Origin: Permianibacter aggregans
GTDB taxonomy: Bacteria; Pseudomonadota; Gammaproteobacteria; Enterobacterales; Permianibacteraceae
Reading direction: 5' to 3'
Length of the DNA stretch: 64,000 nucleotides
NCBI RefSeq assembly: GCF_009756665.1
Contig: NZ_CP037953.1
Span: 2,852,001 to 2,916,000, forward strand
Shown here: one piece after another, positions 1-64,000 of the stretch
Layout: every line of letters begins with the position of its first letter
Position numbering within the stretch: the first letter of the stretch is position 1
Translations under genes and position numbers: made by a program
The notes under the pieces: model-generated
Databases searched by the model: none
Told to the model about the DNA's origin: nothing
Seen by the model: only the letters and a program-made list of their open reading frames with translations

Positions 1-225
1 GCCGGTTTTCGCGGCGATTTGCGCAAAATGGGCTTTGCGCTGCTCGTTGACCGAGTTGACCATTTGTTGCACATCACTAGGCGGATTCGGCACCACGATA
101 CCGAGATAACCATTGTTCTGTTCGCCAACCAAACCGCTGGCTTTCGCCGACTTCAAATCGGCAGCGAAAACGCTGCTGGCCAGCAAGGTCAGCGCGATAA
201 ATAAGGCATGCATCATCGTTTTCAT
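1..225 (-). CDS. ydbL: YdbL-family (DUF1318) periplasmic protein, partial at window edge
   Basis: The reverse strand reads from an ATG at 225 to the window edge, so the C-terminus is missing. The 75 visible residues start with a signal peptide ending in a VFA-type cleavage site, followed by DLKSAKASGLVGEQNNGYLG and an NxxR-rich stretch, the pattern of the DUF1318/YdbL family. In E. coli YdbL is encoded with the AsmA-like YdbH and the lipoprotein YnbE, which bridge inner and outer membranes for lipid homeostasis. The YnbE-like gene lies directly upstream here, so the two are probably one operon. Family assignment is by sequence pattern; function is inferred from the family. Confidence 0.8.
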   Translation of the reverse strand, partial: MKTMMHALFIALTLLASSVFAADLKSAKASGLVGEQNNGYLGIVVPNPPSDVQQMVNSVNEQRKAHFAQIAAKTG

Positions 226-234
226 CGTGCGCTC

Positions 235-414
235 CTAGAATAAACCTTTGTTCTCGTCGAACAGTTTTTCCACTTCTTTTTCGACCTTGACCAGAATCTC
301 ATGCTTGATGTTGACATTCATGTTGATCTCGATCGGTTTGTCCGGCGCTTCAATCCGCACCGTTGGTGTGCAGGCGCAGGCCAGCAACGGCAATAACAGC
401 AACACGCGCGACAT
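235..414 (-). CDS. ynbE: YnbE-like outer-membrane lipoprotein
   Basis: A 59-residue protein. The start at 414 puts a lipoprotein signal first (hydrophobic MSRVLLLLPLL then LLAC). The mature part has the short YnbE pattern with a P-x-V-x-I-E-A-P-D-K-P-I-x-I-N-M-N-V-N-I core followed by a charged helix. A longer upstream reading is possible but would bury the signal peptide. The stop is 10 bases before the ydbL-like start. In E. coli YnbE is the outer-membrane partner of the AsmA-like YdbH. No ydbH is visible in the window; it may lie upstream of this pair or elsewhere. Confidence 0.8.
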   Translation of the reverse strand: MSRVLLLLPLLACACTPTVRIEAPDKPIEINMNVNIKHEILVKVEKEVEKLFDENKGLF

Positions 415-605
415 AGGGTTTCTCCTTACTGTGTAGCGGCAGTGTAGTCGAAATGTCTGAAGGCTGGCTGAACATTTGGCGCGGCTATCGCATTGGTTTT
501 TTGCTGATATCCCGAGGCGGCATATCGGCATGGAGGTGCAGCATTTCCGTCATCACTACAGCTTTGCCGATACTGCGCATTTTCAATGCCATCCTCAATA
601 CCGAC

Positions 606-1139
606 ATGACTATCGATACGCAGTTCGCTTGGCTGGTTGTCGTCGGCCTGCTTGCCCGGCTGCTGGATAATGGCCAGGGGCAGCGCTTGGGTTTGCTGAC
701 GATCAGCGGTGTGTGGTCGTTTGGCTCATCGCTCTGGCTGGCGATTGCGGTGGCGCATCTGGGCCAGAGTTATCGCGGTGCCAAAGCCTTGCTGGTTGCT
801 GAGCGCGATTCGAAAACTCTAGTGAGCAATGAAGCACCAATGCCGCGCTGGCAGCAGTGGTTGGCACCACTACTGTATTTGTCGGGTGTCAGCACTTATT
901 CGAGCATGGTTCGATCGCCCTGGCGCTGGCTATTCGGTTTGCTGTCGTTGTCGATCGCGACAGTCGCCTTGCTGATCTGGGGTTGGCGGGCCGGGCAGCC
1001 GATGCTGGCGTTTGGCTTAGGGGCGTTGATCGCATCGCCGTTTGTGTTGCCGGTCCGACATTATTTGCCGGAACGCGCCTCAGTGATTTTGGCCTTGTTG
1101 TTGGTAGCTGCAGCGCTGCTCTGGCGCATCCTACGCTGA
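606..1139 (+). CDS. Hypothetical polytopic membrane protein
   Basis: About 177 residues with five or so hydrophobic segments and a short charged loop in the middle, ending in a strongly hydrophobic C-terminal helix. No recognised domain. The reading frame is open back to an ATG at 453, but codons 453-605 include ATA three times, AGG, ACA and CGA, which are rare in the neighbouring genes, so 606 is the better start. No good ribosome binding site precedes either ATG. Convergent with the lipase gene, whose stop lies 3 bases away. Role unknown. Confidence 0.55.
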   Translation: MTIDTQFAWLVVVGLLARLLDNGQGQRLGLLTISGVWSFGSSLWLAIAVAHLGQSYRGAKALLVAERDSKTLVSNEAPMPRWQQWLAPLLYLSGVSTYSSMVRSPWRWLFGLLSLSIATVALLIWGWRAGQPMLAFGLGALIASPFVLPVRHYLPERASVILALLLVAAALLWRILR

Positions 1140-1142
1140 ACG

Positions 1143-1913
1143 TTAGCGGCTAAGCGGATCGATGTCGCAGTTGAGCACCAAGGTTTGCGCGTACTCGTCA
1201 TTGTTCAGTGCCGCCAGCATCAATAAGCCCTTGGCCAGCACTTCCGATTTATGGCCATCGCGTTTGACGAAATCGAATTTCCAGAACACCGCATCCGGCA
1301 CCTGCATCAGCAAGCGTCGACCATAATGCAGCGGATCGTCGTACTCCCAATAGACCACCCGACGGTTTTTCACCGGTTTGACCGGGCTACGGGTAATCGG
1401 GCTCGGGTTGAAGGCGTAGGCGGAAACCCGTTCCATCTGCATCGAGACATGCAGCGCCAGACCACCACCGAGCGAGTGGCCGGTCACAACCAGCGGCAAG
1501 CCGGCATACTGGCGGCGAATTTCGGTGGCAATTGCCAGCGCTTGCTGATATTGAGTGCCGGTAATGGCGCCATGCCACCAGTCAATTAACTCGTCAGTGC
1601 CACGAAAAGCCAGCGCCAGCCGCTTCACCTGGCCGTTTTCCTGCCAACCGAACAGTTCGTACTGCAGGCCAATTTGCCGCTGTTCACTGCTTTGTTTCAA
1701 ACTCTGCCAGCCGGCCGGCAACTGGAATCGCATACCAGCGGTGGCGTAGGCATTGTTGGCCAACAGCGCATAGGGAGCGCCTTCTATGGCGGCAAACTGA
1801 TGAGCCTCGCTGTAAGCCTGACGCAGGTACTGAGGGTCGCAGCCGCGGACCGACGCCGACAATTCGACGCTGAAACCGGCGACAAACACAAAAAATAGGA
1901 AACGCAACAACAT
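1143..1913 (-). CDS. Exported class 3-type lipase/esterase
   Basis: 256 residues from an ATG at 1913 that begins a clear signal peptide (MLLRFLFFVFVAGFSVELSA). The fold is alpha/beta hydrolase: LALAFRGTDELIDWW is the oxyanion-side motif of fungal-type (class 3) lipases, and VVTGHSLGGGLALH carries the nucleophile serine in GHSLGG. An aspartate in FNPSP/YWEYDDPLHY and a histidine near the C-terminus would complete a triad. Probably secreted to the periplasm. A longer upstream open frame runs into the groESL control region and lacks a signal peptide, so it was not used. Substrate unknown. Confidence 0.8.
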   Translation of the reverse strand: MLLRFLFFVFVAGFSVELSASVRGCDPQYLRQAYSEAHQFAAIEGAPYALLANNAYATAGMRFQLPAGWQSLKQSSEQRQIGLQYELFGWQENGQVKRLALAFRGTDELIDWWHGAITGTQYQQALAIATEIRRQYAGLPLVVTGHSLGGGLALHVSMQMERVSAYAFNPSPITRSPVKPVKNRRVVYWEYDDPLHYGRRLLMQVPDAVFWKFDFVKRDGHKSEVLAKGLLMLAALNNDEYAQTLVLNCDIDPLSR

Positions 1914-2044
1914 TGAGGTGATAAACCGACGTAGAACTAACAACAGCCGGTCCAGCCGGCGGCCGCGCAGTCTGCCTGAAGGATAAAAATTAGGCAATTT
2001 CTTGGTGCGGGCCTTGGGTCCGCCAAGCAAAGCGCGTAAAATTT

Positions 2045-2071
2045 TTAGCACTCCGCCCTCTTGAGTGCTAA
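2045..2071 (+). promoter_or_regulatory. CIRCE operator (HrcA-binding site) of groESL
   Basis: A perfect CIRCE element: TTAGCACTC (2045-2053), 9-base spacer, GAGTGCTAA (2063-2071). CIRCE is the operator of the HrcA repressor, which GroEL keeps active. It overlaps the sigma-32-like -35 element described separately. Confidence 0.95.
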
Positions 2072-2088
2072 TCCAGCACCCCCATATA
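2060..2088 (+). promoter_or_regulatory. Sigma-32-like heat-shock promoter of groESL
   Basis: CTTGAG at 2060-2065, a 14-base spacer, then CCCCATATA at 2080-2088. This fits the sigma-32 pattern CTTGAA / CCCCATNTA. The -35 sits inside the CIRCE operator, so bound HrcA would block polymerase. Inferred from consensus only. Confidence 0.7.
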
Positions 2089-2170
2089 GGGTGGCCTATA
2101 GCTTCAGTGCCGGGCCGTTCCGCGGCCCGGCGATCATTCGACACAGCGTTTATTTCGAGGAGAAAACGCA

Positions 2171-2458
2171 ATGAACCTACGTCCGTTGCACGACCGCGTC
2201 GTCGTCCGTCGTTTAGAAGAGGAGCGCGTCTCCGCCGGCGGTATCGTCATTCCTGACCACGCCGCAGAAAAACCCAGCAAAGGTGAAGTCCTGGCTGTTG
2301 GCCCGGGCAAGCGCTTGGACAATGGTGAAGTCGCTTCCTTGAGCGTCAAGGTCGGCGACAAGGTGCTGTTCGGCAAATACAGCGGCACCGAAGTGAAAGT
2401 CGACGGCAAAGAGCTGGTCGTACTGCGCGAAGAAGATCTGTTTGCCGTGATCGGTTAA
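2171..2458 (+). CDS. groES: Co-chaperonin GroES
   Basis: 95 residues, normal length. Starts [14 protein letters not shown] and contains the mobile-loop region [20 protein letters not shown] (positions 17-36), the part that contacts GroEL. It forms the heptameric lid of the GroEL chamber in the cytoplasm. A good ribosome binding site (GAGGAG at 2157-2162) precedes the ATG. First gene of the groESL operon, 53 bases before groEL, and under the CIRCE/sigma-32-like control region. Confidence 0.98.
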
Positions 2459-2475
2459 TCCGCACGTCAACCTGA

Positions 2476-4143
<1,668 letters not shown>

Positions 4144-4164
4144 TCCAGGCATTTCCGAACCAAC

Positions 4165-4193
4165 AAAAAACCCGCTTCGGCGGGTTTTTTGTT
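4165..4193 (+). terminator. Rho-independent terminator after groEL
   Basis: Stem AACCCGC / GCGGGTT with loop TTCG, flanked by A6 and T6 runs. It can work in both directions and so also ends the convergent histidine kinase gene. Confidence 0.95.
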
Positions 4194-4205
4194 GCCCAAG
4201 AAATT

Positions 4206-5882
4206 TCAGTTCTGCGCGGGCAGCGTGAAATAAATACTGGTTTGTTGCTCCGGTTTCGATTCGATCCAGCAGCGGCCGCCGTGTCGCTCAATCACACGGC
4301 GAACAATCGCCAGCCCGATACCGCGGCCGCCAAATCGATCTTCGGCATTGACCTGATTGAACGGTTGGAACAGGCGATTGATTTCAGCCGGTTGAATGCC
4401 TTCGCCGTTGTCGCGAACAAAGAATGCCGCCGTGTCGGTGCTGAAGTCGACGCCAAAAGCGAACTCGGCGACCAATCGGTGTGCGGTGTACTTGAAGCCG
4501 TTGTCGAACAATTCATCGAGCACGATGCGCATCAATTCCGGATCAGCCCAGACCATCAGTTCCGGCGTGCAGCGCAGTTGTGACTCCGCCTCGGGGTATC
4601 GTTTTTTGACAGCCAAGTAGCTGGCTGAAGCGATGGCCGACAGGTTGATTACCTTGGGTTTCAGCGCGCTGCGACCAATGCGCGAAAATTTCAGCAAGTC
4701 GTCCATCAGCTTACCGAGCTTGTCTGCTGTTTCGGCAATGCGGGTCAACGCTGTGCGTGCCTCATTGTTGATTTGCTCGCCCAATTCTTCCAGCGCAATA
4801 TGCGGATACGAGCGCAAATGACGCAGCGGTGCACGAAAATCATGAGCAAGAATATAGGTCAGATGGGTCAGCTCTTCGTCCATGTGTTTGGCATGCAGTT
4901 GTTCCTGGCGCCAACGCTGCTGAAACAGTTCTGCCTGTTGTTGTTTTTGTATGTAAAGCCGTTGCCAGTAACGGGCAATGGCGAAAATGGCCAATGCCAG
5001 CAGCAAGCCTAGCAGCGGCTCGAACCACAGATGCCAAGCGGAAATGTTGAAGGCATCATCGGTGGAGATGGCCACCATCATCCAGTTCAGGCCACCAACG
5101 AGAAAGGCGTACTCGCTTTTATAGCGCGCCTCACGCATCAGTCGCGGCCATTCTGATGACGCTGGTACCTGTGCTCTGGTGCGGGCCGGAAAACTCTGCA
5201 TCAACTGTCGTTGATCATCGAACAGCAGATAGTCGATACCAACCCGCGGCAAAGGTTGCCGGGCGATGGCGAAACTTTTGCCGATATCGATGCGCATGTG
5301 CACGACAGAAAGCAACGCGGTCGAGTGACGTTGTTCTGCCAGATAGAACACCGGTAAAAATAAATCCAGCGCGCGCTCGCTGGATTCGCCATCGCTGGCG
5401 GGCAGAATGCGCAGACGCTGATCGCGTTCGTCGTAGAAATTCAGTCGGCTCATATCGAGTACCGGCGCATCCGAGTGCTCGACATCTGTGATGACCGGTT
5501 GGCCGCGTTGGCGACTGATTTGCACCAGTTGCTCGGTGCGCTGGGCGCTATAGACATCGCTGACCGACAGCGTGCGAATTTCCGGATAGCGTTCCAACAG
5601 ATTGTTGCCGAATTGCTCGACCACCGAACGGTCGACACGCGGCACTGCTTGCAGCAAGGTACGATAATCCTTTAGTGCATCGGTTAGCATGTCCAGGCGC
5701 TGGTCGAGCACGTATAGCCGCTCTTGCACGGCGAAACTGAATTCGCGCTGCCCCGGTTGCTTGGCGTTGAGCCAATGATTGATGCCGTTGACAATGCTGA
5801 GCAACAGCACGACGCCTGCCACGATCGCCGGTAGCCAACGATGATGCAGTAATTTGATTACAATCGCAGAGTTCAATCGCAT
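4206..5882 (-). CDS. Membrane sensor histidine kinase (orphan)
   Basis: 558 residues. An N-terminal membrane segment (about 14-32) and a second (about 285-303) enclose a large periplasmic domain of roughly 250 residues, probably a CACHE-like sensor. Then a coiled linker and the HisKA helix with the phospho-acceptor in AHDFRAPL, followed by an HATPase domain: N-box-like [12 protein letters not shown]1 box DNGEGI and G2 box GRGIGLAIV. The DFRAPL and DNGFKYT variants resemble phytochrome-type kinases. No response regulator is adjacent, so the partner is encoded elsewhere. It converges on groEL. Ligand unknown. Confidence 0.9.
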
Positions 5883-5957
5883 GGCGGCTCGACAGTCGTC
5901 AGAAGCTTTCGCTTTCTTTTAATCCAATCGAGTATAGGCCATAGGGGAGGGTCAACC

Positions 5958-6578
5958 ATGATTGACTTATACAGTGCCGCCACACCAAACGGGCACAAGA
6001 TTTCCATCGCACTGGAGGAGATGGGCCTGCCGTACGCCCTGCATCCGATCAACCTGTCGGCCAATGAACAAAAGCAGCCGTGGTTTCTGGCCATCAATCC
6101 GAATGGCCGCATCCCGGCCATTGTCGATCGTGACAACGATAACTTCGCTGTGTTTGAAAGTGGCGCGATTCTGATCTATCTGGCCGAGAAAACCGGCAAG
6201 CTACTACCGCGCGAACCAAAAGCGCGCTCGCGAGCGCTGCAATGGCTGATGTTCCAGATGGGCGGCGTCGGCCCGATGCAGGGCCAGTATCACCATTTCA
6301 AGCATTACGCCCCGCAGCGTGTTGATTACGGTATCCGTCGCTACCATGCCGAAACGGCAAGGCTCTATGGCGTACTGAATGAGCAGTTGAATCGCAGCCG
6401 TTACCTGGCGGGAAACGAGCTGAGCATTGCCGATATCGCCACCTTTCCCTGGGTCAATCTGGCCGAGCGAGCCGGCCAGGATCTGAACCAGTTTCCCGCT
6501 TTGCGTCGTTGGGTAAGCGAACTGGCGGCACGGCCAGCCTTCGTCAAAGGACTGCAAACCCCGCCGCGTAACGCCTGA
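5958..6578 (+). CDS. yfcG: YfcG-like glutathione S-transferase / disulfide reductase
   Basis: 206 residues. Thioredoxin-fold half starts [23 protein letters not shown], very like E. coli YfcG, in which the T-P-N-G segment binds glutathione and the enzyme reduces disulfides (Nu class). [11 protein letters not shown] and [10 protein letters not shown] are the glutathione-site motifs; an all-helical C-terminal half follows. Ribosome binding site GGGGAGG is at 5945. Monocistronic by layout. Assigned to the YfcG/YghU group by motif; the substrate was not tested. Confidence 0.88.
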
Positions 6579-6579
6579 A

Positions 6580-6759
6580 TCATTTGTTTTTCATCCGCAG
6601 CGCCTGCAGTAGCGCCGACAGCTTACGGTTCAGGAAACGAAGACCGATGATGATCAGCGCGGCCAGTATCAGCACTTCAGGCAAGGAATTGCCGAAGCCT
6701 GAGTCGGCGGCTTCGGCAGCAAGTGGACTCGTCAGCATCAGTGCAGTGAAGCGTTTCAT
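6580..6759 (-). CDS. Small exported or membrane protein (hypothetical)
   Basis: 59 residues: a signal-like N-terminus (MKRFTALMLTSPLAAEA), a short polar segment, one transmembrane helix (VLILAALIIIGLRFL) and a basic tail. The layout (signal, short linker, Pro, helix, basic end) loosely resembles a C-terminal sorting signal without a passenger domain, but there is no PEP motif. Divergent from the HTH gene at 6884 and convergent with the GST gene. No family recognised. Confidence 0.45.
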   Translation of the reverse strand: MKRFTALMLTSPLAAEAADSGFGNSLPEVLILAALIIIGLRFLNRKLSALLQALRMKNK

Positions 6760-6883
6760 CGTTTCAACTTCCGGTTGGCCGGCACATGCCGGCCGATGCA
6801 CTGTGCTGAGCTGGAACACCGTCTGCAACGAAATCGTGAAAAGTCGCGCATAATGGCTCATCAGGTATCACCAGGTAATACCA

Positions 6884-7612
6884 ATGAGCGAAACTCCGGG
6901 GTTGATGACGGCACTGAAGCAACAGCTGAAAGCGGCTGGCATCAGTTATAAACAGGTGGCTGAGGCATTGGCGCTGTCGGAAGCCAGTATCAAGCGGCTG
7001 ATGAACAGCGGCGAGCTCAGTCTGAACCGCTTGAACCACATCACTGCGCTATGCGGGTTAGAGCTGAGCGAGCTGGTGCAACTGGCCGAACGTCAGCGCT
7101 TACAGCTTTCGTCCTTGAGCCGCGAGCAGGAACAGGAACTGGTCGCCGATGAAAAACGACTGTTGGTCACCTATCTGTTGCTGAACGATTGGCAACCGGC
7201 ACTGATCCAGCAGGATTATCAATTCGACTGGCCGGAACTGATTCGCCACCTGGCTGCGCTCGACCGGATGCAGCTGATTGATTTATTACCGGGCAATCGG
7301 GTGCGACTGCGCGCCGCTCGCGACTTTGCCTGGTTGCCGGACGGGCCGATCCAACAATATTTCGATCAGCATGTGCGTGAGCCGTTTTTTGCCGGCGATT
7401 TCCAGCCGGAGGGGTTTCTCCGTTTTATGCCGGCAATGGTCAGCAAAAGCAGCGCCGAGAAAGTGCGTGAGCGGCTGGCGAAAACCGCCAGGGAGATAGC
7501 CGAGCTGGTGCGCGCCGATGCGGCACAGCCGACCGCGCAACGCGAAGGCTGCTCGGTGCTGTTGGCCTTTCGGGGATGGGCGTTTCCGGCGTTTGATCGC
7601 TATCGGCGTTGA
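6884..7612 (+). CDS. XRE-type HTH transcriptional regulator
   Basis: 242 residues. Residues about 8-65 form an XRE-like helix-turn-helix: YKQVAEALALSEASIKRLMN is the turn and recognition helix, followed by LNRLNHITALCGLELSELV. The remaining 170 residues are a mixed alpha/beta effector region (LLVTYLLLNDWQPALIQ and so on) without a known ligand motif. Similar HTH plus alpha-helical proteins are common in Pseudomonas-like genomes. Target genes unknown; the divergent small-protein gene is a candidate. Confidence 0.75.
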   Translation: MSETPGLMTALKQQLKAAGISYKQVAEALALSEASIKRLMNSGELSLNRLNHITALCGLELSELVQLAERQRLQLSSLSREQEQELVADEKRLLVTYLLLNDWQPALIQQDYQFDWPELIRHLAALDRMQLIDLLPGNRVRLRAARDFAWLPDGPIQQYFDQHVREPFFAGDFQPEGFLRFMPAMVSKSSAEKVRERLAKTAREIAELVRADAAQPTAQREGCSVLLAFRGWAFPAFDRYRR

Positions 7613-7620
7613 TAATGGCT

Positions 7621-7992
7621 TTAACGAGCCTTTCGTTGAAACGCCTGTCCTTTGGGTAGAGCGGCGCCACAATAAAAACAATACGGATGGCGATCACTGA
7701 GTTTGTGCCGGCATTGCTGACAATGTTGCGAAGTCGCCGTGGATTTGCCGTCTCGAACACCATCCCGTAAATCGATTTCTTCCATTTTCTCCATCAGCAA
7801 CTGATTGCTGAAGTCCTGTTGCCTGGACAGTAGTTCCCACATTGCCTGACAGGTCAACGCCAACGCCTCGACCCGTTGCTCCAGTTGTTCAATCTGGGAA
7901 CTAGCGGACAGTGCAGTGTATTTGGCATCAATGGCGTTTTCACGCGCGCGGTCAATTTGAAAGTGCTGAATGAAATCCCACAAATCAGCCAT
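7621..7992 (-). CDS. Hypothetical coiled-coil protein with C-terminal zinc ribbon
   Basis: 123 residues. The N-terminal half is helical and probably coiled (SSQIEQLEQRVEALALTCQAMWELL). The C-terminal part has two CxxC knuckles, CQQC and CFYC (CQQCRHKLSDRHPYCFYCG), typical of a zinc ribbon. The start is only 6 bases after the stop of the 52-residue membrane protein upstream, so it is the last gene of a three-gene operon. No family recognised. A structural or adaptor role is a guess. Confidence 0.7.
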   Translation of the reverse strand: MADLWDFIQHFQIDRARENAIDAKYTALSASSQIEQLEQRVEALALTCQAMWELLSRQQDFSNQLLMEKMEEIDLRDGVRDGKSTATSQHCQQCRHKLSDRHPYCFYCGAALPKGQAFQRKAR

Positions 7993-7998
7993 TGCTAG

Positions 7999-8157
7999 TT
8001 ACTCGTCATCAGCAGTACGTCGAAGCATACGCGACCACAGCCACACTTCAAACAGCGCCGTTGCCGCGACCAGAATCATGGTTGCACGATAGCTGCCGAG
8101 CAAGTAGAACAAAAACGCCCAGGCCAGCAGGCCAGAACTGAACAGCCAGCGACGCAT
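7999..8157 (-). CDS. Small membrane protein (52 residues)
   Basis: A short gene read from ATG at 8157 (MRRWLFSSGLLAWAFLFYLL), with two hydrophobic helices separated by a few polar residues and a charged end (RMLRRTADDE). It lies 3 bases after the stop of the 67-residue membrane protein and 6 bases before the zinc-ribbon gene, which supports translation in one operon. No known family. Confidence 0.6.
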   Translation of the reverse strand: MRRWLFSSGLLAWAFLFYLLGSYRATMILVAATALFEVWLWSRMLRRTADDE

Positions 8158-8160
8158 AGT

Positions 8161-8364
8161 TCAACTCCTGGCTCCGAGCAATCGTGCTGGTAGCATAAAT
8201 AGCGCTTTGACAAACGACAGGATGCCTTCCAGTGCCCAGAAGGCCAGCCGAAATGGCAACAACAACAGCCAGATCACCGGCAACAACACCAAGGCCAGAA
8301 TAGCGACCGGCCAGCAGATTGCTGCCAGCAACAACCACACCAACACTGTCAAAATAAAGCTCAT
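8161..8364 (-). CDS. Small hydrophobic membrane protein (67 residues)
   Basis: Almost entirely hydrophobic (MSFILTVLVWLLLAAICWP then LALVLLPVIWLLLLPFRL), with an amphipathic C-terminal helix ending in a basic LLGARS tail. Ribosome binding site GGAG lies 5-8 bases upstream. First gene of a compact operon with the 52-residue protein and the zinc-ribbon protein. Proteins of this look are conserved in Pseudomonas-type genomes, but I know no function. Confidence 0.6.
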   Translation of the reverse strand: MSFILTVLVWLLLAAICWPVAILALVLLPVIWLLLLPFRLAFWALEGILSFVKALFMLPARLLGARS

Positions 8365-8464
8365 TGTCGTTCTCCTGCTTGGCGTTGCACCATGAGGTCA
8401 TTATTGCCATCAAAGCGCGAGCTTGTGCGACAAACTGTAAACGGCTGTGTGCATTGAAACATTT

Positions 8465-9478
8465 TCACGGTGCGTTAGCGTTGTGGATGATCTGTCCGCG
8501 TGTTGGCTCGCCTCGTTCGATGAGTGCGCCGTCGGCTTGGTACTGCTGAAACTGCGCTGGCAAGCCATCGCCTTCGCCGAAGCGTTTGCCGGTTTGCAAA
8601 TGAAAATGCAGGTGCGGTTCCGAGGTGTTACCGCTGTTGCCGCAAAGGCCGAGTGTGTCGCCTTGCTTCACCTGGTCGCCAACTTTGACGCGCAGGCTAA
8701 GTTGCTGGAAATGCGCCAGCAGCGCGTATTCGCCGTTGCCAAGATCGAGAATCAGGTGATTGCCGGCCGGATTGGCGCGGTCCATTGAGCCGATGGCTTG
8801 ATCCGGCAAGTCATCAACGGCATGGATGACGACCGCATCGGCCGGGCTCAAAATCGGTTTACCCCAACAGTAATAATCGCTGAGCTGCAGACCGTTGTTC
8901 TGGTGACTCTTGCCATCGCGGTGGACGACAAAATCGTACGCAAAACGCTGGTTCCTGTTCGCCGCATGGTAGTTCTGCTTCAGATCGCGACCACCCCAGA
9001 ACACGAACCATTCACCATCAAACGGCAGACGCATATCGGCCTTGGTTTGGTAATTCAGGTGAGCACTATCAGCAGGGCGCATCGACATCGCCTGTGGCTT
9101 GACTAAAAGCCCTGCCACTTTGCCCAGCGGGTCAAACACCAGCTGCGTCAGCACCGGAATGGCGGTTGTGGAAAAGCTCATGTAACGCTGGTAAACCCAG
9201 AAGCCCTGGTTTTGTTCGACCGTTTCACTGAGCAACTCCAGTGGCTCACCGAGATCGGCACGAATGCGGCGGCTAAATTCATTCAGCGCTGCTTCACTGC
9301 CGAGCGCTTTTTGCATCGTTGGCGTCATCTGCTGCCAAAGTTCCTTCCCCTGCTGTTGTTGCAGTTGCTCGGCGAAATGACGACCACGGGTCTTTGCCGT
9401 TTCGGCAGTCAGTTGGCAAGCCATGGACGTGGCGCTGGCCAGCAGGCAAATCAATGCCAGGTAAATCGTTTTCAACAT
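8465..9478 (-). CDS. Exported M23-family peptidase-like protein
   Basis: 337 residues: signal peptide (MLKTIYLALICLLASATSMA), an N-terminal DUF3887-like domain (about 25-125), then an M23/LytM domain. The C-terminal metal motif HLHFHLQ and the GNSGNTSEPH stretch are present. Where typical M23 enzymes have HxxxD, this protein has RFAYD, so the first histidine ligand is Arg; a QRYAxDF-like variant is known in some M23 relatives. It may therefore be a degenerate or non-standard peptidase, or a cell-wall-binding activator. Likely cotranscribed behind the two-gene regulator/membrane operon upstream. Confidence 0.85.
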   Translation of the reverse strand: MLKTIYLALICLLASATSMACQLTAETAKTRGRHFAEQLQQQQGKELWQQMTPTMQKALGSEAALNEFSRRIRADLGEPLELLSETVEQNQGFWVYQRYMSFSTTAIPVLTQLVFDPLGKVAGLLVKPQAMSMRPADSAHLNYQTKADMRLPFDGEWFVFWGGRDLKQNYHAANRNQRFAYDFVVHRDGKSHQNNGLQLSDYYCWGKPILSPADAVVIHAVDDLPDQAIGSMDRANPAGNHLILDLGNGEYALLAHFQQLSLRVKVGDQVKQGDTLGLCGNSGNTSEPHLHFHLQTGKRFGEGDGLPAQFQQYQADGALIERGEPTRGQIIHNANAP

Positions 9479-9508
9479 AAGACGTTCCTTCGATGGTTTA
9501 TTCAGGGG

Positions 9509-9829
9509 TTAGCTGTTTTGCATGAATTGCAGCAGTTGCTGCCGGTATTGATTCAAGGACGCGCGGCCACTATCGGTCAGGCGAATCGAGGTCAGCGGTC
9601 GTTTGCCGCGAAAGCGCTTGTCGATCTCGATAAACCCTGCCGCCTCCAGTTTCGATAAATGACTGGACAGGTTGCCCTTGCTCAGCCGACAAGCCGCTTC
9701 CAGAAACGAAAACTCGACCCACTCCGCTTCGGAAAGCACGGTCAGAATGGCTAGCCTTGAGGGCTCATGAATCAAGCGATCCAGCTGCAGCAGCGCATCA
9801 AGCGCCTGCTCTGGGGGCGGTTGGCTCAT
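9509..9829 (-). CDS. Winged-helix transcriptional regulator (HTH_34 type)
   Basis: 106 residues. IHEPSRLAILTVLSEAEWVEFSFLE starts the winged helix and LSKGNLSSHLSKLEAAGFI is the recognition helix; RGKRPLTSIRLTDSGR is the wing. This matches the small MarR/ArsR-like 'winged helix DNA-binding domain' family usually coded with a membrane protein. Its ATG overlaps the stop of the upstream membrane-protein gene by 4 bases, so translation is coupled. It probably regulates its own operon. Confidence 0.85.
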   Translation of the reverse strand: MSQPPPEQALDALLQLDRLIHEPSRLAILTVLSEAEWVEFSFLEAACRLSKGNLSSHLSKLEAAGFIEIDKRFRGKRPLTSIRLTDSGRASLNQYRQQLLQFMQNS

Positions 9830-10491
9830 TGCTCAGCCCCGAACAATGATTGGCGCAGCCGCAGAAACTCTCTGTGCTCGCGCACACCGAGCAAAATCGC
9901 CAGCAGGCCGGCAAACAGCAGGTAGGCGCCGAGCCAGTCCGATTGGTAATGACCACCGCCGAGAAACACCGCCGACTGGCAAATCATCGAGACGCCAACA
10001 ATGAAGTCGCTGGATGACCAGAGCCAGCGCCAGACGACGAACGGCATCAGCGCGACGACCAGCAAATATCCCCAACCACCAATGGTGATGCCGGACAGGC
10101 CTTTACCAATCAGCACCGATATGATGATGACCAGCGACACCAACGCGACAAACGCGGTAAATCCGATATGCCAGCGCCGTTCACTGTCGCTGACGCGTTG
10201 CTCGACCCGGCCATGACGCTGGTAATAAAACCGGGTCAGCAATTCTTTGCTGAGCAGCCAGACAAATGGAGCGTTGGCGAGCGCTATGCGCAGCGGCCAG
10301 TTCAACTCCAGCGCCAGCCCGAGCAGAAAAATGCCGATGCACAGGACTCCGCCTAATACCGATGACAGGCCGCCGGCGCTGCGGGAAAAGCGGGCGTAGC
10401 GTCGGGTCAGCTCGGCCAGCGTCGGCACGGATGCTGATTTCTCGCCAGCGGGCGCTTCACTGAATTTCAGGGGGTCGGTAACGGGTCTCAT
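9826..10491 (-). CDS. Polytopic membrane protein paired with winged-helix regulator
   Basis: About 221 residues. A cytoplasmic N-terminus (to about residue 50) is followed by six or so transmembrane helices arranged in pairs. Two ATGs are adjacent (10494 and 10491); AAGGAG ends 6 bases before the second, which was chosen. It overlaps the winged-helix gene by an ATGA. Such membrane-protein/HTH_34 pairs are widespread, and the function is unknown. Confidence 0.7.
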   Translation of the reverse strand: MRPVTDPLKFSEAPAGEKSASVPTLAELTRRYARFSRSAGGLSSVLGGVLCIGIFLLGLALELNWPLRIALANAPFVWLLSKELLTRFYYQRHGRVEQRVSDSERRWHIGFTAFVALVSLVIIISVLIGKGLSGITIGGWGYLLVVALMPFVVWRWLWSSSDFIVGVSMICQSAVFLGGGHYQSDWLGAYLLFAGLLAILLGVREHREFLRLRQSLFGAEQ

Positions 10492-10578
10492 CATGGGCTC
10501 CTTGATGTATGTGCAAATTAGTTTGCAATACAAACCATGTGGGCGCAAGGGGTTTCGAATATGGATTGCTCAGGTGTG

Positions 10579-11730
10579 CTAGCGCTCGAGATCGGGATCT
10601 ATCGGCAGGCTTAACGGCGACTGCGGGGCGCTTTCGCTGGTCCGATCGATATCGCTGCCTTCAACGGTGCGGCCTTCGGCCAGCGTAATACGCAGGCGCA
10701 GATTGTTTTTCGAATCAGCGTTTTTCAGCGCTTCGTCGAGGCTGATGCGGCCGGCCCGGTAGAGTTGGAACAGCGAGGCATCGAACGTCTGCATGCCGAG
10801 GTTCTCGCTTTTTTCCATGACTTCCTTGATTGAGCTGACCTCGCCACGCTTGATCAAGTCCTGCACCAGCGGTGTTACCAGCAGGATTTCCAAGGCCAGC
10901 GCCCGACTGCCATCGATGGCCGGGATCAGCCGCTGTGAGATGACGCCACGCAGATTCAACGACAGATCCAGCAGGGCCTGTTGCTGACGGTCATCGGGAA
11001 AGAAGCTCAGAATCCGTTCGATGGTCTGGTTGGCGTTGGTCGCGTGTAGCGTCGATAGGCATAAATGGCCGGTTTCGGCGTAAGCGAGTGCATACTCCAT
11101 GGTTTCCCGGTGACGAATTTCACCGAGCATGATCATGTCCGGCGCCTGGCGCAGCGCATTGCTCAAGGCGTCCTCGTAGCAGAGCGTATCCATGCCGATT
11201 TCGCGCTGGTTGACGACGCAGTGCTTGTGCCGATGCAGGAACTCGACCGGGTCTTCGACGGTGATGATATGGCCGGCCGAATGTTCGTTGCGATAATCGA
11301 TCAGCGAGGCCATCGTCGTCGATTTACCGGAGCCAGTGGCGCCGACAACCAGAATCAGGCCGCGTTTTTGCAGCGCCAGCTTGGTCAGAATTTCCGGCAG
11401 GCCAAGGCTCTGCCAGTTCGGGATTTCGGTTTTGATCGCGCGTACGACCATCGCCACTTCGTTGCGCTGGCGGAACAGATTGACCCGGAATCGGCCAACG
11501 CCCGGTTCGCTCCAGGCGATGTTCAGTTCCGGCTTTTGCTCGAATTGCTGGCGTTGGGCTTCGCTCAGCAGGCCAAACGCCAGCTCCCGGACCCGGCCAT
11601 TGGCCAGCGGTGTCGGCTCCAGCGGCGCCATTCGGCCATGCACTTTCAGGCTCGCCGGCGCGCCGGTCGACAGGTACAAGTCGGAACCGTCCTGTTCAAC
11701 CATGCGTTGCAAGTATTGGGAAAATTCCAT
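10579..11730 (-). CDS. pilU: Type IV pilus retraction ATPase, PilU type
   Basis: 383 residues, the length of Pseudomonas PilU (382). Walker A GATGSGKST is at 130-138, and the Walker B region reads LGEIRHRETMEYALAYAETG. The following LSTLHATNANQ and ILSFFPDDRQQQALLDLSLNL are the PilU form rather than the PilT form (GTLHTTSA). It is a cytoplasmic hexameric ATPase that assists PilT in pilus retraction and twitching. The ATG at 11730 fits the PilU N-terminus; the longer reading upstream does not. pilT is not next to it. The acyltransferase gene is divergent. Confidence 0.9.
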   Translation of the reverse strand: MEFSQYLQRMVEQDGSDLYLSTGAPASLKVHGRMAPLEPTPLANGRVRELAFGLLSEAQRQQFEQKPELNIAWSEPGVGRFRVNLFRQRNEVAMVVRAIKTEIPNWQSLGLPEILTKLALQKRGLILVVGATGSGKSTTMASLIDYRNEHSAGHIITVEDPVEFLHRHKHCVVNQREIGMDTLCYEDALSNALRQAPDMIMLGEIRHRETMEYALAYAETGHLCLSTLHATNANQTIERILSFFPDDRQQQALLDLSLNLRGVISQRLIPAIDGSRALALEILLVTPLVQDLIKRGEVSSIKEVMEKSENLGMQTFDASLFQLYRAGRISLDEALKNADSKNNLRLRITLAEGRTVEGSDIDRTSESAPQSPLSLPIDPDLER

Positions 11731-11928
11731 AGTGAACCTGGGGTAATTGAATGACACAAAATCTGGTGGCGAACGATAAAACCGCACACAAGCCTCGCCG
11801 TGAAATTGGCAAAAAAACGCTGCACGTCCTGCGCAAATTTTCGTCGGCAACATTACTCAACAACGAATTGCGCAAACGTCGAACAACAAAATCAGTATAG
11901 GTCAGTCGATCATTTTCCGATCTTGTGG

Positions 11929-11938
11929 GTGACGTCAC
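11929..11938. promoter_or_regulatory. 10-bp perfect palindrome between pilU and acyltransferase genes
   Basis: GTGACGTCAC is self-complementary and sits in the 371-base divergent gap (11731-12101). Its place suits an operator for either gene, but no regulator is assigned. Nothing else definite was seen in this gap. Confidence 0.25.
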
Positions 11939-12101
11939 ATTTTGGTTTTATTGATTTGCTAGTTTGCGTCCATGGACTGATTTTCTGCGTGGCAAGGCCA
12001 CGACGGAAAACTCAATAGTCCGCAAACCTGTTTCGCTCATGGATGGATGGGCAGGTATTTGAATTTGACCTAGCGACAGGTTTTCTTGGGGGTAGTTCGA
12101 C

Positions 12102-12701
12102 ATGTCGAACATTGAGGTTGTGCTGGCGACAACGCCAGCACAGCGGCGCGACCATCACGCGCTGCGCTATCAGGTTTACTGCGAGCGGCGCGGCTTTGAG
12201 GCCGGCAGCACGCTCGGTGAAGAACACGATGAATTCGATCTCCATGCCGTCCCATTCGTTGCCTACGATCGTCAAAGCGGCCTGCCATGCGGCGCCTTGC
12301 GCCTGGTGCGCGGTAACCCGCTGCTGCCGGCGGCCAGCGTTACGGCGCTGAATCAATCGCGCTTGAATGAACTCGGTGCTTCGGTCATGGAACTGTCGCG
12401 GCTGTGCCTGCGTCACCCGAATGGATCGGTGCGCGGCGACTGGTATCAGGGCTCCGACATCATGCTGGCGATGATTTACGCGGCCTGGCGCTACAGCGTC
12501 AAACAGAACGTCAGCCACTGGCTGTGCCTGATCACGCCAGCCATGGAGCGGATGCTCGGTCGCTTGTCGGTGCCGTTCGAGGCCGTTGGTGACATCTGCC
12601 AATTCCGCGGTACCCGCCGGCCATTGATTACCGAAGTCGGCACGATGGTGCGCGCTGCGTCGGCCCGTTGCCCACGCGTTGAGCGTTTGGTTGCCGCGTA
12701 A
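12102..12701 (+). CDS. Exosortase/PEP-CTERM-associated GNAT-type acyltransferase
   Basis: 199 residues. It begins with the autoinducer-synthase-like pattern ATTPAQRRDHHALRYQVYCE, then GEEHDEFDLHAVPFVAYD and GALRLVRG, and a later ELSRLCL. This is the layout of the putative PEP-CTERM/exosortase-associated acyltransferases (TIGR03694 group), relatives of AHL synthases. A GGGGG ribosome site precedes the ATG. No exosortase is in the window, but a PEP-CTERM-like target lies at 30.4 kb, supporting such a system in this genome. A LuxI-type synthase is the alternative, less likely without a LuxR neighbour. Confidence 0.7.
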   Translation: MSNIEVVLATTPAQRRDHHALRYQVYCERRGFEAGSTLGEEHDEFDLHAVPFVAYDRQSGLPCGALRLVRGNPLLPAASVTALNQSRLNELGASVMELSRLCLRHPNGSVRGDWYQGSDIMLAMIYAAWRYSVKQNVSHWLCLITPAMERMLGRLSVPFEAVGDICQFRGTRRPLITEVGTMVRAASARCPRVERLVAA

Positions 12702-12797
12702 TTTCACTTTTGGGGTCTAGCTGCTAAGGAAGGCGGCTGACAAGGACGGTTAACCCTTTGTACACTACCGGCCATTCTGCCCGCGGCCGGCCCTTCT

Positions 12798-14468
12798 ATG
12801 CTGCTCTCCCTGACTATCCAGAACTTTGCGCTGATCGAACGCCTGACGCTCGACTGGCATAAAGGCATGACCGTGTTGACCGGCGAAACCGGCGCCGGCA
12901 AGTCGATTCTGATCGACGCGCTGGGTTTGAGCCTCGGCGACCGGGCCGACAGTAACGTCATTCGCGATGGCGCTGATCAAGCCGATATCTCCGCCAGTTT
13001 CCAACTGGCGCCGAAAAGCGAAGCCGCCGCTTGGCTGCGTGAGCAGGAAATCCATGTCGACGACGAGCTGATTCTGCGTCGGGTGATCAACAAGGACGGC
13101 CGCTCACGGGCGTTCATCAACGGCACGCCCTGCACGCTGACGCAATTGCGCGACCTTGGCGCGATGCTGGTCGAAATCCACGGCCAACACGAACATCAAC
13201 GGCTGCTGCAAGCCAGCCATCAACGCGATGTGCTCGATCGTTTCGCTGGTCTGGATGCCGCTGTGCAAAACGTTCGTCAGCAGTACAAAACCTGGCTGCA
13301 ATGCAAAAACGAATGGCAGAGCCTGCAAGGCGACGATGGTGATCGCACCGCTCGGGTCGATTTGCTGCGTTTTCAGATTGGCGAGCTGGAGCAGGCCGGT
13401 GTTGCCAACATTGACATCAACGAATTGGAAGCGCGCCACACGCGCGCTGCCCATGGCGCCGAAATGCGCCAGCTCGCAGAGCAAATCGCCGAGGCGCTCG
13501 ATGACGATGAGCATGGCGCCACTGCACGCCTGTCGCAGGCGCTGGAATTGATGCATCGTCTGCATCATCTCGACCCGTCGCTGAACGCGACGCAAAGCAG
13601 TTTGATCGATGTGCAGGCGACGCTGTCCGATCTGGCGCATGACATGCACGGCTACGCCGAGCGCATCGATATCGACGAAGAAAACCTCGCTGAACTCGAA
13701 CAACTGTTAACGGTGCTGCATGCGCTGGCGCGCAAACACCGGGTTGATATGCCGGCGTTACCGGCGCATCTGGAGTCGCTGCAAGCGCAGCTGAACGCAC
13801 TCGATAATTCGGCGGCGCGCGTCGCTGAACTGGAACAGCGTTTACGCAAAACTCAGCAAGCCTGGCAGCATGCCGCTGAACAGTTGAGCGAGCAGCGCAA
13901 GAAAGGCGCCAAGAAACTGGAAAAAGCCGTGCAGGATTACATGGCTCAGCTGGGCATGAAAGGCGGCAAATTCGTCGTCGATTTGGCCGCACGCGAAGAA
14001 GGTCAGCCGCACCCGGACGGGCAGGAAAAAATCGAATTTCTGGTTAGCGCCAATGCCGGTCAAAGCCCGAAGCCGCTGGCGAAAGTCGCCTCCGGTGGTG
14101 AACTGTCGCGCATCAGTCTGGCAATACAAGTGCTGGTCAGCCTCGGTAGCGATACGCCTTGCATGGTGTTCGATGAAGTCGATGTCGGCGTCGGCGGTGC
14201 CACCGCTGAAATCGTCGGCCGTTTGCTGCGTCAGTTGGCGCGTAATGCGCAAGTCTTGTGCGTGACTCACCAACCGCAAGTGGCCTCGCTCGGCCATCAG
14301 CATTATCAAGTCGCGAAAGCCAGCAAAGGCAAACAAACGACAACGGCCATCACGGCCTTGCTGGATGACGCCCGCGTTGATGAAATCGCCCGTATGGTCG
14401 GTGGTGCTACGATCACCGACACCACCCGTCAGCATGCGAAAGAAATGCTGGCGTTGGCCGAACAATAA
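12798..14468 (+). CDS. recN: DNA repair protein RecN
   Basis: 556 residues, normal length. The SMC-like ATPase head has Walker A GETGAGKS at 29-36. A long coiled middle (about 150-370) follows, then the signature KVASGGELSRISLAIQV and Walker B MVFDEVDVGVGG. It acts in double-strand break repair by holding DNA ends. In E. coli recN is SOS-induced, but no CTG-N10-CAG LexA site was found in the 96 bases upstream. Followed 9 bases later by a small membrane-protein gene. Confidence 0.97.
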   Translation: MLLSLTIQNFALIERLTLDWHKGMTVLTGETGAGKSILIDALGLSLGDRADSNVIRDGADQADISASFQLAPKSEAAAWLREQEIHVDDELILRRVINKDGRSRAFINGTPCTLTQLRDLGAMLVEIHGQHEHQRLLQASHQRDVLDRFAGLDAAVQNVRQQYKTWLQCKNEWQSLQGDDGDRTARVDLLRFQIGELEQAGVANIDINELEARHTRAAHGAEMRQLAEQIAEALDDDEHGATARLSQALELMHRLHHLDPSLNATQSSLIDVQATLSDLAHDMHGYAERIDIDEENLAELEQLLTVLHALARKHRVDMPALPAHLESLQAQLNALDNSAARVAELEQRLRKTQQAWQHAAEQLSEQRKKGAKKLEKAVQDYMAQLGMKGGKFVVDLAAREEGQPHPDGQEKIEFLVSANAGQSPKPLAKVASGGELSRISLAIQVLVSLGSDTPCMVFDEVDVGVGGATAEIVGRLLRQLARNAQVLCVTHQPQVASLGHQHYQVAKASKGKQTTTAITALLDDARVDEIARMVGGATITDTTRQHAKEMLALAEQ

Positions 14469-14477
14469 GCGCTGACC

Positions 14478-14720
14478 ATGTTTTTCACTCAACCCAATTT
14501 CATTCTGGCCGGCGTGTTGTTATTCGCGTTCTACACGATGGGCAAGGAAGAAGCCAAACATGGCCGTCGCGATCTGGGCATGATCTGGGCGCTGTTTTCC
14601 GCGATTGTTTCCGGCATCGTCATCGGCGTATTCGCCGGTGATTGGTTGCCGGTGTTGTTGGCTCAGGTCGGTTTATTTTTTGCGATTGCTGTTGTCCGAC
14701 TATTGATGGAAAAACGCTGA
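14478..14720 (+). CDS. Small membrane protein downstream of recN
   Basis: 80 residues with three hydrophobic helices (ILAGVLLFAFYTM; IWALFSAIVSGIVIGVFAG; VLLAQVGLFFAIAVVRLL) and a charged loop KEEAKHGRRD. It begins 9 bases after recN and is probably cotranscribed. No known domain; role unknown. Confidence 0.65.
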   Translation: MFFTQPNFILAGVLLFAFYTMGKEEAKHGRRDLGMIWALFSAIVSGIVIGVFAGDWLPVLLAQVGLFFAIAVVRLLMEKR

Positions 14721-14726
14721 ATCGTT

Positions 14727-15488
14727 TCAACTTCCGGCTTTTTTCATCCGCCACAAAAACCGGTCAGTCTGATAGCGGATACGCGGTTCAAAACTCGACA
14801 TATCGCGATTGTCATTGCTGTTACGCAAGGCATCCGATTGTGCGTCCAGCACAAACCCAGCCTGCTGCAAATCCTTCATCAGGAATTGTTCATCGATGCG
14901 ATGCAGGCTCTGTGTCGCGCTAACGCCGGTGCCGGGACGGGCACTGTGATCGATAACGATCAAACGGCCATTCGGTTTCAGCGCCCGATGCAGGGTTTGA
15001 TAAAACTTCTTCACATTCATTTCCGGCCAACCATTGGTCGGGTCGGCGTAGTACAAATCATGGAACGCCATGCTGGCGATGATCAAATCATAGTGCTTGG
15101 CCGGCAATGACAAGTCATCGACTTCGGTATCGAGCCGGCGCACATTCGGCAGCGCATTGTCAGCCAATCTGCTGCGGATTTGATCTCCAACCCAATTCAA
15201 ATACGGCTGATTGTTGAAGGCATCGACGCGGCCTTTTTCGCCGACGACATGAGCCAACAATTCGCTGTAATAACCCCCACCAGCAAACACATCGAGCACC
15301 ACTTCGCCAGGTTGCACCTCGGCGAACTGCAACACGGTCAATGGATGACGATGCATATCAGCGCGCCGATCAGCTTCGCTGCGATGGCTGTGGGCAATGG
15401 CGTTTCGGTAATCGGCTTCGGCTGCCGCGGAAAATCCGGTAGCCGACATCGTTGACAAAGCAAACAGTGCCGCAGCAAACAATCGCAT
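14727..15488 (-). CDS. Exported SAM-dependent methyltransferase-like protein
   Basis: 253 residues from ATG at 15488. A signal peptide (MRLFAAALFALSTMSATGFSAAAEA) is followed by a class I methyltransferase fold: VVLDVFAGGGYYSELL is motif I, DLIIASMAFHDLYY is motif IV, and LKPNGRLIVIDHSA is the post-IV strand. Similar exported 'methyltransferases' (COG4798-like) are known in Gammaproteobacteria; periplasmic SAM is not expected, so the activity is doubtful. Convergent with the recN-linked small gene. Confidence 0.82.
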   Translation of the reverse strand: MRLFAAALFALSTMSATGFSAAAEADYRNAIAHSHRSEADRRADMHRHPLTVLQFAEVQPGEVVLDVFAGGGYYSELLAHVVGEKGRVDAFNNQPYLNWVGDQIRSRLADNALPNVRRLDTEVDDLSLPAKHYDLIIASMAFHDLYYADPTNGWPEMNVKKFYQTLHRALKPNGRLIVIDHSARPGTGVSATQSLHRIDEQFLMKDLQQAGFVLDAQSDALRNSNDNRDMSSFEPRIRYQTDRFLWRMKKAGS

Positions 15489-15568
15489 CGTGAATCCCTC
15501 GTGTGTTTGTAATGGTTTGACGCAGTATACAAATCCGTTTGCCAGCAACTTTGGCAGTATTACCGGCG

Positions 15569-16246
15569 CTAACGGGTAATACTGCCGGTCGCCCGCGCCA
15601 GCGCCCAGACATCGACACGCTCGACACCAGCGGCGCGCAGGCAACGAGCCAGCGTCAGCACGGTAGCGCCGGTGGTGACGACATCATCGAATAGCGCGAT
15701 ATGGCGTGGTAGTGCTTGGCCGGTGCAGGCAAATGCCTGGCGCATATTGCGTCGGCGCTGCAGCGCGCTCAGACCGATTTGATCCGGCGTATCGATTCGG
15801 CGTTCGACCAGATCCAATCTGATCGGCACGCCGCGTGCCGTAGCCAGCGGCTTGATCAATTCCAGTGCCTGATTGAAGCCGCGCTGACGCAGACGTCGGC
15901 GATGCAGCGGCACCGGCACAATGGCGTCCGGCATATTGGCAATGCGCAGTTCCTGGGCCAGCCAGCGGCCAAGGTACTGGCCGACGGTCAAATCGGCGCG
16001 GAACTTGAAACGGGTGATCAGCTGATCGATAGGCGCCCGGTATTCGAACAGGCAATGGCTACGAATGACCGGCAGCCGGCCGCGGGCACAGCGGCCACAA
16101 AACGGCGCGCCGGCAGGTAAGGGCAGGGCGCAAGCCTGACAAGCCGGCCCCAGGCGTGGCAGCTCCTTGGTGCAATGGCGGCAAATTCCATCATCGCGGT
16201 CGGCAAAACAGCCACAGCTGACACAGAGACTGCGCAACATCGACAA
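15569..16246 (-). CDS. comF: ComF-family phosphoribosyltransferase-like protein
   Basis: 225 residues. An N-terminal double zinc knuckle (CVSCGCFADRDDGICRHC, then CQAC and CGRC) is followed by the type I PRT domain with the PRPP loop ALFDDVVTTGAT near residue 190. VPVPLHRRRLRQRGFNQA is a ComF/GntX signature. It acts in DNA uptake (ComF) or gluconate-related (GntX) roles; in many Proteobacteria it lies beside bioB as here. Divergent from bioB with a 108-base shared control region. Confidence 0.92.
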   Translation of the reverse strand: MSMLRSLCVSCGCFADRDDGICRHCTKELPRLGPACQACALPLPAGAPFCGRCARGRLPVIRSHCLFEYRAPIDQLITRFKFRADLTVGQYLGRWLAQELRIANMPDAIVPVPLHRRRLRQRGFNQALELIKPLATARGVPIRLDLVERRIDTPDQIGLSALQRRRNMRQAFACTGQALPRHIALFDDVVTTGATVLTLARCLRAAGVERVDVWALARATGSITR

Positions 16247-16264
16247 TCCTTATCTTTTTATACC

Positions 16265-16297
16265 CTGTAAACCTTATCGCCATCAGAAAGTTGACAG
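16265..16297 (+). promoter_or_regulatory. BirA operator of the bioBFHCD operon
   Basis: CTGTAAACC (16265-16273), 15-base spacer, AGTTGACAG (16289-16297). This matches the proteobacterial BirA palindrome TTGTAAACC-N14/16-GGTTTACAA at 15 of 18 positions, counting a G or T at the K position of the right half. The right half overlaps the -35 hexamer, so biotinyl-AMP-bound BirA would repress bioB. Confidence 0.85.
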
Positions 16298-16318
16298 CCG
16301 GCCATGGCTGGTTATCAT
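16291..16318 (+). promoter_or_regulatory. Sigma-70 promoter of bioB
   Basis: TTGACA at 16291-16296, 16-base spacer, TATCAT at 16313-16318. It lies between the BirA operator and the bioB start. It also excludes the earlier in-frame ATG at 16304, which would fall inside the promoter. Confidence 0.75.
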
Positions 16319-16354
16319 GCCGCCTCTCCACTGCGCAACGGAAACCCAGCCACC

Positions 16355-17416
16355 ATGGCCTTGCTCGACACCCTGATCACCGCCAAAACCCGTCACGACT
16401 GGACGCTGGCTGAAGTAGAGCAGATCTTCTCATTGCCATTCAATGATCTGCTGTTCGCCGCGATGAACGTGCATCGCCGCCATTTCCCGGCCAATCAGGT
16501 GCAGACCTCGACGCTGCTGTCGATCAAGACCGGGGCTTGTCCGGAAGACTGTGCCTATTGTCCGCAGAGTGGCCATTACAACACCGGCCTTAGCAAGGAA
16601 CAGTTGCTGGCGCTGGAAGAAGTAATCGCCAATGCGCAAAAAGCCAAAGACGCTGGCGCCACCCGTTTCTGCATGGGCGCGGCCTGGCGCAGCCCGCGTG
16701 ACAAGGATCTGCCGGTGGTGCTGGCGATGGTGCGCGCGGTCAAAGACTTAGGCATGGAAACCTGCGTGACGCTAGGCATGCTGAACAAAGATCAGGCGCT
16801 GGCGCTGAAAGAGGCCGGGCTTGATTACTACAACCATAACCTCGACACCTCGCCGGAGTATTACGGCCAGATCATCACCACCCGCACCTATGATGACCGT
16901 CTGAACACGCTGCAGCATGTGCGCGATGCCGGCATCAATGTCTGCGCCGGTGGCATTGTCGGCATGGGTGAGACGCGTAATGATCGTCTCGGTCTGTTGC
17001 AGCAATTGGCGAACTTGCCGGAACACCCGCAGTCGGTGCCGATCAACATGTTGGTCGCGGTTAAAGGCACGCCGCTGGAAAACACCGACAAGCTCGACTG
17101 GCTGGAATTCGTCCGCACCATCGCCACCGCCCGCATCATGATGCCGGAAAGCTATGTGCGCTTGAGCGCTGGCCGCGAGGAAATGAGCGAGGAAATGCAG
17201 GCGCTTTGTTTCAGTGCTGGCGCCAACAGTATTTTCTACGGTGAAAAACTGCTGACCACCGGCAACCCGGATGTCGAGCGCGATATGGCCTTGTTCGCCA
17301 AGCTCGGCATTCAGCCTGAGCGTCGCGACATCCACGAAAGCGAATTGGAAGACGTTCGCGTTCCGGTCACTGCGGAAGCCTCGCCGCTTTATTACGACGC
17401 CACCGCTCGTCACTAA
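16355..17416 (+). CDS. bioB: Biotin synthase
   Basis: 353 residues from the ATG at 16355, matching the E. coli BioB N-terminus by alignment ([19 protein letters not shown]). The radical-SAM cluster CxxxCxxC is at C62, C66 and C69. [12 protein letters not shown] and the ...GGIVGMGE stretch are BioB motifs. It inserts sulfur into dethiobiotin, the last step of biotin synthesis, using a [4Fe-4S] and a [2Fe-2S] cluster. First gene of bioBFHCD, controlled by the BirA operator. bioA is absent from the operon and must lie elsewhere. Confidence 0.98.
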
Positions 17417-17440
17417 GCACGACACCGACGGTTGGCCGCG

Positions 17441-18613
17441 ATGACGGCGCTAAACACTTTTCTATCGCAAGCGCTGCAGGAACGCGCGGCAAACAATTTG
17501 CTGCGCGTGCGTCAGCAGGTCGATTCGCCTTGCGGCGTCACGCTGCAGTGGCAGGGCAAGTCGCTGCTGAATTTTTGTAGCAATGATTATCTTGGCCATG
17601 CCAATCATCCGTTGGTGAAAAAAGCTTTTGTTGATGCCTCCGAAACCTGGGGTGTTGGCAGTGGCGCCTCGCATTTAATCAGCGGTCATAGCCGCGAGCA
17701 TCAGGCACTCGAAGACGAGCTGGCAGCGATGCTCGGTGTCGAAGCGGCACTGGTGTTCTCAACTGGTTTTATGGCCAACACCGGCATTATCTCAGCGCTA
17801 ATGTCAGCGCCGGATGCGGTGTTTGAAGATCGCCTGAATCACGCTTCGTTGCTTGATGGTGGCCTGCAATCCGGTGCTCGCTTTAGTCGCTATGCGCACA
17901 ATGATATCGATGCGCTAAGCAGCAAACTGGCGCGCGTTGAAGCACGGCACAAACTGATCGTCAGCGATGCCGTATTCAGTATGGATGGCGATATCGCGCC
18001 ACTGCCGGAATTGCTTGCTTGCGCCGAACAACATGATGCCTGGCTGATGATCGACGATGCCCATGGTTTCGGCGTGCTCGGCGAAAAGGGGTTAGGCGCG
18101 CCGGAGCATTTTGCTATAGCGCATAAACGCATGCCGATTTACATGGCAACGCTCGGCAAAGCCATCGGTACGTTTGGTGCGTTTGTCGCCGGTTCACGCG
18201 AGTTGATTGATTATCTCGTGCAGTTTGCCCGGCCGTATGTCTACACGACGGCGATGCCGGCGGCGATTGCTGCCGCGACACGTGCCAGTTTGTCACTGCT
18301 GCAAACCGAAAGTTGGCGGCGCGAAAAATTGCATGAGTTGATAGCTCATTTTCGTCGGTGTGGCGAACAAGCTGGTTTGTCGTTGATGCCATCGATTACC
18401 CCGATACAACCGCTACTGGTCGGCGATAGCGAAAAAGCGCTGCGCTTGAGTGCGGCCTTGCGGGAAAAAGGTTTCTGGATTTCCGCGATTCGGCCGCCAA
18501 CCGTGCCCGAGAACAGCGCCCGTTTACGTATCACGTTATCGGCCGAACATCGTGTCGAACAAATTGATGCGCTGGTCGATGCCTTGCATGAATTATTGAG
18601 TAGTGAAACATGA
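17441..18613 (+). CDS. bioF: 8-amino-7-oxononanoate synthase
   Basis: 390 residues from ATG at 17441 (a TTG at 17432 is possible but less likely). PLP-dependent alpha-oxoamine synthase: NFCSNDYLG near the N-terminus, GSGASHLISGHSREH, HASLLDGG, and the Schiff-base lysine in ATLGKAIGTFGAF near residue 240. It condenses pimeloyl-ACP with L-alanine. Its TGA overlaps the bioH ATG (ATGA), giving coupled translation. Confidence 0.97.
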   Translation: MTALNTFLSQALQERAANNLLRVRQQVDSPCGVTLQWQGKSLLNFCSNDYLGHANHPLVKKAFVDASETWGVGSGASHLISGHSREHQALEDELAAMLGVEAALVFSTGFMANTGIISALMSAPDAVFEDRLNHASLLDGGLQSGARFSRYAHNDIDALSSKLARVEARHKLIVSDAVFSMDGDIAPLPELLACAEQHDAWLMIDDAHGFGVLGEKGLGAPEHFAIAHKRMPIYMATLGKAIGTFGAFVAGSRELIDYLVQFARPYVYTTAMPAAIAAATRASLSLLQTESWRREKLHELIAHFRRCGEQAGLSLMPSITPIQPLLVGDSEKALRLSAALREKGFWISAIRPPTVPENSARLRITLSAEHRVEQIDALVDALHELLSSET

Positions 18614-19380
18614 CATTGAAGCCGTATGTCGAAACCGAAGGCCAGGGGCCGGATCTGGTGCTGCTGCATGGCTGGGGCCTGCATGCCGGTTTGTTCGATT
18701 TGATCCGCGTACCCTTGACCAAAAACTACCGCGTACATTTTGTCGATCTGCCCGGTTTCGGCCGCAGTCCGGTTGCCGCCGGCGATTACTCGCTCGATTA
18801 CTTGCGCGATCAGGTGCTGAGTATTGCGCCGGATAACGCCCACTACGTTGGTTGGTCGCTGGGCGGCATGGTCGCTACGGCGATCGCACTTGATTATCCT
18901 CAACGCGTTAAATCACTGGTCACCGTTTGCAGCAATCCGCGTTTTCTGCAAGAAGACAGCTGGCCGCATGCGATGCGCGATACCGTCATGGAAAATTTTC
19001 AGCAATTTTTAACCGAAGATTACGAAGCGACACTGATTCGCTTTCTGGCGATTTCGACAATGGGTTCAGAAACCCAGAAAGAAGACATGCGCTACTTCAA
19101 GGAGCGGGTATTCATTCACGGCCTGCCGGCACCACAGGCTTTGCGCGGCGGTTTGCAATTGCTGAAAGCCGTTGATTTGCGTCCGCGCCTGAAAGAATTG
19201 GCAATGCCGTTTTATCGTGCATATGGTCGACTCGATGGCCTGGTGCCAGCAAAAGTCGCTGACGATGTCCAACAACTGGCGCCAAACAGTGAGCATTACG
19301 TATTCCACAAATCCAGCCACGCGCCATTTTTGTCGCATCGGCAGGAATTTCTCGATGTGTTGAACCGGTGGCTGGCATGA
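18610..19380 (+). CDS. bioH: Pimeloyl-ACP methyl ester esterase
   Basis: 256 residues, the same length as E. coli BioH. Alpha/beta hydrolase with Ser83 in GWSLGG, Asp209 in YGRLDGLVP and His237 in KSSHAPF, aligning with Ser82/Asp207/His235 of E. coli. It removes the methyl ester that BioC adds. Overlaps both bioF and bioC by 4 bases. Unlike E. coli, bioH is inside the biotin operon here. Confidence 0.96.
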   Translation: MTLKPYVETEGQGPDLVLLHGWGLHAGLFDLIRVPLTKNYRVHFVDLPGFGRSPVAAGDYSLDYLRDQVLSIAPDNAHYVGWSLGGMVATAIALDYPQRVKSLVTVCSNPRFLQEDSWPHAMRDTVMENFQQFLTEDYEATLIRFLAISTMGSETQKEDMRYFKERVFIHGLPAPQALRGGLQLLKAVDLRPRLKELAMPFYRAYGRLDGLVPAKVADDVQQLAPNSEHYVFHKSSHAPFLSHRQEFLDVLNRWLA

Positions 19381-20279
19381 GCGATTTCAACCGCGAAGAC
19401 AAATACGCGATCGCCAAACAGGATGTCGCGCAGGCGTTCAGTGCAGCGGCCAAAGCCTACGATGAACACGCGTTTCTGCAGCGTGAGATCGCCGATCGAT
19501 TGATGGAGCGGCTTGATTTGATCAAGTTGGAGCCGAAATTGATTGTCGATGTCGGCAGCGGCACCGGCTACTGCACCCGTGCTTTGCAAACGCGTTACAA
19601 GAAAGCCAGCGTCTATGGTGTCGATATCGCGCCGGGCATGGTCGAGTACGCCAATAAAAAACGCGGTTGGTTTGCCAAGGAAAAGTATCTGTGCGCCGAT
19701 GCCCGACAATTGCCGTTCGAGCATCAATCCGTCGATCTGATTTTCTCCAGCTTGGCACTGCAGTGGACCGATGATATCGACAATGTGTTCGCCGAATTCC
19801 AGCGCGTGCTGAAACCGGAAGGGCTGTTGCTGTTCAGCACCTTCGGACCGGATACCTTGAAAGAATTACGTCATGCCTGGAGTACCGTTGATGACCGGGT
19901 ACACGTCAACCGTTTTATGGATATGCACGATGTCGGCGACGCGCTGGTGCGCAATTTTTTCGCCGACCCGGTCATGGACATGGAAATGCTGACGCTGACC
20001 TATCGCGACATTATGCAGTTGATGCGCGAGTTGAAAGGCATTGGTGCCAATAATCGCAACGCTGGCCGTTCGCATAGCCTGACGACGCCAAAACAGTTAC
20101 GGCAAATGATGAGTGCTTACGAACAAGCCTTTCGCCGTGAAGATCAGACATTACCGGTCAGCTACGAAGTGGTTTACGGTCACGCCTGGGGTACCGAGTT
20201 GAAAGCGCGACAAACGGCGCCGCAGGAATTCGCGATGCCGGTCTCGCAAATTCCGATTCGTCGCGCCAAACCGGAATAA
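19377..20279 (+). CDS. bioC: Malonyl-ACP O-methyltransferase
   Basis: 300 residues from the ATG that overlaps the bioH stop. SAM motif VDVGSGTGYCTRAL near residue 60, then YGVDIAPGMVEYA and DLIFSSLALQWTDD. BioC methylates malonyl-ACP so that it can enter fatty acid elongation and emerge as pimeloyl-ACP methyl ester. It is longer than E. coli BioC (251) because of a larger C-terminal helical part, as in Pseudomonas. Confidence 0.95.
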   Translation: MSDFNREDKYAIAKQDVAQAFSAAAKAYDEHAFLQREIADRLMERLDLIKLEPKLIVDVGSGTGYCTRALQTRYKKASVYGVDIAPGMVEYANKKRGWFAKEKYLCADARQLPFEHQSVDLIFSSLALQWTDDIDNVFAEFQRVLKPEGLLLFSTFGPDTLKELRHAWSTVDDRVHVNRFMDMHDVGDALVRNFFADPVMDMEMLTLTYRDIMQLMRELKGIGANNRNAGRSHSLTTPKQLRQMMSAYEQAFRREDQTLPVSYEVVYGHAWGTELKARQTAPQEFAMPVSQIPIRRAKPE

Positions 20280-20283
20280 CACC

Positions 20284-20958
20284 ATGAGCAAAACGATCTT
20301 TATCACCGGCACTGACACCGGTGTTGGTAAGACTCACGTCAGTTGTGCGCTGATTCGCGCGCTGCAGAACGCTGGTCGTTCGGTGCTGGCGGTCAAACCG
20401 GTAGCTTCCGGTGCCGAGCCTATCGACGGCGAATTGAAAAACGAGGACGCCTTAGCGTTGCAACAAGCATTGCAGAGTTCCGTGCCGTATCCATTGCTGA
20501 ATCCGTTTGTTTTTGCGCCAGCGATTGCGCCGCATATTGCTGCCCGTCAGGCCGGCGTCGAACTCAGCGTCGCGCGCATTGCCGAGAGTTTGAGCTGGTT
20601 GCGTGAAAGCGATGCGGAAGTGGTCATTATCGAAGGTGCTGGTGGCTGGCTGGTGCCCTTGAATGAGCGCGAAACCTTTGCCGATTTGGCTGCGTCAGTT
20701 GGCGATGGTGTCGTGCTGGTCGTAGGTATGCGCTTGGGTTGTATCAATCACGCGCTACTTTCGGTAAGCGCTATTGCCCAAAGTGGTTTGCCGCTTCTGG
20801 GCTGGGTCGCCAATAATCCGCAGCCGCGGATGCCAATGTACGACGAGAATCTAGCCTATCTGCGCGAACACATTCAGGCACCGATGTTGGCAGAACTCGC
20901 GTACAACGAAACGGCGCTTTCGCTCGATAGCGGTACGCTCGCGCATCTGCTTGGATAG
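20284..20958 (+). CDS. bioD: Dethiobiotin synthetase
   Basis: 224 residues. P-loop GTDTGVGKT at 9-17, AVKPVASGAE and VIIEGAGGWLVPL are BioD motifs. It closes the ureido ring using CO2 and ATP. Starts 4 bases after bioC and is the last gene of the operon. No strong terminator follows directly; the next gene has its own putative promoter. Confidence 0.97.
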   Translation: MSKTIFITGTDTGVGKTHVSCALIRALQNAGRSVLAVKPVASGAEPIDGELKNEDALALQQALQSSVPYPLLNPFVFAPAIAPHIAARQAGVELSVARIAESLSWLRESDAEVVIIEGAGGWLVPLNERETFADLAASVGDGVVLVVGMRLGCINHALLSVSAIAQSGLPLLGWVANNPQPRMPMYDENLAYLREHIQAPMLAELAYNETALSLDSGTLAHLLG

Positions 20959-20986
20959 TTCTTGCGAGTTTCATCGCACTTTTGGC

Positions 20987-21014
20987 TAAAAAATAAGCTA
21001 AACTCTGTCGGTAA
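20987..21014 (+). promoter_or_regulatory. Possible sigma-28 (FliA) promoter
   Basis: TAAAAAAT, 12-base spacer, GTCGGTAA, close to the FliA pattern TAAAGTTT-N11-GCCGATAA. It precedes a gene whose product resembles the C-terminus of flagellar rod proteins. A separate 8-bp hairpin, CCGGCACG / CGTGCCGG, follows downstream (about 21028-21050). Confidence 0.4.
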
Positions 21015-21110
21015 TGCTGCGTTTGTCCGGCACGTCTCAGCGTGCCGGTGTCAAACCTCACCTGACGTCCAAAGCCATGCATGGGCATGGGTTCTCACTT
21101 GGAGGTGTTT

Positions 21111-21338
21111 ATGCAACTGAGTCCACTCGCTTCCGGCGTTCAAGGCGTTTTGCGCGCCAATGAACTGGCCGCTGATGCCTCCAGCCGCATCGCCCAGGCC
21201 GGCACCACCAATCCGGATCAGGATCTGGTCACGCCGGTTGTCGATTTGCTGCGGGCCGAACGCCTCGCCGAAGCCTCGGCGCGCGTTATCGAAACTGAAC
21301 AGCGCACGCTCGGCAGTCTGCTCGACGTAAGGGCTTAA
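21111..21338 (+). CDS. Mini-protein resembling the C-terminal end of flagellar rod proteins
   Basis: 75 residues, with a good GGAGG site before the ATG. The C-terminal half reads NPDQDLVTPVVDLLRAERLAEA and then SARVIETEQRTLGSLLDV. This resembles the C-terminal helix of FlgF/FlgG/FlgC rod proteins (motif VxxMVxLLxAQRxYEANxKVIxTxDxMLGxLLxI). No N-terminal rod domain is present. Followed 16 bases later by the putative metalloprotease gene. It may be a stand-alone flagellar-axis-like piece or a partner of the next protein. The resemblance is by eye. Confidence 0.6.
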   Translation: MQLSPLASGVQGVLRANELAADASSRIAQAGTTNPDQDLVTPVVDLLRAERLAEASARVIETEQRTLGSLLDVRA

Positions 21339-21354
21339 AGGCAGGAATGCCGCC

Positions 21355-22245
21355 ATGATGGGGCTCGCCGTACCGGTCTTTCATCTGCCGGTGGCACCGA
21401 ATCCTCAGCTCGATGCATTGCGTAATGAAAACATTCGCTTCGAGCCGATTCCGGAGCCGCCAAAGGCGCCGGCAACAACGCCGCCGCGCGCTGAAGTTGA
21501 CGAATACGACCGCAGTCGGGCCACGGCCCAGCCGCGTGAAACACCAGCTGATCGGCAAGCGACGCTGGACCCACGCGCAATTGCCAACAACGAACAGCAG
21601 CCCGAAAACCAAGGCGAGAACCGCGAACAACGCCAGCAGCAACGTCAGGAACAAATTGAAATTCGAGATTTGGCGGCCAGGGATCGTGCCGTGCGCGCGC
21701 ACGAAGCCGCACACGCCGCCGTAGGAGGTCAGTATGCCGGTGCGCCGTCTTACCGATTTCAGCGTGGCCCGGATGGCCAGAGCTATGCCGTCTCTGGCGA
21801 GGTGCCTATTGATGCCTCGGCGGTGCCGGGCGATGCCGAAGCCACCATCCGTAAACTGCAAACCGTACGTCGTGCGGCGTTGGCGCCGGCGGATCCCTCT
21901 ACCCAGGATCGGCGCATCGCCGCCCAGGCGATCAGTCGCATTGCTCGTGCCCGGGCCGAACTGGCGATTGAGCAACGGACACAAACCGAAGCCGCCACAG
22001 CCACCGAAACCTCCGCGCAAACCGAACAAACCCGCGCTGCCCTTCCCGGTAGTACCGTTTCCGTCGGTAGCGATACGCTCTATGTGAGCTGCCCGTTTTG
22101 CAGCAAACCGCATTTGCCAGCGCCAAGTCAGGCGGTTAGCGAACCGCTGGATAGCAGCGCACTGAGCGCCAGGCTGAAATCACGCGGCGTGTTGTTACCG
22201 GGTGATCGGGTCGCGAGCCCTTCGGTTTTCCGCCGCGCCGGTTAA
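21355..22245 (+). CDS. Putative metalloprotease of the SprA-related family
   Basis: 296 residues. A low-complexity Pro/Ala/Gln-rich N-terminus with a coiled charged part (ENREQRQQQRQEQIE) is followed by the conserved block RDRAVRAHEAAHAAVGGQYA with an HExxH site (HEAAH), then SYAVSGEVPIDASAVPGDAE and a C-terminal helical Ala/Gln-rich tail. This is the 'putative metalloprotease CJM1_0395 / SprA-related' family, whose members are often near flagellar or surface genes. No signal peptide was seen. Probably cotranscribed with the rod-like mini-protein. Confidence 0.75.
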   Translation: MMGLAVPVFHLPVAPNPQLDALRNENIRFEPIPEPPKAPATTPPRAEVDEYDRSRATAQPRETPADRQATLDPRAIANNEQQPENQGENREQRQQQRQEQIEIRDLAARDRAVRAHEAAHAAVGGQYAGAPSYRFQRGPDGQSYAVSGEVPIDASAVPGDAEATIRKLQTVRRAALAPADPSTQDRRIAAQAISRIARARAELAIEQRTQTEAATATETSAQTEQTRAALPGSTVSVGSDTLYVSCPFCSKPHLPAPSQAVSEPLDSSALSARLKSRGVLLPGDRVASPSVFRRAG

Positions 22246-22341
22246 ATGATCCACGCTTGCAATAAAGCTTGAATTCCCGATCAAGTCCCGTACACTGCGC
22301 GCAATCTTTCGCATTCTTTTCAGCATTCAGGCAACGCATTC

Positions 22342-23175
22342 GTGGCAGCAGGCGTGCAACGACCTTTCTTGAAATGGGCCGGCGGCAAGTTCCGGGTACT
22401 GCCTCATATTCTGCAGGCGCTGCCGGACGGTAAGCGCCTGATCGAGCCGTTCGTCGGTTCCGGCGCCTTGTTCCTGAATACCGACTACCGCAGCTATCAA
22501 CTGGCGGATATCAATCCGGATCTGATCAACCTTTATCAGACGTTGCAAAAAGACGGCGCCAACTTTATTGATTATGTCGCGCGTTATTTCACTGCCGTGC
22601 ATAACCAAGTCGAAAAATTTTATCAGCACCGTGAGCGCTTCAATCTGCTTCGCGTCAACAACAAGCGTCAGCAAAAAGAAAAAGCGGCGTTGTTCTTGTA
22701 CCTGAACCGCCACGGCTATAACGGCCTGTGCCGTTACAACAGCAAAGGTCTGTTCAATGTACCGTTCGGTCGCTTCAAGCTGCCGTATTTTCCGGTCAAG
22801 GAAATGCTGGCGTTCCATCTGAAAGCACAAACAGCGGAATTTGTTTGCGCCGATTTCCGGCAAGTGATGGCGGCCGCCAAACGAGGTGATGTCGTCTACT
22901 GCGACCCGCCTTATGTGCCATTAAGCCGCACCGCCAGTTTCACGGCGTATGCCTACACCAGCTTTACCGCCGAAGCGCAGCAGGATCTGGCCAATGCGGC
23001 GGCACGTTTAAGCAAGAAACAGATCCCGGTGTTGATTTCCAATCACGACACCAACGAAACCCGTTTGTTGTATCAGCAAGCGGCGATTCTGCATTTTCCG
23101 GTGCGTCGCTTTATTAGTTGCAATGGTACCAAACGACTGCATGCCAACGAGTTGCTGGCGCACTACGCGGTTTAA
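22342..23175 (+). CDS. dam: DNA adenine methyltransferase
   Basis: 277 residues from a GTG start. SAM site KWAGGK (11-16) and EPFVGSGALF (35-44), catalytic DPPY at 188-191, and GYNGLCRYN are the Dam pattern (GATC N6-adenine). It guides mismatch repair and replication timing, which fits the presence of mutL at 41 kb. The GTG start aligns with the E. coli N-terminus (AFLKWAGGK). A bidirectional terminator follows and separates it from phaC. Confidence 0.95.
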   Translation: MAAGVQRPFLKWAGGKFRVLPHILQALPDGKRLIEPFVGSGALFLNTDYRSYQLADINPDLINLYQTLQKDGANFIDYVARYFTAVHNQVEKFYQHRERFNLLRVNNKRQQKEKAALFLYLNRHGYNGLCRYNSKGLFNVPFGRFKLPYFPVKEMLAFHLKAQTAEFVCADFRQVMAAAKRGDVVYCDPPYVPLSRTASFTAYAYTSFTAEAQQDLANAAARLSKKQIPVLISNHDTNETRLLYQQAAILHFPVRRFISCNGTKRLHANELLAHYAV

Positions 23176-23204
23176 TTGTCGATAAGTGGAAGAATGTGTG
23201 AAAA

Positions 23205-23234
23205 GAAAAGGCCATCAAACGATGGCCTTTTTTC
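23205..23234 (+). terminator. Bidirectional terminator between dam and phaC
   Basis: Stem AAGGCCATC / GATGGCCTT with a short AAAC loop, flanked by A and T runs. It suits both converging genes. Confidence 0.92.
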
Positions 23235-23247
23235 ATTCCGGAAACGC

Positions 23248-25008
23248 TCAGGTTTTTACCCGAACGTAGCTGCCGGGCGCTGGTTCTATGGCTTTCTCGA
23301 TTTGACGGGCGGCCACGTTGGCTTTGCAGCCTTCGGTAACCCAATCGTTCCAGTCACGCCACCAGGAACCGGTGTGGGCTTCGCTTTCGGCATGCCAGAG
23401 GATCGGATCTTCCGGCAATTCACCGTGCGTGCGGTAACCGTATTTTTCGCTGCCATCCGGATTGATGACGCCGGCAATATGACCAGAACCACCGAGTACA
23501 AAACGCACCGGTCCTTTGTGCAGGCGGGCACCGCGATAAGTGGCGGTCCACAGCGCAATATGATCTTGTTCGGTCGACAGGAAATACACCGGCGTTTCGA
23601 TGCTGCCGATATCGATTGGCGTATCGAGCAGGGTAATACCACCCGGTTCGGCCAGTTTGTTGTTCAGATACATATTACGCAGATAGAACGCATGCATCTT
23701 GGCCGGTAGATTGGTCGCATCGCAGTTCCAGTACAACAAGTCAAATGCCATCGGTGTTTTGCCGAGCAGGTAATTGTTGACCCAGTACGACCAAATCAAA
23801 TCATTCTCACGCAAGCTGTTGAACGCCGTGGCCATTTGTTTGCCGCTGAACACGCCTTCTTTCTGCATTTGCGCGTCGAGCAAATCGAGTTGTTGCTCGT
23901 CGATGTAAACGCCGATTTCACCGGGTTCGGAAAAATCAATCAAGGTCGCGAGATACGTGGCGCGGGCAATCGGGTTTTTCTTTTTGCCTTTGCTTTGTTT
24001 TTCCTGCGCGGTCAGGTAGGCGAGTGTGCAGGACAGCAGCGTGCCGCCCAGGCAGTAACCAACGGCGTTGACTTCTTTTTCACCGGTCAGTTTTTCGATT
24101 TGCTCGATCGCGGTCAGCGTGCCTTCCTGCAGATAATCCTCGAAACCATTGTCGGCATGAGCCGGGCCCGGATTGACCCAGGAGATCAGAAATACGGTGT
24201 GGCCTTGTTCGACGGCCCAACGGACAAACGAATTTTTCGCGCGTAAATCGAGAATGTAAAACTTGTTGATCCAGGGCGGAACGATCAACAAGGGACGCTT
24301 ATAGACTTTCTCGGTCGTTGGTGTGTACTGAATCAGTTGAATCAAATCATTTTGATAGACGACAGCGCCTGGTGTGGTCGCGACATTCTCACCGGTTTTG
24401 AACGCGTTCATATCGGTCATCGTGATGTTCAAGCGACCGCCGCCACGCACCAGGTCTTCAACAAATTGGGCAATGCCGCGCAGCAGGGAGGTGCCGCCGG
24501 TACGCTGGGCTTCTCCCCAGACTTCCGGATTGCTCAGCGCGAAATTGCTCGGCGCAAACGCGTTGATGGCCTGACGGGTAAAAAAGCGCAGCGCTTCGGT
24601 GTGCTCGGCTTCAGAACGGCTTTTCGGTTGCAGCGCTTTGAACATTTGCTCGGCGTACAGCAAATAACTTTCGCGCAGCAGCGTGAAATACGGCTGGTTC
24701 CAGCTTTCCGATTTAAAGCGTTTGTCGCCGCTCGGTTCGGCCTGGCCACTGAGCGCGGCTTGCAGGCGTTCCTGCCACTGGTTCTGCCAGGTTTGCCATT
24801 GATTCTGGAATTCGTTGCCGCGGTTTTGCCAGAGCTGAAAGCCTTCCTGGAAGCAGCGCATCCAGATCGCCGAAACGCGGGCCATGTCCTGGCTGAAATC
24901 GGCGCCACCTTGGGCGTATTGGGCCAGCAAGGCTTGCCAGCCCTGGCTGATGCGGGCCATCAGCTCGGATTGTTCTTGTACATTTGTCATAGCGGTTTGA
25001 CTGTCCAT
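23248..25008 (-). CDS. phaC: Class I poly(3-hydroxyalkanoate) synthase
   Basis: 586 residues, class I length. The lipase-like box GYCLGG puts the catalytic cysteine at 319, with Asp482 in STEQDHIAL and His510 in GGSGHIAG, matching Cys319/Asp480/His508 of Cupriavidus PhaC. It polymerises 3-hydroxyacyl-CoA to PHA granules. GAGGTGA precedes the ATG at 25008. phaA and phaB are not in the window. Divergent from the phasin gene with a 108-base gap. Confidence 0.97.
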   Translation of the reverse strand: MDSQTAMTNVQEQSELMARISQGWQALLAQYAQGGADFSQDMARVSAIWMRCFQEGFQLWQNRGNEFQNQWQTWQNQWQERLQAALSGQAEPSGDKRFKSESWNQPYFTLLRESYLLYAEQMFKALQPKSRSEAEHTEALRFFTRQAINAFAPSNFALSNPEVWGEAQRTGGTSLLRGIAQFVEDLVRGGGRLNITMTDMNAFKTGENVATTPGAVVYQNDLIQLIQYTPTTEKVYKRPLLIVPPWINKFYILDLRAKNSFVRWAVEQGHTVFLISWVNPGPAHADNGFEDYLQEGTLTAIEQIEKLTGEKEVNAVGYCLGGTLLSCTLAYLTAQEKQSKGKKKNPIARATYLATLIDFSEPGEIGVYIDEQQLDLLDAQMQKEGVFSGKQMATAFNSLRENDLIWSYWVNNYLLGKTPMAFDLLYWNCDATNLPAKMHAFYLRNMYLNNKLAEPGGITLLDTPIDIGSIETPVYFLSTEQDHIALWTATYRGARLHKGPVRFVLGGSGHIAGVINPDGSEKYGYRTHGELPEDPILWHAESEAHTGSWWRDWNDWVTEGCKANVAARQIEKAIEPAPGSYVRVKT

Positions 25009-25052
25009 ATGCTCACCTCTTGGCCGTTTTGTTCATTTTGCCAGCAAAAATG

Positions 25053-25081
25053 TTGCAATGCGACAAAAGATTGCTTATGCT
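25053..25081 (+). promoter_or_regulatory. Candidate sigma-70 promoter of phasin gene
   Basis: TTGCAA, 17-base spacer, TATGCT. Each hexamer matches 4 of 6 consensus positions. The expected transcript would start about 30 bases before the phasin ATG. Confidence 0.4.
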
Positions 25082-25116
25082 GCTTTGCACCAAACCGCCA
25101 ATAGGAGGCTACAACG

Positions 25117-25491
25117 ATGTGGAATACTCTGTTTAGCAACATGACCGAACAAGGTCGTTCGATTAACCAGTCGGTGGTTGAGTTTAACCAGCTCGTATTG
25201 CGTCAGGTCGAGAAAGTCGCCCAAGCGCAAGTGGAAAGCTTCAACGCCTATGCCAATTTGAACCTGAAGCAGTTGCAGGCCGCCACCAAGCTGGCTGACC
25301 TGGAGCAGGTAAAGGGCTTTGTTGGTCAACAGACCGATTACCTGAAAGCGGTACAAAACCGTGCTCAGGAAGATCTGACCAAGCTCACCCAACTGAGCGA
25401 AGAAAGCCGCAAGGAACTGACCGGCTTTTTCACCGAGCGCTTCAACAGCGCCACGGCTGAAGTCAGCAAAGCTGCGAAGAAAGCCGCTTAA
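25117..25491 (+). CDS. phaP: Phasin (PHA granule-associated protein)
   Basis: 124 residues, all helical, rich in Gln, Ala and Lys. It has the phasin_2-type heptad look (VVEFNQLVLRQVEKVAQAQ, then AYANLNLKQLQAATKLAD) and the KGFVGQQTDYLK segment typical of phasins. It coats PHA granules and controls their size. AGGAGG precedes the ATG. Divergent from phaC and ended by a strong terminator. Confidence 0.92.
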   Translation: MWNTLFSNMTEQGRSINQSVVEFNQLVLRQVEKVAQAQVESFNAYANLNLKQLQAATKLADLEQVKGFVGQQTDYLKAVQNRAQEDLTKLTQLSEESRKELTGFFTERFNSATAEVSKAAKKAA

Positions 25492-25511
25492 TCTGCTGTA
25501 CCGAATCGTAG

Positions 25512-25540
25512 AAAACCCCGCTTCCGCGGGGTTTTTTATT
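25512..25540 (+). terminator. Rho-independent terminator after phasin
   Basis: Stem ACCCCGC / GCGGGGT with loop TTCC, flanked by A and T6 runs. Confidence 0.93.
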
Positions 25541-25752
25541 TAGAAGCCATGTCAAAAATAGTTTGGACGATGGCGAGGTGCGCGAATTAGGAGCGGAAAA
25601 ATTCGCCAGGAGCGAATTTTCGTGCCAACTCCGAAGGGGGAGGCGCAAGGATGCGCCGAACATCAACCGGAGTTTACAAGTAGTAAATGAGGATGCCGAG
25701 CACCGCATCCGCGCAGATCGCCGAGTTCCAGGCATTTTTGAAATGGCTTCTA
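25541..25752. mobile_element. MITE-like element, copy A, carrying a hairpin-module cargo
   Basis: Ends are inverted repeats: GAAGCCATGTCAAAAAT at 25543 and the complement of GAAGCCATTTCAAAAAT ending at 25750 (16 of 17 identical), both flanked by TA. Copy B at 49.3 kb has the same ends. About 119 extra internal bases hold hairpins AAAATTCG-CCAGGAG-CGAATTTT (25598-25620) and GGCGC-AAGGAT-GCGCC (25642-25657). It has no coding capacity. The right end supplies the TAG stop of the DUF2970 gene. Confidence 0.8.
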
Positions 25753-25995
25753 CTGTCCGGCTGAGGACAGCACTGAGCGCACGATCAGCACCAGCGTCAC
25801 GATAAACAAAATGACAAAGACGATGCCAATCGCGATGTAGTCGCCGGGCCGGCCATGCTGAAAATCTTTCTGCCGCTTTTCTTCCGACTGCACGCCGAAC
25901 GCGGCAGCCAGCACGCTTTGCACCACGCTCCAGAAGCCGGGGCGTTTTGGCGCTTGTTGTGGGGATTGTTCAGGGGACTCAGAAGGTTCGCGCAT
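25750..25995 (-). CDS. DUF2970 family membrane protein
   Basis: 81 residues. A Pro/Gln/Ser-rich N-terminus, then FWSVVQSVLAAAFGVQSEEKRQKDF and HGRPGDYIAIGIVFV, the DUF2970 pattern, ending in one transmembrane helix. Function of the family is unknown. Its stop codon TAG coincides with the end of MITE copy A, so the last residues may have been set by that insertion. Confidence 0.85.
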   Translation of the reverse strand: MREPSESPEQSPQQAPKRPGFWSVVQSVLAAAFGVQSEEKRQKDFQHGRPGDYIAIGIVFVILFIVTLVLIVRSVLSSAGQ

Positions 25996-26073
25996 CGTGT
26001 CTGCTTCCGATAAAAACCTAAAAAACGAAAAACCGGCACATTGGCCGGTTTCTCGCGACTGAAGACTGCTGGG

Positions 26074-26298
26074 TTATCGAATGAATAACTCCAGAAAATC
26101 AATGAAGTGCAGCGATGGCGCTTTGTGGCGGCCAAACAACCAGTCACCGTAACCGACGTTTTCTTTCTGTTCACACTCTGGCGGCGGTACCGCGCAGTCG
26201 GTTTGAGCGACGGTCACTGCATCCGCTGGCGGGATCGGCGCCGGGCCAACCAAGACCAGGGTACCCACGACAAAAGCGACCGCCAACAGCTTTTTCAT
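26074..26298 (-). CDS. Small exported protein (hypothetical)
   Basis: 74 residues from ATG at 26298. AGAGGAG lies 8 bases upstream; a GTG three codons earlier is too close to this site. Signal peptide MKKLLAVAFVVGTLVLVGPAP, a short Cys-containing part (CAVPPPEC) and a C-terminal GYGDWLFGRHKAPSLHFIDF. The two cysteines could form a disulfide. No family recognised. Confidence 0.6.
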   Translation of the reverse strand: MKKLLAVAFVVGTLVLVGPAPIPPADAVTVAQTDCAVPPPECEQKENVGYGDWLFGRHKAPSLHFIDFLELFIR

Positions 26299-26417
26299 TG
26301 TCGACACTCCTCTTGCTTACTCAGGTGGCCATTACCTGTCAGGGCTGACATTGTAGACCTATCGCTGGCGTTTCGATACCGGCAACCATCGTAAATATTG
26401 GCCATTTGGTCGCAACT

Positions 26418-27740
26418 TCAGCACAGACGCTCGCTGACGCGGACGATCGACAGCGCCATTTCCAGCGCTTGTTCACCGTTCAGGCGCGGGTCGACCAGGC
26501 TTTTGTAAGCCCGTTCCAAATCCTGCTCCTCCAGGCCGCTGGCGCCACCGAGGCATTCGGTGACCGGCTCAGCCGTCATCTCGAAATGAACACCGCCGAG
26601 CACACTATGGCAGTCATGGTGAATGGCGAATGAGCTTTCCAGCTCGCGCAGGATGTCATCGAAACGACGGGTTTTGATGCCATTGGTCGTGGTCCGGGTA
26701 TTGCCGTGCATCGGGTCGGCACACCAGAGCACCGGCATGCCGTCGGCGCGAATGGCTTGGATCGCCGCCGGTAGTAAGGACTCGATCTGATCGGCTCCGT
26801 AACGGTGGATCAGCGTCAGCCGGCCCGGAAGCCGCTCGGGATTTAGTGCCTGACACAGCCTGCGCAGCGTATCGAGCGGCAGTTTCGGTCCAACTTTCAG
26901 CGCTACCGGATTGCTGATGCCACGCATGTATTCGACATGGGCACCAGCAAGATCGGCTGTGCGCATGCCGATCCACGGCAGATGGGTCGACAAGTTATAC
27001 CAACGATGGTCGCGTCCTGGCCGGGTCAGCGCCGATTCGTAATGCAGGTGCAGTGCTTCATGACAGGTGAAAAACTCGGTGCGCTGGGCCGGTGCTGGCG
27101 CCACCGTTTGCATCAGGGCGATGGCACGACGAACATCGCTGACCACCTGCCGGTATTCGTCGGCGCGCGGTGAATCAGCAACGAAACTCAAATCCCAGTG
27201 CTCGGCTGCCGACAAATCGCCAAAACCGCTTTCGGTCAGGGCCCGGATGTAATTGAGTGTCAGCGAGGCTAGCCCATAGCCGGTCAGCAGGCGTTTCGGG
27301 TCCGGTGTGCGACTACCAGCATCAAACTCGGCACCGTTGATCAAATCGCCGCGATAGCTCGGCAGCACCTGCTCATCACGGCTTTCAAATTCATCGGAAC
27401 GCGGTTTGGCGTATTGGCCGGCAATGCGACCAACCCGGATGATCGGCTTTTGCAATCCGTGGACCAGCACCAAGCTCATTTTCAGCAGGATTTTCAGCTT
27501 GGCGGTGATGCTGTCGGTATTGCAGTCGGCAAACGATTCGGCGCAATCGCCACCTTGCAACAGAAAGCGTTTGCCGGCGGCAGCATCGGCCAGTTGTCGT
27601 TGCAGATTGTCGATTTCCGCTTCGGTGACCAGCGGTGGCAGGCGTTGCAATTCCTGCGTGGCTTTTTGCAAAGCCGGCAGATCCGGATACGGCGGAAACT
27701 GTTGCAACGGGCGCGTCTGCCAGGAATCAGGGCGCCACAT
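26418..27740 (-). CDS. Class II 3-deoxy-7-phosphoheptulonate synthase
   Basis: 440 residues from ATG at 27740. Plant-type (class II) DAHP synthase: QGGDCAESF, PSYRGDLING, WDLSFV, HEALHLHYE, WIGMRTADLAGAHVEY and WCADPMHGNT are family motifs; conserved Cys and His in these blocks bind the metal. It catalyses the first step of the shikimate pathway from PEP and erythrose 4-phosphate. Enterobacteria use class I enzymes; class II forms occur in Pseudomonas and Xanthomonas. It lies alone with no other aro genes nearby. Confidence 0.95.
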   Translation of the reverse strand: MWRPDSWQTRPLQQFPPYPDLPALQKATQELQRLPPLVTEAEIDNLQRQLADAAAGKRFLLQGGDCAESFADCNTDSITAKLKILLKMSLVLVHGLQKPIIRVGRIAGQYAKPRSDEFESRDEQVLPSYRGDLINGAEFDAGSRTPDPKRLLTGYGLASLTLNYIRALTESGFGDLSAAEHWDLSFVADSPRADEYRQVVSDVRRAIALMQTVAPAPAQRTEFFTCHEALHLHYESALTRPGRDHRWYNLSTHLPWIGMRTADLAGAHVEYMRGISNPVALKVGPKLPLDTLRRLCQALNPERLPGRLTLIHRYGADQIESLLPAAIQAIRADGMPVLWCADPMHGNTRTTTNGIKTRRFDDILRELESSFAIHHDCHSVLGGVHFEMTAEPVTECLGGASGLEEQDLERAYKSLVDPRLNGEQALEMALSIVRVSERLC

Positions 27741-27784
27741 GAGATTTATCACGTACGTCAATAATGACGCCGATCGTACACAAA

Positions 27785-30067
27785 TCAGGGCGCTGCTGCA
27801 TCCGCTGGAAACTGCAATTCGTGCGCCAGTGCTGGAGTTAAATCAAATAAGGTGCCGATACCGATGACCCGGCTGATTTCGGCGCGGAATTGATCGGCTT
27901 TGTATCGCGAGTTATTGAACACCGGTTTCAACAGCGCCTCGAATTCACTGCGCGGCAATGGATTGACCGGTGCAATCGCACAGGCAAATATTCGGGCCTT
28001 TTCCTGCAAGGCCTGTTGCAGCATCTGCCGCTCGTCGGCCGGCGATGCGGGTTCCAGCAGACTCCAGATCGCCGTGTGCTCGTCCTGCTTTTGCAGTTTC
28101 AACAAGGCGTGACGAACCTTGTCGACGGCGCCGACATTATTGCAATGCTCGCTGAGCAGGGTCTGCAATAACTCGCGTTGATTCAAACTGGTGATCGAGA
28201 TCTTGTCATCACCAAAAGGATAAAGCAGCGAACTGCCCGGATTGAATCCACAGGCAAAAAGATATGGGCGTTTTTCGCTGTCGCGCGACAACACAAACGG
28301 TACACCGGCAAGGCCAACGCCAACCAGCATCTCGGCGATGCGGGCATCGGCAATTTGCTGCTGCTCATGGGTACAGCGAGGCAGGCGGTGCCGATTGTTC
28401 TGAATGATGTACGTGAAAAAGCGCGCGGCGCCATGTTTGCTGACCCGGAAATCACGTTCCAGCGACAGCCGCTCTCCTTGGTGCTGACTGCGTACGACAC
28501 GATACGCCTGTTGCGCCAATTCTTCCGGCTCTTTGACTTTTTCCTGCAGCGCCGGGAAGCTGACTTTGACGATTTCCCGTGCTTCAAATCGGCCTGGTCT
28601 GTTCAACTGCAGCTGCAAACCATTGATGGAAAAATCCACCAGCTCGCCGCTGACCGATTCATTTTCACTGTCGACCTGCACTGCGGTCTTGTGCAAATAG
28701 CGCTCCTGCGCACGCTGGCCGCGCACACCCATGGCGAACAGCGGCGGTACCGGTGAGCGTGGCACTTCCCAGACTTTCAGCCACTCCGGTACCTGGGTCG
28801 GCAAGGCATCGAAGCGTTGTTCCGGGCGCAATGTGCTTTGATAAGGCACCAGCGCACAGCTATGGCTGATGCGACCGAGGCGCTGTTGCCAGTCGGCAAT
28901 ATGCGGCTTTAGCGATTCGGGCAACATGTCCAACGCTTCATCGATATCGGCTTGGTGCAGCGTTGGTTGTTTACGCCAGACCAATCCATAACAGGCACTT
29001 TCCTCGGACTCATTCATCAACCGATACCAGTCATCGCGCTGAGCTTTGGCTTGCAGCGCGTCGGCGGGCAGCGCATAAACGCGACCTTGCCAGCGCATCA
29101 CGTGCAGGCTTTGCCGGCTGGCGACAATGATCTGACTTTGTTTTTCCAGCATCGCCGCCGTCGTGATGCGCGCCAGTTGCCGGGCCGCCAAGGCGATCAG
29201 CGGTGTGGTCTCGCTCAATGCATATTCGACTGGCCCAGCACAGGCTTCCAGCTCAATGCGCTCGCCACTGGGCCGGAAAAACGCGTATAGCCCTTGCAGG
29301 CGCTGACCATACAAGCGGTCATAAGCACGCGCATAAGTGACCTGCAGCAGGTCATTCAGCTCGTGCTTGTAGCGGTTCGATTGGCTTTCGATAAAGTGCG
29401 GCAGGAAGTGATCAAACTCGCGTTCGCTGTCGCGCATCTGCCGCTTCAGGCGCAGCACTTTGCGATCCTGTTCGAGATCGGTGGCGACCACGGTATAGGC
29501 GATCTCGCCGAATGGTTCGCCATGCTTTTGTTGCAGTTCATCAAAGTGCAGCGACAGCGGCGTACCCGGTGGCAATTGAATATTGGCCGACGGCGACAGG
29601 CGTAATCCCAGCAATGACAAGTCCAGCGTTTTTCCGGCCAGGCGATTGCCGTTTTCCAATTCCATGGTCACCGACGAGACATAATTCATTCGTGATTCGG
29701 CCCGGCGCGGCCGGTAGCCAAAATCGATGCACATCACCTCATCATCGCGGGCATCGGCATGCACGGTGCGAGCGCCGCCCGATTCCGATTTCGCCATTTT
29801 GGTACTGGCCAGCAAGGCTTCGTACACGCCAAGCGTGTACTGGCCACGAAACCGCGCCAGCAACTGCTCGAATATCGCAATCGAGCGCTCATCCATCCAG
29901 TGGGTGCGGCCGCCATGTTGATACTCTTTACATTTGCCGGCGACCTGGCCGCGCAGATCAAGCGTGCGCATGCAGGGCTGTGACAGCCGTTGCTGCTCCA
30001 TGCGCTCCAGTTCCTGCTTGGTGCTGGGGGCGGCACGGCCGCGGTTGGGAGGGAGGTAATTCGCCAT
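27785..30067 (-). CDS. Large protein with two PilZ domains
   Basis: 760 residues. A first PilZ-like domain near 120-225 has RRAESR and later TLDLSLLGLRLS; a second near 470-570 has RYLHKTAV and ELVDFSINGLQLQL (DxSxxG motif in both). Long regions between and after lack known domains; the middle has helical and beta stretches and no membrane segments. PilZ domains bind cyclic di-GMP. The RxxxR of the second domain is not clear, so its binding is uncertain. Shares the upstream region with the PEP-CTERM-like gene. Probably cytoplasmic; role unknown. Confidence 0.8.
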   Translation of the reverse strand: MANYLPPNRGRAAPSTKQELERMEQQRLSQPCMRTLDLRGQVAGKCKEYQHGGRTHWMDERSIAIFEQLLARFRGQYTLGVYEALLASTKMAKSESGGARTVHADARDDEVMCIDFGYRPRRAESRMNYVSSVTMELENGNRLAGKTLDLSLLGLRLSPSANIQLPPGTPLSLHFDELQQKHGEPFGEIAYTVVATDLEQDRKVLRLKRQMRDSEREFDHFLPHFIESQSNRYKHELNDLLQVTYARAYDRLYGQRLQGLYAFFRPSGERIELEACAGPVEYALSETTPLIALAARQLARITTAAMLEKQSQIIVASRQSLHVMRWQGRVYALPADALQAKAQRDDWYRLMNESEESACYGLVWRKQPTLHQADIDEALDMLPESLKPHIADWQQRLGRISHSCALVPYQSTLRPEQRFDALPTQVPEWLKVWEVPRSPVPPLFAMGVRGQRAQERYLHKTAVQVDSENESVSGELVDFSINGLQLQLNRPGRFEAREIVKVSFPALQEKVKEPEELAQQAYRVVRSQHQGERLSLERDFRVSKHGAARFFTYIIQNNRHRLPRCTHEQQQIADARIAEMLVGVGLAGVPFVLSRDSEKRPYLFACGFNPGSSLLYPFGDDKISITSLNQRELLQTLLSEHCNNVGAVDKVRHALLKLQKQDEHTAIWSLLEPASPADERQMLQQALQEKARIFACAIAPVNPLPRSEFEALLKPVFNNSRYKADQFRAEISRVIGIGTLFDLTPALAHELQFPADAAAP

Positions 30068-30176
30068 AACATCGGTCCACGAATACGTTCATCAAATATA
30101 GACTGTGGTACAGAATTTGCCGCGAAGGGCTGGGTCTTGATTGTTGTTTACCATGCCAATCGAGGTCGCCTTCAGG

Positions 30177-30234
30177 TTTTCGGTAATCAACGACGTTTTC
30201 TTTATAACTTACCGAAAAATTGCTGATTTTCGGT
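30177..30234. promoter_or_regulatory. Cluster of TTTTCGGT/ACCGAAAA sites (possible activator-binding site)
   Basis: TTTTCGGTAA at 30177-30186, TTACCGAAAA at 30209-30218 and TTTTCGGT at 30227-30234 form two inverted pairs. They lie about 90-150 bases upstream of the sigma-54 promoter, the usual place for enhancer-binding proteins. The protein is unknown; PrsR-type regulators are candidates. Confidence 0.45.
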
Positions 30235-30325
30235 CTTTGGGACGTGTCAGGTAATTTGCCATTTACAACACTCACTTGGTTACCAATAAGTGCTAATCGA
30301 TTGATTTAAATTGTAAAAGTTGAAG

Positions 30326-30343
30326 TGGCACCGACCTTGCTTT
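30326..30343 (+). promoter_or_regulatory. Sigma-54 promoter of PEP-CTERM-like gene
   Basis: TGGCACCGACCTTGCTTT: GG and GC are 10 bases apart as required, and TGGCAC-N5-TTGCT matches the sigma-54 consensus. Transcription would begin near 30353. Confidence 0.8.
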
Positions 30344-30358
30344 ACTGCTGTGCACCAT

Positions 30359-30378
30359 GTAAGCGAGCTGTCGCTTAC
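30359..30378 (+). other. 5' leader hairpin before PEP-CTERM-like gene
   Basis: Perfect 8-bp stem GTAAGCGA / TCGCTTAC with tetraloop GCTG. It starts about 6 bases into the predicted sigma-54 transcript and ends 9 bases before the AAGGAGGAG ribosome site, so it could stabilise the mRNA or tune translation. Confidence 0.6.
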
Positions 30379-30401
30379 CAAACAGCAAGGAGGAGTGAAG
30401 A

Positions 30402-31265
30402 ATGAAATTATTGAAGTGGCAAGGCATGGCCGCCGTATTCGCGCTTGGACTGAGCGCGCTGCCAGCTCAAGCCATCGTAGTGACCTCAGAGACCAACGCC
30501 AATGCCTTGGCTGCCGCTCTGTTGGCCGGTGGTGGCGCCGGTATTGATTTGGGAAGTGTTGTGGTTTCGGTCAGCAATCATACCTCGGGAAGCGCCGTAT
30601 CCAGCGGTACCTACACCAACGCCAGCAATACCTATGGCATCGGTAACGGTATCGTGCTGTCCAGCGGTAACGTACTGAATTATGGTGACGGTCCAAATAC
30701 GGCTGGTGGCACCACCACGGCTTATGGCGTGGCGGCGACGGCAGCAGAAGAATTGTTGTTGGACCCCATCACTGGTGGTTCATTGAATCATAACGATGTC
30801 ACCAGCATTACCTTGACCTTTAACCTACTGCCGGGCTTCGATTCGGTATTCTTCAATATCGCTTTCGGTTCGGAAGAATGGCCAGAGTGGGCGGGTTCAT
30901 CATTCATTGATGCGTTCGGCCTGTTCGTCAACGGCACCAACGTTGCGTTCGCTAACGGTAATCCGATCAACATTGACCATCCAGACATGGTTGGTCAGGC
31001 CGGTACCGAGCTGGACGGCATGTTGGGCGGCAGCACTGGTGCGTTTGGCCAGTTCGTGCACACCTTCGGTACCTTCGTTGGTGATGGCGCCATGGGCGTG
31101 ACCGTTACGTTCATCATTGCCGATTCAGGTGATTCGTCACTGGACAGCACGGTCTACATCAGCCAGCTCGGTGGCTCGGCTCCGCCGCCTCCGGTGCCAG
31201 CTCCGGCTGCTGCACTGCTGATCGCTGGTGGTTTGCTGCTGCTTGGCCGTAAACGCCAACGTTAA
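30402..31265 (+). CDS. Exported choice-of-anchor L protein with PEP-CTERM-like sorting signal
   Basis: 287 residues: signal peptide (MKLLKWQGMAAVFALGLSAL, ending PAQA), then a Gly/Thr/Ser-rich beta domain of the choice-of-anchor L type (NTYGIGNGIVLSSGNV, SVFFNIAFGSEEWPEW, FVNGTNVAFANGNPINID). The C-terminus VPAPAAALLIAGGLLLLGRK has the tripartite sorting layout: VPxP, helix, basic end, as in PEP-CTERM/exosortase substrates. Likely processed and released or anchored at the surface. Preceded by a sigma-54 promoter and strong ribosome site, followed by a terminator. Confidence 0.85.
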   Translation: MKLLKWQGMAAVFALGLSALPAQAIVVTSETNANALAAALLAGGGAGIDLGSVVVSVSNHTSGSAVSSGTYTNASNTYGIGNGIVLSSGNVLNYGDGPNTAGGTTTAYGVAATAAEELLLDPITGGSLNHNDVTSITLTFNLLPGFDSVFFNIAFGSEEWPEWAGSSFIDAFGLFVNGTNVAFANGNPINIDHPDMVGQAGTELDGMLGGSTGAFGQFVHTFGTFVGDGAMGVTVTFIIADSGDSSLDSTVYISQLGGSAPPPPVPAPAAALLIAGGLLLLGRKRQR

Positions 31266-31295
31266 GCATCCCAGGCAGCGTTTCTGCTGCAGCTG

Positions 31296-31325
31296 AAAAC
31301 GGCGACCACTGGTCGCCGTTTTTTA
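31296..31325 (+). terminator. Rho-independent terminator after PEP-CTERM-like gene
   Basis: Stem AACGGCGACCA / TGGTCGCCGTT with a very short loop, followed by T6. Confidence 0.93.
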
Positions 31326-31401
31326 TTGTCGATAAGAACGGTTTTCCGACGAAATGCCAATGAGGTGTTCACTGCTTCGGGTGCGCATTCTGCGCCGGCT
31401 T

Positions 31402-31430
31402 TTGACCTAGGCTGGTTTTGCTTTTAGGCT
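31402..31430 (+). promoter_or_regulatory. Candidate promoter of radA
   Basis: TTGACC, 17-base spacer, TAGGCT, 32 bases before the radA ATG. The -35 is good and the -10 is weak. Confidence 0.3.
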
Positions 31431-31461
31431 CTGCTGCCTTTTATGGAGATTTGCCCAACTC

Positions 31462-32829
31462 ATGGCCAAGAATAAAACCGTTTACGCTTGCGCTGCCTGT
31501 GGCGCCATCAGTCCGAAATGGCAAGGGCAGTGTGCCGATTGTGGCCAGTGGAATACGCTCAGCGAACAGGTTGAAGTGAAAGCGCCGGCGCGCAGCGGCC
31601 GTTTTGCCGGATTCGCCGGAGCGGCGTCGACAGTCACCCGCTTGCCGGAAGTGCAAACCGGCAATATCCAGCGCTGGCCAACCGGTTCCGGCGAGCTGGA
31701 TCGAGTCTTGGGCGGTGGCCTGGTGCCGGGTTCGGTGGTGCTGATTGGCGGTGATCCGGGCATTGGTAAATCGACACTTTTGACGCAGACACTTTGCCTA
31801 TTGGCCGGGCAGGGGCCGGCACTGTATGTCACCGGCGAAGAAAGCCTGGAGCAGGTTTCGCTACGTGCCAAACGCTTGGGGCTCGGCGAGTCCAATTTGG
31901 CGCTGCTGGCTGAAACGCAAGTCGAGCGCATTGTTGCCGTCGCGGAACAGGAAAAACCGCAAGTGATGGTCGTCGACTCGGTGCAGACGCTTTACACCGA
32001 ACAACTGCAATCGGCGCCCGGTGGCGTTTCCCAGGTGCGGGAAAGTGCGGCCTTGCTGACCCGTTTTGCCAAGCAGACCGGTACCGCATTGTTTCTGGTC
32101 GGCCATGTCACCAAAGACGGCGCTTTGGCCGGCCCGCGGGTACTGGAGCATATGGTTGATGCCGTGCTCTATTTCGAAGGTGAAAGCGACGGCCGTTTCC
32201 GCTTGGTGCGAGCAGTGAAAAATCGTTTTGGCGCGGTCAACGAACTCGGCGTGTTTGCCATGACCGAAACCGGCCTGAAAGAGGTCAAGAATCCGTCGGC
32301 GATTTTTCTGACCCGCAACAGCCAACCGGTGCCCGGTTCGCTGGTCACGGCGACCTGGGAAGGTACCCGGCCGTTATTGGTCGAAGTGCAAGCGCTGGTC
32401 GATGAAAGTCGGGCCGGGCATCCGCGCCGGGTGGCGGTCGGTTTGGACAGCAACCGCTTGGCGATGTTGCTGGCAGTGTTGCACCGTCATGGCGGTGTAC
32501 AGTCCTACGATCAGGATGTGTTCCTGAACGTCGTTGGTGGTGTGCGAGTGTTGGAAACCAGTGCCGATCTGGCGCAGCTGCTGGCCGTGGTGTCGTCACT
32601 GCGCAACCGGCCTTTGCCTACCGACTTGATTGCCTTCGCGGAAGTCGGTTTGGCCGGAGAGTTGCGGCCGGTACCGAATGGCCAGGAGCGATTGAAAGAG
32701 GCCGCCAAACATGGATTCCGACGCGCCATCGTGCCGCTCGGCAATGCACCGAAACTGCCGCCGGAAGGTATGACTGTGCAGGCCGTGCGTTCCTTGCACG
32801 AAGCGTTGCTGGCGGCTTATCAGGAGTAA
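31462..32829 (+). CDS. radA: DNA repair protein RadA
   Basis: 455 residues. C4 zinc finger (C10, C13, C24, C27), RecA-like ATPase with Walker A GDPGIGKST (97-105), the RadA-specific KNRFG at 253-257, and a Lon-like C-terminal domain (DLIAFAEVGLAGELRPV). It drives branch migration in recombination repair. GGAG lies upstream of the ATG. Monocistronic. Confidence 0.97.
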   Translation: MAKNKTVYACAACGAISPKWQGQCADCGQWNTLSEQVEVKAPARSGRFAGFAGAASTVTRLPEVQTGNIQRWPTGSGELDRVLGGGLVPGSVVLIGGDPGIGKSTLLTQTLCLLAGQGPALYVTGEESLEQVSLRAKRLGLGESNLALLAETQVERIVAVAEQEKPQVMVVDSVQTLYTEQLQSAPGGVSQVRESAALLTRFAKQTGTALFLVGHVTKDGALAGPRVLEHMVDAVLYFEGESDGRFRLVRAVKNRFGAVNELGVFAMTETGLKEVKNPSAIFLTRNSQPVPGSLVTATWEGTRPLLVEVQALVDESRAGHPRRVAVGLDSNRLAMLLAVLHRHGGVQSYDQDVFLNVVGGVRVLETSADLAQLLAVVSSLRNRPLPTDLIAFAEVGLAGELRPVPNGQERLKEAAKHGFRRAIVPLGNAPKLPPEGMTVQAVRSLHEALLAAYQE

Positions 32830-32882
32830 TTGGCGATTATTTGACGGGAGTTGAACCGGAAGTAAGTGCCTGCTTCACGAGT

Positions 32883-33266
32883 TCATTCATCACTATGTCG
32901 TAGCGCCGGGAATTCCCGCTCGAGCGCGCTGGCATCGCCCAGATTCAATTCCACCAGACGGCGCAAATGGCTGATGCTGTCCAGATCGATGCTGTCGCAA
33001 AGCAGACCCATGACACCTTCGCGCTCATGTGCAACGCGCACCGTCATCCGAATGACGACATCGTCTTCGTCGCCAAGCGGAATTTCCAGCGTCAACGGTG
33101 TCACCAGACTGACATCGGCGTATTCGGCCGGAATCGCGACCAGCGCGCCCTGCAGCGAAACATCGCATACCTGGCAGGGAACTCGGCCATTGCTGTCGCA
33201 CAGGTAGGCTTGTGAGAAAAAATCAACGCGGGAAAAGCGCCGTCGATCGCTGTGTTGTTCGCTCAT
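32883..33266 (-). CDS. Single-domain PilZ protein
   Basis: 127 residues from ATG at 33266 with AAGGA upstream. The PilZ motifs are complete: RRRFSRVDF (RxxxR) near residue 8 and CDVSLQGALVAI (DxSxxG) near residue 37. It likely binds cyclic di-GMP. It is divergent from motAB, which suggests a YcgR-like or PlzA-like link to flagellar control, but it lacks the YcgR N-terminal domain. Confidence 0.85.
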   Translation of the reverse strand: MSEQHSDRRRFSRVDFFSQAYLCDSNGRVPCQVCDVSLQGALVAIPAEYADVSLVTPLTLEIPLGDEDDVVIRMTVRVAHEREGVMGLLCDSIDLDSISHLRRLVELNLGDASALEREFPALRHSDE

Positions 33267-33401
33267 GCTGGGAAATCCTTGCCATGGTTCCGGCAGTATA
33301 GTTCGCTCAGCCGCAAATTGTTTTCTGGCACGCCTTTGCAATCGCCAACGATGAACTATGCTTAAGCCGTTCACAAGAATCGTTCCGGGTATTTATCGCG
33401 C

Positions 33402-34253
33402 ATGAATTTGATTGTTGGCGCTGTCATCGTATGGGCGGCGGTGATTGCTGGATACATGTTGTCAGGCGGCGATTTGCTCGCATTGTGGCAGCCTTTCGAG
33501 TTGATCACGATTTGTGGAGCTGCGTTTGGCGCTTTTTTTATTGCCAACCCAATGGGCGTGATCGCTCAGACGTTTAAGGGTGGCATCGGGTTGCTCGGCG
33601 GTTCCCCGTATAACAAAACCATGTACATGGAATTGTTGAGTCTGCTTTATGACCTGTTCAGCAAAATCCGCAAAGAAGGTTTGATCGCCATTGAAGGCGA
33701 AATCGAAGACCCAAAAGCCAGCGCGATCTTCACCAAGTACAAGCTGATCATGAAGGATCACCATGTGCTCGATTTCATCTGTGATTACATGCGACTGATG
33801 GTGGTCGGCGATATGAGTGCACACGAACTCGAAGCACTGATGGACGCGGAAATGGAAGCTCACCATACCGAAGCGTTGCTGCCGGCCAATGCCTTGCAGA
33901 AAGTCGCTGATGCACTGCCTGGCTTCGGTATCGTCGCGGCGGTCATGGGTATTGTCATCACCATGGGAGCACTTGGCGGTCCGCCTGAGGTGCTCGGTCA
34001 CCATGTAGCGGCGGCGTTGGTCGGAACTTTTCTCGGTATTTTGTTTGCCTATGGATTTGTCGCGCCAATGGTCAGTTCCATGGAGCACAAGGTGCGCGAG
34101 GAAGGCCAGTTCTATGCCTGCATCAAAGCCTCGCTGCTGGCTTGCGTCAGTGGCGCGCCGCCGCAAGTGGCCATTGAATTTGGCCGCAAAGTATTGTTCA
34201 GCTCGGTACGTCCTTCCTTTACCGAGCTGGAAAAGCGGGTGCGCGGTAACTAA
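33402..34253 (+). CDS. motA: Flagellar motor stator protein MotA
   Basis: 283 residues, MotA length. Four transmembrane segments (about 1-20, 33-52, 170-190, 203-223) and a large cytoplasmic loop with conserved charged residues (KIRKEGLIAIEGEIEDP). The PGFGIVAAVMGIVITMG helix is characteristic. It forms the proton-driven stator with MotB. Nine bases separate it from motB. Confidence 0.95.
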   Translation: MNLIVGAVIVWAAVIAGYMLSGGDLLALWQPFELITICGAAFGAFFIANPMGVIAQTFKGGIGLLGGSPYNKTMYMELLSLLYDLFSKIRKEGLIAIEGEIEDPKASAIFTKYKLIMKDHHVLDFICDYMRLMVVGDMSAHELEALMDAEMEAHHTEALLPANALQKVADALPGFGIVAAVMGIVITMGALGGPPEVLGHHVAAALVGTFLGILFAYGFVAPMVSSMEHKVREEGQFYACIKASLLACVSGAPPQVAIEFGRKVLFSSVRPSFTELEKRVRGN

Positions 34254-34262
34254 GGCGAGACG

Positions 34263-35243
34263 ATGGCAGACAAAGGCGAAGGCAAACAGCCGATCATCGT
34301 CAAGAAGGTCAAGAAAGGTCATGGTGGCCATCACGGCGGTGCCTGGAAAGTCGCGTTCGCCGATTTCACCACCGCGATGATGGCGTTCTTCATGTTGCTG
34401 TGGTTGCTCGGCAGTGTTTCATCGGAACAGAAAGCCGCTATTTCTTCTTATTTCCAGGACCCGGGCGGCACTTTCATGGGCGAGGGCGGTGCCAACGCAT
34501 CGCTGATTGAATTGGGCGAACCGAAACTGCCTACCACCCAGGAAGTGCCGGAGGTTTTGGCTCCCGGCGCCGCCGCCGACACTGAGCAGGATGGCCCCGG
34601 CGATGAACAAGCCAGACAGAAGGCCCTGGAAGATGCCGAGAACCTGGCGCTGGCACAGCTGAAAGAAAAAATGATCGACATGGTCAACAGCAACATGGCC
34701 TTTTCCGATTACAAGGATCAGGTGCTGATTGACATCACACCGGAAGGTTTACGGATCCAGATTGTCGACAAGGAAGGGCGGCCGATGTTCGACTCAGGCA
34801 GTCCACAAATGAAATATTATTCGATCGCCATTCTTCAGAATCTGGCCAAACTGATTGCCCAAGTACCGAACCGGATTTCGATCACTGGACATACCGACGC
34901 TATGCCGTTTCTTGATCGAAAAGATTACGGCAACTGGGAGTTGTCGGCTGAGCGCGCCAATGCCGCACGTCGTGAGTTGATCGCCGGAGGCGTCAAGGCT
35001 TCGCAGATTGCTCGTATCGAAGGCTTTGCTGATTCGGTGTTGTTCAACGAAGCCGATCCAGACGATCCCGTCAACCGGCGTATCGCCATTATCGTGTTGA
35101 AAAAACGCATAGATGATGCCTTGAAATCGCATGCGCTCGGGCAGTTCAGTGAAGATTATCTGGCGCCGCAGAATATCGATACGCCCGCGCCGCAAGTGCC
35201 TGAGCCTGCTGTTGAAGAACCACCGGAAACGCCAGCGCAATAA
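34263..35243 (+). CDS. motB: Flagellar motor stator protein MotB
   Basis: 326 residues. The N-terminal plug and transmembrane helix carry the proton-binding Asp34 in AFADFTTAMMAFFMLLWLL (Asp32 in E. coli). A linker leads to the OmpA-like peptidoglycan-binding domain (about 180-285) with ISITGHTDAMPF and ANAARRELIAGG. It anchors the stator to the cell wall. A Pro/Glu-rich tail is added. Asp34 and the MotA type point to proton rather than sodium drive. Confidence 0.95.
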   Translation: MADKGEGKQPIIVKKVKKGHGGHHGGAWKVAFADFTTAMMAFFMLLWLLGSVSSEQKAAISSYFQDPGGTFMGEGGANASLIELGEPKLPTTQEVPEVLAPGAAADTEQDGPGDEQARQKALEDAENLALAQLKEKMIDMVNSNMAFSDYKDQVLIDITPEGLRIQIVDKEGRPMFDSGSPQMKYYSIAILQNLAKLIAQVPNRISITGHTDAMPFLDRKDYGNWELSAERANAARRELIAGGVKASQIARIEGFADSVLFNEADPDDPVNRRIAIIVLKKRIDDALKSHALGQFSEDYLAPQNIDTPAPQVPEPAVEEPPETPAQ

Positions 35244-35246
35244 TTT

Positions 35247-36218
35247 TTATACGGTATTCAAACTGGCCAGAATGGCTTTGAAACTCTGCCAGCGACTGGC
35301 TGGCAATTCGCCGCTTTCGGCCGCGTCGCGCACGGCGCATTGCGGTTCCCGATCATGCATGCAATTGCGAAACTTGCAACGTTCGCTGATCCGGCGAATA
35401 TCGACAAACCCCTTGGCGATATCCTGCGCGCTCAAATGCCATAGCCCGAACTCGCGCACGCCAGGTGAATCGATAATGCTGCCGCCATTGGGCAGGCGAT
35501 AAAGCCTGGAAGCCGATGTCGTGTGCTGGCCGAGATCGGAGCTTTCCGACACTTCACCGACATCGCTTTGCGCTTCCGGCACCAAGGCATTGAGCAGCGA
35601 GGATTTGCCAACACCGCTTTGGCCAACGAGTACGCTGCAGCCATCACTCATGTGTTCGCGTAGCGCTTGCATACCTTCGCCGGATTTGCGGCTGACCCAG
35701 AACAGCGGATAGCCGAGATCAACATAACAGCTCAGCCGTTCTTGTAATTCTGCTTTTGTTTGCGCACTCAATAAGTCAGTTTTATTGACGACGATGCTGA
35801 CCGAAATGTCCGTCAATTCGGCGGCTACCAGATAACGATCGAGCAGCGTCTCGGAAAACGCCGGCAGCGGCGCGACGATAATCAGAATGTGATCGATATT
35901 GGCCGCGATAATCTTCAAGCCTTCGTAGGGGTTCGGCCTTTCCAATTGTGAACGGCGCGGTTTGACATTAACGACAACGGCGCTGCCGGTGGCATCCGGA
36001 TACCATTCGACTTCATCACCAACGGCGATGGATTTCAGATGCTTGCGCAAATGGCAGCGAAAAATATGGCCATCATCATCCTGAACATCGGCTTCCTGAC
36101 CGAAACGGCCAACGATGATACCGTCCTGCAACGGCTCATCGGTTTGCGCACGTGAAAACAAATCACGCGATTTGTTTTCCTTGCGTTGGCGCTCGTGCGT
36201 GCGCTGCTCTTTCGCCAT
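35247..36218 (-). CDS. rsgA: Ribosome small subunit maturation GTPase RsgA
   Basis: 323 residues. N-terminal OB fold, then a circularly permuted GTPase: VVNKTDLL (G4) precedes VGQSGVGKSSLLNAL (G1) and DSPGVREFGL (G3). The C-terminal zinc finger has CKFRNCMHDREPQC. It checks 30S maturation. One base separates it from the upstream phhB-like gene, so they form an operon. Convergent with motB. Confidence 0.96.
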   Translation of the reverse strand: MAKEQRTHERQRKENKSRDLFSRAQTDEPLQDGIIVGRFGQEADVQDDDGHIFRCHLRKHLKSIAVGDEVEWYPDATGSAVVVNVKPRRSQLERPNPYEGLKIIAANIDHILIIVAPLPAFSETLLDRYLVAAELTDISVSIVVNKTDLLSAQTKAELQERLSCYVDLGYPLFWVSRKSGEGMQALREHMSDGCSVLVGQSGVGKSSLLNALVPEAQSDVGEVSESSDLGQHTTSASRLYRLPNGGSIIDSPGVREFGLWHLSAQDIAKGFVDIRRISERCKFRNCMHDREPQCAVRDAAESGELPASRWQSFKAILASLNTV

Positions 36219-36219
36219 A

Positions 36220-36567
36220 TCAAACCAGGGCCGGACCGACCGCGCCCGTCGTCAGCAAGCTGTCGACTTTGGCGGCACAAATAAAATCATTGCGGGTAAT
36301 GCCATCGGCATCGTGGGTGGTGAATTGCACCAGCACCCGGCTGTAACCCACTTCCATATCCGGGTGGTGCCCTTCTTTGTTGGCAATCCAGGCCACGGCG
36401 TTGACAAAGCTCATGACGTGATAAAAGTTTTTGAATTTAAATTCCCGGCGCAGGATGTTGCCATCGCTCAGCGACCATTCCGGCACCGCTTTCAATAACG
36501 ACTCGATTTCATTGGCTGCCAGTTTCGTGGCGTTCTGGGAACCGGTTTCCTTGGTCAGATCCGTCAT
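36220..36567 (-). CDS. phhB: Pterin-4a-carbinolamine dehydratase
   Basis: 115 residues. The family motif EGHHPDMEV near residue 66 holds the catalytic histidine pair; [20 protein letters not shown] is the usual N-terminal block. It recycles tetrahydrobiopterin after phenylalanine hydroxylation; in Pseudomonas it pairs with PhhA, which is absent here. Overlaps no other gene and lies upstream of rsgA. Confidence 0.93.
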
Positions 36568-36628
36568 CTTCGCTTTCCTCCAGTGCTACACTAAAGGGCC
36601 ATTTTACGTGACGATGCAGGCAGGAGCT

Positions 36629-37174
36629 ATGAATAAGTCAGACGATCATCTGATCTGGATTGATTTGGAAATGACCGGGCTCGATCCGAGCAATGATCGC
36701 ATTATCGAAATTGCCACGATTGTTACCGACAAAAATTTGAACGTGCTGGCCGAAGGGCCGGTGCTGGCCATCTACCAGAGTGACCAAATCATCGACGCGA
36801 TGGATGAATGGTGCACGCGCACCCATGGCGAGTCCGGGCTGATTCAGCGCATGCGTGAATCGCAAGTCACCGAAGCCGATGCCGAACAGCAGACCATTGC
36901 CTTCCTGAAAAACTGGATCGACAAAGGCAAATCACCGATCTGCGGCAACTCCATTTGTCAGGATCGCCGCTTTCTGGCCCGCCATATGCCCGAGCTCGAA
37001 GCTTATTTTCATTACCGTAATCTCGATGTCAGCACACTGAAAGAACTGGCCAAGCGCTGGAAACCGGATGTGCTGAAAAAAGTCAACAAGAAAAACACTC
37101 ACACGGCGCTGGAAGACATTCGCGAGTCGATTCAGGAACTGACGCTGTACCGCGAACATTTTCTGGCCCTTTGA
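36629..37174 (+). CDS. orn: Oligoribonuclease
   Basis: 181 residues from ATG at 36629 (GGAG just upstream). DEDDh exonuclease: Asp12 and Glu14 in [22 protein letters not shown], and the late [11 protein letters not shown] with the catalytic His and Asp. It degrades 2-5-nt RNAs and pGpG, so it also ends cyclic di-GMP signalling. Longer upstream readings run through the divergent phhB region and were rejected. Confidence 0.97.
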
Positions 37175-37183
37175 GGCCTCCGC

Positions 37184-38689
37184 ATGCATCTGAAAAAAGG
37201 CTTCCCGAACGGCGAGCGGATTCTGAGCACAGAAGAAGTCCGCGCTGTCGAGCAGCGCTTTCCTTCAGTCAGCCAGCAGCCAACCCGGGTGTTGATGCAA
37301 CGTGCCGGCGAAGTCGCGTTTGCGCTGACTAAGCGTTGCTGGCCGGAGGCGCGCCGGCTGACCGTGCTGTGCGGCAAAGGCAATAACGGCGGCGATGGCG
37401 TTGTTGTCGCGACGTTGGCGGCCAAAGCCGGTTTCGAGGTGCAGATCCTGATGCCGGAGCTGGACGAGTCCAGCGGCGATGCCGCCGATGCCCGGGCAAG
37501 CTGCCCGATCAAACCGAAACGTTTCTCGGCCGAGGCGTTGAGCGGAAGCGAGTTGATCGTCGATGCGCTGATGGGCATCGGTCTCGATGGCGCGTTGCGC
37601 GAACCGATGCGCGGCATCGTCGAGCAGGTCAATGTCTTTACCGAACGCAGCCGAGTCCCGGTGTTGGCGCTCGATATGCCGACCGGCCTGCCATCCGATG
37701 ATGGCGCCATCGAAGGGCCGGTGCTGAACGCCAGCCGGACCATTACCTTTATCGCCTGCAAACCGGGCTTGCTGACCGAGGCCGGTCTGGATCATGTCGG
37801 CACCCTCGAATGCGCGAATCTGGATATGCCGGAAGAATGTTTCAACGGCGTCCGCCGCGCCGCGGAATGGTTGGCGCACCGACACTGGCAACCGCAGTTG
37901 CTACCGCGTCCGCGTCGTAGCCATAAAGGTGATAACGGCCATGTACTGTTGATTGGTGGCGCACCCGGCATGGGGGGCGCTATTCGGATGAGTGGCGAAG
38001 CGGCTTTGCGCAGTGGTGCCGGTCTTGTCAGCCTCTATTGTCATCAGTCGGCGGCCAACGCTTGCCTGGCCACCCGGCCGGAGCTGATGGCCCACGGCTT
38101 CGAGCAGGCGCCGGAACCGGCTGCACTGAACCGTCTGATTGAGCGGGCCTCCGTACTGGCGGCAGGCCCCGGACTGTCGCAGGCCGACTGGGTGCCGGCC
38201 TTGCTGAACCGGCTGATCGAAACCGGCAAACCACTGGTGCTCGATGCCGATGCGCTGAATATCTTGGCGAAAGCGCCGCAGCCGGTGCCGAATGCGGTGC
38301 TGACCCCGCACCCGGGTGAGGCCGCACGCCTGCTTGATTGCTCTACGGCCGATATTCAGACCGATCGTTTGGCCGCAGCCAAGGCTCTACTTGATCACTA
38401 TCAGGCTGCCGCTGTTGTGCTGAAAGGCGCGCCGTCATTGATTGCCGACACCGAGCGTTACACGGTGCTTGCCGAAGGCAATCCGGCGATGGCGACGGGC
38501 GGTATGGGTGATGTGCTGACCGGTATCCTCGCCGCCTTGCTGGCGCAGGGCCTGTCGCCTTTCGATGCCGCGAGATTGGGGGCCAGCCTGCATGCCTGGG
38601 CCGGTGACTGCGCGGCCCGCGATATCGGCCAGCGCGGAGTGCTGGCCAGCGATTTGTTCCGTTATTTACCTCAGGGTTTGAGCTCATGA
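37184..38689 (+). CDS. nnr: Bifunctional NAD(P)H-hydrate repair enzyme
   Basis: 501 residues, the fused YjeF form. N-terminal epimerase half (LCGKGNNGGDGVVVATLA, then DALMGIGLDGAL) and C-terminal dehydratase half (GNPAMATGGMGDVLTGILAALL, VLTPHPGEAARLL). It repairs damaged NADHX/NADPHX. Its TGA overlaps the tsaE ATG, as in E. coli yjeF-tsaE. Starts 9 bases after orn. Confidence 0.96.
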   Translation: MHLKKGFPNGERILSTEEVRAVEQRFPSVSQQPTRVLMQRAGEVAFALTKRCWPEARRLTVLCGKGNNGGDGVVVATLAAKAGFEVQILMPELDESSGDAADARASCPIKPKRFSAEALSGSELIVDALMGIGLDGALREPMRGIVEQVNVFTERSRVPVLALDMPTGLPSDDGAIEGPVLNASRTITFIACKPGLLTEAGLDHVGTLECANLDMPEECFNGVRRAAEWLAHRHWQPQLLPRPRRSHKGDNGHVLLIGGAPGMGGAIRMSGEAALRSGAGLVSLYCHQSAANACLATRPELMAHGFEQAPEPAALNRLIERASVLAAGPGLSQADWVPALLNRLIETGKPLVLDADALNILAKAPQPVPNAVLTPHPGEAARLLDCSTADIQTDRLAAAKALLDHYQAAAVVLKGAPSLIADTERYTVLAEGNPAMATGGMGDVLTGILAALLAQGLSPFDAARLGASLHAWAGDCAARDIGQRGVLASDLFRYLPQGLSS

Positions 38690-39156
38690 TTGAACGGCAA
38701 CTGTCGCTGCCGGTGGAGGCCGATACGCTGGCGCTAGGCGCTGTGCTGGCTCATTGGCTGGAGCCCGGCGAAACCTTGCATCTGCACGGCGACCTCGGCG
38801 CCGGCAAGACCACACTGGTACGCGGTCTGCTGCGGGCGCTCGATTACGAAGGCCCGGTGAAAAGCCCGACCTATACGCTGGTCGAAAGCTATCCGCTAGC
38901 CGGCAAGACCATCCACCATTTCGACCTGTATCGCATCACCGACCCGGAAGAGCTGGAATTCCTCGGCCTCGACGAATATTTCCGGCCTGACAGCATCGCG
39001 CTGATCGAATGGCCGGAGCGCGGCCAGGGGGGGTTGCCGCCGCCTGTGGCTCGGCTCGAACTGAGTCGTCAGGGCGACGGTCGGCTGGCCCGATTACAGT
39101 TGGACGAAAAACGTACCAATGCGCTTGATTTTCTATTAAAATCAACACAATATTGA
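38686..39156 (+). CDS. tsaE: tRNA t6A synthesis ATPase TsaE
   Basis: 156 residues. P-loop GDLGAGKT at 35-42, followed by KSPTYTLVESY and HFDLYRITDPEELEFLG. It works with TsaB, TsaC and TsaD to make threonylcarbamoyladenosine in tRNAs. Overlaps nnr by 4 bases. Confidence 0.96.
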   Translation: MIERQLSLPVEADTLALGAVLAHWLEPGETLHLHGDLGAGKTTLVRGLLRALDYEGPVKSPTYTLVESYPLAGKTIHHFDLYRITDPEELEFLGLDEYFRPDSIALIEWPERGQGGLPPPVARLELSRQGDGRLARLQLDEKRTNALDFLLKSTQY

Positions 39157-39186
39157 TAAATCTGAAAGTGATTTGGCAGGTTAACG

Positions 39187-40491
39187 ATGACAAGACTGCT
39201 GCTGGCAATCACGCTGATGTGCGCAAGCTTGGGGCAAGCGGTGGCCAACGTCGCGGTCAAATCCGTGCGTTTTTGGCAGGCACCGGACAACACTCGCGTC
39301 GTGTTCGACGTATCCGACGCGCCGGAATTTTCCACCAGCATCCTGAACAATCCGGAGCGGCTGGTCATCGACATCAAAAAAGGCAAACTTGATCTGAAAC
39401 TGGATGACGTCGCGATCAGTTCGACGTTAATCGGCAAGCTGCGCGACAGCACGCCGCCAGACAATCAAACGCTGCGCTTGGTGTTGGAAATCAACAACCG
39501 TTTCGACGTTAAATCGTTTGCGCTGAAACCGTATGGTCAATACGGCGATCGTCTGGTGCTCGATATCAAGGATCTGGCCAAGCAAGAAACCGCGCCGGTG
39601 ATCGAATCGCCGAAAGCTGGTCAGTCACGTGATCTGATCATCGCCATCGATGCCGGCCACGGCGGTGAAGATCCAGGCGCCGTCGGGCCAAAAGGCACCC
39701 ACGAAAAAGATGTGACACTAGCCATCGCCAAACGTCTTGCCGACAAAATCAACGCGCAAAAAGGCATGAAAGCGGTATTGATCCGTACCGGTGATTATTA
39801 TCTCGATCACCGCAAGCGCACCGCCAAGGCGCGGGAAAAACGCGCGGATTTATTTATCTCGATTCACGCTGACGGTTTCAAAGACAAACGAGCCAATGGT
39901 TCCTCGGTCTGGGTGCTGTCGCAACGCGGCGCGCAAAGTGAAATGGGCCGTTGGTTGGAAGAGCGTGAAAATGCGTCGGCATTGCTTGGCGGCGAAGACT
40001 CGCTGAACCTGTCCAAATACGACAACGACGTCGCTAAAGTACTGCTCGATTTGTCGATGTACAACGCCGTTGGTTCCAGCCTCGATATCGCCAGCAGTGT
40101 GCTCGGTGAAATGAAGCACGTGGTGCCACGTCTGCACAAACCGACGGTGCAACAGGCAGGTTTTTTGGTGTTGAAAAACCCGGACATTCCGGCGATTCTG
40201 GTCGAAACGGCATTCATCTCGAACCCGAAAGAAGAATCGCTGTTGTTGTCAAAAAATCATCAGGACAAACTGGCGGCAGCCATTTTCAAAGGCGTGCACA
40301 AGTACTTTGAACAGCGGCCACCAGAAGGCTCAATGTACGCGATGAACAAAGTCAATCGCCATGTCATTTCCCGTGGCGATACCTTGATTGGCGTGGCTCA
40401 GACGTATCAGGTCAGCGTCAATGATCTGCGCAGCAAGAATGCACTGACTTCTGATGTGGTAAGGATTGGGCAGGTGTTAGTCATTCCTTGA
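39187..40491 (+). CDS. amiB: N-acetylmuramoyl-L-alanine amidase, AmiB type
   Basis: 434 residues: signal peptide (MTRLLLAITLMCASLGQAVA), AMIN domain (about 25-130), Amidase_3 domain (about 150-375) with IAIDAGHGGEDPGA and RTGDYYLDHRKR, and a C-terminal LysM repeat (VISRGDTLIGVAQTYQVSV). It splits septal peptidoglycan during division in the periplasm. Its position between tsaE and mutL matches E. coli amiB. Zinc ligands (His, Glu, His) fall in the usual places. Confidence 0.95.
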   Translation: MTRLLLAITLMCASLGQAVANVAVKSVRFWQAPDNTRVVFDVSDAPEFSTSILNNPERLVIDIKKGKLDLKLDDVAISSTLIGKLRDSTPPDNQTLRLVLEINNRFDVKSFALKPYGQYGDRLVLDIKDLAKQETAPVIESPKAGQSRDLIIAIDAGHGGEDPGAVGPKGTHEKDVTLAIAKRLADKINAQKGMKAVLIRTGDYYLDHRKRTAKAREKRADLFISIHADGFKDKRANGSSVWVLSQRGAQSEMGRWLEERENASALLGGEDSLNLSKYDNDVAKVLLDLSMYNAVGSSLDIASSVLGEMKHVVPRLHKPTVQQAGFLVLKNPDIPAILVETAFISNPKEESLLLSKNHQDKLAAAIFKGVHKYFEQRPPEGSMYAMNKVNRHVISRGDTLIGVAQTYQVSVNDLRSKNALTSDVVRIGQVLVIP

Positions 40492-40555
40492 TTGACGGAC
40501 TCCTGTTCTTTTTACGTTCGAAATTTTCTGTATTCCAAACAGCCTTCAGCTTCAA

Positions 40556-40883
40556 AGAGTGCCGGTTCTCGGACCGGCAGCCGAGTTTCTTTTCTTTGCT
40601 CGTGCAAAGAAAAGAAACCAAAAGACAAATTTGTCAGGAGCAAATTTGGACGTCGAAGACGCCCGGAGGGTGAATGCCAGGATGGCATGAATCCACCACG
40701 CCCCGAAGCGCCAGTGAGGTTTCGCTGCTTCGACGAGGCCGCTCCGGCAACAAGCATTCTCCGGCTCGGGCCGCACTGACGCGGCATCCCTGCCTTGACA
40801 TTGCTACGCCAGCTATCCTTGCTGGCGTACCCGGCCTACGAATGCTCGTTGCCGGCTGGCGCATACGGGGGCCCCGTTTTTTC
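40556..40883. repeat. Structured intergenic repeat, long copy C
   Basis: Fills most of the 522-base amiB-mutL gap and has no coding capacity. It is a chain of hairpins: GCCGGT/ACCGGC (from 40561); a perfect 14-bp stem TTTCTTTTCTTTGC with loop TCGT (40586-40617); CAAATTTG around TCAGGAG (40626-40648); CGTC-GAA-GACG (40651-40661); ATGCC-AGGAT-GGCAT (40674-40688); and ACGCCAGC around TATCCTT (40806-40828), whose complement again gives loop AAGGATA. Outer arms at 40744-40759 and 40840-40855 pair at 15 of 16 positions. Related modules lie at 25.6 and 47.5 kb. Confidence 0.8.
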
Positions 40884-41013
40884 TTCTCTATTTCTGTGGC
40901 TTCGAAAAAAAGCACGAAGAGTATGCTTTTTTAGCGCCCAGAGCTTTTTGAATACGTTTCGCGGTTTTGTTAAACACCGGTAAACTACCCGCAAATTCCC
41001 CTTCGTTGATTCC

Positions 41014-42660
41014 ATGACTTCTCGCATCGAAATCCTGTCGCCTCGACTCGCTAACCAAATCGCCGCTGGCGAGGTGGTTGAACGGCCGGCGTCGGTGATC
41101 AAGGAGTTGTTGGAAAACGCGCTGGATGCCGGTGCGACACGCATTGATATCGATGTTGAACGCGGTGGTGTGCAGTTGTTGCGCATTACCGATAACGGTC
41201 ATGGCATTCACCCCGACGATCTGCCGCTGGCTTTGGCTCGGCATGCGACCAGTAAAATCAAAACGCTGGATGATTTGGCCGCGGTGATGTCACTCGGTTT
41301 TCGTGGCGAGGCCTTGGCCAGTATCGCTTCGGTTTCGCGGCTGACGCTGATTTCCTGTCAGCGTGATCAGGACAATGCCTGGCTGGCATTCGCCGAAGGT
41401 GCCGGCATGCAAGTCGAAGTGCGGCCGGCAGCACTGGATGTCGGCACTCGTGTCGAAGTGCGCGATTTATTTTTCAACACGCCGGCGAGACGCCGTTTTT
41501 TACGTAGCGAAAATACCGAGTTCGCCCATATCGATGAAACCGTGCGACGTGTTGCTCTGGCGCGGCCCGATGTCGCGGTACGACTGACGCACAACGGTAA
41601 AACGGTGCGCAATTTCCGTATCGCTGACGGCAAGGAAGGTTTGGCCGAGCGCGTTTCTGCCGTGCTTGGGCGCAGCTTTCTGGTGACGGCTGTTGAAGCG
41701 GAGCAGCAGATCGAACAGCAACGCATTTTTGGTTGGATAGGGCATCCAGAACAACATCGCGCCCAGGCCGATGGCCAGTATGTATTCGTCAATGGCCGCG
41801 CGATTCGCGATCGCGTCGTCAATCATGCGATTCGTAGCGCGTATGAGGAGTCGCTGCCGAAAGGACGGGCACCTTGTTGGGCGTTATTCATTGAAATGCC
41901 GGCCGAGCTGGTTGATGTCAACGTGCATCCAACCAAGCATGAAGTACGCTTTCGCCATGCGCGCTGGATGCATGACTGGATCACGCAAACGGTTCGGGAA
42001 AGTCTGCAACGACTGCCGGAAACGGTTGCCCAGCCAGTGAGCACCACGCCTGTTTCTGAACGCCCCATTTCACCACCCGCATTTTCTCGTCCCCGCTCGG
42101 CGCCGACAATTGCCGAATCGGCGGTGATAGCGCGTCCGCCAGCGCGCGAAGCGGTAAAAGAAACGATGGCGTTTTATCAAACGCTAAGTACCGAGTCTAC
42201 ACCGTCAAATGTAAAGCTGGTGCGGGTCGGCGAAACGTTGATGCTGAGTTTGGATACGCCACTGCAGCTTTGGCATTTGCCAACACTGCTGCAGGTATTT
42301 TTGCAGCAACAATGGTTGGAAGCGAAACCTGCACAGCAACCATTGTTGATGCCGATTTCTTTGCCATTGCTCAGCAATGCTGATGACGAAAAGCTGTGCT
42401 CGCTCGGCTTTACTATCGACAAGAAACTACTGAAAGCCGCACCGTCGGTACTGCGCGGTGCTAACTGGACGGTGTTGTGCCAATCGCTGATCGACACTAC
42501 TGAAGTGATCGATACTGTTGTCGAACATTTGCTGAATCAGCCTGCCAGTAACAATCTTGACTATTGGCAGGAAAAAATTGCCTGGGCACAGCGGCAGAGC
42601 GTTGAGCATTGCCGGCGTGAATTGAGCGCCGAAGATTGGCAGCAGCTATGGCCGACCTGA
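41014..42660 (+). CDS. mutL: DNA mismatch repair protein MutL
   Basis: 548 residues. GHKL ATPase N-terminus: LANQIAAGEVVERPASVIKE, catalytic Glu31 and Asn35 in KELLENALDAGA, DNGHGI, and LGFRGEALASI. The C-terminal dimerisation domain is short and no DQHA(x)2E endonuclease motif was seen, consistent with a dam/MutH-type system, and dam is present at 22.3 kb. It overlaps miaA by 13 bases. Confidence 0.97.
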   Translation: MTSRIEILSPRLANQIAAGEVVERPASVIKELLENALDAGATRIDIDVERGGVQLLRITDNGHGIHPDDLPLALARHATSKIKTLDDLAAVMSLGFRGEALASIASVSRLTLISCQRDQDNAWLAFAEGAGMQVEVRPAALDVGTRVEVRDLFFNTPARRRFLRSENTEFAHIDETVRRVALARPDVAVRLTHNGKTVRNFRIADGKEGLAERVSAVLGRSFLVTAVEAEQQIEQQRIFGWIGHPEQHRAQADGQYVFVNGRAIRDRVVNHAIRSAYEESLPKGRAPCWALFIEMPAELVDVNVHPTKHEVRFRHARWMHDWITQTVRESLQRLPETVAQPVSTTPVSERPISPPAFSRPRSAPTIAESAVIARPPAREAVKETMAFYQTLSTESTPSNVKLVRVGETLMLSLDTPLQLWHLPTLLQVFLQQQWLEAKPAQQPLLMPISLPLLSNADDEKLCSLGFTIDKKLLKAAPSVLRGANWTVLCQSLIDTTEVIDTVVEHLLNQPASNNLDYWQEKIAWAQRQSVEHCRRELSAEDWQQLWPT

Positions 42661-43583
42661 AGCCTACGGTTCTCTGCCTGATGGGACCGACCGCATCCGG
42701 CAAGACGGCGCTGGCGATGCGCTTGGCCGATACCCGGCCGTGTTCGCTGATCAGTGTCGATTCGGCGCTGATTTATCGCGGTATGGATATCGGCACCGGC
42801 AAACCGACCGCCGAGGAACTGGCCCAGCACCCACATCAACTGATTGATATCTGCGACCCAAGCGAAAGCTATTCCGCCGCGCGTTTTCGCGATGAAGCCT
42901 TGGCGGCCATTGAGCAAGCGGTAAACGCCGGCAAGCTGCCGGTGTTGGTCGGCGGCACGATGCTGTATTTCAAGGCGCTGATCGAAGGTATCGCCGATCT
43001 GCCCGATGCCGAGCCGGCGCTGCGGGTCCGTTTGGAACAGGAGCGTCAGCAACAGGGCTTACCGGCGTTGTATGCCCGCCTGCAACAGCTTGACCCAGCG
43101 GCCGCAGCACGCATCAGCGCCAACGACCCGCAGCGCATTCTGCGCGCGCTGGAGGTCATTGAGCTGACCGGCAAGCCCATGACGGAGCTCTGGGCACACC
43201 AGACACCGGCAACTCAGCCGTATCACTATGTGCAGGTGGCGCTGCTGCCGGACCGGGCCTGGCTACACCGTCGTATTGCGATGCGGTTGGATGTGATGCT
43301 GGCGGCCGGTTTTGTTGAGGAAGTGAAGGCCTTGAAAGCCCGGCCGGACCTACACGCCGAGCTGCCGAGCATTCGTTGTGTCGGCTATCGGCAAATCTGG
43401 GACTTTCTCGACGGCGCCTGCAATGAACAGGAAATGCGTGAGCGGGCCTTGGCGGCCACCCGGCAGCTGGCCAAGCGTCAGTACACCTGGTTGCGCAAAT
43501 GGCCATTGGATTTACTGCTGGACGAAAACAGTGAAAATCCGGTCGATCAGATCTTGAAAGCCATGGAACCAGCGCCCATTTAG
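42648..43583 (+). CDS. miaA: tRNA dimethylallyltransferase
   Basis: 311 residues from the ATG at 42648 inside the mutL end; a TTG four codons earlier is also open. P-loop MGPTASGKT, SVDSALIYRGMDIGTGKP, VGGTMLYFKAL and QLAKRQYTWLRKW are MiaA motifs. It adds the dimethylallyl group to A37 of tRNAs reading UNN codons. The block mutL-miaA-hfq-hflX is the classic gammaproteobacterial order. Confidence 0.96.
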   Translation: MADLKPTVLCLMGPTASGKTALAMRLADTRPCSLISVDSALIYRGMDIGTGKPTAEELAQHPHQLIDICDPSESYSAARFRDEALAAIEQAVNAGKLPVLVGGTMLYFKALIEGIADLPDAEPALRVRLEQERQQQGLPALYARLQQLDPAAAARISANDPQRILRALEVIELTGKPMTELWAHQTPATQPYHYVQVALLPDRAWLHRRIAMRLDVMLAAGFVEEVKALKARPDLHAELPSIRCVGYRQIWDFLDGACNEQEMRERALAATRQLAKRQYTWLRKWPLDLLLDENSENPVDQILKAMEPAPI

Positions 43584-43787
43584 CGGTCATACGTTCTGAG
43601 CAGGCTGTGCTCCATCGCGTCATGCGCAAAAGTCACGGCGATGTCGCTGTTGCGTTTCCGGCTTTACGCTACAATTACCAACGGTCGTCCCGGTTTTTCC
43701 AGTATCGGCCGGCCATCACCAGTCTGAGCTGCCTCTGACCTTGATTCGGCAGGGCTACTAATAACAGGAATATAAGGAGAATAGATC

Positions 43788-44063
43788 ATGTCGAAAGGGC
43801 AATCGTTACAAGACCCTTTTTTGAATGCGCTGCGTCGTGAACGCGTTCCGGTGTCGATTTACCTGGTCAATGGCATCAAGTTGCAAGGCCAGATTGAATC
43901 ATTTGATCAATTTGTTGTGCTTTTGAAAAACACCGTCAGCCAAATGGTTTACAAGCACGCGATTTCCACGGTCGTGCCTGCCCGCAATGTGCGCTTGCCG
44001 CATCAAGGTGCAGGTGGCGACGAACCCACTGAAGATGAAGGTGTACAGCCAGGTAACCTCTGA
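43788..44063 (+). CDS. hfq: RNA chaperone Hfq
   Basis: 91 residues. Sm1 motif ([36 protein letters not shown]) and Sm2 motif ([10 protein letters not shown]), followed by a short acidic tail. The hexamer pairs sRNAs with mRNAs. AAGGAG lies just upstream. A 204-base gap before it can hold its own promoter; a TACAAT sequence at 43670-43675 is a possible -10. Confidence 0.98.
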
Positions 44064-44074
44064 GCGTACGCCAG

Positions 44075-44100
44075 CCAATGCCGCCCTGCGGCGGCATTGG
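44075..44100 (+). other. Strong hairpin between hfq and hflX
   Basis: Perfect 11-bp stem CCAATGCCGCC / GGCGGCATTGG with loop CTGC, 11 bases after the hfq stop. No T run follows, so it may be an mRNA end protector or attenuator rather than a full terminator. Confidence 0.6.
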
Positions 44101-44134
44101 TGCATCTGCGTATTGAGTGTAATGAATACCCTAC

Positions 44135-45469
44135 ATGTTTGACCGTCACGCCGGCGGCGAGGCGGCTATCCTCGTTCATCTCGATTTTTCCTCTGGCGAT
44201 CAAGCCGAAGACGTTGCGGAGCTGCAGGAGCTGGTGCGCTCGGCCGGCCTGACCGTGCTGCAACTCGTCACCGGCAGTCGCAAGCAGCCAGATCCCCGCT
44301 ATTTCCTCGGCGAAGGCAAGGCCGAAGAGCTGCGTGCTGCCGTGCAGGCGCACAAAGCGGAAGTGGCGATCATCAATCATCAAATGTCACCGGCTCAGGA
44401 ACGCAACCTGGAGCGGTTGATTCAGTGCCGGGTTGTCGATCGGGTCGGTTTGATTCTCGATATCTTCGCTCAGCGCGCCCAAACCCATGAAGGCAAGCTG
44501 CAGGTCGAGCTGGCGCAGCTTAAGCACCTGTCGACGCGCCTGGTACGCGGCTGGACCCACTTGGACCGTCAGCGCGGTGGTGGTGTCGGCATGCGCGGTC
44601 CTGGCGAAACGCAGTTGGAAACCGACCGTCGTTTGGTCATGGCGAAAATCGACCAAATCGAGAAACGTTTGTTGAAAGTGGCTGAAACGCGCGAGCAAAG
44701 CCGCCGTTCCCGTCGTCGTAACGAAGTGAAAACCGTGTCGCTGGTCGGTTACACCAACGCCGGCAAGTCAACGCTGTTCAATGCGCTGACCGAGAGCGGC
44801 GTTTACGCGGCGGATCAGTTGTTCGCGACGCTGGATCCAACCCTGCGCCGATTGCCGATCGAGCAAACCCAGGTGCTGGCGGCCGACACGGTCGGTTTTA
44901 TCCGCCACTTGCCGCACGATCTGGTGCACGCTTTCAAAGCGACGCTGACCGAAACCCGCGAAGCCGATTTGTTATTGCATGTCGTCGATGCCGCCGATCC
45001 ATTGCGCGATGACAAGATTGCTTCCGTAAAAGCGGTACTGCAGGAAATTGGCGCCGAAGACGTGCCGAGCATTACCGTGTTCAACAAAATTGATTGCTTG
45101 CCGGACATGGCGCCGCGTATTGAGTGCGATGAAAATGGCATGCCGGTGCGTGCCTTTGTTTCGGCAGTGACTGGTGCCGGGTTGTCCGAGCTGCTCGACG
45201 CCATCGAAGAGCGAGTGGTCAACACCCGGGTCGAACTGACCTTGATCTTGCCGCCTGAAGCCGCAAAATTACGGGCCAAGCTCTTCGCGCTGCAGGCCGT
45301 GCAGCACGAAAGCATCGACGAAGACGGTGCTTTTCATCTTTTCTTACAGATTGATGCGGTGGAGTGGGCGCGCTTACGCCATGATCCGCAAGCGCGGCCC
45401 TACTTGCCGGAAATTTCTCAACACACAGAGGCAGACGATTGGACTGCCGCAACACAACTGGAGCATTGA
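44135..45469 (+). CDS. hflX: Ribosome-rescue GTPase HflX
   Basis: 444 residues. N-terminal HflX domain (PDPRYFLGEGKAEEL), a helical arm with GGVGMRGPGETQLETDRR, then the GTPase domain with VGYTNAGKSTLFNAL (G1), ADTVGFIRHLP (G3) and FNKIDCL (G4). It splits stalled ribosomes under heat stress. Its end overlaps the start region of hflK closely: the stop is 2 bases before the hflK ATG. Confidence 0.97.
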   Translation: MFDRHAGGEAAILVHLDFSSGDQAEDVAELQELVRSAGLTVLQLVTGSRKQPDPRYFLGEGKAEELRAAVQAHKAEVAIINHQMSPAQERNLERLIQCRVVDRVGLILDIFAQRAQTHEGKLQVELAQLKHLSTRLVRGWTHLDRQRGGGVGMRGPGETQLETDRRLVMAKIDQIEKRLLKVAETREQSRRSRRRNEVKTVSLVGYTNAGKSTLFNALTESGVYAADQLFATLDPTLRRLPIEQTQVLAADTVGFIRHLPHDLVHAFKATLTETREADLLLHVVDAADPLRDDKIASVKAVLQEIGAEDVPSITVFNKIDCLPDMAPRIECDENGMPVRAFVSAVTGAGLSELLDAIEERVVNTRVELTLILPPEAAKLRAKLFALQAVQHESIDEDGAFHLFLQIDAVEWARLRHDPQARPYLPEISQHTEADDWTAATQLEH

Positions 45470-45471
45470 CC

Positions 45472-46557
45472 ATGCCTTGGAACGAGCCGGGTAACGGCAA
45501 CAATCAAGACCCATGGGGCCAGCGGCGCAAGCCGCAAGGTGGCCCGCCGGATCTCGACGATTTTCTGAAAGATCTCGGTAAAAAACTGGGCGGCATTTTC
45601 GGTGGTGGCAAAGGCCCATCGAGTAGTGGTGGTGGCGGCAGCAGCGGCAAAGCCAACTCGGTGTTGGGTTTTGTCATTCTCGCCGTCGTCGTGTTTGGTT
45701 ACGGTCTCGCCGGTATCTATCAGGTCGACGAAAAAGAGCGTGCGATTGTGTTGCGTTTCGGTGAATACAATCGCATTGAAGGCTCCGGTTTGAACTGGGC
45801 GCCGCCAATCATCGATCAAGTCAACATCGTCAACACCACGTCAGTTCAACAAGAAATTGTGCGCGGCCGGATGCTGACCAAGGATGAATTCCTGGTCGAT
45901 GTCTCGACCTCGGTGCAATACCGTATCGCCGATCCGCAAGCGTACTTGTTCAACGTTGTCGATCCGGATTTCACTTTGCAGCAGGCCACCGAAGCGGCTT
46001 TGCGTTCGGTCATTGGTCAGTCGCAACTCGATGACATTCTGACGGCCGGTAAATCGGTCATTCAAAGCCAGACCCGCGAATTGCTGCGCGAAATTCTCGA
46101 GCCGTACAAAACCGGTCTGGAGATCGCTGACGTCAATTTCCAGGAAGCGGATCCACCGCAGGAAGTACGCGCCGCGTTCGATGACGCCATCAAGGCGCGT
46201 GAAGACAAGGGCCGTATGGTGCAGGAAGCGCAAGCTTACCGCGAGAAAGAATTGCCACTGGCGCAAGCAAACGCCCAACGTATTCTGCAAGAGGCCGAAG
46301 CGTATAAAGCTCAGGTGACCGCGCAGGCACGAGGTGAAGTACAGCGCTTTGAAAAATTGCTGCCGCAGTATCTCGCCGCGCCAGAAGTGACGCGCAACCG
46401 TCTGTACATTGAAACGATGGAAGAAGTGCTGTCAAAAGTCAGCAAAGTCGTTGTCGACGATAAAGGCGGCAACAACATGCTGTACCTGCCGCTCGACAAA
46501 ATGGGCCAGCAGCGTAGTAATGCCGGTGCCGCTGGCGCCGCGATGGAAGGGAGATAA
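45472..46557 (+). CDS. hflK: Membrane protease modulator HflK
   Basis: 361 residues from ATG at 45472. Gly/Pro-rich cytoplasmic N-terminus (PWNEPGNGNNQDPWGQRR), one transmembrane helix (VLGFVILAVVVFGYGLAGIY), then a SPFH/band 7 domain and a long helical region. With HflC it forms a large periplasmic cage around FtsH. HflC follows 3 bases later. Confidence 0.97.
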   Translation: MPWNEPGNGNNQDPWGQRRKPQGGPPDLDDFLKDLGKKLGGIFGGGKGPSSSGGGGSSGKANSVLGFVILAVVVFGYGLAGIYQVDEKERAIVLRFGEYNRIEGSGLNWAPPIIDQVNIVNTTSVQQEIVRGRMLTKDEFLVDVSTSVQYRIADPQAYLFNVVDPDFTLQQATEAALRSVIGQSQLDDILTAGKSVIQSQTRELLREILEPYKTGLEIADVNFQEADPPQEVRAAFDDAIKAREDKGRMVQEAQAYREKELPLAQANAQRILQEAEAYKAQVTAQARGEVQRFEKLLPQYLAAPEVTRNRLYIETMEEVLSKVSKVVVDDKGGNNMLYLPLDKMGQQRSNAGAAGAAMEGR

Positions 46558-46560
46558 GTT

Positions 46561-47448
46561 ATGCAGTCCAAAACCTTCTCGATTTTGTTGATCGCAATTC
46601 TGGGTGCATTTATTGCCGGTAGCTCGCTGTTCATCGTTGACGCCCGCGAACGGGCGCTGGTGCTGCGCTTCGGTGAAGTGCAGCGTAACGATCAGGGTAT
46701 GCCGATCGTTTATGAACCAGGCTTGCACGTCAAAATGCCGTTTGCCGACACCGTCAAGCGCATTGACTCCCGCGTCCAAAACCTCGATGGCGATGCCGAT
46801 CGCGTTGTCACGTTGGAGAAAAAAGACGTTATCGTTGATTCCTTCGTCAAATGGAAAGTCGATGACTTCTCTCACTTCTACCTATCGACCAACGGTGACG
46901 TGCGTCGCGCTTCGGAATTGCTTGAACGCAAAGTCGATGCCGCGATACGCGAAGAATTTGGTAAGCGCAACATCAAGGACCTGGTCTCGGAAGCGCGGTT
47001 GGAAGCGATGTTCAAACTGCGTGACACGATTCAGGTTGACGCCGAGGATTTGGGCGTCGAAGTGCTCGACATTCGCATCAAACAAATCAATCTGCCGAAT
47101 GAAGTGTCCGAGTCGGTCTACGCCAACATGCGCGCTGAGCGGGTAAAAACGGCGACAGAACTGCGTTCGACCGGTCAAGGTGAAGCCAACATCATCAAGG
47201 CGAAAACCGATGCTGAAGTAAAAATTCTTTTGGCCCAGGCCGATCAGGAATCGCGCCGCATTCGCGGTGAAGGCGATGCCACCGCCGCGAAAATCTACGC
47301 CGATACCTACAAGCAGAACGCCGAGTTCTACGCTTTCTTGCGTTCGCTTGATGCCTACAAGGCTTCATTCAATTCCGACAAAGACGTCATGGTCGTCGCG
47401 CCGGATAGCGATTTCTTCAAATACATGAAGAAAAAAGACGGACGCTGA
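46561..47448 (+). CDS. hflC: Membrane protease modulator HflC
   Basis: 295 residues. N-terminal transmembrane helix (ILLIAILGAFIAGSSLFIV), SPFH domain (RERALVLRFGEVQRNDQG), and a coiled C-terminal region with RRIRGEGDATAAKIYADTY. It is the HflK partner in the FtsH complex. Followed by a terminator. Confidence 0.97.
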   Translation: MQSKTFSILLIAILGAFIAGSSLFIVDARERALVLRFGEVQRNDQGMPIVYEPGLHVKMPFADTVKRIDSRVQNLDGDADRVVTLEKKDVIVDSFVKWKVDDFSHFYLSTNGDVRRASELLERKVDAAIREEFGKRNIKDLVSEARLEAMFKLRDTIQVDAEDLGVEVLDIRIKQINLPNEVSESVYANMRAERVKTATELRSTGQGEANIIKAKTDAEVKILLAQADQESRRIRGEGDATAAKIYADTYKQNAEFYAFLRSLDAYKASFNSDKDVMVVAPDSDFFKYMKKKDGR

Positions 47449-47460
47449 TTTTTTGCGTCA

Positions 47461-47490
47461 AAAAATGGGCCGTTACCGGCCCATTTTTTT
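47461..47490 (+). terminator. Rho-independent terminator after hflC
   Basis: Stem AATGGGCCG / CGGCCCATT around TTAC, with A and T7 flanks. Confidence 0.93.
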
Positions 47491-47507
47491 CGTCGATATA
47501 ATTTGTT

Positions 47508-47635
47508 TCCCCTCGCCCCTTGTGGGACAAATGATTCGGGAAATCATTTGGACAACGAAGTTGCCCGAAGGGGGAGCACCAAGGGTGGTGCTCCTCAATG
47601 GGGGTAGGGGAGAAGGGGCTACCCTCCAGCAACCA
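47508..47635. repeat. Structured intergenic repeat, copy D
   Basis: A C-rich frame (CCCCTCGCCCCTTGTGGGA, from about 47510) and a G-rich end (GGGGGTAGGGGAG) enclose hairpins CAAATGATT-CGGGA-AATCATTTG (47528-47550), CAAC-GAA-GTTG, CCC-GAA-GGG and GAGCACC-AAGGGT-GGTGCTC. The first, second and last match hairpins of copy C in place and loop but with different, compensated stems. It lies between the hflC terminator and yjeT. Confidence 0.75.
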
Positions 47636-47649
47636 ACCCGGAGCCACTG

Positions 47650-47847
47650 ATGAACATCCAATGGAGCGACCTGATGGCCGGCATGGCGCTGGCCATGGTG
47701 CTCGAAGGCTTACTGCCATTTTTAAGCCCGAAAGGCTTTCGCGACGCGCTGATCACTGCCGTGCAATTGCCGGACAAAGCGCTGCGCCGCTTGGGTCTGA
47801 TTAGCATGGTTATAGGATTGGCTGTGCTGTACTGGGCCCGTCATTAA
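47650..47847 (+). CDS. yjeT: DUF2065 (YjeT) small membrane protein
   Basis: 65 residues with two transmembrane helices; LMAGMALAMVLEGLLPFLSP and LRRLGLISMVIGLAVLYW are the DUF2065 pattern. Position between hflC and purA is the same as E. coli yjeT. Ribosome site CGGAG sits at the edge of repeat copy D. Function unknown. Confidence 0.9.
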   Translation: MNIQWSDLMAGMALAMVLEGLLPFLSPKGFRDALITAVQLPDKALRRLGLISMVIGLAVLYWARH

Positions 47848-47935
47848 TTCTTCATCAACGCCCGTACAAATTGGCGCTTGTATAGCCTGCTGCAAAGCGA
47901 AAAAAGCCGGCGAAAAATGAGCAAAAAGCGTATGA

Positions 47936-49273
<1,338 letters not shown>

Positions 49274-49284
49274 TCACAAAGAAT

Positions 49285-49315
49285 AAAAAACGCGCCGACT
49301 GGCGCGTTTTTTATT
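49285..49315 (+). terminator. Rho-independent terminator after purA
   Basis: Stem ACGCGCC / GGCGCGT around GACT, flanked by A6 and T6 runs. Confidence 0.93.
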
Positions 49316-49407
49316 GGAAGCCATCTCAAAAATAGTCTGGGCGAAAGTGATGTGCGCTCCTATTCGCGCAGATCGCTGAGTTCCAGGCATTTTTGAGATG
49401 GCTTCTA
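49315..49407. mobile_element. MITE-like element, copy B (short form)
   Basis: 89 bases (49317-49405) with perfect 17-base inverted ends GAAGCCATCTCAAAAAT, next to TG on the left and TA on the right. Its outer 40 or so bases on each side match copy A at 25.5 kb (the right part GCGCAGATCGCTGAGTTCCA is nearly identical). It has no cargo. Like copy A it lies directly after a terminator. Confidence 0.82.
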
Positions 49408-49479
49408 CCTGCATTACCGATGATTTCACGTCTACACTTACCGCCATGGAAAGGAGGCCGACGAGAGGAGCTGAGGGCG

Positions 49480-50247
49480 GTGTGGCGACGATACCTGATG
49501 CTCGTCTGGTTCGGGCTGTTGCTCAGTTCCGCTACCGACGTAACTGCCGAACAGCAAGGCGAGTTGAGGTTGCCCGTCAAAGTCTATGGCTATCATCTGA
49601 AGCCTCCATTCATCATTGATAGCCGCAGCAAGCGTGGCTTGTATTACGATTTTTCGCGCTACATCAATAGTCGGCTCGGCAAGAATTATCTCGATACCGA
49701 ATACATGCCGCGTAAGCGCCTTGAATCGCGTCTGCAGCGTGCCGATTTCGATGCGCTGATCATCGGCGTCAACCCCATCTGGTTTCGCGACGCCAAAGAA
49801 GAGAAGTATTTATGGACGGCGCCGATCATGCGTGATCGGGATGAAGTGATTTCCTCTGCCTCGTTACGCTTCGAATACAAAAATCCAGAAAGTTTGCTTG
49901 GCAAAACGATCGGCTTATCGCTCGGATATTACTATTACGGCGTTGATGAACTCGTCGCGCTCGGTAAAATCGAGCGTCAGGATACCCATTCTGAATTGCA
50001 AAACCTGGATAAGCTGCAGCGCGGGCGTATTGATGTCGCGATCATCAGCCGTTCAACATTCGATTATTACAATCGTTACCATCGCAATAGCGAGATTTTT
50101 CATCTCTCCGAAAAACCGCATGATGAGTTTGATCGCCGGTTATTGATCCCCAAGCACCTGGAGGAAGTGTTCCAAACCATCAATCCCATTATCATGCGGA
50201 TGCCGGATGACCTTGCTTGGTTGGCCGTTTTGGAAAGCTATCGTTAA
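49480..50247 (+). CDS. Periplasmic solute-binding-like protein (PBP2 type)
   Basis: 255 residues from a GTG at 49480 with GAGGAG 9 bases before it; this start gives a signal peptide (WRRYLMLVWFGLLLSSATDVTA). An earlier in-frame ATG at 49393 lies inside MITE copy B and is unlikely. The mature protein follows the type 2 periplasmic-binding fold (VYGYHLKPPFIID, RADFDALIIGVNP, LLGKTIGLSLGYYYYG), similar to amino-acid-type binding proteins without a transporter nearby. It may act alone as a sensor input. Ligand unknown. Confidence 0.7.
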   Translation: MWRRYLMLVWFGLLLSSATDVTAEQQGELRLPVKVYGYHLKPPFIIDSRSKRGLYYDFSRYINSRLGKNYLDTEYMPRKRLESRLQRADFDALIIGVNPIWFRDAKEEKYLWTAPIMRDRDEVISSASLRFEYKNPESLLGKTIGLSLGYYYYGVDELVALGKIERQDTHSELQNLDKLQRGRIDVAIISRSTFDYYNRYHRNSEIFHLSEKPHDEFDRRLLIPKHLEEVFQTINPIIMRMPDDLAWLAVLESYR

Positions 50248-50300
50248 AGGTAGAAATCGATCTACTCATCATTTCGCTGCGCAGGTTTTCGATGAACACA

Positions 50301-50651
50301 TTAGTGTGTGGGTGCTGGAGTCAGCCATAAATAAAGAGCAGCGATGGCAAAAGCAAGCTGGAAGCCCAGTAAGATTTTTCCAATGAAATTGAAGAAATAC
50401 TGCGAGTCAGCAAACTCCTCAATATCTTTCCACCGACGTCCATTTCCCCAAGACCAAGCAGACCCTTTGAAGAAAAACAGGAAGCTTATCAGTATCGCGG
50501 CAGGCCAGAAATAACGGAGCGCCACAAGATACAGCACCAATGAAAACAAGAAGCCGTTTCGGAGTAACCAAATGCCGGTTAGCCCAAGTGCGCCCCAATT
50601 CAGTGCGCTGGTTTCGCGAAGTGATTCCGGAGTAGCTTGATTCGATTCCAT
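50301..50651 (-). CDS. Hypothetical membrane protein (DUF2628-like layout)
   Basis: 116 residues. SALNWGALGLTGIWLLRNGF is followed by two or three transmembrane helices and WGNGRRWKDIEEFADSQYFF. The NW-x-A-x-x-G-x-x-W-x-x-x-R layout recalls DUF2628 inner-membrane proteins, but the match is loose. Stands alone; role unknown. Confidence 0.6.
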   Translation of the reverse strand: MESNQATPESLRETSALNWGALGLTGIWLLRNGFLFSLVLYLVALRYFWPAAILISFLFFFKGSAWSWGNGRRWKDIEEFADSQYFFNFIGKILLGFQLAFAIAALYLWLTPAPTH

Positions 50652-50794
50652 ACTTTCTCCAAGTTTTCTACATTTTGTTTTTGATTGTTCTGTTCAGCCA
50701 ATCTGCCAGCGCTTTATGGCCATTCATTCTGGCAACAAACGCACTAGTCTGCTACGGATCATCATGAGCATGGCCGGATAAATCCACACCCGAC

Positions 50795-51901
50795 TCATGC
50801 AGCAGCATTCCGTTCATTGTTCAAAAACTGTCGATCAGTCAACATCATTGCGGTAATCATGCCTCCGACAAACAAGGCACCTTCAACGCCGCCGATGATC
50901 ATCTGGCTGATGGTTCCCAAGCCTTGCTCACCGAACAGCGCACCAAATGGATTCAGTTGCAGTTGTGAATCGGGAAAACTGCGCGCCAACAAATCCAGAC
51001 TGCCAGCCATCAATCTGCCACCGAGCAGCGGGATCAATACGCCAATAAAGCCGCCAATACTGATAGCAAACATAACAGCACGTTGCGCTGAGCTGCTTTG
51101 CCTTACCCGTACCGCAAGCCAGTAGCCGAACCCGACAGCCGCACCAAGCAGCGTACCTTCCATGGCGCCGGTAATGTCGCCGGGCGATTGACCGAGCAGC
51201 AAATGAAATGCATCAACACCGAGCAGCTTGCCAACGGCGCCTACCAGCATGCCGCCGAGCGCGCCGCCAGCTGTCGGTTGCCACCAGCGTTGATGGCCAA
51301 TGAATCCTGCGGCAGCGATACCGAACGCGACGCCAGCGCCACCAACCAACGCCACCAGTGTCGTGATCGCCAGCATCACCAGCAGAATCGAGATCGCGCC
51401 CATGCCGTTCTGTAGCGGTTGCGCGGTGCTGACAAAGCCAAAAAACAAACCGCCAAGCACGCCAGCGATGCCACTGCCTAGCATGCCGGCGCCGCCGAGC
51501 ATCAGAAATTGTGGCCAGGAGTAGGGTGATGAGTGTTCTTTGAGGCGAGTTGTTGGTGTCTGCGCACTGGCGGTACGTTCTTCCTGCCATTCAACCGGCG
51601 CGATAAAGCGATAACCGTGTTTCGGTACCGTGGCGATGAAAATGGGCTTGGCGGCGTTGTCGCCAAGTTGTCGGCGCAGCGTTTTGATGCACTGGCTCAG
51701 CGCTTCGTCGCTGACCGTCGCGCCGTTCCAGACCTCATCAAGAAAGCGCTCTTTCGAGACCAGCGTGCCTTGCTCACGCACCAGCAACATCAGCGCATCG
51801 AAATAGCGGGCATTCAGCTCCACCGATTGTTCGCCATGTTTGAGCTGTCGCTCGACAGGGTTCAGCGAGAACTGTCCAAAGCGATAGTGGCCTTGTGCCA
51901 T
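50795..51901 (-). CDS. OmpR-type winged-helix regulator fused to a polytopic glycine-rich membrane domain
   Basis: 368 residues. Residues 1-105 are an OmpR/PhoB-like winged helix (YRFGQFSLNPVERQL, VSDEALSQCIKTLRRQLGD, IATVPKHGYRFIAPVEW), as in CadC/ToxR one-component regulators. These normally have one membrane helix and a periplasmic sensor. Here the rest is about seven or eight hydrophobic helices rich in GxxxG and GGxxG (MLGGAGMLGSGIAGVLGGLF, AGGALGGMLVGAVGKLLG). It has no periplasmic domain. Targets and signal unknown; possibly senses the membrane itself. Confidence 0.85.
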   Translation of the reverse strand: MAQGHYRFGQFSLNPVERQLKHGEQSVELNARYFDALMLLVREQGTLVSKERFLDEVWNGATVSDEALSQCIKTLRRQLGDNAAKPIFIATVPKHGYRFIAPVEWQEERTASAQTPTTRLKEHSSPYSWPQFLMLGGAGMLGSGIAGVLGGLFFGFVSTAQPLQNGMGAISILLVMLAITTLVALVGGAGVAFGIAAAGFIGHQRWWQPTAGGALGGMLVGAVGKLLGVDAFHLLLGQSPGDITGAMEGTLLGAAVGFGYWLAVRVRQSSSAQRAVMFAISIGGFIGVLIPLLGGRLMAGSLDLLARSFPDSQLQLNPFGALFGEQGLGTISQMIIGGVEGALFVGGMITAMMLTDRQFLNNERNAAA

Positions 51902-52054
51902 GTTTCAGTGAAATCTCAGCGTTTGCTCACGCCGAAAATCGGCAAGGAGCACGAAAGGTGAACGGCAATTATGCCGGTAGTCGAGGCAATGGCAAGTGTG
52001 CATGCAAGAGAGCAGGGCTGATTTGGCATGCATCGGCTAAATCATCAAAAATTC

Positions 52055-52110
52055 CTGTCACTCCCGCGCAGGCGGGAGTCCAGAAAAGCCGCGTAGAGCA
52101 TGGATTTCCG
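52055..52110. repeat. Short palindromic intergenic repeat
   Basis: GTC-ACTCCCGC-GCAG-GCGGGAGT-CC (stem at 52060-52079) followed by a GCGTAGAGCATGGATTTCCG-like tail. This kind of 'CCCGC..GCGGG' repeat is common in proteobacterial intergenic DNA. It lies in the 220-base gap after the winged-helix gene. Confidence 0.7.
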
Positions 52111-52121
52111 TCTACGCCTGT

Positions 52122-52715
52122 TCACTTATTTGTTACTGAAAGGCGAAACAAGCCTGCCGACATCGCAAACACGCCAGCGAAAAAGCCATTCAGGAACACT
52201 TGCCGCATCAGCCCAACCGGATAGCTGTCCGGGTCCAGGAAAATCGCGACACCGCCGATCAGCAGCATGGCCACGGCCATCGTCAGCATGGTCTTGAACA
52301 TCCCTTGCGGTTCGAAGCGCGCAAACAGCGAGCCGATAACGCCGAACATCAGCACGGCGAAATACATCAGATTGGCCGGATTGTTCTCCGAACCGATGAT
52401 GCCGACCGCAAGATTGATCCAGACCAGCAGAAACGAGCCGACAATGCCGAGACCAGCCCCGACCCGGTACCATAGGTTGCCGGACATGCGCGTGGCAATT
52501 TCGTAGCAACCACAGGCAACCGACAGCATCACACCCATGACCAGAAAATCAAAACCCGTCCAGTTCACTTCATCGGTGAATTGCATCGCGATCAGCGGTA
52601 TCAGCAATAACGTACCGGCAAAGCCCCAAATCAGAAGCCTCCATCGGTTGCGCGGTGCGCCTTGGCGCTCGTTGTTCGGTAGTTTTGCAGGGGTATCGCT
52701 CATCTTGGCGTTCAT
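52122..52715 (-). CDS. Hypothetical polytopic membrane protein
   Basis: 197 residues from ATG at 52715, with GGAGA 7 bases upstream. A charged N-terminus of about 25 residues is followed by six hydrophobic helices. No domain recognised. The end overlaps the repeat region only at its last bases. Role unknown. Confidence 0.62.
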   Translation of the reverse strand: MNAKMSDTPAKLPNNERQGAPRNRWRLLIWGFAGTLLLIPLIAMQFTDEVNWTGFDFLVMGVMLSVACGCYEIATRMSGNLWYRVGAGLGIVGSFLLVWINLAVGIIGSENNPANLMYFAVLMFGVIGSLFARFEPQGMFKTMLTMAVAMLLIGGVAIFLDPDSYPVGLMRQVFLNGFFAGVFAMSAGLFRLSVTNK

Positions 52716-52840
52716 GCGCCAGTCTCCGTGGTGGGGTGAGTGGCGCACCTTAGCGGCAAGGGCGGCGGAGACGCATGAGCAAACGCTGAGATATTGCTGA
52801 GCAGGCGCATTCACTGCTGTGTCGCCTGCTCTGTGGCGGT

Positions 52841-53224
52841 TTAGCGCTGATGCGTCAGGGTTCTGTGGCGGATTTGCGCCTTCATATAAAAGCCAATCAA
52901 CGCGACGGTGATTAACAGCGCAGCGGCCAGGCCAATCTTGTCGAAATGATAATAGGTGACGCCGGTTTGCATGCTCATCAGCGGCACCAACAACCCGGCC
53001 AGGTTCAGCTTCCAGGCTTTTGGCGAAAGGGGTGAAGCCTTGGCAGCGACATAAAGCCAGACGCTGGTGATAATCGTCAGCGGCGCCGTTACAAAGAAAT
53101 GCATCAACAATTGCAGACCGCCCGGATCATGGGTAACAAACCACGGCTGCAGCGACAGATAGATAAATGCAGCGTAGCCAAGATTGGCAATTGCCAGCAT
53201 CACTGCAAGCGTTACGTTTTGCAC
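52841..53224 (-). CDS. Hypothetical small membrane protein
   Basis: 127 residues with four predicted helices (MLAIANLGYAAFIYLSL; LTIITSVWLYVAA; LAGLLVPLMSM; AAALLITVALIGFYM) and a basic tail RHRTLTHQR. No recognised family. Probably not cotranscribed with its neighbours. Confidence 0.62.
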   Translation of the reverse strand: MQNVTLAVMLAIANLGYAAFIYLSLQPWFVTHDPGGLQLLMHFFVTAPLTIITSVWLYVAAKASPLSPKAWKLNLAGLLVPLMSMQTGVTYYHFDKIGLAAALLITVALIGFYMKAQIRHRTLTHQR

Positions 53225-53249
53225 TATTTCACTTCCTGAATCTAAGAAA

Positions 53250-53840
53250 CTAAGCCACAGATTTTGCCGGTGGATTAGGTGCTGAGAAACGCGTAGCCAA
53301 TTCCGCTACCCGTCTGCCGAGGTAATGCGCCGTGACCAAATCCACTTCATGCAGCACGCCGTTGTCGGTATGAGCGATAAGACCTGACTGTGCGCCAAGC
53401 CGATTGCGCTGCTCCGGGTCGCAGCCTCCGGGAATATCGAGGCTTGCCCACAGCATGCCGTGTTGATTGGCAAAAATCTGCAAGTATTGCAGCGTATGGA
53501 GCTGGTCGCCGCTCAAATTGGTGCCGATGGTAAAACCGGCGGCGAATTTATCAGCCCAAGCTTTCTCGCCCCATTTCTCACCAGTGGCATCGGCAAAGGC
53601 TTTGAACTGTGCTGATACGCTGCCCATGAAAGTCGGTGAGCCGAAAATCATCGCGTCGACCTGATCAAGCTGATCGATGAACGCCGTGTTGCGAAAGCGG
53701 CCTTCAATAATATCCGCTCCAACAATTTCCATGCGAAGCGCAGTGGCATTTGGCGAGGACTGCACGCCAGCAATCACGGCATCAGCGAGCTTCGCAGTTG
53801 TACCCTTTGCGGAATGAAACACCACGGCGATGGTCGTCAC
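53250..53840 (-). CDS. Flavodoxin-family NAD(P)H-dependent oxidoreductase
   Basis: 196 residues from a GTG at 53840, the point where the flavodoxin strand begins (TTIAVVFHSAKGTTAKLADA, an FMN phosphate loop). GSPTFMGSVSAQFKAFADAT is the WrbA-like FMN motif. It likely reduces quinones or related compounds. A longer reading upstream contains no useful start and unlike composition. The ribosome site is weak. Confidence 0.78.
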   Translation of the reverse strand: MTTIAVVFHSAKGTTAKLADAVIAGVQSSPNATALRMEIVGADIIEGRFRNTAFIDQLDQVDAMIFGSPTFMGSVSAQFKAFADATGEKWGEKAWADKFAAGFTIGTNLSGDQLHTLQYLQIFANQHGMLWASLDIPGGCDPEQRNRLGAQSGLIAHTDNGVLHEVDLVTAHYLGRRVAELATRFSAPNPPAKSVA

Positions 53841-54003
53841 GCAAGCATTCTCGAATAAACAGATAAGCGTTGCCTGAGCATACCGCATGCTCACCGTGAA
53901 AGGGCAAATCGTTGGCCTAATGGGCGGTCGCAATGACCGCAGTTTTACTATGGATTTGATGCAGCAGTCTGATTGGGCGAAATCAATACATGATGTGTGG
54001 CGC

Positions 54004-54390
54004 TCATCCAATCACCACGGCTTCTAGCCGATAACCATCCGGGTCGAGCACAAAAGCCGCGTAATAGCGTTCGCCATAATTTGGCCTCAAACCCGGCGCG
54101 CCGTTATCCCGGCCACCATTCTGCAAAGCGAGTTGATGAAATCGATCGACGGCGGCGCGATTTGGCGCAGCAAACGCCAAATGAAAACCTTCACCGGGAA
54201 TGCTGATGTTGCCATGGCTTTGTTTCAGGGCAAACAAGTCATCACCACCGGCCACACCATAACCAACTGCCGGGTTATCACCATCAAGCTTCTGCCACAC
54301 TTGGGAGTAGCCCAATGCGCCGAGCACTTGATCGTAGAACGTCATTGAGCGAGTTAAATTGCTTACGGCGAAAGAAAGATGATGAAGCAT
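54004..54390 (-). CDS. VOC/glyoxalase-superfamily protein
   Basis: 128 residues. Begins HHLSFAVSNLTRSMTFYDQV, the first beta-alpha-beta module with a metal-ligand His, and ends AAFVLDPDGYRLEAVV with the last Glu. Substrate not known; sequences of this type are often called glyoxalase/bleomycin-resistance or extradiol-like proteins. Single gene. Confidence 0.85.
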   Translation of the reverse strand: MLHHLSFAVSNLTRSMTFYDQVLGALGYSQVWQKLDGDNPAVGYGVAGGDDLFALKQSHGNISIPGEGFHLAFAAPNRAAVDRFHQLALQNGGRDNGAPGLRPNYGERYYAAFVLDPDGYRLEAVVIG

Positions 54391-54438
54391 AAGGAATCCA
54401 GCGGGTAAGAATTCATCGAACGTAATGCCTATCTCAAA

Positions 54439-54753
54439 CTACAGATCAATTCCAATATCGCCATCGGCATGGCGGAATAATTTACCGATACCACGAATTG
54501 CCATGGCCACCGCACGATACGGCAAGTCGATCAGCACTTCGAGCACATCATACCAACCGTCGTTATCGGTATGTCTCTTTGGCCAGATATAGTGAACAGC
54601 GAGGTATCCGGCGACACAGAAAATCAGCGTTGGCCAGCTGAATCCCTGCGCAAACAAATCGTAGACGAGATAGCTGCTTAGGCAAAATACGCTTGTTGCC
54701 GCAATTACCCTAAACGTTTCCATTTCCCATAACATCGACCAAGACGTTGTCAA
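54439..54753 (-). CDS. Hypothetical membrane protein
   Basis: 104 residues: two hydrophobic helices (VIAATSVFCLSSYLVYDLF; LIFCVAGYLAVHYIW), then WYDVLEVLIDLPYRAVAMAI, a conserved-looking amphipathic segment. Similar proteins occur in Pseudomonas. It starts 8 bases after the DinB-like gene stop, so the two may be cotranscribed. Confidence 0.65.
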   Translation of the reverse strand: MTTSWSMLWEMETFRVIAATSVFCLSSYLVYDLFAQGFSWPTLIFCVAGYLAVHYIWPKRHTDNDGWYDVLEVLIDLPYRAVAMAIRGIGKLFRHADGDIGIDL

Positions 54754-54761
54754 ACCTCAGG

Positions 54762-55265
54762 TCATTCACCAGAAGTCGCGTGTTGACGAAGAAACACTGG
54801 AACATCGGTCGTGGGCGGTGAAACGCCCATTTGGTACAACATGCCGGCAGCGTGTCCACGGTGGTACGTGGCGTGATTCACCACATGCAAAAGCATTTCT
54901 CGGCGAGCCATTTGGCCCGTACCTCCGCCGATAAACGCAAATGTCTGTGTTTCATTCAGCGCTTGCTCCGTTGCGGAGTTGGCATAGTCCACGAACCATT
55001 CATTGATTTGCCGCTGTTTCGACGCCAACTCATCAAACGACGGACAATGCTCTGGATTGCGTGATGTCAGCCCATGTGGCTTACCGAGCAGATGGCATTG
55101 CCAGACATAATCCATCGCGTACGCATGATGAAGCGTGCGAATCAGGCTACCGAAAATAATGGGTTGCGGTGCCGTAAGATTGGCGTCGCTAACGGTGGCT
55201 ACTGTTGAAAGGAAAAGATTGTCCGCCCACGCTTTATAACGTGTAAGCACTTGAATGTCGTTCAT
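54762..55265 (-). CDS. DinB-family protein
   Basis: 167 residues, four-helix bundle. The three histidines of the DinB metal site can be placed in TLHHAYAMDYVW (His46/47) and HVVNHATYHRGH. Starts MNDIQVLTRYKAWADNLFLS, typical of the family. Some DinB proteins are DNA-damage inducible thiol-dependent enzymes; the reaction here is unknown. Confidence 0.85.
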   Translation of the reverse strand: MNDIQVLTRYKAWADNLFLSTVATVSDANLTAPQPIIFGSLIRTLHHAYAMDYVWQCHLLGKPHGLTSRNPEHCPSFDELASKQRQINEWFVDYANSATEQALNETQTFAFIGGGTGQMARREMLLHVVNHATYHRGHAAGMLYQMGVSPPTTDVPVFLRQHATSGE

Positions 55266-55367
55266 ACGGTCCTGGACTTTTTATCTGTCTGGATTGGCAA
55301 CGTAGCATCAGCGCAGCTGGTTCACACCGAGAAACGCAATCGCCGTGGGATTCTACGTCACTGGTGA

Positions 55368-55931
55368 TCACTCAACGCGGCTGTTGTTCACCTGATAACG
55401 CAGCTCCACCATGCTCGCGCCCATCTGCCGCACTTCGGTCAGGCGCAGCGCTGGGCTCAAGGCGCGGCGCGGGAACAATGGCTTACCTTTACCAAGTGTT
55501 ACCGAACCCACCTGAACAATCAGTTCATCAAGCAAGCCGGCATCATAAAACTGCCCGGCCAAATCGCCACCGCCGACAATCCAGATATTTTTGCCCGAAG
55601 CTGCCTTGCACATGTCGTAGTGAATCGGGCGCACATCACCGCTGACAAAACGAATATCGGCGCTTTCAATTGCTGGCAGCTTACGCGTGCTGAATACCCA
55701 AGTCGGTTGCGTGTACGGCCAAGCAGAACCCACTTCTTCAATGACTTTGTCGGCATGACGAAGCAGCCATTCATAAGTTGAAGAACCCATCGCCAGTGCG
55801 CCTACGTCGGCAATGAATTCCGGGTAGCTGCTTTCACTCAACTCGCCAAGCGAGAACAGCCATTCCAGTGAGTCGTCTTCGGTGGCGATAAAACCATCGA
55901 GACTGGTGGCGGTGTAGAACTGAGTTTTCAT
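55368..55931 (-). CDS. Dihydrofolate reductase family (RibD C-terminal-like) protein
   Basis: 187 residues from ATG at 55931. Pattern of the stand-alone DHFR-like/RibD_C proteins: TSLDGFIATEDDSLEWLF, ALAMGSSTYEWLLRH, TWVFSTRKLP, KNIWIVGGGDLAGQF and DELIVQVGSVTLGKGKPLFP. Probably NADPH-dependent; the substrate is unknown and not folate in most members. Confidence 0.85.
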   Translation of the reverse strand: MKTQFYTATSLDGFIATEDDSLEWLFSLGELSESSYPEFIADVGALAMGSSTYEWLLRHADKVIEEVGSAWPYTQPTWVFSTRKLPAIESADIRFVSGDVRPIHYDMCKAASGKNIWIVGGGDLAGQFYDAGLLDELIVQVGSVTLGKGKPLFPRRALSPALRLTEVRQMGASMVELRYQVNNSRVE

Positions 55932-55987
55932 ACTAAATTTTTCGCTCTTGGTGAATTGCTGTTCTGGAGTCTGCGGTGTCAAATGTA

Positions 55988-56029
55988 AGGCTTGACCCCT
56001 GATCTTCCAGGCTTGACCCCTGATCTTCC
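55988..56029. repeat. Two tandem 21-bp repeats
   Basis: AGGCTTGACCCCTGATCTTCC repeated twice without a gap, preceded by TCAAATGT. The sequence resembles short repeats found around REP-associated tyrosine transposases in Gammaproteobacteria, from general knowledge. No transposase gene is here. Confidence 0.7.
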
Positions 56030-56141
56030 ATTAAGCCCAGTCATTGCTGTGAGGATTGATGTCAATAAACATTCGTACGATTACGCTCCGCAAATCGTGC
56101 CTGCGCGAGCTGCACATGTAAGTGAGGCAGAGTGGGGTGCG

Positions 56142-56849
56142 TTAAATGTCCTCTGTTTTTTCAATAAGTTCAGCCCGCATTATTGATAATCGCTCTTGCT
56201 CCTTCACTATTTTGTTTTTTAGTTCTACAAAACTCTTCTTTCTTAGTTCTTCTAGATTCTTGTTGTGACTTAAAATATGAGCTTTAACAACATCAGAAAA
56301 TCCTTGTGTGATAGTCGCTCCCTTGCTTAGATTCATGAATCTATCTACCGTCTCGTTAACTCTTCTTACGGAGCGATAGTATTCATTGATTTGCTGTAGC
56401 AGTTCAAAGTCTATATTGCTGACTTCTGGAAAACCAGTGGACCATGCTTCAACGACAAGAGTTTCTCTCGGAGCGGTAAATTCAAGAATGGGTACAATGC
56501 TGTCAATCATCATTGCCATTGCTTTGCGCTGGCTTTGTGAAATTTTATCGCCGTCTTTAGCGGCGGGGTTTTCCATTACGTCTATCATGTTCATAGGGTC
56601 GCCAAACTTCGCTACCACCGTGAAGTCGTGTTCTAATAACTTGTTTATATTTTCATCTATCTCTGACTCAACTCTCTTAAGAAATTCAGCATCCTTTCTA
56701 ATGCTATAAAGAATTTCCTTGTTTTGAGTGTACTCAAAGGATTTGGTTAGACTAAACATACCAACTCCCAACGAGATAACTCCCGCAAACGCAGCTCCCA
56801 AAAAGGCCGATATAATTTCTTTTTTGTATTTTCCGAAATTTAGCATCAC
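56142..56849 (-). CDS. Hypothetical membrane-anchored protein, AT-rich, probably transferred
   Basis: 235 residues: one N-terminal transmembrane helix (FLGAAFAGVISLGVGMFSL), then a helical, charged domain with coiled parts (FLKRVESEIDENINKLLEHD; FVELKNKIVKEQERL). Its codon use (many ATA, AGA, TTA, AAA) is quite unlike the surrounding GC-rich genes. An attC-like element lies just upstream of its start, and the tandem repeats lie downstream. No known domain. It could be a cassette gene with a defence or stress role, but nothing in the sequence proves this. Confidence 0.65.
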   Translation of the reverse strand: MMLNFGKYKKEIISAFLGAAFAGVISLGVGMFSLTKSFEYTQNKEILYSIRKDAEFLKRVESEIDENINKLLEHDFTVVAKFGDPMNMIDVMENPAAKDGDKISQSQRKAMAMMIDSIVPILEFTAPRETLVVEAWSTGFPEVSNIDFELLQQINEYYRSVRRVNETVDRFMNLSKGATITQGFSDVVKAHILSHNKNLEELRKKSFVELKNKIVKEQERLSIMRAELIEKTEDI

Positions 56850-56866
56850 ATAGTTTCCTGACAGAC

Positions 56867-56982
56867 ATTTAACGCCTAGCTAGGCTGGTCGCTCGCCGGT
56901 GATTGAATTTTTGGTGAATGTGCACGCGGTGCCGTACAAAAGCAAGCAACGGCCAGTGGTCGGGCTGGACGCCGTGTTAGCG
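56867..56982 (-). other. attC-like recombination element
   Basis: On the reverse strand it starts CGCTAAC and ends GTTAAAT, the R'' and R' core forms of integron attC sites (RYYYAAC / GTTRRRY, one mismatch in the first). Length 116 bases fits. The inner arms pair only partly, so this is tentative. It lies 17 bases upstream of the AT-rich ORF start, as expected for the attC of a preceding cassette. No integrase in the window. Confidence 0.35.
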
Positions 56983-57214
56983 TCTTTCGATTTGAACCGC
57001 ATTCTCTATCTCTATCTTGCGTAGGTATGATTAGCGTAGCGTAACGGGAAGCATGAATTCCATCCTATTGGCAAGCGTTCGATCCGGGGCTGCGATCTAA
57101 TGCTTCAGTTATCTGCGAGGTTCCGTATCCCATCCGGCTGTTAATTAATCTGAAACCGTTTACTCGCCTATCCCGTCTGATCCCGGCAACTCATCTGCTT
57201 GTCTGGAGTATCGC

Positions 57215-58084
57215 ATGGCAGCATCTAATCCCAACGGAAGCCGCAATACCTTCCTTTGTTTCCTCACCATTTTCCTGCCGCTTTGGTCTTTGGCCAATAT
57301 TGTGCAGTTGCAGCAATGGCTTTCGCCGGATTGGGCGGTGCAGTTATTGATGTGGTCGCCGGGTGTGGCGGCGTTGCTGACGATGTTGCTGCGCGGTATT
57401 CCGTTACGGAAAATTGGTTGGCGGCCGGGTTCGGTAAAGGTGCTGTTGGCCGGTTACGGCTTGCCGTTGCTGGCGGCGACGGTGCTGTATGTGGGGCTCG
57501 CTGCTGCCGGGTTGATTACGCTGAACTTCGGTGCGTTGCAGCAGGAAGTGAGCCGGGCGTTGGGCGCGCAGTTGTCACCGATTCTGATCTTTGTGATTAC
57601 CGGCACCGTGGCGTTTTTGTTTGGCTTGTTGCCGGCGTTGGGTGAGGAGATTGGTTGGCGCGGGTTTTTGACGCCGTTGCTGCGTAGTGAACACAGCGCG
57701 CTGAAAACCTCGTTGATTGTCGGCGTGATCTGGGCGGCGTATCACTATCCGGGTTTGCTGCTCGGTGAGTATCACGGGCAGGGCAATCGTTGGTTGGAGT
57801 TGTCGCTGTTCACGGTGATGATTCTGGCGATGAGTGTGATCATGACCTGCTTGCGGGAGCGTTCGGCGAGCGTGTGGCCGGCAGCGATTTTTCATGCGTC
57901 GCATAATTGTTTTCTGCAAGCCTGGTATGGACCGATGACGGTGCAGGATGCCGATAGCGCGTTCTGGGCGGGCGAGTTTGGTGTCGGGATGGCGGTGGTG
58001 TATTCGGTGTTGGCGATTGGAATGGTTTGGTCGCAGAAGCGGAAGGTGGTTGTGTCGACTGAACGAGTGGGTGCGTTGGTTTGA
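57215..58084 (+). CDS. CPBP-family intramembrane metalloprotease
   Basis: 289 residues with about eight transmembrane segments. The CPBP motifs are complete: GEEIGWRGFL (EExxxR, Glu144/145 and Arg149), YHYPGLLLG with a conserved His, and HASHNCF near the C-terminus. Family members (Rce1-like) cleave membrane or prenylated proteins, or process bacteriocins. GTCTGGAG lies before the ATG. No bacteriocin gene is near. Confidence 0.88.
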   Translation: MAASNPNGSRNTFLCFLTIFLPLWSLANIVQLQQWLSPDWAVQLLMWSPGVAALLTMLLRGIPLRKIGWRPGSVKVLLAGYGLPLLAATVLYVGLAAAGLITLNFGALQQEVSRALGAQLSPILIFVITGTVAFLFGLLPALGEEIGWRGFLTPLLRSEHSALKTSLIVGVIWAAYHYPGLLLGEYHGQGNRWLELSLFTVMILAMSVIMTCLRERSASVWPAAIFHASHNCFLQAWYGPMTVQDADSAFWAGEFGVGMAVVYSVLAIGMVWSQKRKVVVSTERVGALV

Positions 58085-58123
58085 ACGATTTCGATTGTGA
58101 TAGTGGGTTTTGTGCGTAATTCT

Positions 58124-58163
58124 TCCCCCTCTCCCCAGCCCTCCCCCACCAGGGGGGAGGGAG
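58124..58163. repeat. C-rich palindromic repeat, copy E1
   Basis: CCCCCTCTCCCCAGCCCTCC followed by CCCACCAGGGGGGAGGGAG. The same sequence, with small changes, is at 61078 (E2). It is the plain frame of the element that carries hairpin cargo at 47.5 and 61.6 kb. Confidence 0.75.
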
Positions 58164-58183
58164 CTACAAGTACCTCGCGGTAT

Positions 58184-59245
58184 TTACATGTAGAACCATT
58201 GGTCGCCGAGGTATCCAACGATGTACTCAGCGAGGTTGGAGGAGAACAGGTTGTCGGAGTTGCCAAAGATGACAATGCCGTCGCCGGTTATTGGGTAAAA
58301 GTGACAATAGCTGCGGAAGTCGCCACTGTTGCCGGCATGATAATAGCGAATGCCTTTCTCGCTGCGTTTTACCGGAAAGCCGAGGCTCCGATGCATCTCG
58401 CCTGCCTCATGCGGCATTTTCGTTTGCAAAGCCAGAAATGTTTCAACCAGGGCTTTGTTCTCCGGCGATGGCCGCATCAGCGCGAGCAAAAACTTGGCGT
58501 AGTCGGTTGGTGTCGTGTGCAGGCTGTAGGCCGCGCCAAAGTTTTTGTCGTGTTCGGTGTTATCGGTAGCCTTGCCATTTCTGTGGCCGAAGGTTTTGTT
58601 TGCGGGAAGGGTGTTATCCCAAGTGTATTGCATAAACTCCGCACCGATGTTTGCTACCACTTCTTTTTGCATCCGTGCTTGCAGGCCATCATCATCGACA
58701 GCGAGCAGGTGTTGAATGATTTGCCGCAGGTATTCGTAGCCTTCACCGGAGTACTGGAACTCGGTGCCTGGTGTGAACAATAACTTCAGCTTGCCGCCGG
58801 TATCGCTGCGCCAGTTCGGTAGACCCGATGTGTGAGTCAACAGCATCCGTGCGGTGATCAGTTTATGGCGTGGGTCATCGACAAGATGCTCGTTCGGCAA
58901 GTATTCGTACACAGGGCGGTCGAGATCCAACACGCTCTGCTGCACTTGCTGCATGACAAAGTAAGCGAAAACCGGTTTGGAAAGGGAGGCGGCTTCGAAT
59001 ACGGTTTTGGTAGTCAGCTTTTTTCCGGTTTCCACGTTTTGCACGCCAAACGCCTTCCGATAAACGATTTTGCCGTCACGGATAATTGCCAATGAAACAC
59101 CCGGAACGTTGCGGGCCTTCATTTCTTTTGTAATGTGCGCTTCCAGTTCGCTGAAAGAGTCATTGGTATGGCTTGTTGTTTGGCAAGCGGAAGTAAGGCA
59201 AATCAGACAAACCCATAGCACCAATTTGCCGATGGCGTTTTGCAT
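58184..59245 (-). CDS. Serine hydrolase, class C beta-lactamase-like lipoprotein
   Basis: 353 residues from ATG at 59245. Lipoprotein signal ends LTSAC (Cys21). Class C fold: SxxK at Ser87-Lys90 in EAASLSKPVFAY, and a tyrosine motif YSGEGYEY in place of YxN. GIRYYHAGNSGDFR is the C-terminal KTG-like block. Such proteins are esterases or D-aminopeptidases rather than resistance enzymes in most cases. One base separates it from the upstream paralogue, so the two are cotranscribed. Confidence 0.88.
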   Translation of the reverse strand: MQNAIGKLVLWVCLICLTSACQTTSHTNDSFSELEAHITKEMKARNVPGVSLAIIRDGKIVYRKAFGVQNVETGKKLTTKTVFEAASLSKPVFAYFVMQQVQQSVLDLDRPVYEYLPNEHLVDDPRHKLITARMLLTHTSGLPNWRSDTGGKLKLLFTPGTEFQYSGEGYEYLRQIIQHLLAVDDDGLQARMQKEVVANIGAEFMQYTWDNTLPANKTFGHRNGKATDNTEHDKNFGAAYSLHTTPTDYAKFLLALMRPSPENKALVETFLALQTKMPHEAGEMHRSLGFPVKRSEKGIRYYHAGNSGDFRSYCHFYPITGDGIVIFGNSDNLFSSNLAEYIVGYLGDQWFYM

Positions 59246-59246
59246 G

Positions 59247-60722
59247 TTATTGCCGTTTGGATAGATCAAAGTTATAGCCGCTGTCGCGTGTCACCCGCAG
59301 CCATTTGATGCTGCCATCTTTGGCGGCGAGAAATTCGTAGGTAGTGTATTCGGCAGGATGAATGAACTTGTGTTCGCCAATGGCAACCAGTTCAGGCGTG
59401 GTAGTCTGAGTGCTTGAAGTGAGCAGCAGCCGATCTCCCTCTACCGCGAATGTCGTCAGGTCACCGCCGTTACCGTTATCAAACTCCCCGACATAGCGAC
59501 GCAGCTTTTCCGCTGGCACTTCAATTGCACTGAAAACCTGCGGTTTCAGCACTGGCCAGTCGTATTCATCGGCAACGGCTCTGGCGATGGATGCCATCAG
59601 ACCAAAACCGTTGTCGCTGTTGGTCATGATTACCAGCGCTTGTTGATCGCCGAGTGAGCCCACCAGGTAGCTGGTAAAGCCAGCGTTGCTGCCCCAGTGA
59701 TCGAAAATCAGTTCATCGTTTTTCTCACCGAGCTTTTTCGTGAAGCTGAGACGGCTTTGGTTTCTGGCGAATACCTGGTCAGCGAGGGGCTTTGAAATCA
59801 GTGTTTTGCTGCCGTACTGGTAATCGTTGATCACTGCCGCCGCAAAACGGGCCAGGTCGCTGGGTGTGGTCCAGATGCCGCCTGCAGCACCAAACGGAAA
59901 CAGTTTGTAGGGGTAGGCTTGCAGCTCCTTGCTGTAACCGGTTGCCATGCGCTTTTTCAGTGATTCAGGAATGGGTTGGGTAAATGAGCTGTTGTTCATG
60001 CCGGCAGGAGTGAAAACCAGCTTGTTTATCGCGGCATCAAAACGCTGATCGGTCGTATCGGTGATCAACTTTTGGATAATCGTATAACCGGGATTGGAGT
60101 ATTTCTGTCGCTCGCCCGGCGCGGCAATCATCGACACGGCCGGATCAACCGAAGGCGGTTTGCCGGCGAGCATCTGTTCCAATGTCGGAACCTCTGCACC
60201 AACATCATAAGATGACCATAAATGATTGCCGACACCGGAGGTATGGCCAATCAAATGTCGCAAGGTCACCTTTTGTTGTTGGGTGAATTCATTTGCAGGC
60301 AGCTGCCAGTCTTTCAAGTAGCGATTAACGTCTTGATCCAGGCTCAATACATTCTGATCCACCAATTTCAATGCCGCCATTGCCGCTATCGGCTTGCTCA
60401 ACGAAGCGCCGGCGAACACGGTGTCAGGCGTTACGTTTTCAGCAGTAACCAGTTGCGCATAGCCATAGGTCTTGGTCCAGGCGATTTTGCCGTTATCGAC
60501 AAATGCGATGCTGACGCCGGGAATATTTTCTTCCAGCATCACCTGCGGAATGGATTTGCTGATGACATGGCCACGCAAGTACTGAACCGGCAGCAGGTTG
60601 TTTTCTATACGTGATGCGGCTTGATGCGCCGTATTGTTGGGTGCTTCGATGTTGGAGTTGGATGAGTAGGCCAGAGCGGGCAGCGCAGCCAGAATGCTCA
60701 AGCAATAAAGGATTTTTCTCAT
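59247..60722 (-). CDS. Serine hydrolase, class C beta-lactamase-like
   Basis: 491 residues: signal peptide (MRKILYCLSILAALPALAYS), beta-lactamase domain (about 50-400) with Ser107-Lys110 in GASLSKPIAAM, YSNPGYT near residue 210 and HWGSNAGFTSYL, then an added C-terminal beta domain (about 405-491, DUF3471-like). Paralogue of the next gene, from which it differs by the extra C-terminal domain and lack of a lipobox. Role unknown. Confidence 0.87.
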   Translation of the reverse strand: MRKILYCLSILAALPALAYSSNSNIEAPNNTAHQAASRIENNLLPVQYLRGHVISKSIPQVMLEENIPGVSIAFVDNGKIAWTKTYGYAQLVTAENVTPDTVFAGASLSKPIAAMAALKLVDQNVLSLDQDVNRYLKDWQLPANEFTQQQKVTLRHLIGHTSGVGNHLWSSYDVGAEVPTLEQMLAGKPPSVDPAVSMIAAPGERQKYSNPGYTIIQKLITDTTDQRFDAAINKLVFTPAGMNNSSFTQPIPESLKKRMATGYSKELQAYPYKLFPFGAAGGIWTTPSDLARFAAAVINDYQYGSKTLISKPLADQVFARNQSRLSFTKKLGEKNDELIFDHWGSNAGFTSYLVGSLGDQQALVIMTNSDNGFGLMASIARAVADEYDWPVLKPQVFSAIEVPAEKLRRYVGEFDNGNGGDLTTFAVEGDRLLLTSSTQTTTPELVAIGEHKFIHPAEYTTYEFLAAKDGSIKWLRVTRDSGYNFDLSKRQ

Positions 60723-61129
60723 TGTGCGTTCTCCTTATGGCACCGGGCGGCATGATTTTAGCGCTCAAGCGTTGATCGACGCGGATGGACGTGAATAGGT
60801 TTAAACGCAGACTGATTTTTTTCGTTGCGGGATTGCGGCCGATGAAAGATGTACGGAGACAAACTATCGGCAGCGGAGGGAAGCGTCAACCAGTAATCCT
60901 TGAGGCATCAGGCTGTAGACAGTGGAGGTTCTATGGGAAGCGGCGATGAAGTCCTTGTTCGCGTAAGTGCTTACTTTCAGTGATGGGATGGTTGTGGCTG
61001 AGTGCTCGGAAGTCGCTCGCAGAATAAAGCCGCAACAGCTAAGTAATGACGGGGCGCGCTAAAGTTTGCGTGTAATACCCCCTCTCCCCAGGCCTCCCCC
61101 ACGAGGGGGGAGGGAGGCGAAAGTTCTGC
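60723..61129. other. Gene-free stretch before the FHA gene
   Basis: About 400 bases between the hydrolase pair and the FHA gene. It must hold the promoter of the hydrolase operon (reverse strand) but no clear hexamers were found. The only recognised item is repeat copy E2 near its right end. Confidence 0.6.
61078..61116. repeat. C-rich palindromic repeat, copy E2
   Basis: CCCCCTCTCCCCAGGCCTCC followed by CCCACGAGGGGGGAGGGAGG, 2 or so changes from E1 and in the same orientation. E1 and E2 flank the two tandem serine hydrolase genes. Confidence 0.75.
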
Positions 61130-61486
61130 TTAGTTCGATGGAATGATGTGCGTGGTTCTTTCCAGTTCGGCTTCTTTGTCGTCGATGAACTTGAACGTGT
61201 TCCAGGCGATGCGGACGACGTCGTTATGGCGCAGGCGCTCACGCTTGGTTAATTTCTTCTCGTTGATGTAAGTGCCGTTGGTGCTGTCGAGATCGGACAG
61301 GAAGTATTCGAGGAATTGCGGGAAGTGCTCGTTGCGTTTGGCTTCGAGTTTGGCGTGGTTGCCGCTGACCGCGGAATCCTGGATTTGGATGTTGCAATTC
61401 GGATGGCGGCCGATGGTCAGCGAGCCTTCCCGGATTTCGAATTTGTTGGCGACGACGTCATCGACCAGTTGGACCAGGGTTGCCAT
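61130..61486 (-). CDS. FHA-domain protein
   Basis: 118 residues, almost only an FHA domain: LTIGRHPNCNIQIQD, VSGNHAKLEAKRN and SDLDSTNGTYINEKKL hold the phosphothreonine-binding Arg, Ser, His and Asn. The C-terminal tail has ELERTTHIIPSN, where Thr followed by Ile at +3 fits an FHA-bound phosphothreonine. It lies downstream of a Ser/Thr kinase gene and is a likely partner or substrate. Confidence 0.9.
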   Translation of the reverse strand: MATLVQLVDDVVANKFEIREGSLTIGRHPNCNIQIQDSAVSGNHAKLEAKRNEHFPQFLEYFLSDLDSTNGTYINEKKLTKRERLRHNDVVRIAWNTFKFIDDKEAELERTTHIIPSN

Positions 61487-61550
61487 GGTGTTACCTCATT
61501 AAGTGGTGGATCTGAAAAGCAAGTTGAACCAAGTCATCTCGTTTTACCTT

Positions 61551-61576
61551 GTCATACCCGCCTACGCGGGTATGAC
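61551..61576. repeat. Short palindromic repeat between kinase and FHA genes
   Basis: Perfect 11-bp stem GTCATACCCGC / GCGGGTATGAC around CTAC. Similar to the element at 52.06 kb. It lies in the 156-base gap between the kinase and FHA genes and could act as a transcript end. Confidence 0.75.
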
Positions 61577-61589
61577 ACGTGATTTTTTA

Positions 61590-61640
61590 TTCCCCTCTCC
61601 CGGTGCTTCGCACCACCCTCTCCCACAAGGGGCGAGGGTT
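61590..61640. repeat. C-rich palindromic repeat with GAA hairpin, copy E3
   Basis: Read in reverse: CCCTCGCCCCTTGTGGGA, then GAGGGT, hairpin GGTGC-GAA-GCACC, and GGGAGAGGGG. The first part is the same as the start of copy D at 47.5 kb; the GAA-loop hairpin is the same module with another stem. Confidence 0.75.
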
Positions 61641-61642
61641 AA

Positions 61643-64000
61643 TTAAATCGCATTACGCAACGCCTTGGCCATTTCGGCGGCATTCTGGTAACGCTCGTAC
61701 GGGTCTTTCTGCAGCGCTTTGTTGATGATACGACTGGCGGCGCTCGGCAAACCGGAACGTGCATCACGAATGGGCTTGTGTTTGCCGTTCATGATTTGGT
61801 GGCTCAGCACGGCGATGTTCTCGCCTTGGAACGGCAGCTCGCCGCTCAGTAACTGATAAAGCGTGACGCCGAGGCTGAAAATGTCGGTGGGTTTGCTGAC
61901 TTTCTTGCCGACGATTTGTTCTGGCGACATGTACAGCGGACTACCGACGATTTCACCGGTTTGCGTGCGCTGCTCGCTGACGATGCGGGCGATACCAAAG
62001 TCGGTAACCGTCACTTTTTTCTGTGCGCGGTCATACATGATGTTGCCGGGTTTGATATCGCGATGCACGACTTGCTGTTCGTGGGCGTAATGCAGTGCAT
62101 CGGCGACGTCAGCCACAATCGCGAACACTTCACTGACCGGCAGCAGGTTCGATTTGCCGACAAAATCGCTGAGCGGTTGGCCGGTGATGTAGTCCATCGC
62201 GATAAATGCCAGGTCGTGATCTTCACCGACATCGTAAACACTGACGATGTTTGGGTGGCGCAGTTTGCCGGCGGCTTCGGCTTCACGGAAGAAGCGCGCT
62301 TTCACCGCTTCGCGTTCGCTGGCATCGTACTGCGCGTAATCGAGCGTTTTGATCGCGACTTTGCGGGCGATGTGCGGGTCGAAACCCAAATACACCACGC
62401 CCATGGCGCCACGGCCGAGTTCGCTTTCGATTTGGTAGCGGCCGAACTGCGGGCGCCCGTGCTGATCGTCGAGCACCATGGTTTTGGTCAGCGCCAGCGA
62501 GGTGGGCTCGACGATTTGTGTCGTTTGCTTCTGTTCGAGCTGGGCGATGCGTTTGGCGACATCTTTATAACGCGGCTTGCGTTGCAGCAGCGCTTTGTAG
62601 ACTTCAACGGCGGCGGCTGGGCGACGTTTGCGTTCGTGCTGACCGCCAATTTCATACATCAGTTCAAGCACCGGTTTACTCGGCGGGCAGGCATTGAGTG
62701 CTTGCAGCGCTTGATCGAGCTGGCCTTGTTGCACCAGATGATTGCTCCATTGCAGCGCCATCTGCAGATGCTGTTCGCGCAAAAGGGTAATCGGTTTTTG
62801 TTGCTGACGCCAAAGCAACATGATCGCCGAACTGAACAGCAGAAACTGCATGGTCAAACCGAGCGGCAGCCATTGCGCTTGGGTCAGTTGCGTGCCGAAT
62901 TGGCCGACCACAATCAAACCGAGCAACATCGCGCCAATCAACAAGGAAACGCCAGGATGCACACGCGGCACCAAAAGAAGCGTGTACAGCAACACCAGCA
63001 GCAGCACGGCTTTTTCCAGCGCCGGGAACCACCACGGCGAATGGTAGTAATAGCCGCTTTGCAAACTCTGAACGTTGCCGGCCAGTTGCAACAAAGCCGG
63101 ATCATCGGCGAGGCCGATAAACAAATAAGGTGTTACACCACCGCTACGAACAAAACTGCGCATATCGTGTTGCACGATGTTCGGTGTGTAGGCGGCATCG
63201 GGCTGCAGCAACGGATAAATGCTGCCATCGGCATTGATGGGATACACCTGGCCATCAGGTAACCGTTGCAGAAAGTTTGGTGCTTGCCAGTTCAAATGGC
63301 TGCCGTTGTCGCTCGGTTGCAGCATGGCGAGATCGAGGCTCGGATACCACTGTTCATCGTGATGCCAGAGCAGCGGTTGCTTGATGCTGTCGTGGCTGGC
63401 GCCGGGCAGGCTTGCCGGCCAAATCGCCAAGCGGTTATTCGAGGGAATGCTTTGCACGTATTGCGTTGGCGCCGAATACTTGCCGATTTTGCGACCGAGC
63501 AGCGCGTTGAAATCGCGTTCGCCATTGGGCTCCACTAACACGCGCTGTTCGCTGCCAAGGCGCGGCGTTAGCGTGTTGCTGGCCACGCGCACAGAAGGCG
63601 AATGTAACCACTGCGCAAATTTTTGGCGCAACGCTTCGCGTGATTGAAAGGCTTGATACACCAGCGACTGTTCACCAGCATCGCGCAGCAATTGTTCGGC
63701 GCTGAATGCTTCCGTGCGTGGCAGCAGCGGCGTGATAAAGGCGATTTGCGCCTTGCTGTTCAACAAGCTGTAGAGCAGGGCGGTGGTGTCGGCGTGGGCA
63801 ACGGGGTCTTGCATCAGTTGCTGCAATTCCGGTTGCGTCAGCGCTAACACTTCGATGGCGTCGGGCGTGATGGGCGCCGGCATCAGTTGCGCGCCAACGG
63901 AAAACAGTGCGCGATCAAACTGGCGCAGGCTGCCGGAGGAAGGAGTAAATAAAATCAGCCACATACCACCGACCCAGACCAGCATTCGCAGGTCCAGCAG
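61643..64000 (-). CDS. CHASE2-domain Ser/Thr protein kinase, start beyond window
   Basis: About 785 residues visible; the frame is still open at the window edge and the first in-frame ATG is at 63985, so the true start may lie outside. The N-terminal part is a CHASE2-like extracytoplasmic sensor, followed by three or so membrane helices (about 330-400) and a TPR-like linker. The kinase domain has GRGAMGVVYLG, the catalytic HRDIKPGN, DFGIAR and SPLYMSPEQ. TKTMVLDD just before the kinase is a likely phosphosite. It is followed by the FHA gene. Confidence 0.9.
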   Translation of the reverse strand: MLDLRMLVWVGGMWLILFTPSSGSLRQFDRALFSVGAQLMPAPITPDAIEVLALTQPELQQLMQDPVAHADTTALLYSLLNSKAQIAFITPLLPRTEAFSAEQLLRDAGEQSLVYQAFQSREALRQKFAQWLHSPSVRVASNTLTPRLGSEQRVLVEPNGERDFNALLGRKIGKYSAPTQYVQSIPSNNRLAIWPASLPGASHDSIKQPLLWHHDEQWYPSLDLAMLQPSDNGSHLNWQAPNFLQRLPDGQVYPINADGSIYPLLQPDAAYTPNIVQHDMRSFVRSGGVTPYLFIGLADDPALLQLAGNVQSLQSGYYYHSPWWFPALEKAVLLLVLLYTLLLVPRVHPGVSLLIGAMLLGLIVVGQFGTQLTQAQWLPLGLTMQFLLFSSAIMLLWRQQQKPITLLREQHLQMALQWSNHLVQQGQLDQALQALNACPPSKPVLELMYEIGGQHERKRRPAAAVEVYKALLQRKPRYKDVAKRIAQLEQKQTTQIVEPTSLALTKTMVLDDQHGRPQFGRYQIESELGRGAMGVVYLGFDPHIARKVAIKTLDYAQYDASEREAVKARFFREAEAAGKLRHPNIVSVYDVGEDHDLAFIAMDYITGQPLSDFVGKSNLLPVSEVFAIVADVADALHYAHEQQVVHRDIKPGNIMYDRAQKKVTVTDFGIARIVSEQRTQTGEIVGSPLYMSPEQIVGKKVSKPTDIFSLGVTLYQLLSGELPFQGENIAVLSHQIMNGKHKPIRDARSGLPSAASRIINKALQKDPYERYQNAAEMAKALRNAI

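Follow-up and report, generated by a model that had tools for sequence, protein, structure and literature searches.

A known but poorly understood four-hairpin element appears widespread and mobile in Permianibacter aggregans and other gammaproteobacteria

The DNA analyzed here (the window) is a 64,000-nt stretch of the Permianibacter aggregans genome (NZ_CP037953.1, positions 2,852,001 to 2,916,000), in which three sites, at 25.6, 40.6, and 47.5 kb, hold one shared hairpin module (Table 1). A chain of small hairpins common to these sites had been proposed from the letters alone, and every hairpin quoted for them in that original prediction is present. The module spans ∼65 to 80 nt and contains up to four hairpins (HP1 to HP4) in the order GAC, HP1 (with a CNGGA-type loop), GAAC or GGAC, HP2, HP3 (CCC-GNA-GGG), YGA, HP4 (with a loop of the CANGGANG or CAGGANG form), and GA(GT)(A)ATC. 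HP2 is missing from copy 1, at 25.6 kb. The HP1 loops contain GGA in all three copies and the HP4 loops in two of the three, the third (47.5 kb) having GGG instead. Copy 1 is hosted by an IS5-type MITE, copy 2 by a AAAGAAAAGAAACC-type composite repeat, and copy 3 by a C-rich palindrome (about 47507-47619). Two other hairpins that had been counted as members of the chain do not belong to it: the one at 61.6 kb reads GGTGC-TTC-GCACC on the + strand, with GAA only on the − strand, and lies inside a C-rich palindrome, and the AAGGATA loop at 40806 is on the − strand; neither is in the list of 44 places described below. RNA minimum-energy folding of the window copies showed no preference for the + versus the − strand, and HP1 as drawn is absent from the single-sequence energy minimum at 40.6 and 47.5 kb; the energy minimum of E. 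coli RrB forms all four hairpins.

Table 1. Module copies, their hairpins, and neighboring features (positions within the window)
Feature	Positions	Strand	Score or basis
Terminator-like hairpin and T run behind phasin gene (PF09361), just before copy 1	25510..25540	+	Read from sequence
IS5-type MITE hosting copy 1, ends AGAAGCCAT.TCAAAAAT, 210 bp (144-bp empty form + 66)	25542..25751	+	End-pattern match; own-genome 2877542-2877751
Module copy 1 (HP1, HP3-like, HP4)	25596..25662	+	Covariance model R1, 40.9 bits, E 2.4e-8
HP1 of copy 1, loop CCAGGAG	25598..25620	+	
HP3-like of copy 1, CTCC-GAAG-GGGG	25629..25640	+	
HP4 of copy 1, GGCGC-AAGGAT-GCGCC, CANGGANG form	25642..25657	+	
Module copy 2, four hairpins complete	40624..40693	+	R1, 91.9 bits, E 5.7e-23; R1 seed member
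HP1 of copy 2, loop TCAGGAG	40626..40648	+	
HP2 of copy 2, CGTC-GAA-GACG	40651..40661	+	
HP3 of copy 2, CCC-GGA-GGG	40662..40670	+	
HP4 of copy 2, ATGCC-AGGAT-GGCAT	40674..40688	+	
Terminator-like hairpin and T run behind Band_7 gene (PF01145), before copy 3	47460..47490	+	Read from sequence
Module copy 3, four hairpins complete	47526..47596	+	R1, 85 bits, E 5.3e-21; R1 seed member
HP1 of copy 3, loop TCGGGAA	47528..47550	+	
HP2 of copy 3, CAAC-GAA-GTTG	47553..47563	+	
HP3 of copy 3, CCC-GAA-GGG	47564..47572	+	
HP4 of copy 3, GAGCACC-AAGGGT-GGTGCTC, GGG in place of GGA	47574..47593	+	

A covariance model of the module (R1), whose seed consists of 11 dispersed copies from the P. aggregans genome only, including window copies 2 and 3, detected 44 places in that genome at E < 0.001. 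At E ≤ 0.01, it gave 51 matches in 42 own stretches, counting three head-to-head overlapping pairs and one match of only 17.4 bits, and 45 of the 51 have no tRNA in front. A search of the 42 stretches in which the queries were the 5S and a portion of the 23S rRNA of E. coli found neither, and the stretches around the three window copies are free of tRNA genes and of matches to 5S or 23S. Inverted and nested module copies occur in this genome, and copies that share a host frame resemble each other. As had been expected of such repeats, the module is present also in relatives and in many named genomes, mostly gammaproteobacterial (tallies over several genomes include P. aggregans itself, and the scan of relatives covered the best-scoring candidates per genome). 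Among the matches listed, none of the dispersed P. aggregans copies has a counterpart at the matching place in the nearest relative compared (G001). The csrA gene is found in P. aggregans and, with it counted, in 38 of 40 genomes, so that its presence says little about that of the module. A plasmid search with a hand-typed query from the composite repeat gave no match.

The stems of the module covary while its loops are kept, as the original prediction had maintained. In the 11 seed copies, 98.2% of stem cells pair, with changes on both sides in 29 cells (8.2 in shuffles); in 101 distinct copies (77 named loci), 97.1% pair, 442 cells are changed on both sides (123.5 in the control), and 19 of the 20 pairs include such changes. 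The check for stems that vary without pairing, which would have spoken against selection on structure, did not refute it. The covariation stands out from shuffled and slid controls, by which the phylogenetic background is only approached. The alignments built on the R1 structure (A4 and A5) lean toward R1, and A5 draws on 80 named loci out of 118 stretches, among the matches listed. In a sample collected with no requirement on the loops (51 copies from 30 loci and 20 further stretches, at least two of them, L292 and L293, likely chance matches), GGA is found in 41 of 46 HP1 loops, 38 of 50 HP4 loops, and both loops of 33 of the 51 copies, compared with 31 of 491 background hairpins; this excess, together with covariation above shuffles, led us to reject chance hairpins. 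A CANGGANG or CAGGANG sequence lies close to the 3' end in 67 of 98 matches; the stem finder placed GGA in 73 of 98 HP4 loops, and 86 have GGA anywhere within the last 40 nt. In 102 copies among the matches listed, the stem finder distinguished 64 different 5' arms for HP1 and likewise 64 for HP4; the corresponding GGA counts, 83 and 85, are biased because the selection pattern asked for a downstream GGA.

Many module copies are exact inserts in other repeats, which is new relative to the known tRNA-linked repeats (TLRs), RtT, and RrB and bears out the suggestion that modules are copied as units into different frames. The IS5-type MITE is found in forms of 144, 207, and 270 bp that carry 0, 1, and 2 modules, respectively; 14 empty MITEs were counted (the sequence of five was read), and transposase frames are carried by a 905-bp element that shares these ends. 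The hand-compiled list of module places used in this comparison has only one of the two modules of the 270-bp form, whereas the R1 matches include both. ERIC-like repeats, recognized by two primer sites with 3 to 5 mismatches each, host the module in Yersinia (two cases), Serratia, and Rahnella, and Salmonella diarizonae has it at another ERIC site. In the tRNA and ERIC cases, the candidate insertion target reads GA^ATCC. No terminal inverted repeats of the module's own were seen, and the search for a moving enzyme covered the transposase of the MITE. Older papers reportedly mention an insert of about 70 bp inside ERIC. Such an insert was not found in a literature search that included the accessible portions of PMC2229807 and PMC2759123.

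With regard to described relatives, of which the original prediction knew none, the module groups with the tRNA-linked repeats (RF00391, RtT) and with E. coli RrB. R1 matched RrB between T1 and T2 of E. coli rrnB (51.5 bits, E 1.6e-13; L126, 1838-1912), a place where no Rfam family scored above its cut-off. The RtT gathering score (45 bits) is passed by one P. aggregans place among the best-scoring candidates per genome (1263952-1264107, 45.5 bits, beside tRNA-Tyr, also matched by R1) and by L106 in the relative G009 (45.2 bits); both modules are followed by an 18-nt repeat of the tRNA 3' end. Because R1 finds RrB and a tRNA-Tyr copy passes RtT, the modules are cores of the TLR/RtT/RrB kind. 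Among 17 tRNA-linked copies hand-picked from tRNA calls, 9 have an exact 16- to 19-nt repeat of the tRNA 3' end and 8 have none (in P. aggregans, L078 and L075 have 18 nt each), and 11 have a terminator-like site in the spacer. The window copies are TLR-like cores rather than strict TLRs, because they have no tRNA, 5S, or 23S nearby and are hosted by other repeats (the MITE, composite repeat, and C-rich palindrome of Table 1 and the text above). At gathering scores, no Rfam family, RF00391 and clan CL00106 included, was found in the window, and RF00391 did not match the 25.6- and 47.5-kb copies at E ≤ 10.

Tandem-terminator RNAs of this kind have been studied in E. coli, where RrA, RrB, and RrF are TLRs located between the dual terminators of rrnA, rrnB, and rrnD (PMC8144298). 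According to the accessible text of that report, the transcripts undergo processing and bind CsrA and Hfq, properties published for RrA/RrB/RrF only; RrB is expressed as a folded RNA that binds CsrA through its GGA motifs with a KD of about 100 nM (no shift is seen when three GGA are changed), also binds Hfq, and affects CsrA phenotypes only modestly. The same text places RrA/RrB/RrF, by BLAST, in at least 31 Enterobacteriales species, gives scores below 0.01 in a CsrA-binding predictor for 19 E. coli tRNA-operon TLRs, and describes tRNA-linked repeats, first reported in 1978, as still of unknown function (PMC8144298). The probable explanation of the three window sites is that they are dispersed members of this four-hairpin element (TLR; RtT; RrA/RrB/RrF), spread inside other repeats, with GGA loops that would bind CsrA when transcribed. 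A copy could be transcribed by read-through past a terminator or within an untranslated region; its HP1 and HP4 loops would then bind CsrA, and the bound copy might serve as a weak CsrA decoy or a local CsrA handle, by analogy with RrB. We infer that dispersed copies may contact CsrA in this way, and they may have spread as passengers, of the IS5-type MITE in P. aggregans and of ERIC in the Enterobacterales. Weighing against this explanation are the low predictor scores and modest phenotypes of the E. coli RNAs, the GGG in HP4 of copy 3, the lack of an Rfam match in the window at gathering scores, the equal folding of both strands, the GGA-free HP4 loop and low R1 score of the classic tyrT repeat, and the gene-orientation, terminator, and G-U counts given below.

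Two window copies lie directly behind terminator-like sites, as might be expected of intrinsic terminators or stabilizers of mRNA 3' ends; however, the sequence behind the window modules has no T run, and a downstream terminator-like site on the same strand was found for only 2 of 38 dispersed own copies, making a terminator function a weak candidate and this explanation highly improbable. A terminator is found upstream of 10 of these 38 copies, where the mirror test gives 7 of 38, and the upstream gene is on the same strand for 21 and on the opposite strand for 19 of the 40 intergenic own copies (4 more of the 44 are inside called frames). These gene-orientation and terminator tests of the own copies detected no general transcription signal and gave no sign that all dispersed copies are transcribed.

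The lack of gene-strand bias would also suit a mobile palindrome acting as DNA, in which single-stranded hairpins function in insertion or replication, the loops are read by the moving machinery, and dispersed copies have no role as RNA. The exact and repeated insertion, the inverted and nested copies, and the loops of HP2 (GNA or GNNA in 27 of 51 and 47 of 82 copies) and HP3 (GNA in 45 of 98, with 18 unscored) agree with such a palindrome. This GNA/GNNA loop type is unusually stable in DNA. The stems likewise show no significant G-U excess: G-U outnumbered A-C 50 to 8 in a count skewed by a stem finder that gave credit to G-U and 31 to 10 in the model-fitted alignment, and the strand test was not used as support because, in stems delimited with no credit for G-U, the ratio was 7 to 3 (p 0.34). 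However, HP1 and HP4 have GGA rather than GNA loops, and RrB works as an expressed, folded, CsrA-bound RNA (PMC8144298), so that we regard the DNA palindrome as unlikely. Selfish spread of an RNA element born beside tRNA or rRNA genes, its dispersed copies being neutral in MITEs and ERICs and their stems kept paired by youth or quasi-palindrome correction, is rather unlikely; it would account for the likeness of copies within one host frame, the unbiased orientation, and the lack of copies at matching G001 places among the matches listed. Against it, loops are kept across genera and identical loops recur in unrelated frames; neutral stem correction is insufficient because the loops are kept while the 5' arms differ (among the matches listed). 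The original prediction of a structured, exchanged repeat is, in sum, partly supported.

The module joins items so far described apart, namely, tRNA-linked repeats, CsrA-binding rrn small RNAs, and inserts in ERIC and MITE repeats, and points to a covariation-backed RNA family in many Gammaproteobacteria, of which Rfam release 15 covers only the tRNA-linked edge. Its function is now testable with many natural copies that differ in stems and share loops in csrA-bearing genomes, and host repeats of the same types that lack a module can serve as controls. It can be put forward tentatively that the modules are transposable CsrA handles, class-wide mobile units that carry CsrA-binding hairpins to new intergenic sites via MITEs, ERICs, and tRNA T-loops; tens of copies might then form a distributed CsrA sponge that rewires CsrA targets, with the E. 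coli rrnB T1-T2 spacer, common in vectors, as a domesticated member.

Several known systems invite comparison. REP elements consist of a tetranucleotide beside one palindrome and come with a RAYT transposase, and cyanobacterial SDRs are small hairpin elements that, like the module, enter genes, RNAs, or other repeats. We know of no GGA-loop signature in SDRs or in Rickettsia palindromic elements. The latter, set beside the module by description only, also enter genes, RNAs, or other repeats as small hairpin elements; ERIC (RU-1) and other MITEs are likewise small, mobile, intergenic repeats, but there the module is the insert and the MITE the host (accessible portions of PMC2229807). A literature search for dispersed TLRs or CsrA-binding repeats, to which subscription papers were mostly closed, found no printed description. 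The sponge RNAs CsrB, RsmY, and RsmZ (CL00106) share hairpins with GGA loops, whereas the modules have few hairpins per copy, are dispersed, and score below the clan cut-offs; in a sub-threshold comparison of 20 of 22 loci (L078 and L070 left out), the best CL00106 score on any module tested was an RsmY match overlapping the G001 module L108 (36.1 of 57 bits), and in L101 the module is preceded, not overlapped, by a TwoAYGGAY match (38.6 of 43 bits). The classic tyrT repeat of E. coli differs in an HP4 loop that lacks GGA and reaches only 7.6 to 9.6 bits with R1, and the window copies, for their part, fall below the RF00391 cut-off. RrA, RrB, and RrF have the same four-hairpin order, near-identical linkers, and GGA in the HP1 and HP4 loops; they are linked to rRNA operons as three genes in E. 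coli (accessible text of PMC8144298), whereas P. aggregans has 51 matches, 45 of them not behind a tRNA, and no module was found between two terminators behind 5S, the own stretches having no 5S or 23S match.

The module is a chain of up to four hairpins (HP1 to HP4, ~65 to 80 nt) in the order HP1 (CNGGA-type loop), HP2, HP3 (CCC-GNA-GGG), YGA, HP4 (AGGAT-type loop), and GAATC or a similar sequence. As originally predicted, chained hairpins occur at three sites in the window, each carrying one plus-strand module by reading and by R1, a covariance model with a hand-assigned structure built on 11 aligned full-length dispersed copies from the Permianibacter aggregans genome. Genes for a phasin, an AMIN-amidase-LysM protein, MutL (so named from its mismatch-repair domains), and a Band_7 protein lie near these modules. 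The hairpin at 61.6 kb, which had been assigned to the same chain, belongs to a C-rich palindrome (positions 61590-61645, with GGTGC-TTC-GCACC) that has no module in the R1 genome list. This palindrome has CCCTCGCCCCTTGTGGG (on the other strand) in common with the frame around the 47.5-kb module.

Module copies in the window and spacing of paired ends of the IS5-type MITE in the P. aggregans genome
Feature	Position or spacing	Strand	Cases	Basis or content
Module copy at 25.6 kb	window 25596-25662	+		Sequence reading, place from R1; without HP2
Module copy at 40.6 kb	window 40624-40693	+		Sequence reading, place from R1
Module copy at 47.5 kb	window 47526-47596	+		Sequence reading, place from R1
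MITE pairs	143-145 bp apart		14	No listed module
MITE pairs	207 bp apart		10	One module
MITE pairs	210-211 bp apart		2	One module, different place and orientation
MITE pair	270 bp apart		1	Two modules
MITE pair	91 bp apart		1	
MITE pair	905 bp apart		1	
91-bp MITE remnant	window 49316-49406			No module listed inside

The stems indeed vary while remaining paired. In the 11 seed copies, 98.2% of the cells pair, and 29 cells are changed on both sides, compared to 8.2 in shuffles. In 101 distinct named-locus copies, 97.1% of the cells pair, with both-side changes in 19 of 20 pairs; this alignment, which was fitted to R1 and so leans toward its structure, has 442 both-side cells versus 123.5 in shuffled and 31 to 69 in slid versions.

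Three DNA queries recovered several groups of copies in the 4.27-Mb P. aggregans genome, where 45 places match R1 at E ≤ 1 (44 even at E < 0.001) and, on 42 stretches, 51 matches reach E ≤ 0.01. R1 matches are present in at least 9 of 40 genomes, i.e., in at least 8 of the 39 relatives. A degenerate pattern matched at least 118 stretches of named genomes, and R1 confirmed 77 of the 80 loci taken further. The matches listed include Serratia, Yersinia, Pectobacterium, Salmonella, Methylomonas, Marinobacter, Pseudoalteromonas, Shewanella, Rheinheimera, Microbulbifer, Halomonas, Luteimonas, Methylophaga, Idiomarina, and others; a few of those listed fall outside Gammaproteobacteria, some of these being MAGs. 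Of 369 genomes of the class, 37, including P. aggregans, gave hits with a pattern with no loop demand; its reversed version, used as a control, matched once. One 5.1-Mb genome (G285) has 41 such matches, near-identical among those listed, as after a recent burst. At loci L094, L096, and L098, modules are nested or overlap head to head; one HP4 loop there is opened by an inverted HP1-like hairpin, and HP1 of L098 is flipped in place.

Copying of modules as units into different frames, also part of the original prediction, is borne out by host repeats. The 69 MITE ends of the P. aggregans genome form 29 pairs whose size classes (table) differ by equal steps (207 − 144 = 63 = 270 − 207). The 905-bp element (genome positions 683885-684789) combines MITE ends with pieces of an IS4/5-type transposase in two frames (DUF4096 and DDE_Tnp_1) and is the likely source of the MITE. 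An ERIC-like repeat, recognized by primer sequences given in PMC4016151, houses the module at ...|ATCCC in four Enterobacterales loci and at its other side in a fifth. In the nearest relative compared, the genes around all three window sites are collinear; the gaps matching the 40.6- and 47.5-kb sites carry no module, and for the partially read 3.3-kb gap matching the 25.6-kb site, R1 lists no match in the surrounding 40 kb. Dispersal within host repeats is strongly supported.

Other copies follow tRNA genes: a same-strand tRNA lies at most 400 nt ahead of 6 of the 51 matches in P. aggregans and 17 of the 102 named-locus matches. Among 17 tRNA-linked copies picked by hand, an exact 16- to 19-nt repeat of the tRNA 3' end directly follows the module in 9, and the 56- to 100-nt tRNA-module spacer has a terminator-like site in 11. 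In L021/L075 and L206, a Glu or Lys sequence that otherwise resembles a tRNA has the module within its T-loop. The tRNA-Glu region of L075 (~1180-1640) contains this split tRNA-Glu-like copy along with an intact tRNA-Glu; a terminator-like site and a second module, accompanied by a repeat of the tRNA 3' end, lie there too. The succession of tRNA-Arg and module recurs in different genera (L097, L113, L163, and L195); a CCG anticodon was called in L097, L163, and L195, the tRNA 3' end of L113 is the same as that of L097, and the last two loci of the series have an 18-nt 3'-end repeat. In L076 (1501-1738), a 167-bp tandem duplication carries two identical modules with tRNA-Met on the opposite strand, and in L228 (4152-4432) a 5S gene is followed after ~100 nt by a module on the opposite strand.

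The loops are rich in GGA, found, with stem-finder boundaries, in 88 HP1 and 73 HP4 loops of 98 matches from P. aggregans, relatives, and E. coli. The last 40 nt of these matches contain CANGGANG (54 matches) or CAGGANG (13 matches), which are the classic Rsm and CsrB forms, another GGA (19 matches), or none (12 matches). In a sample with neither loop demanded, GGA is present in 41 of 46 HP1 loops, 38 of 50 HP4 loops, and both loops of 33 of 51 copies; background hairpins elsewhere on the same stretches have it in 31 of 491. For HP2, 27 of 51 copies and 47 of 82 copies have a GNA or GNNA loop.

CsrA sites consist of GGA within the loop of a stem-loop, and RrB, the tRNA-linked repeat (TLR) sRNA of E. 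coli rrnB, is reported to be expressed by read-through, processed, and bound by Hfq and CsrA; with three GGA motifs mutated, no shift with CsrA is seen, and phenotypes are only modest (PMC8144298). By analogy, transcribed copies with GGA loops would likely contact CsrA. The same source gives CsrA predictor scores below 0.01 for the 19 tRNA-operon repeats of E. coli, which argues against CsrA binding by every TLR. That mobile modules constitute a distributed CsrA sponge, or transposable CsrA handles, is rather doubtful. Against a simple sponge count the orientation to the upstream gene (21 same versus 19 opposite among 40 intergenic P. aggregans copies, using a home-made gene caller and leaving out tRNA genes), upstream terminators (10 of 38 dispersed copies versus 7 of 38 mirror positions), a nonsignificant G-U excess in stems in an unbiased count, and RNA folding z-scores no better on the plus strand than on the minus strand. 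Overall, an RNA function is well grounded for RrB; it is plausible where a tRNA-linked copy has GGA loops, and inferred for dispersed copies. As a whole explanation, we lean toward TLR/RrB-like dispersed elements whose GGA loops would bind CsrA when transcribed; the low predictor scores of the tRNA-operon repeats, together with a weaker count for HP2, slightly reduce confidence in this reading and in the sponge or handle reading.

The identity of the module as a TLR/RrB-like core is strongly supported. When R1 was run unfiltered on the tyrT and rrnB stretches of E. coli K-12 and on loci of RtT (Rfam RF00391), its top match fell between T1 and T2 of rrnB (L126 1838-1912; 51.5 bits, E = 1.6e-13), which is RrB. 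Rfam RtT passes its cut-off of 45 bits at the tRNA-Tyr-linked copy of P. aggregans (45.5 bits), where R1 also matches, and at L106 (45.2 bits). RrB reaches the cut-off of no Rfam family (RtT, 17 bits), and one sub-threshold RsmY match from the CsrB/Rsm clan CL00106 falls on a module (L108, 36.1 of 57 bits). The classic tyrT repeats of E. coli are remote from the module (7.6 to 9.6 bits with R1, HP4 loops without GGA). The tRNA-linked copies with a terminator-like site in the spacer share this layout with rrnB T1-RrB.
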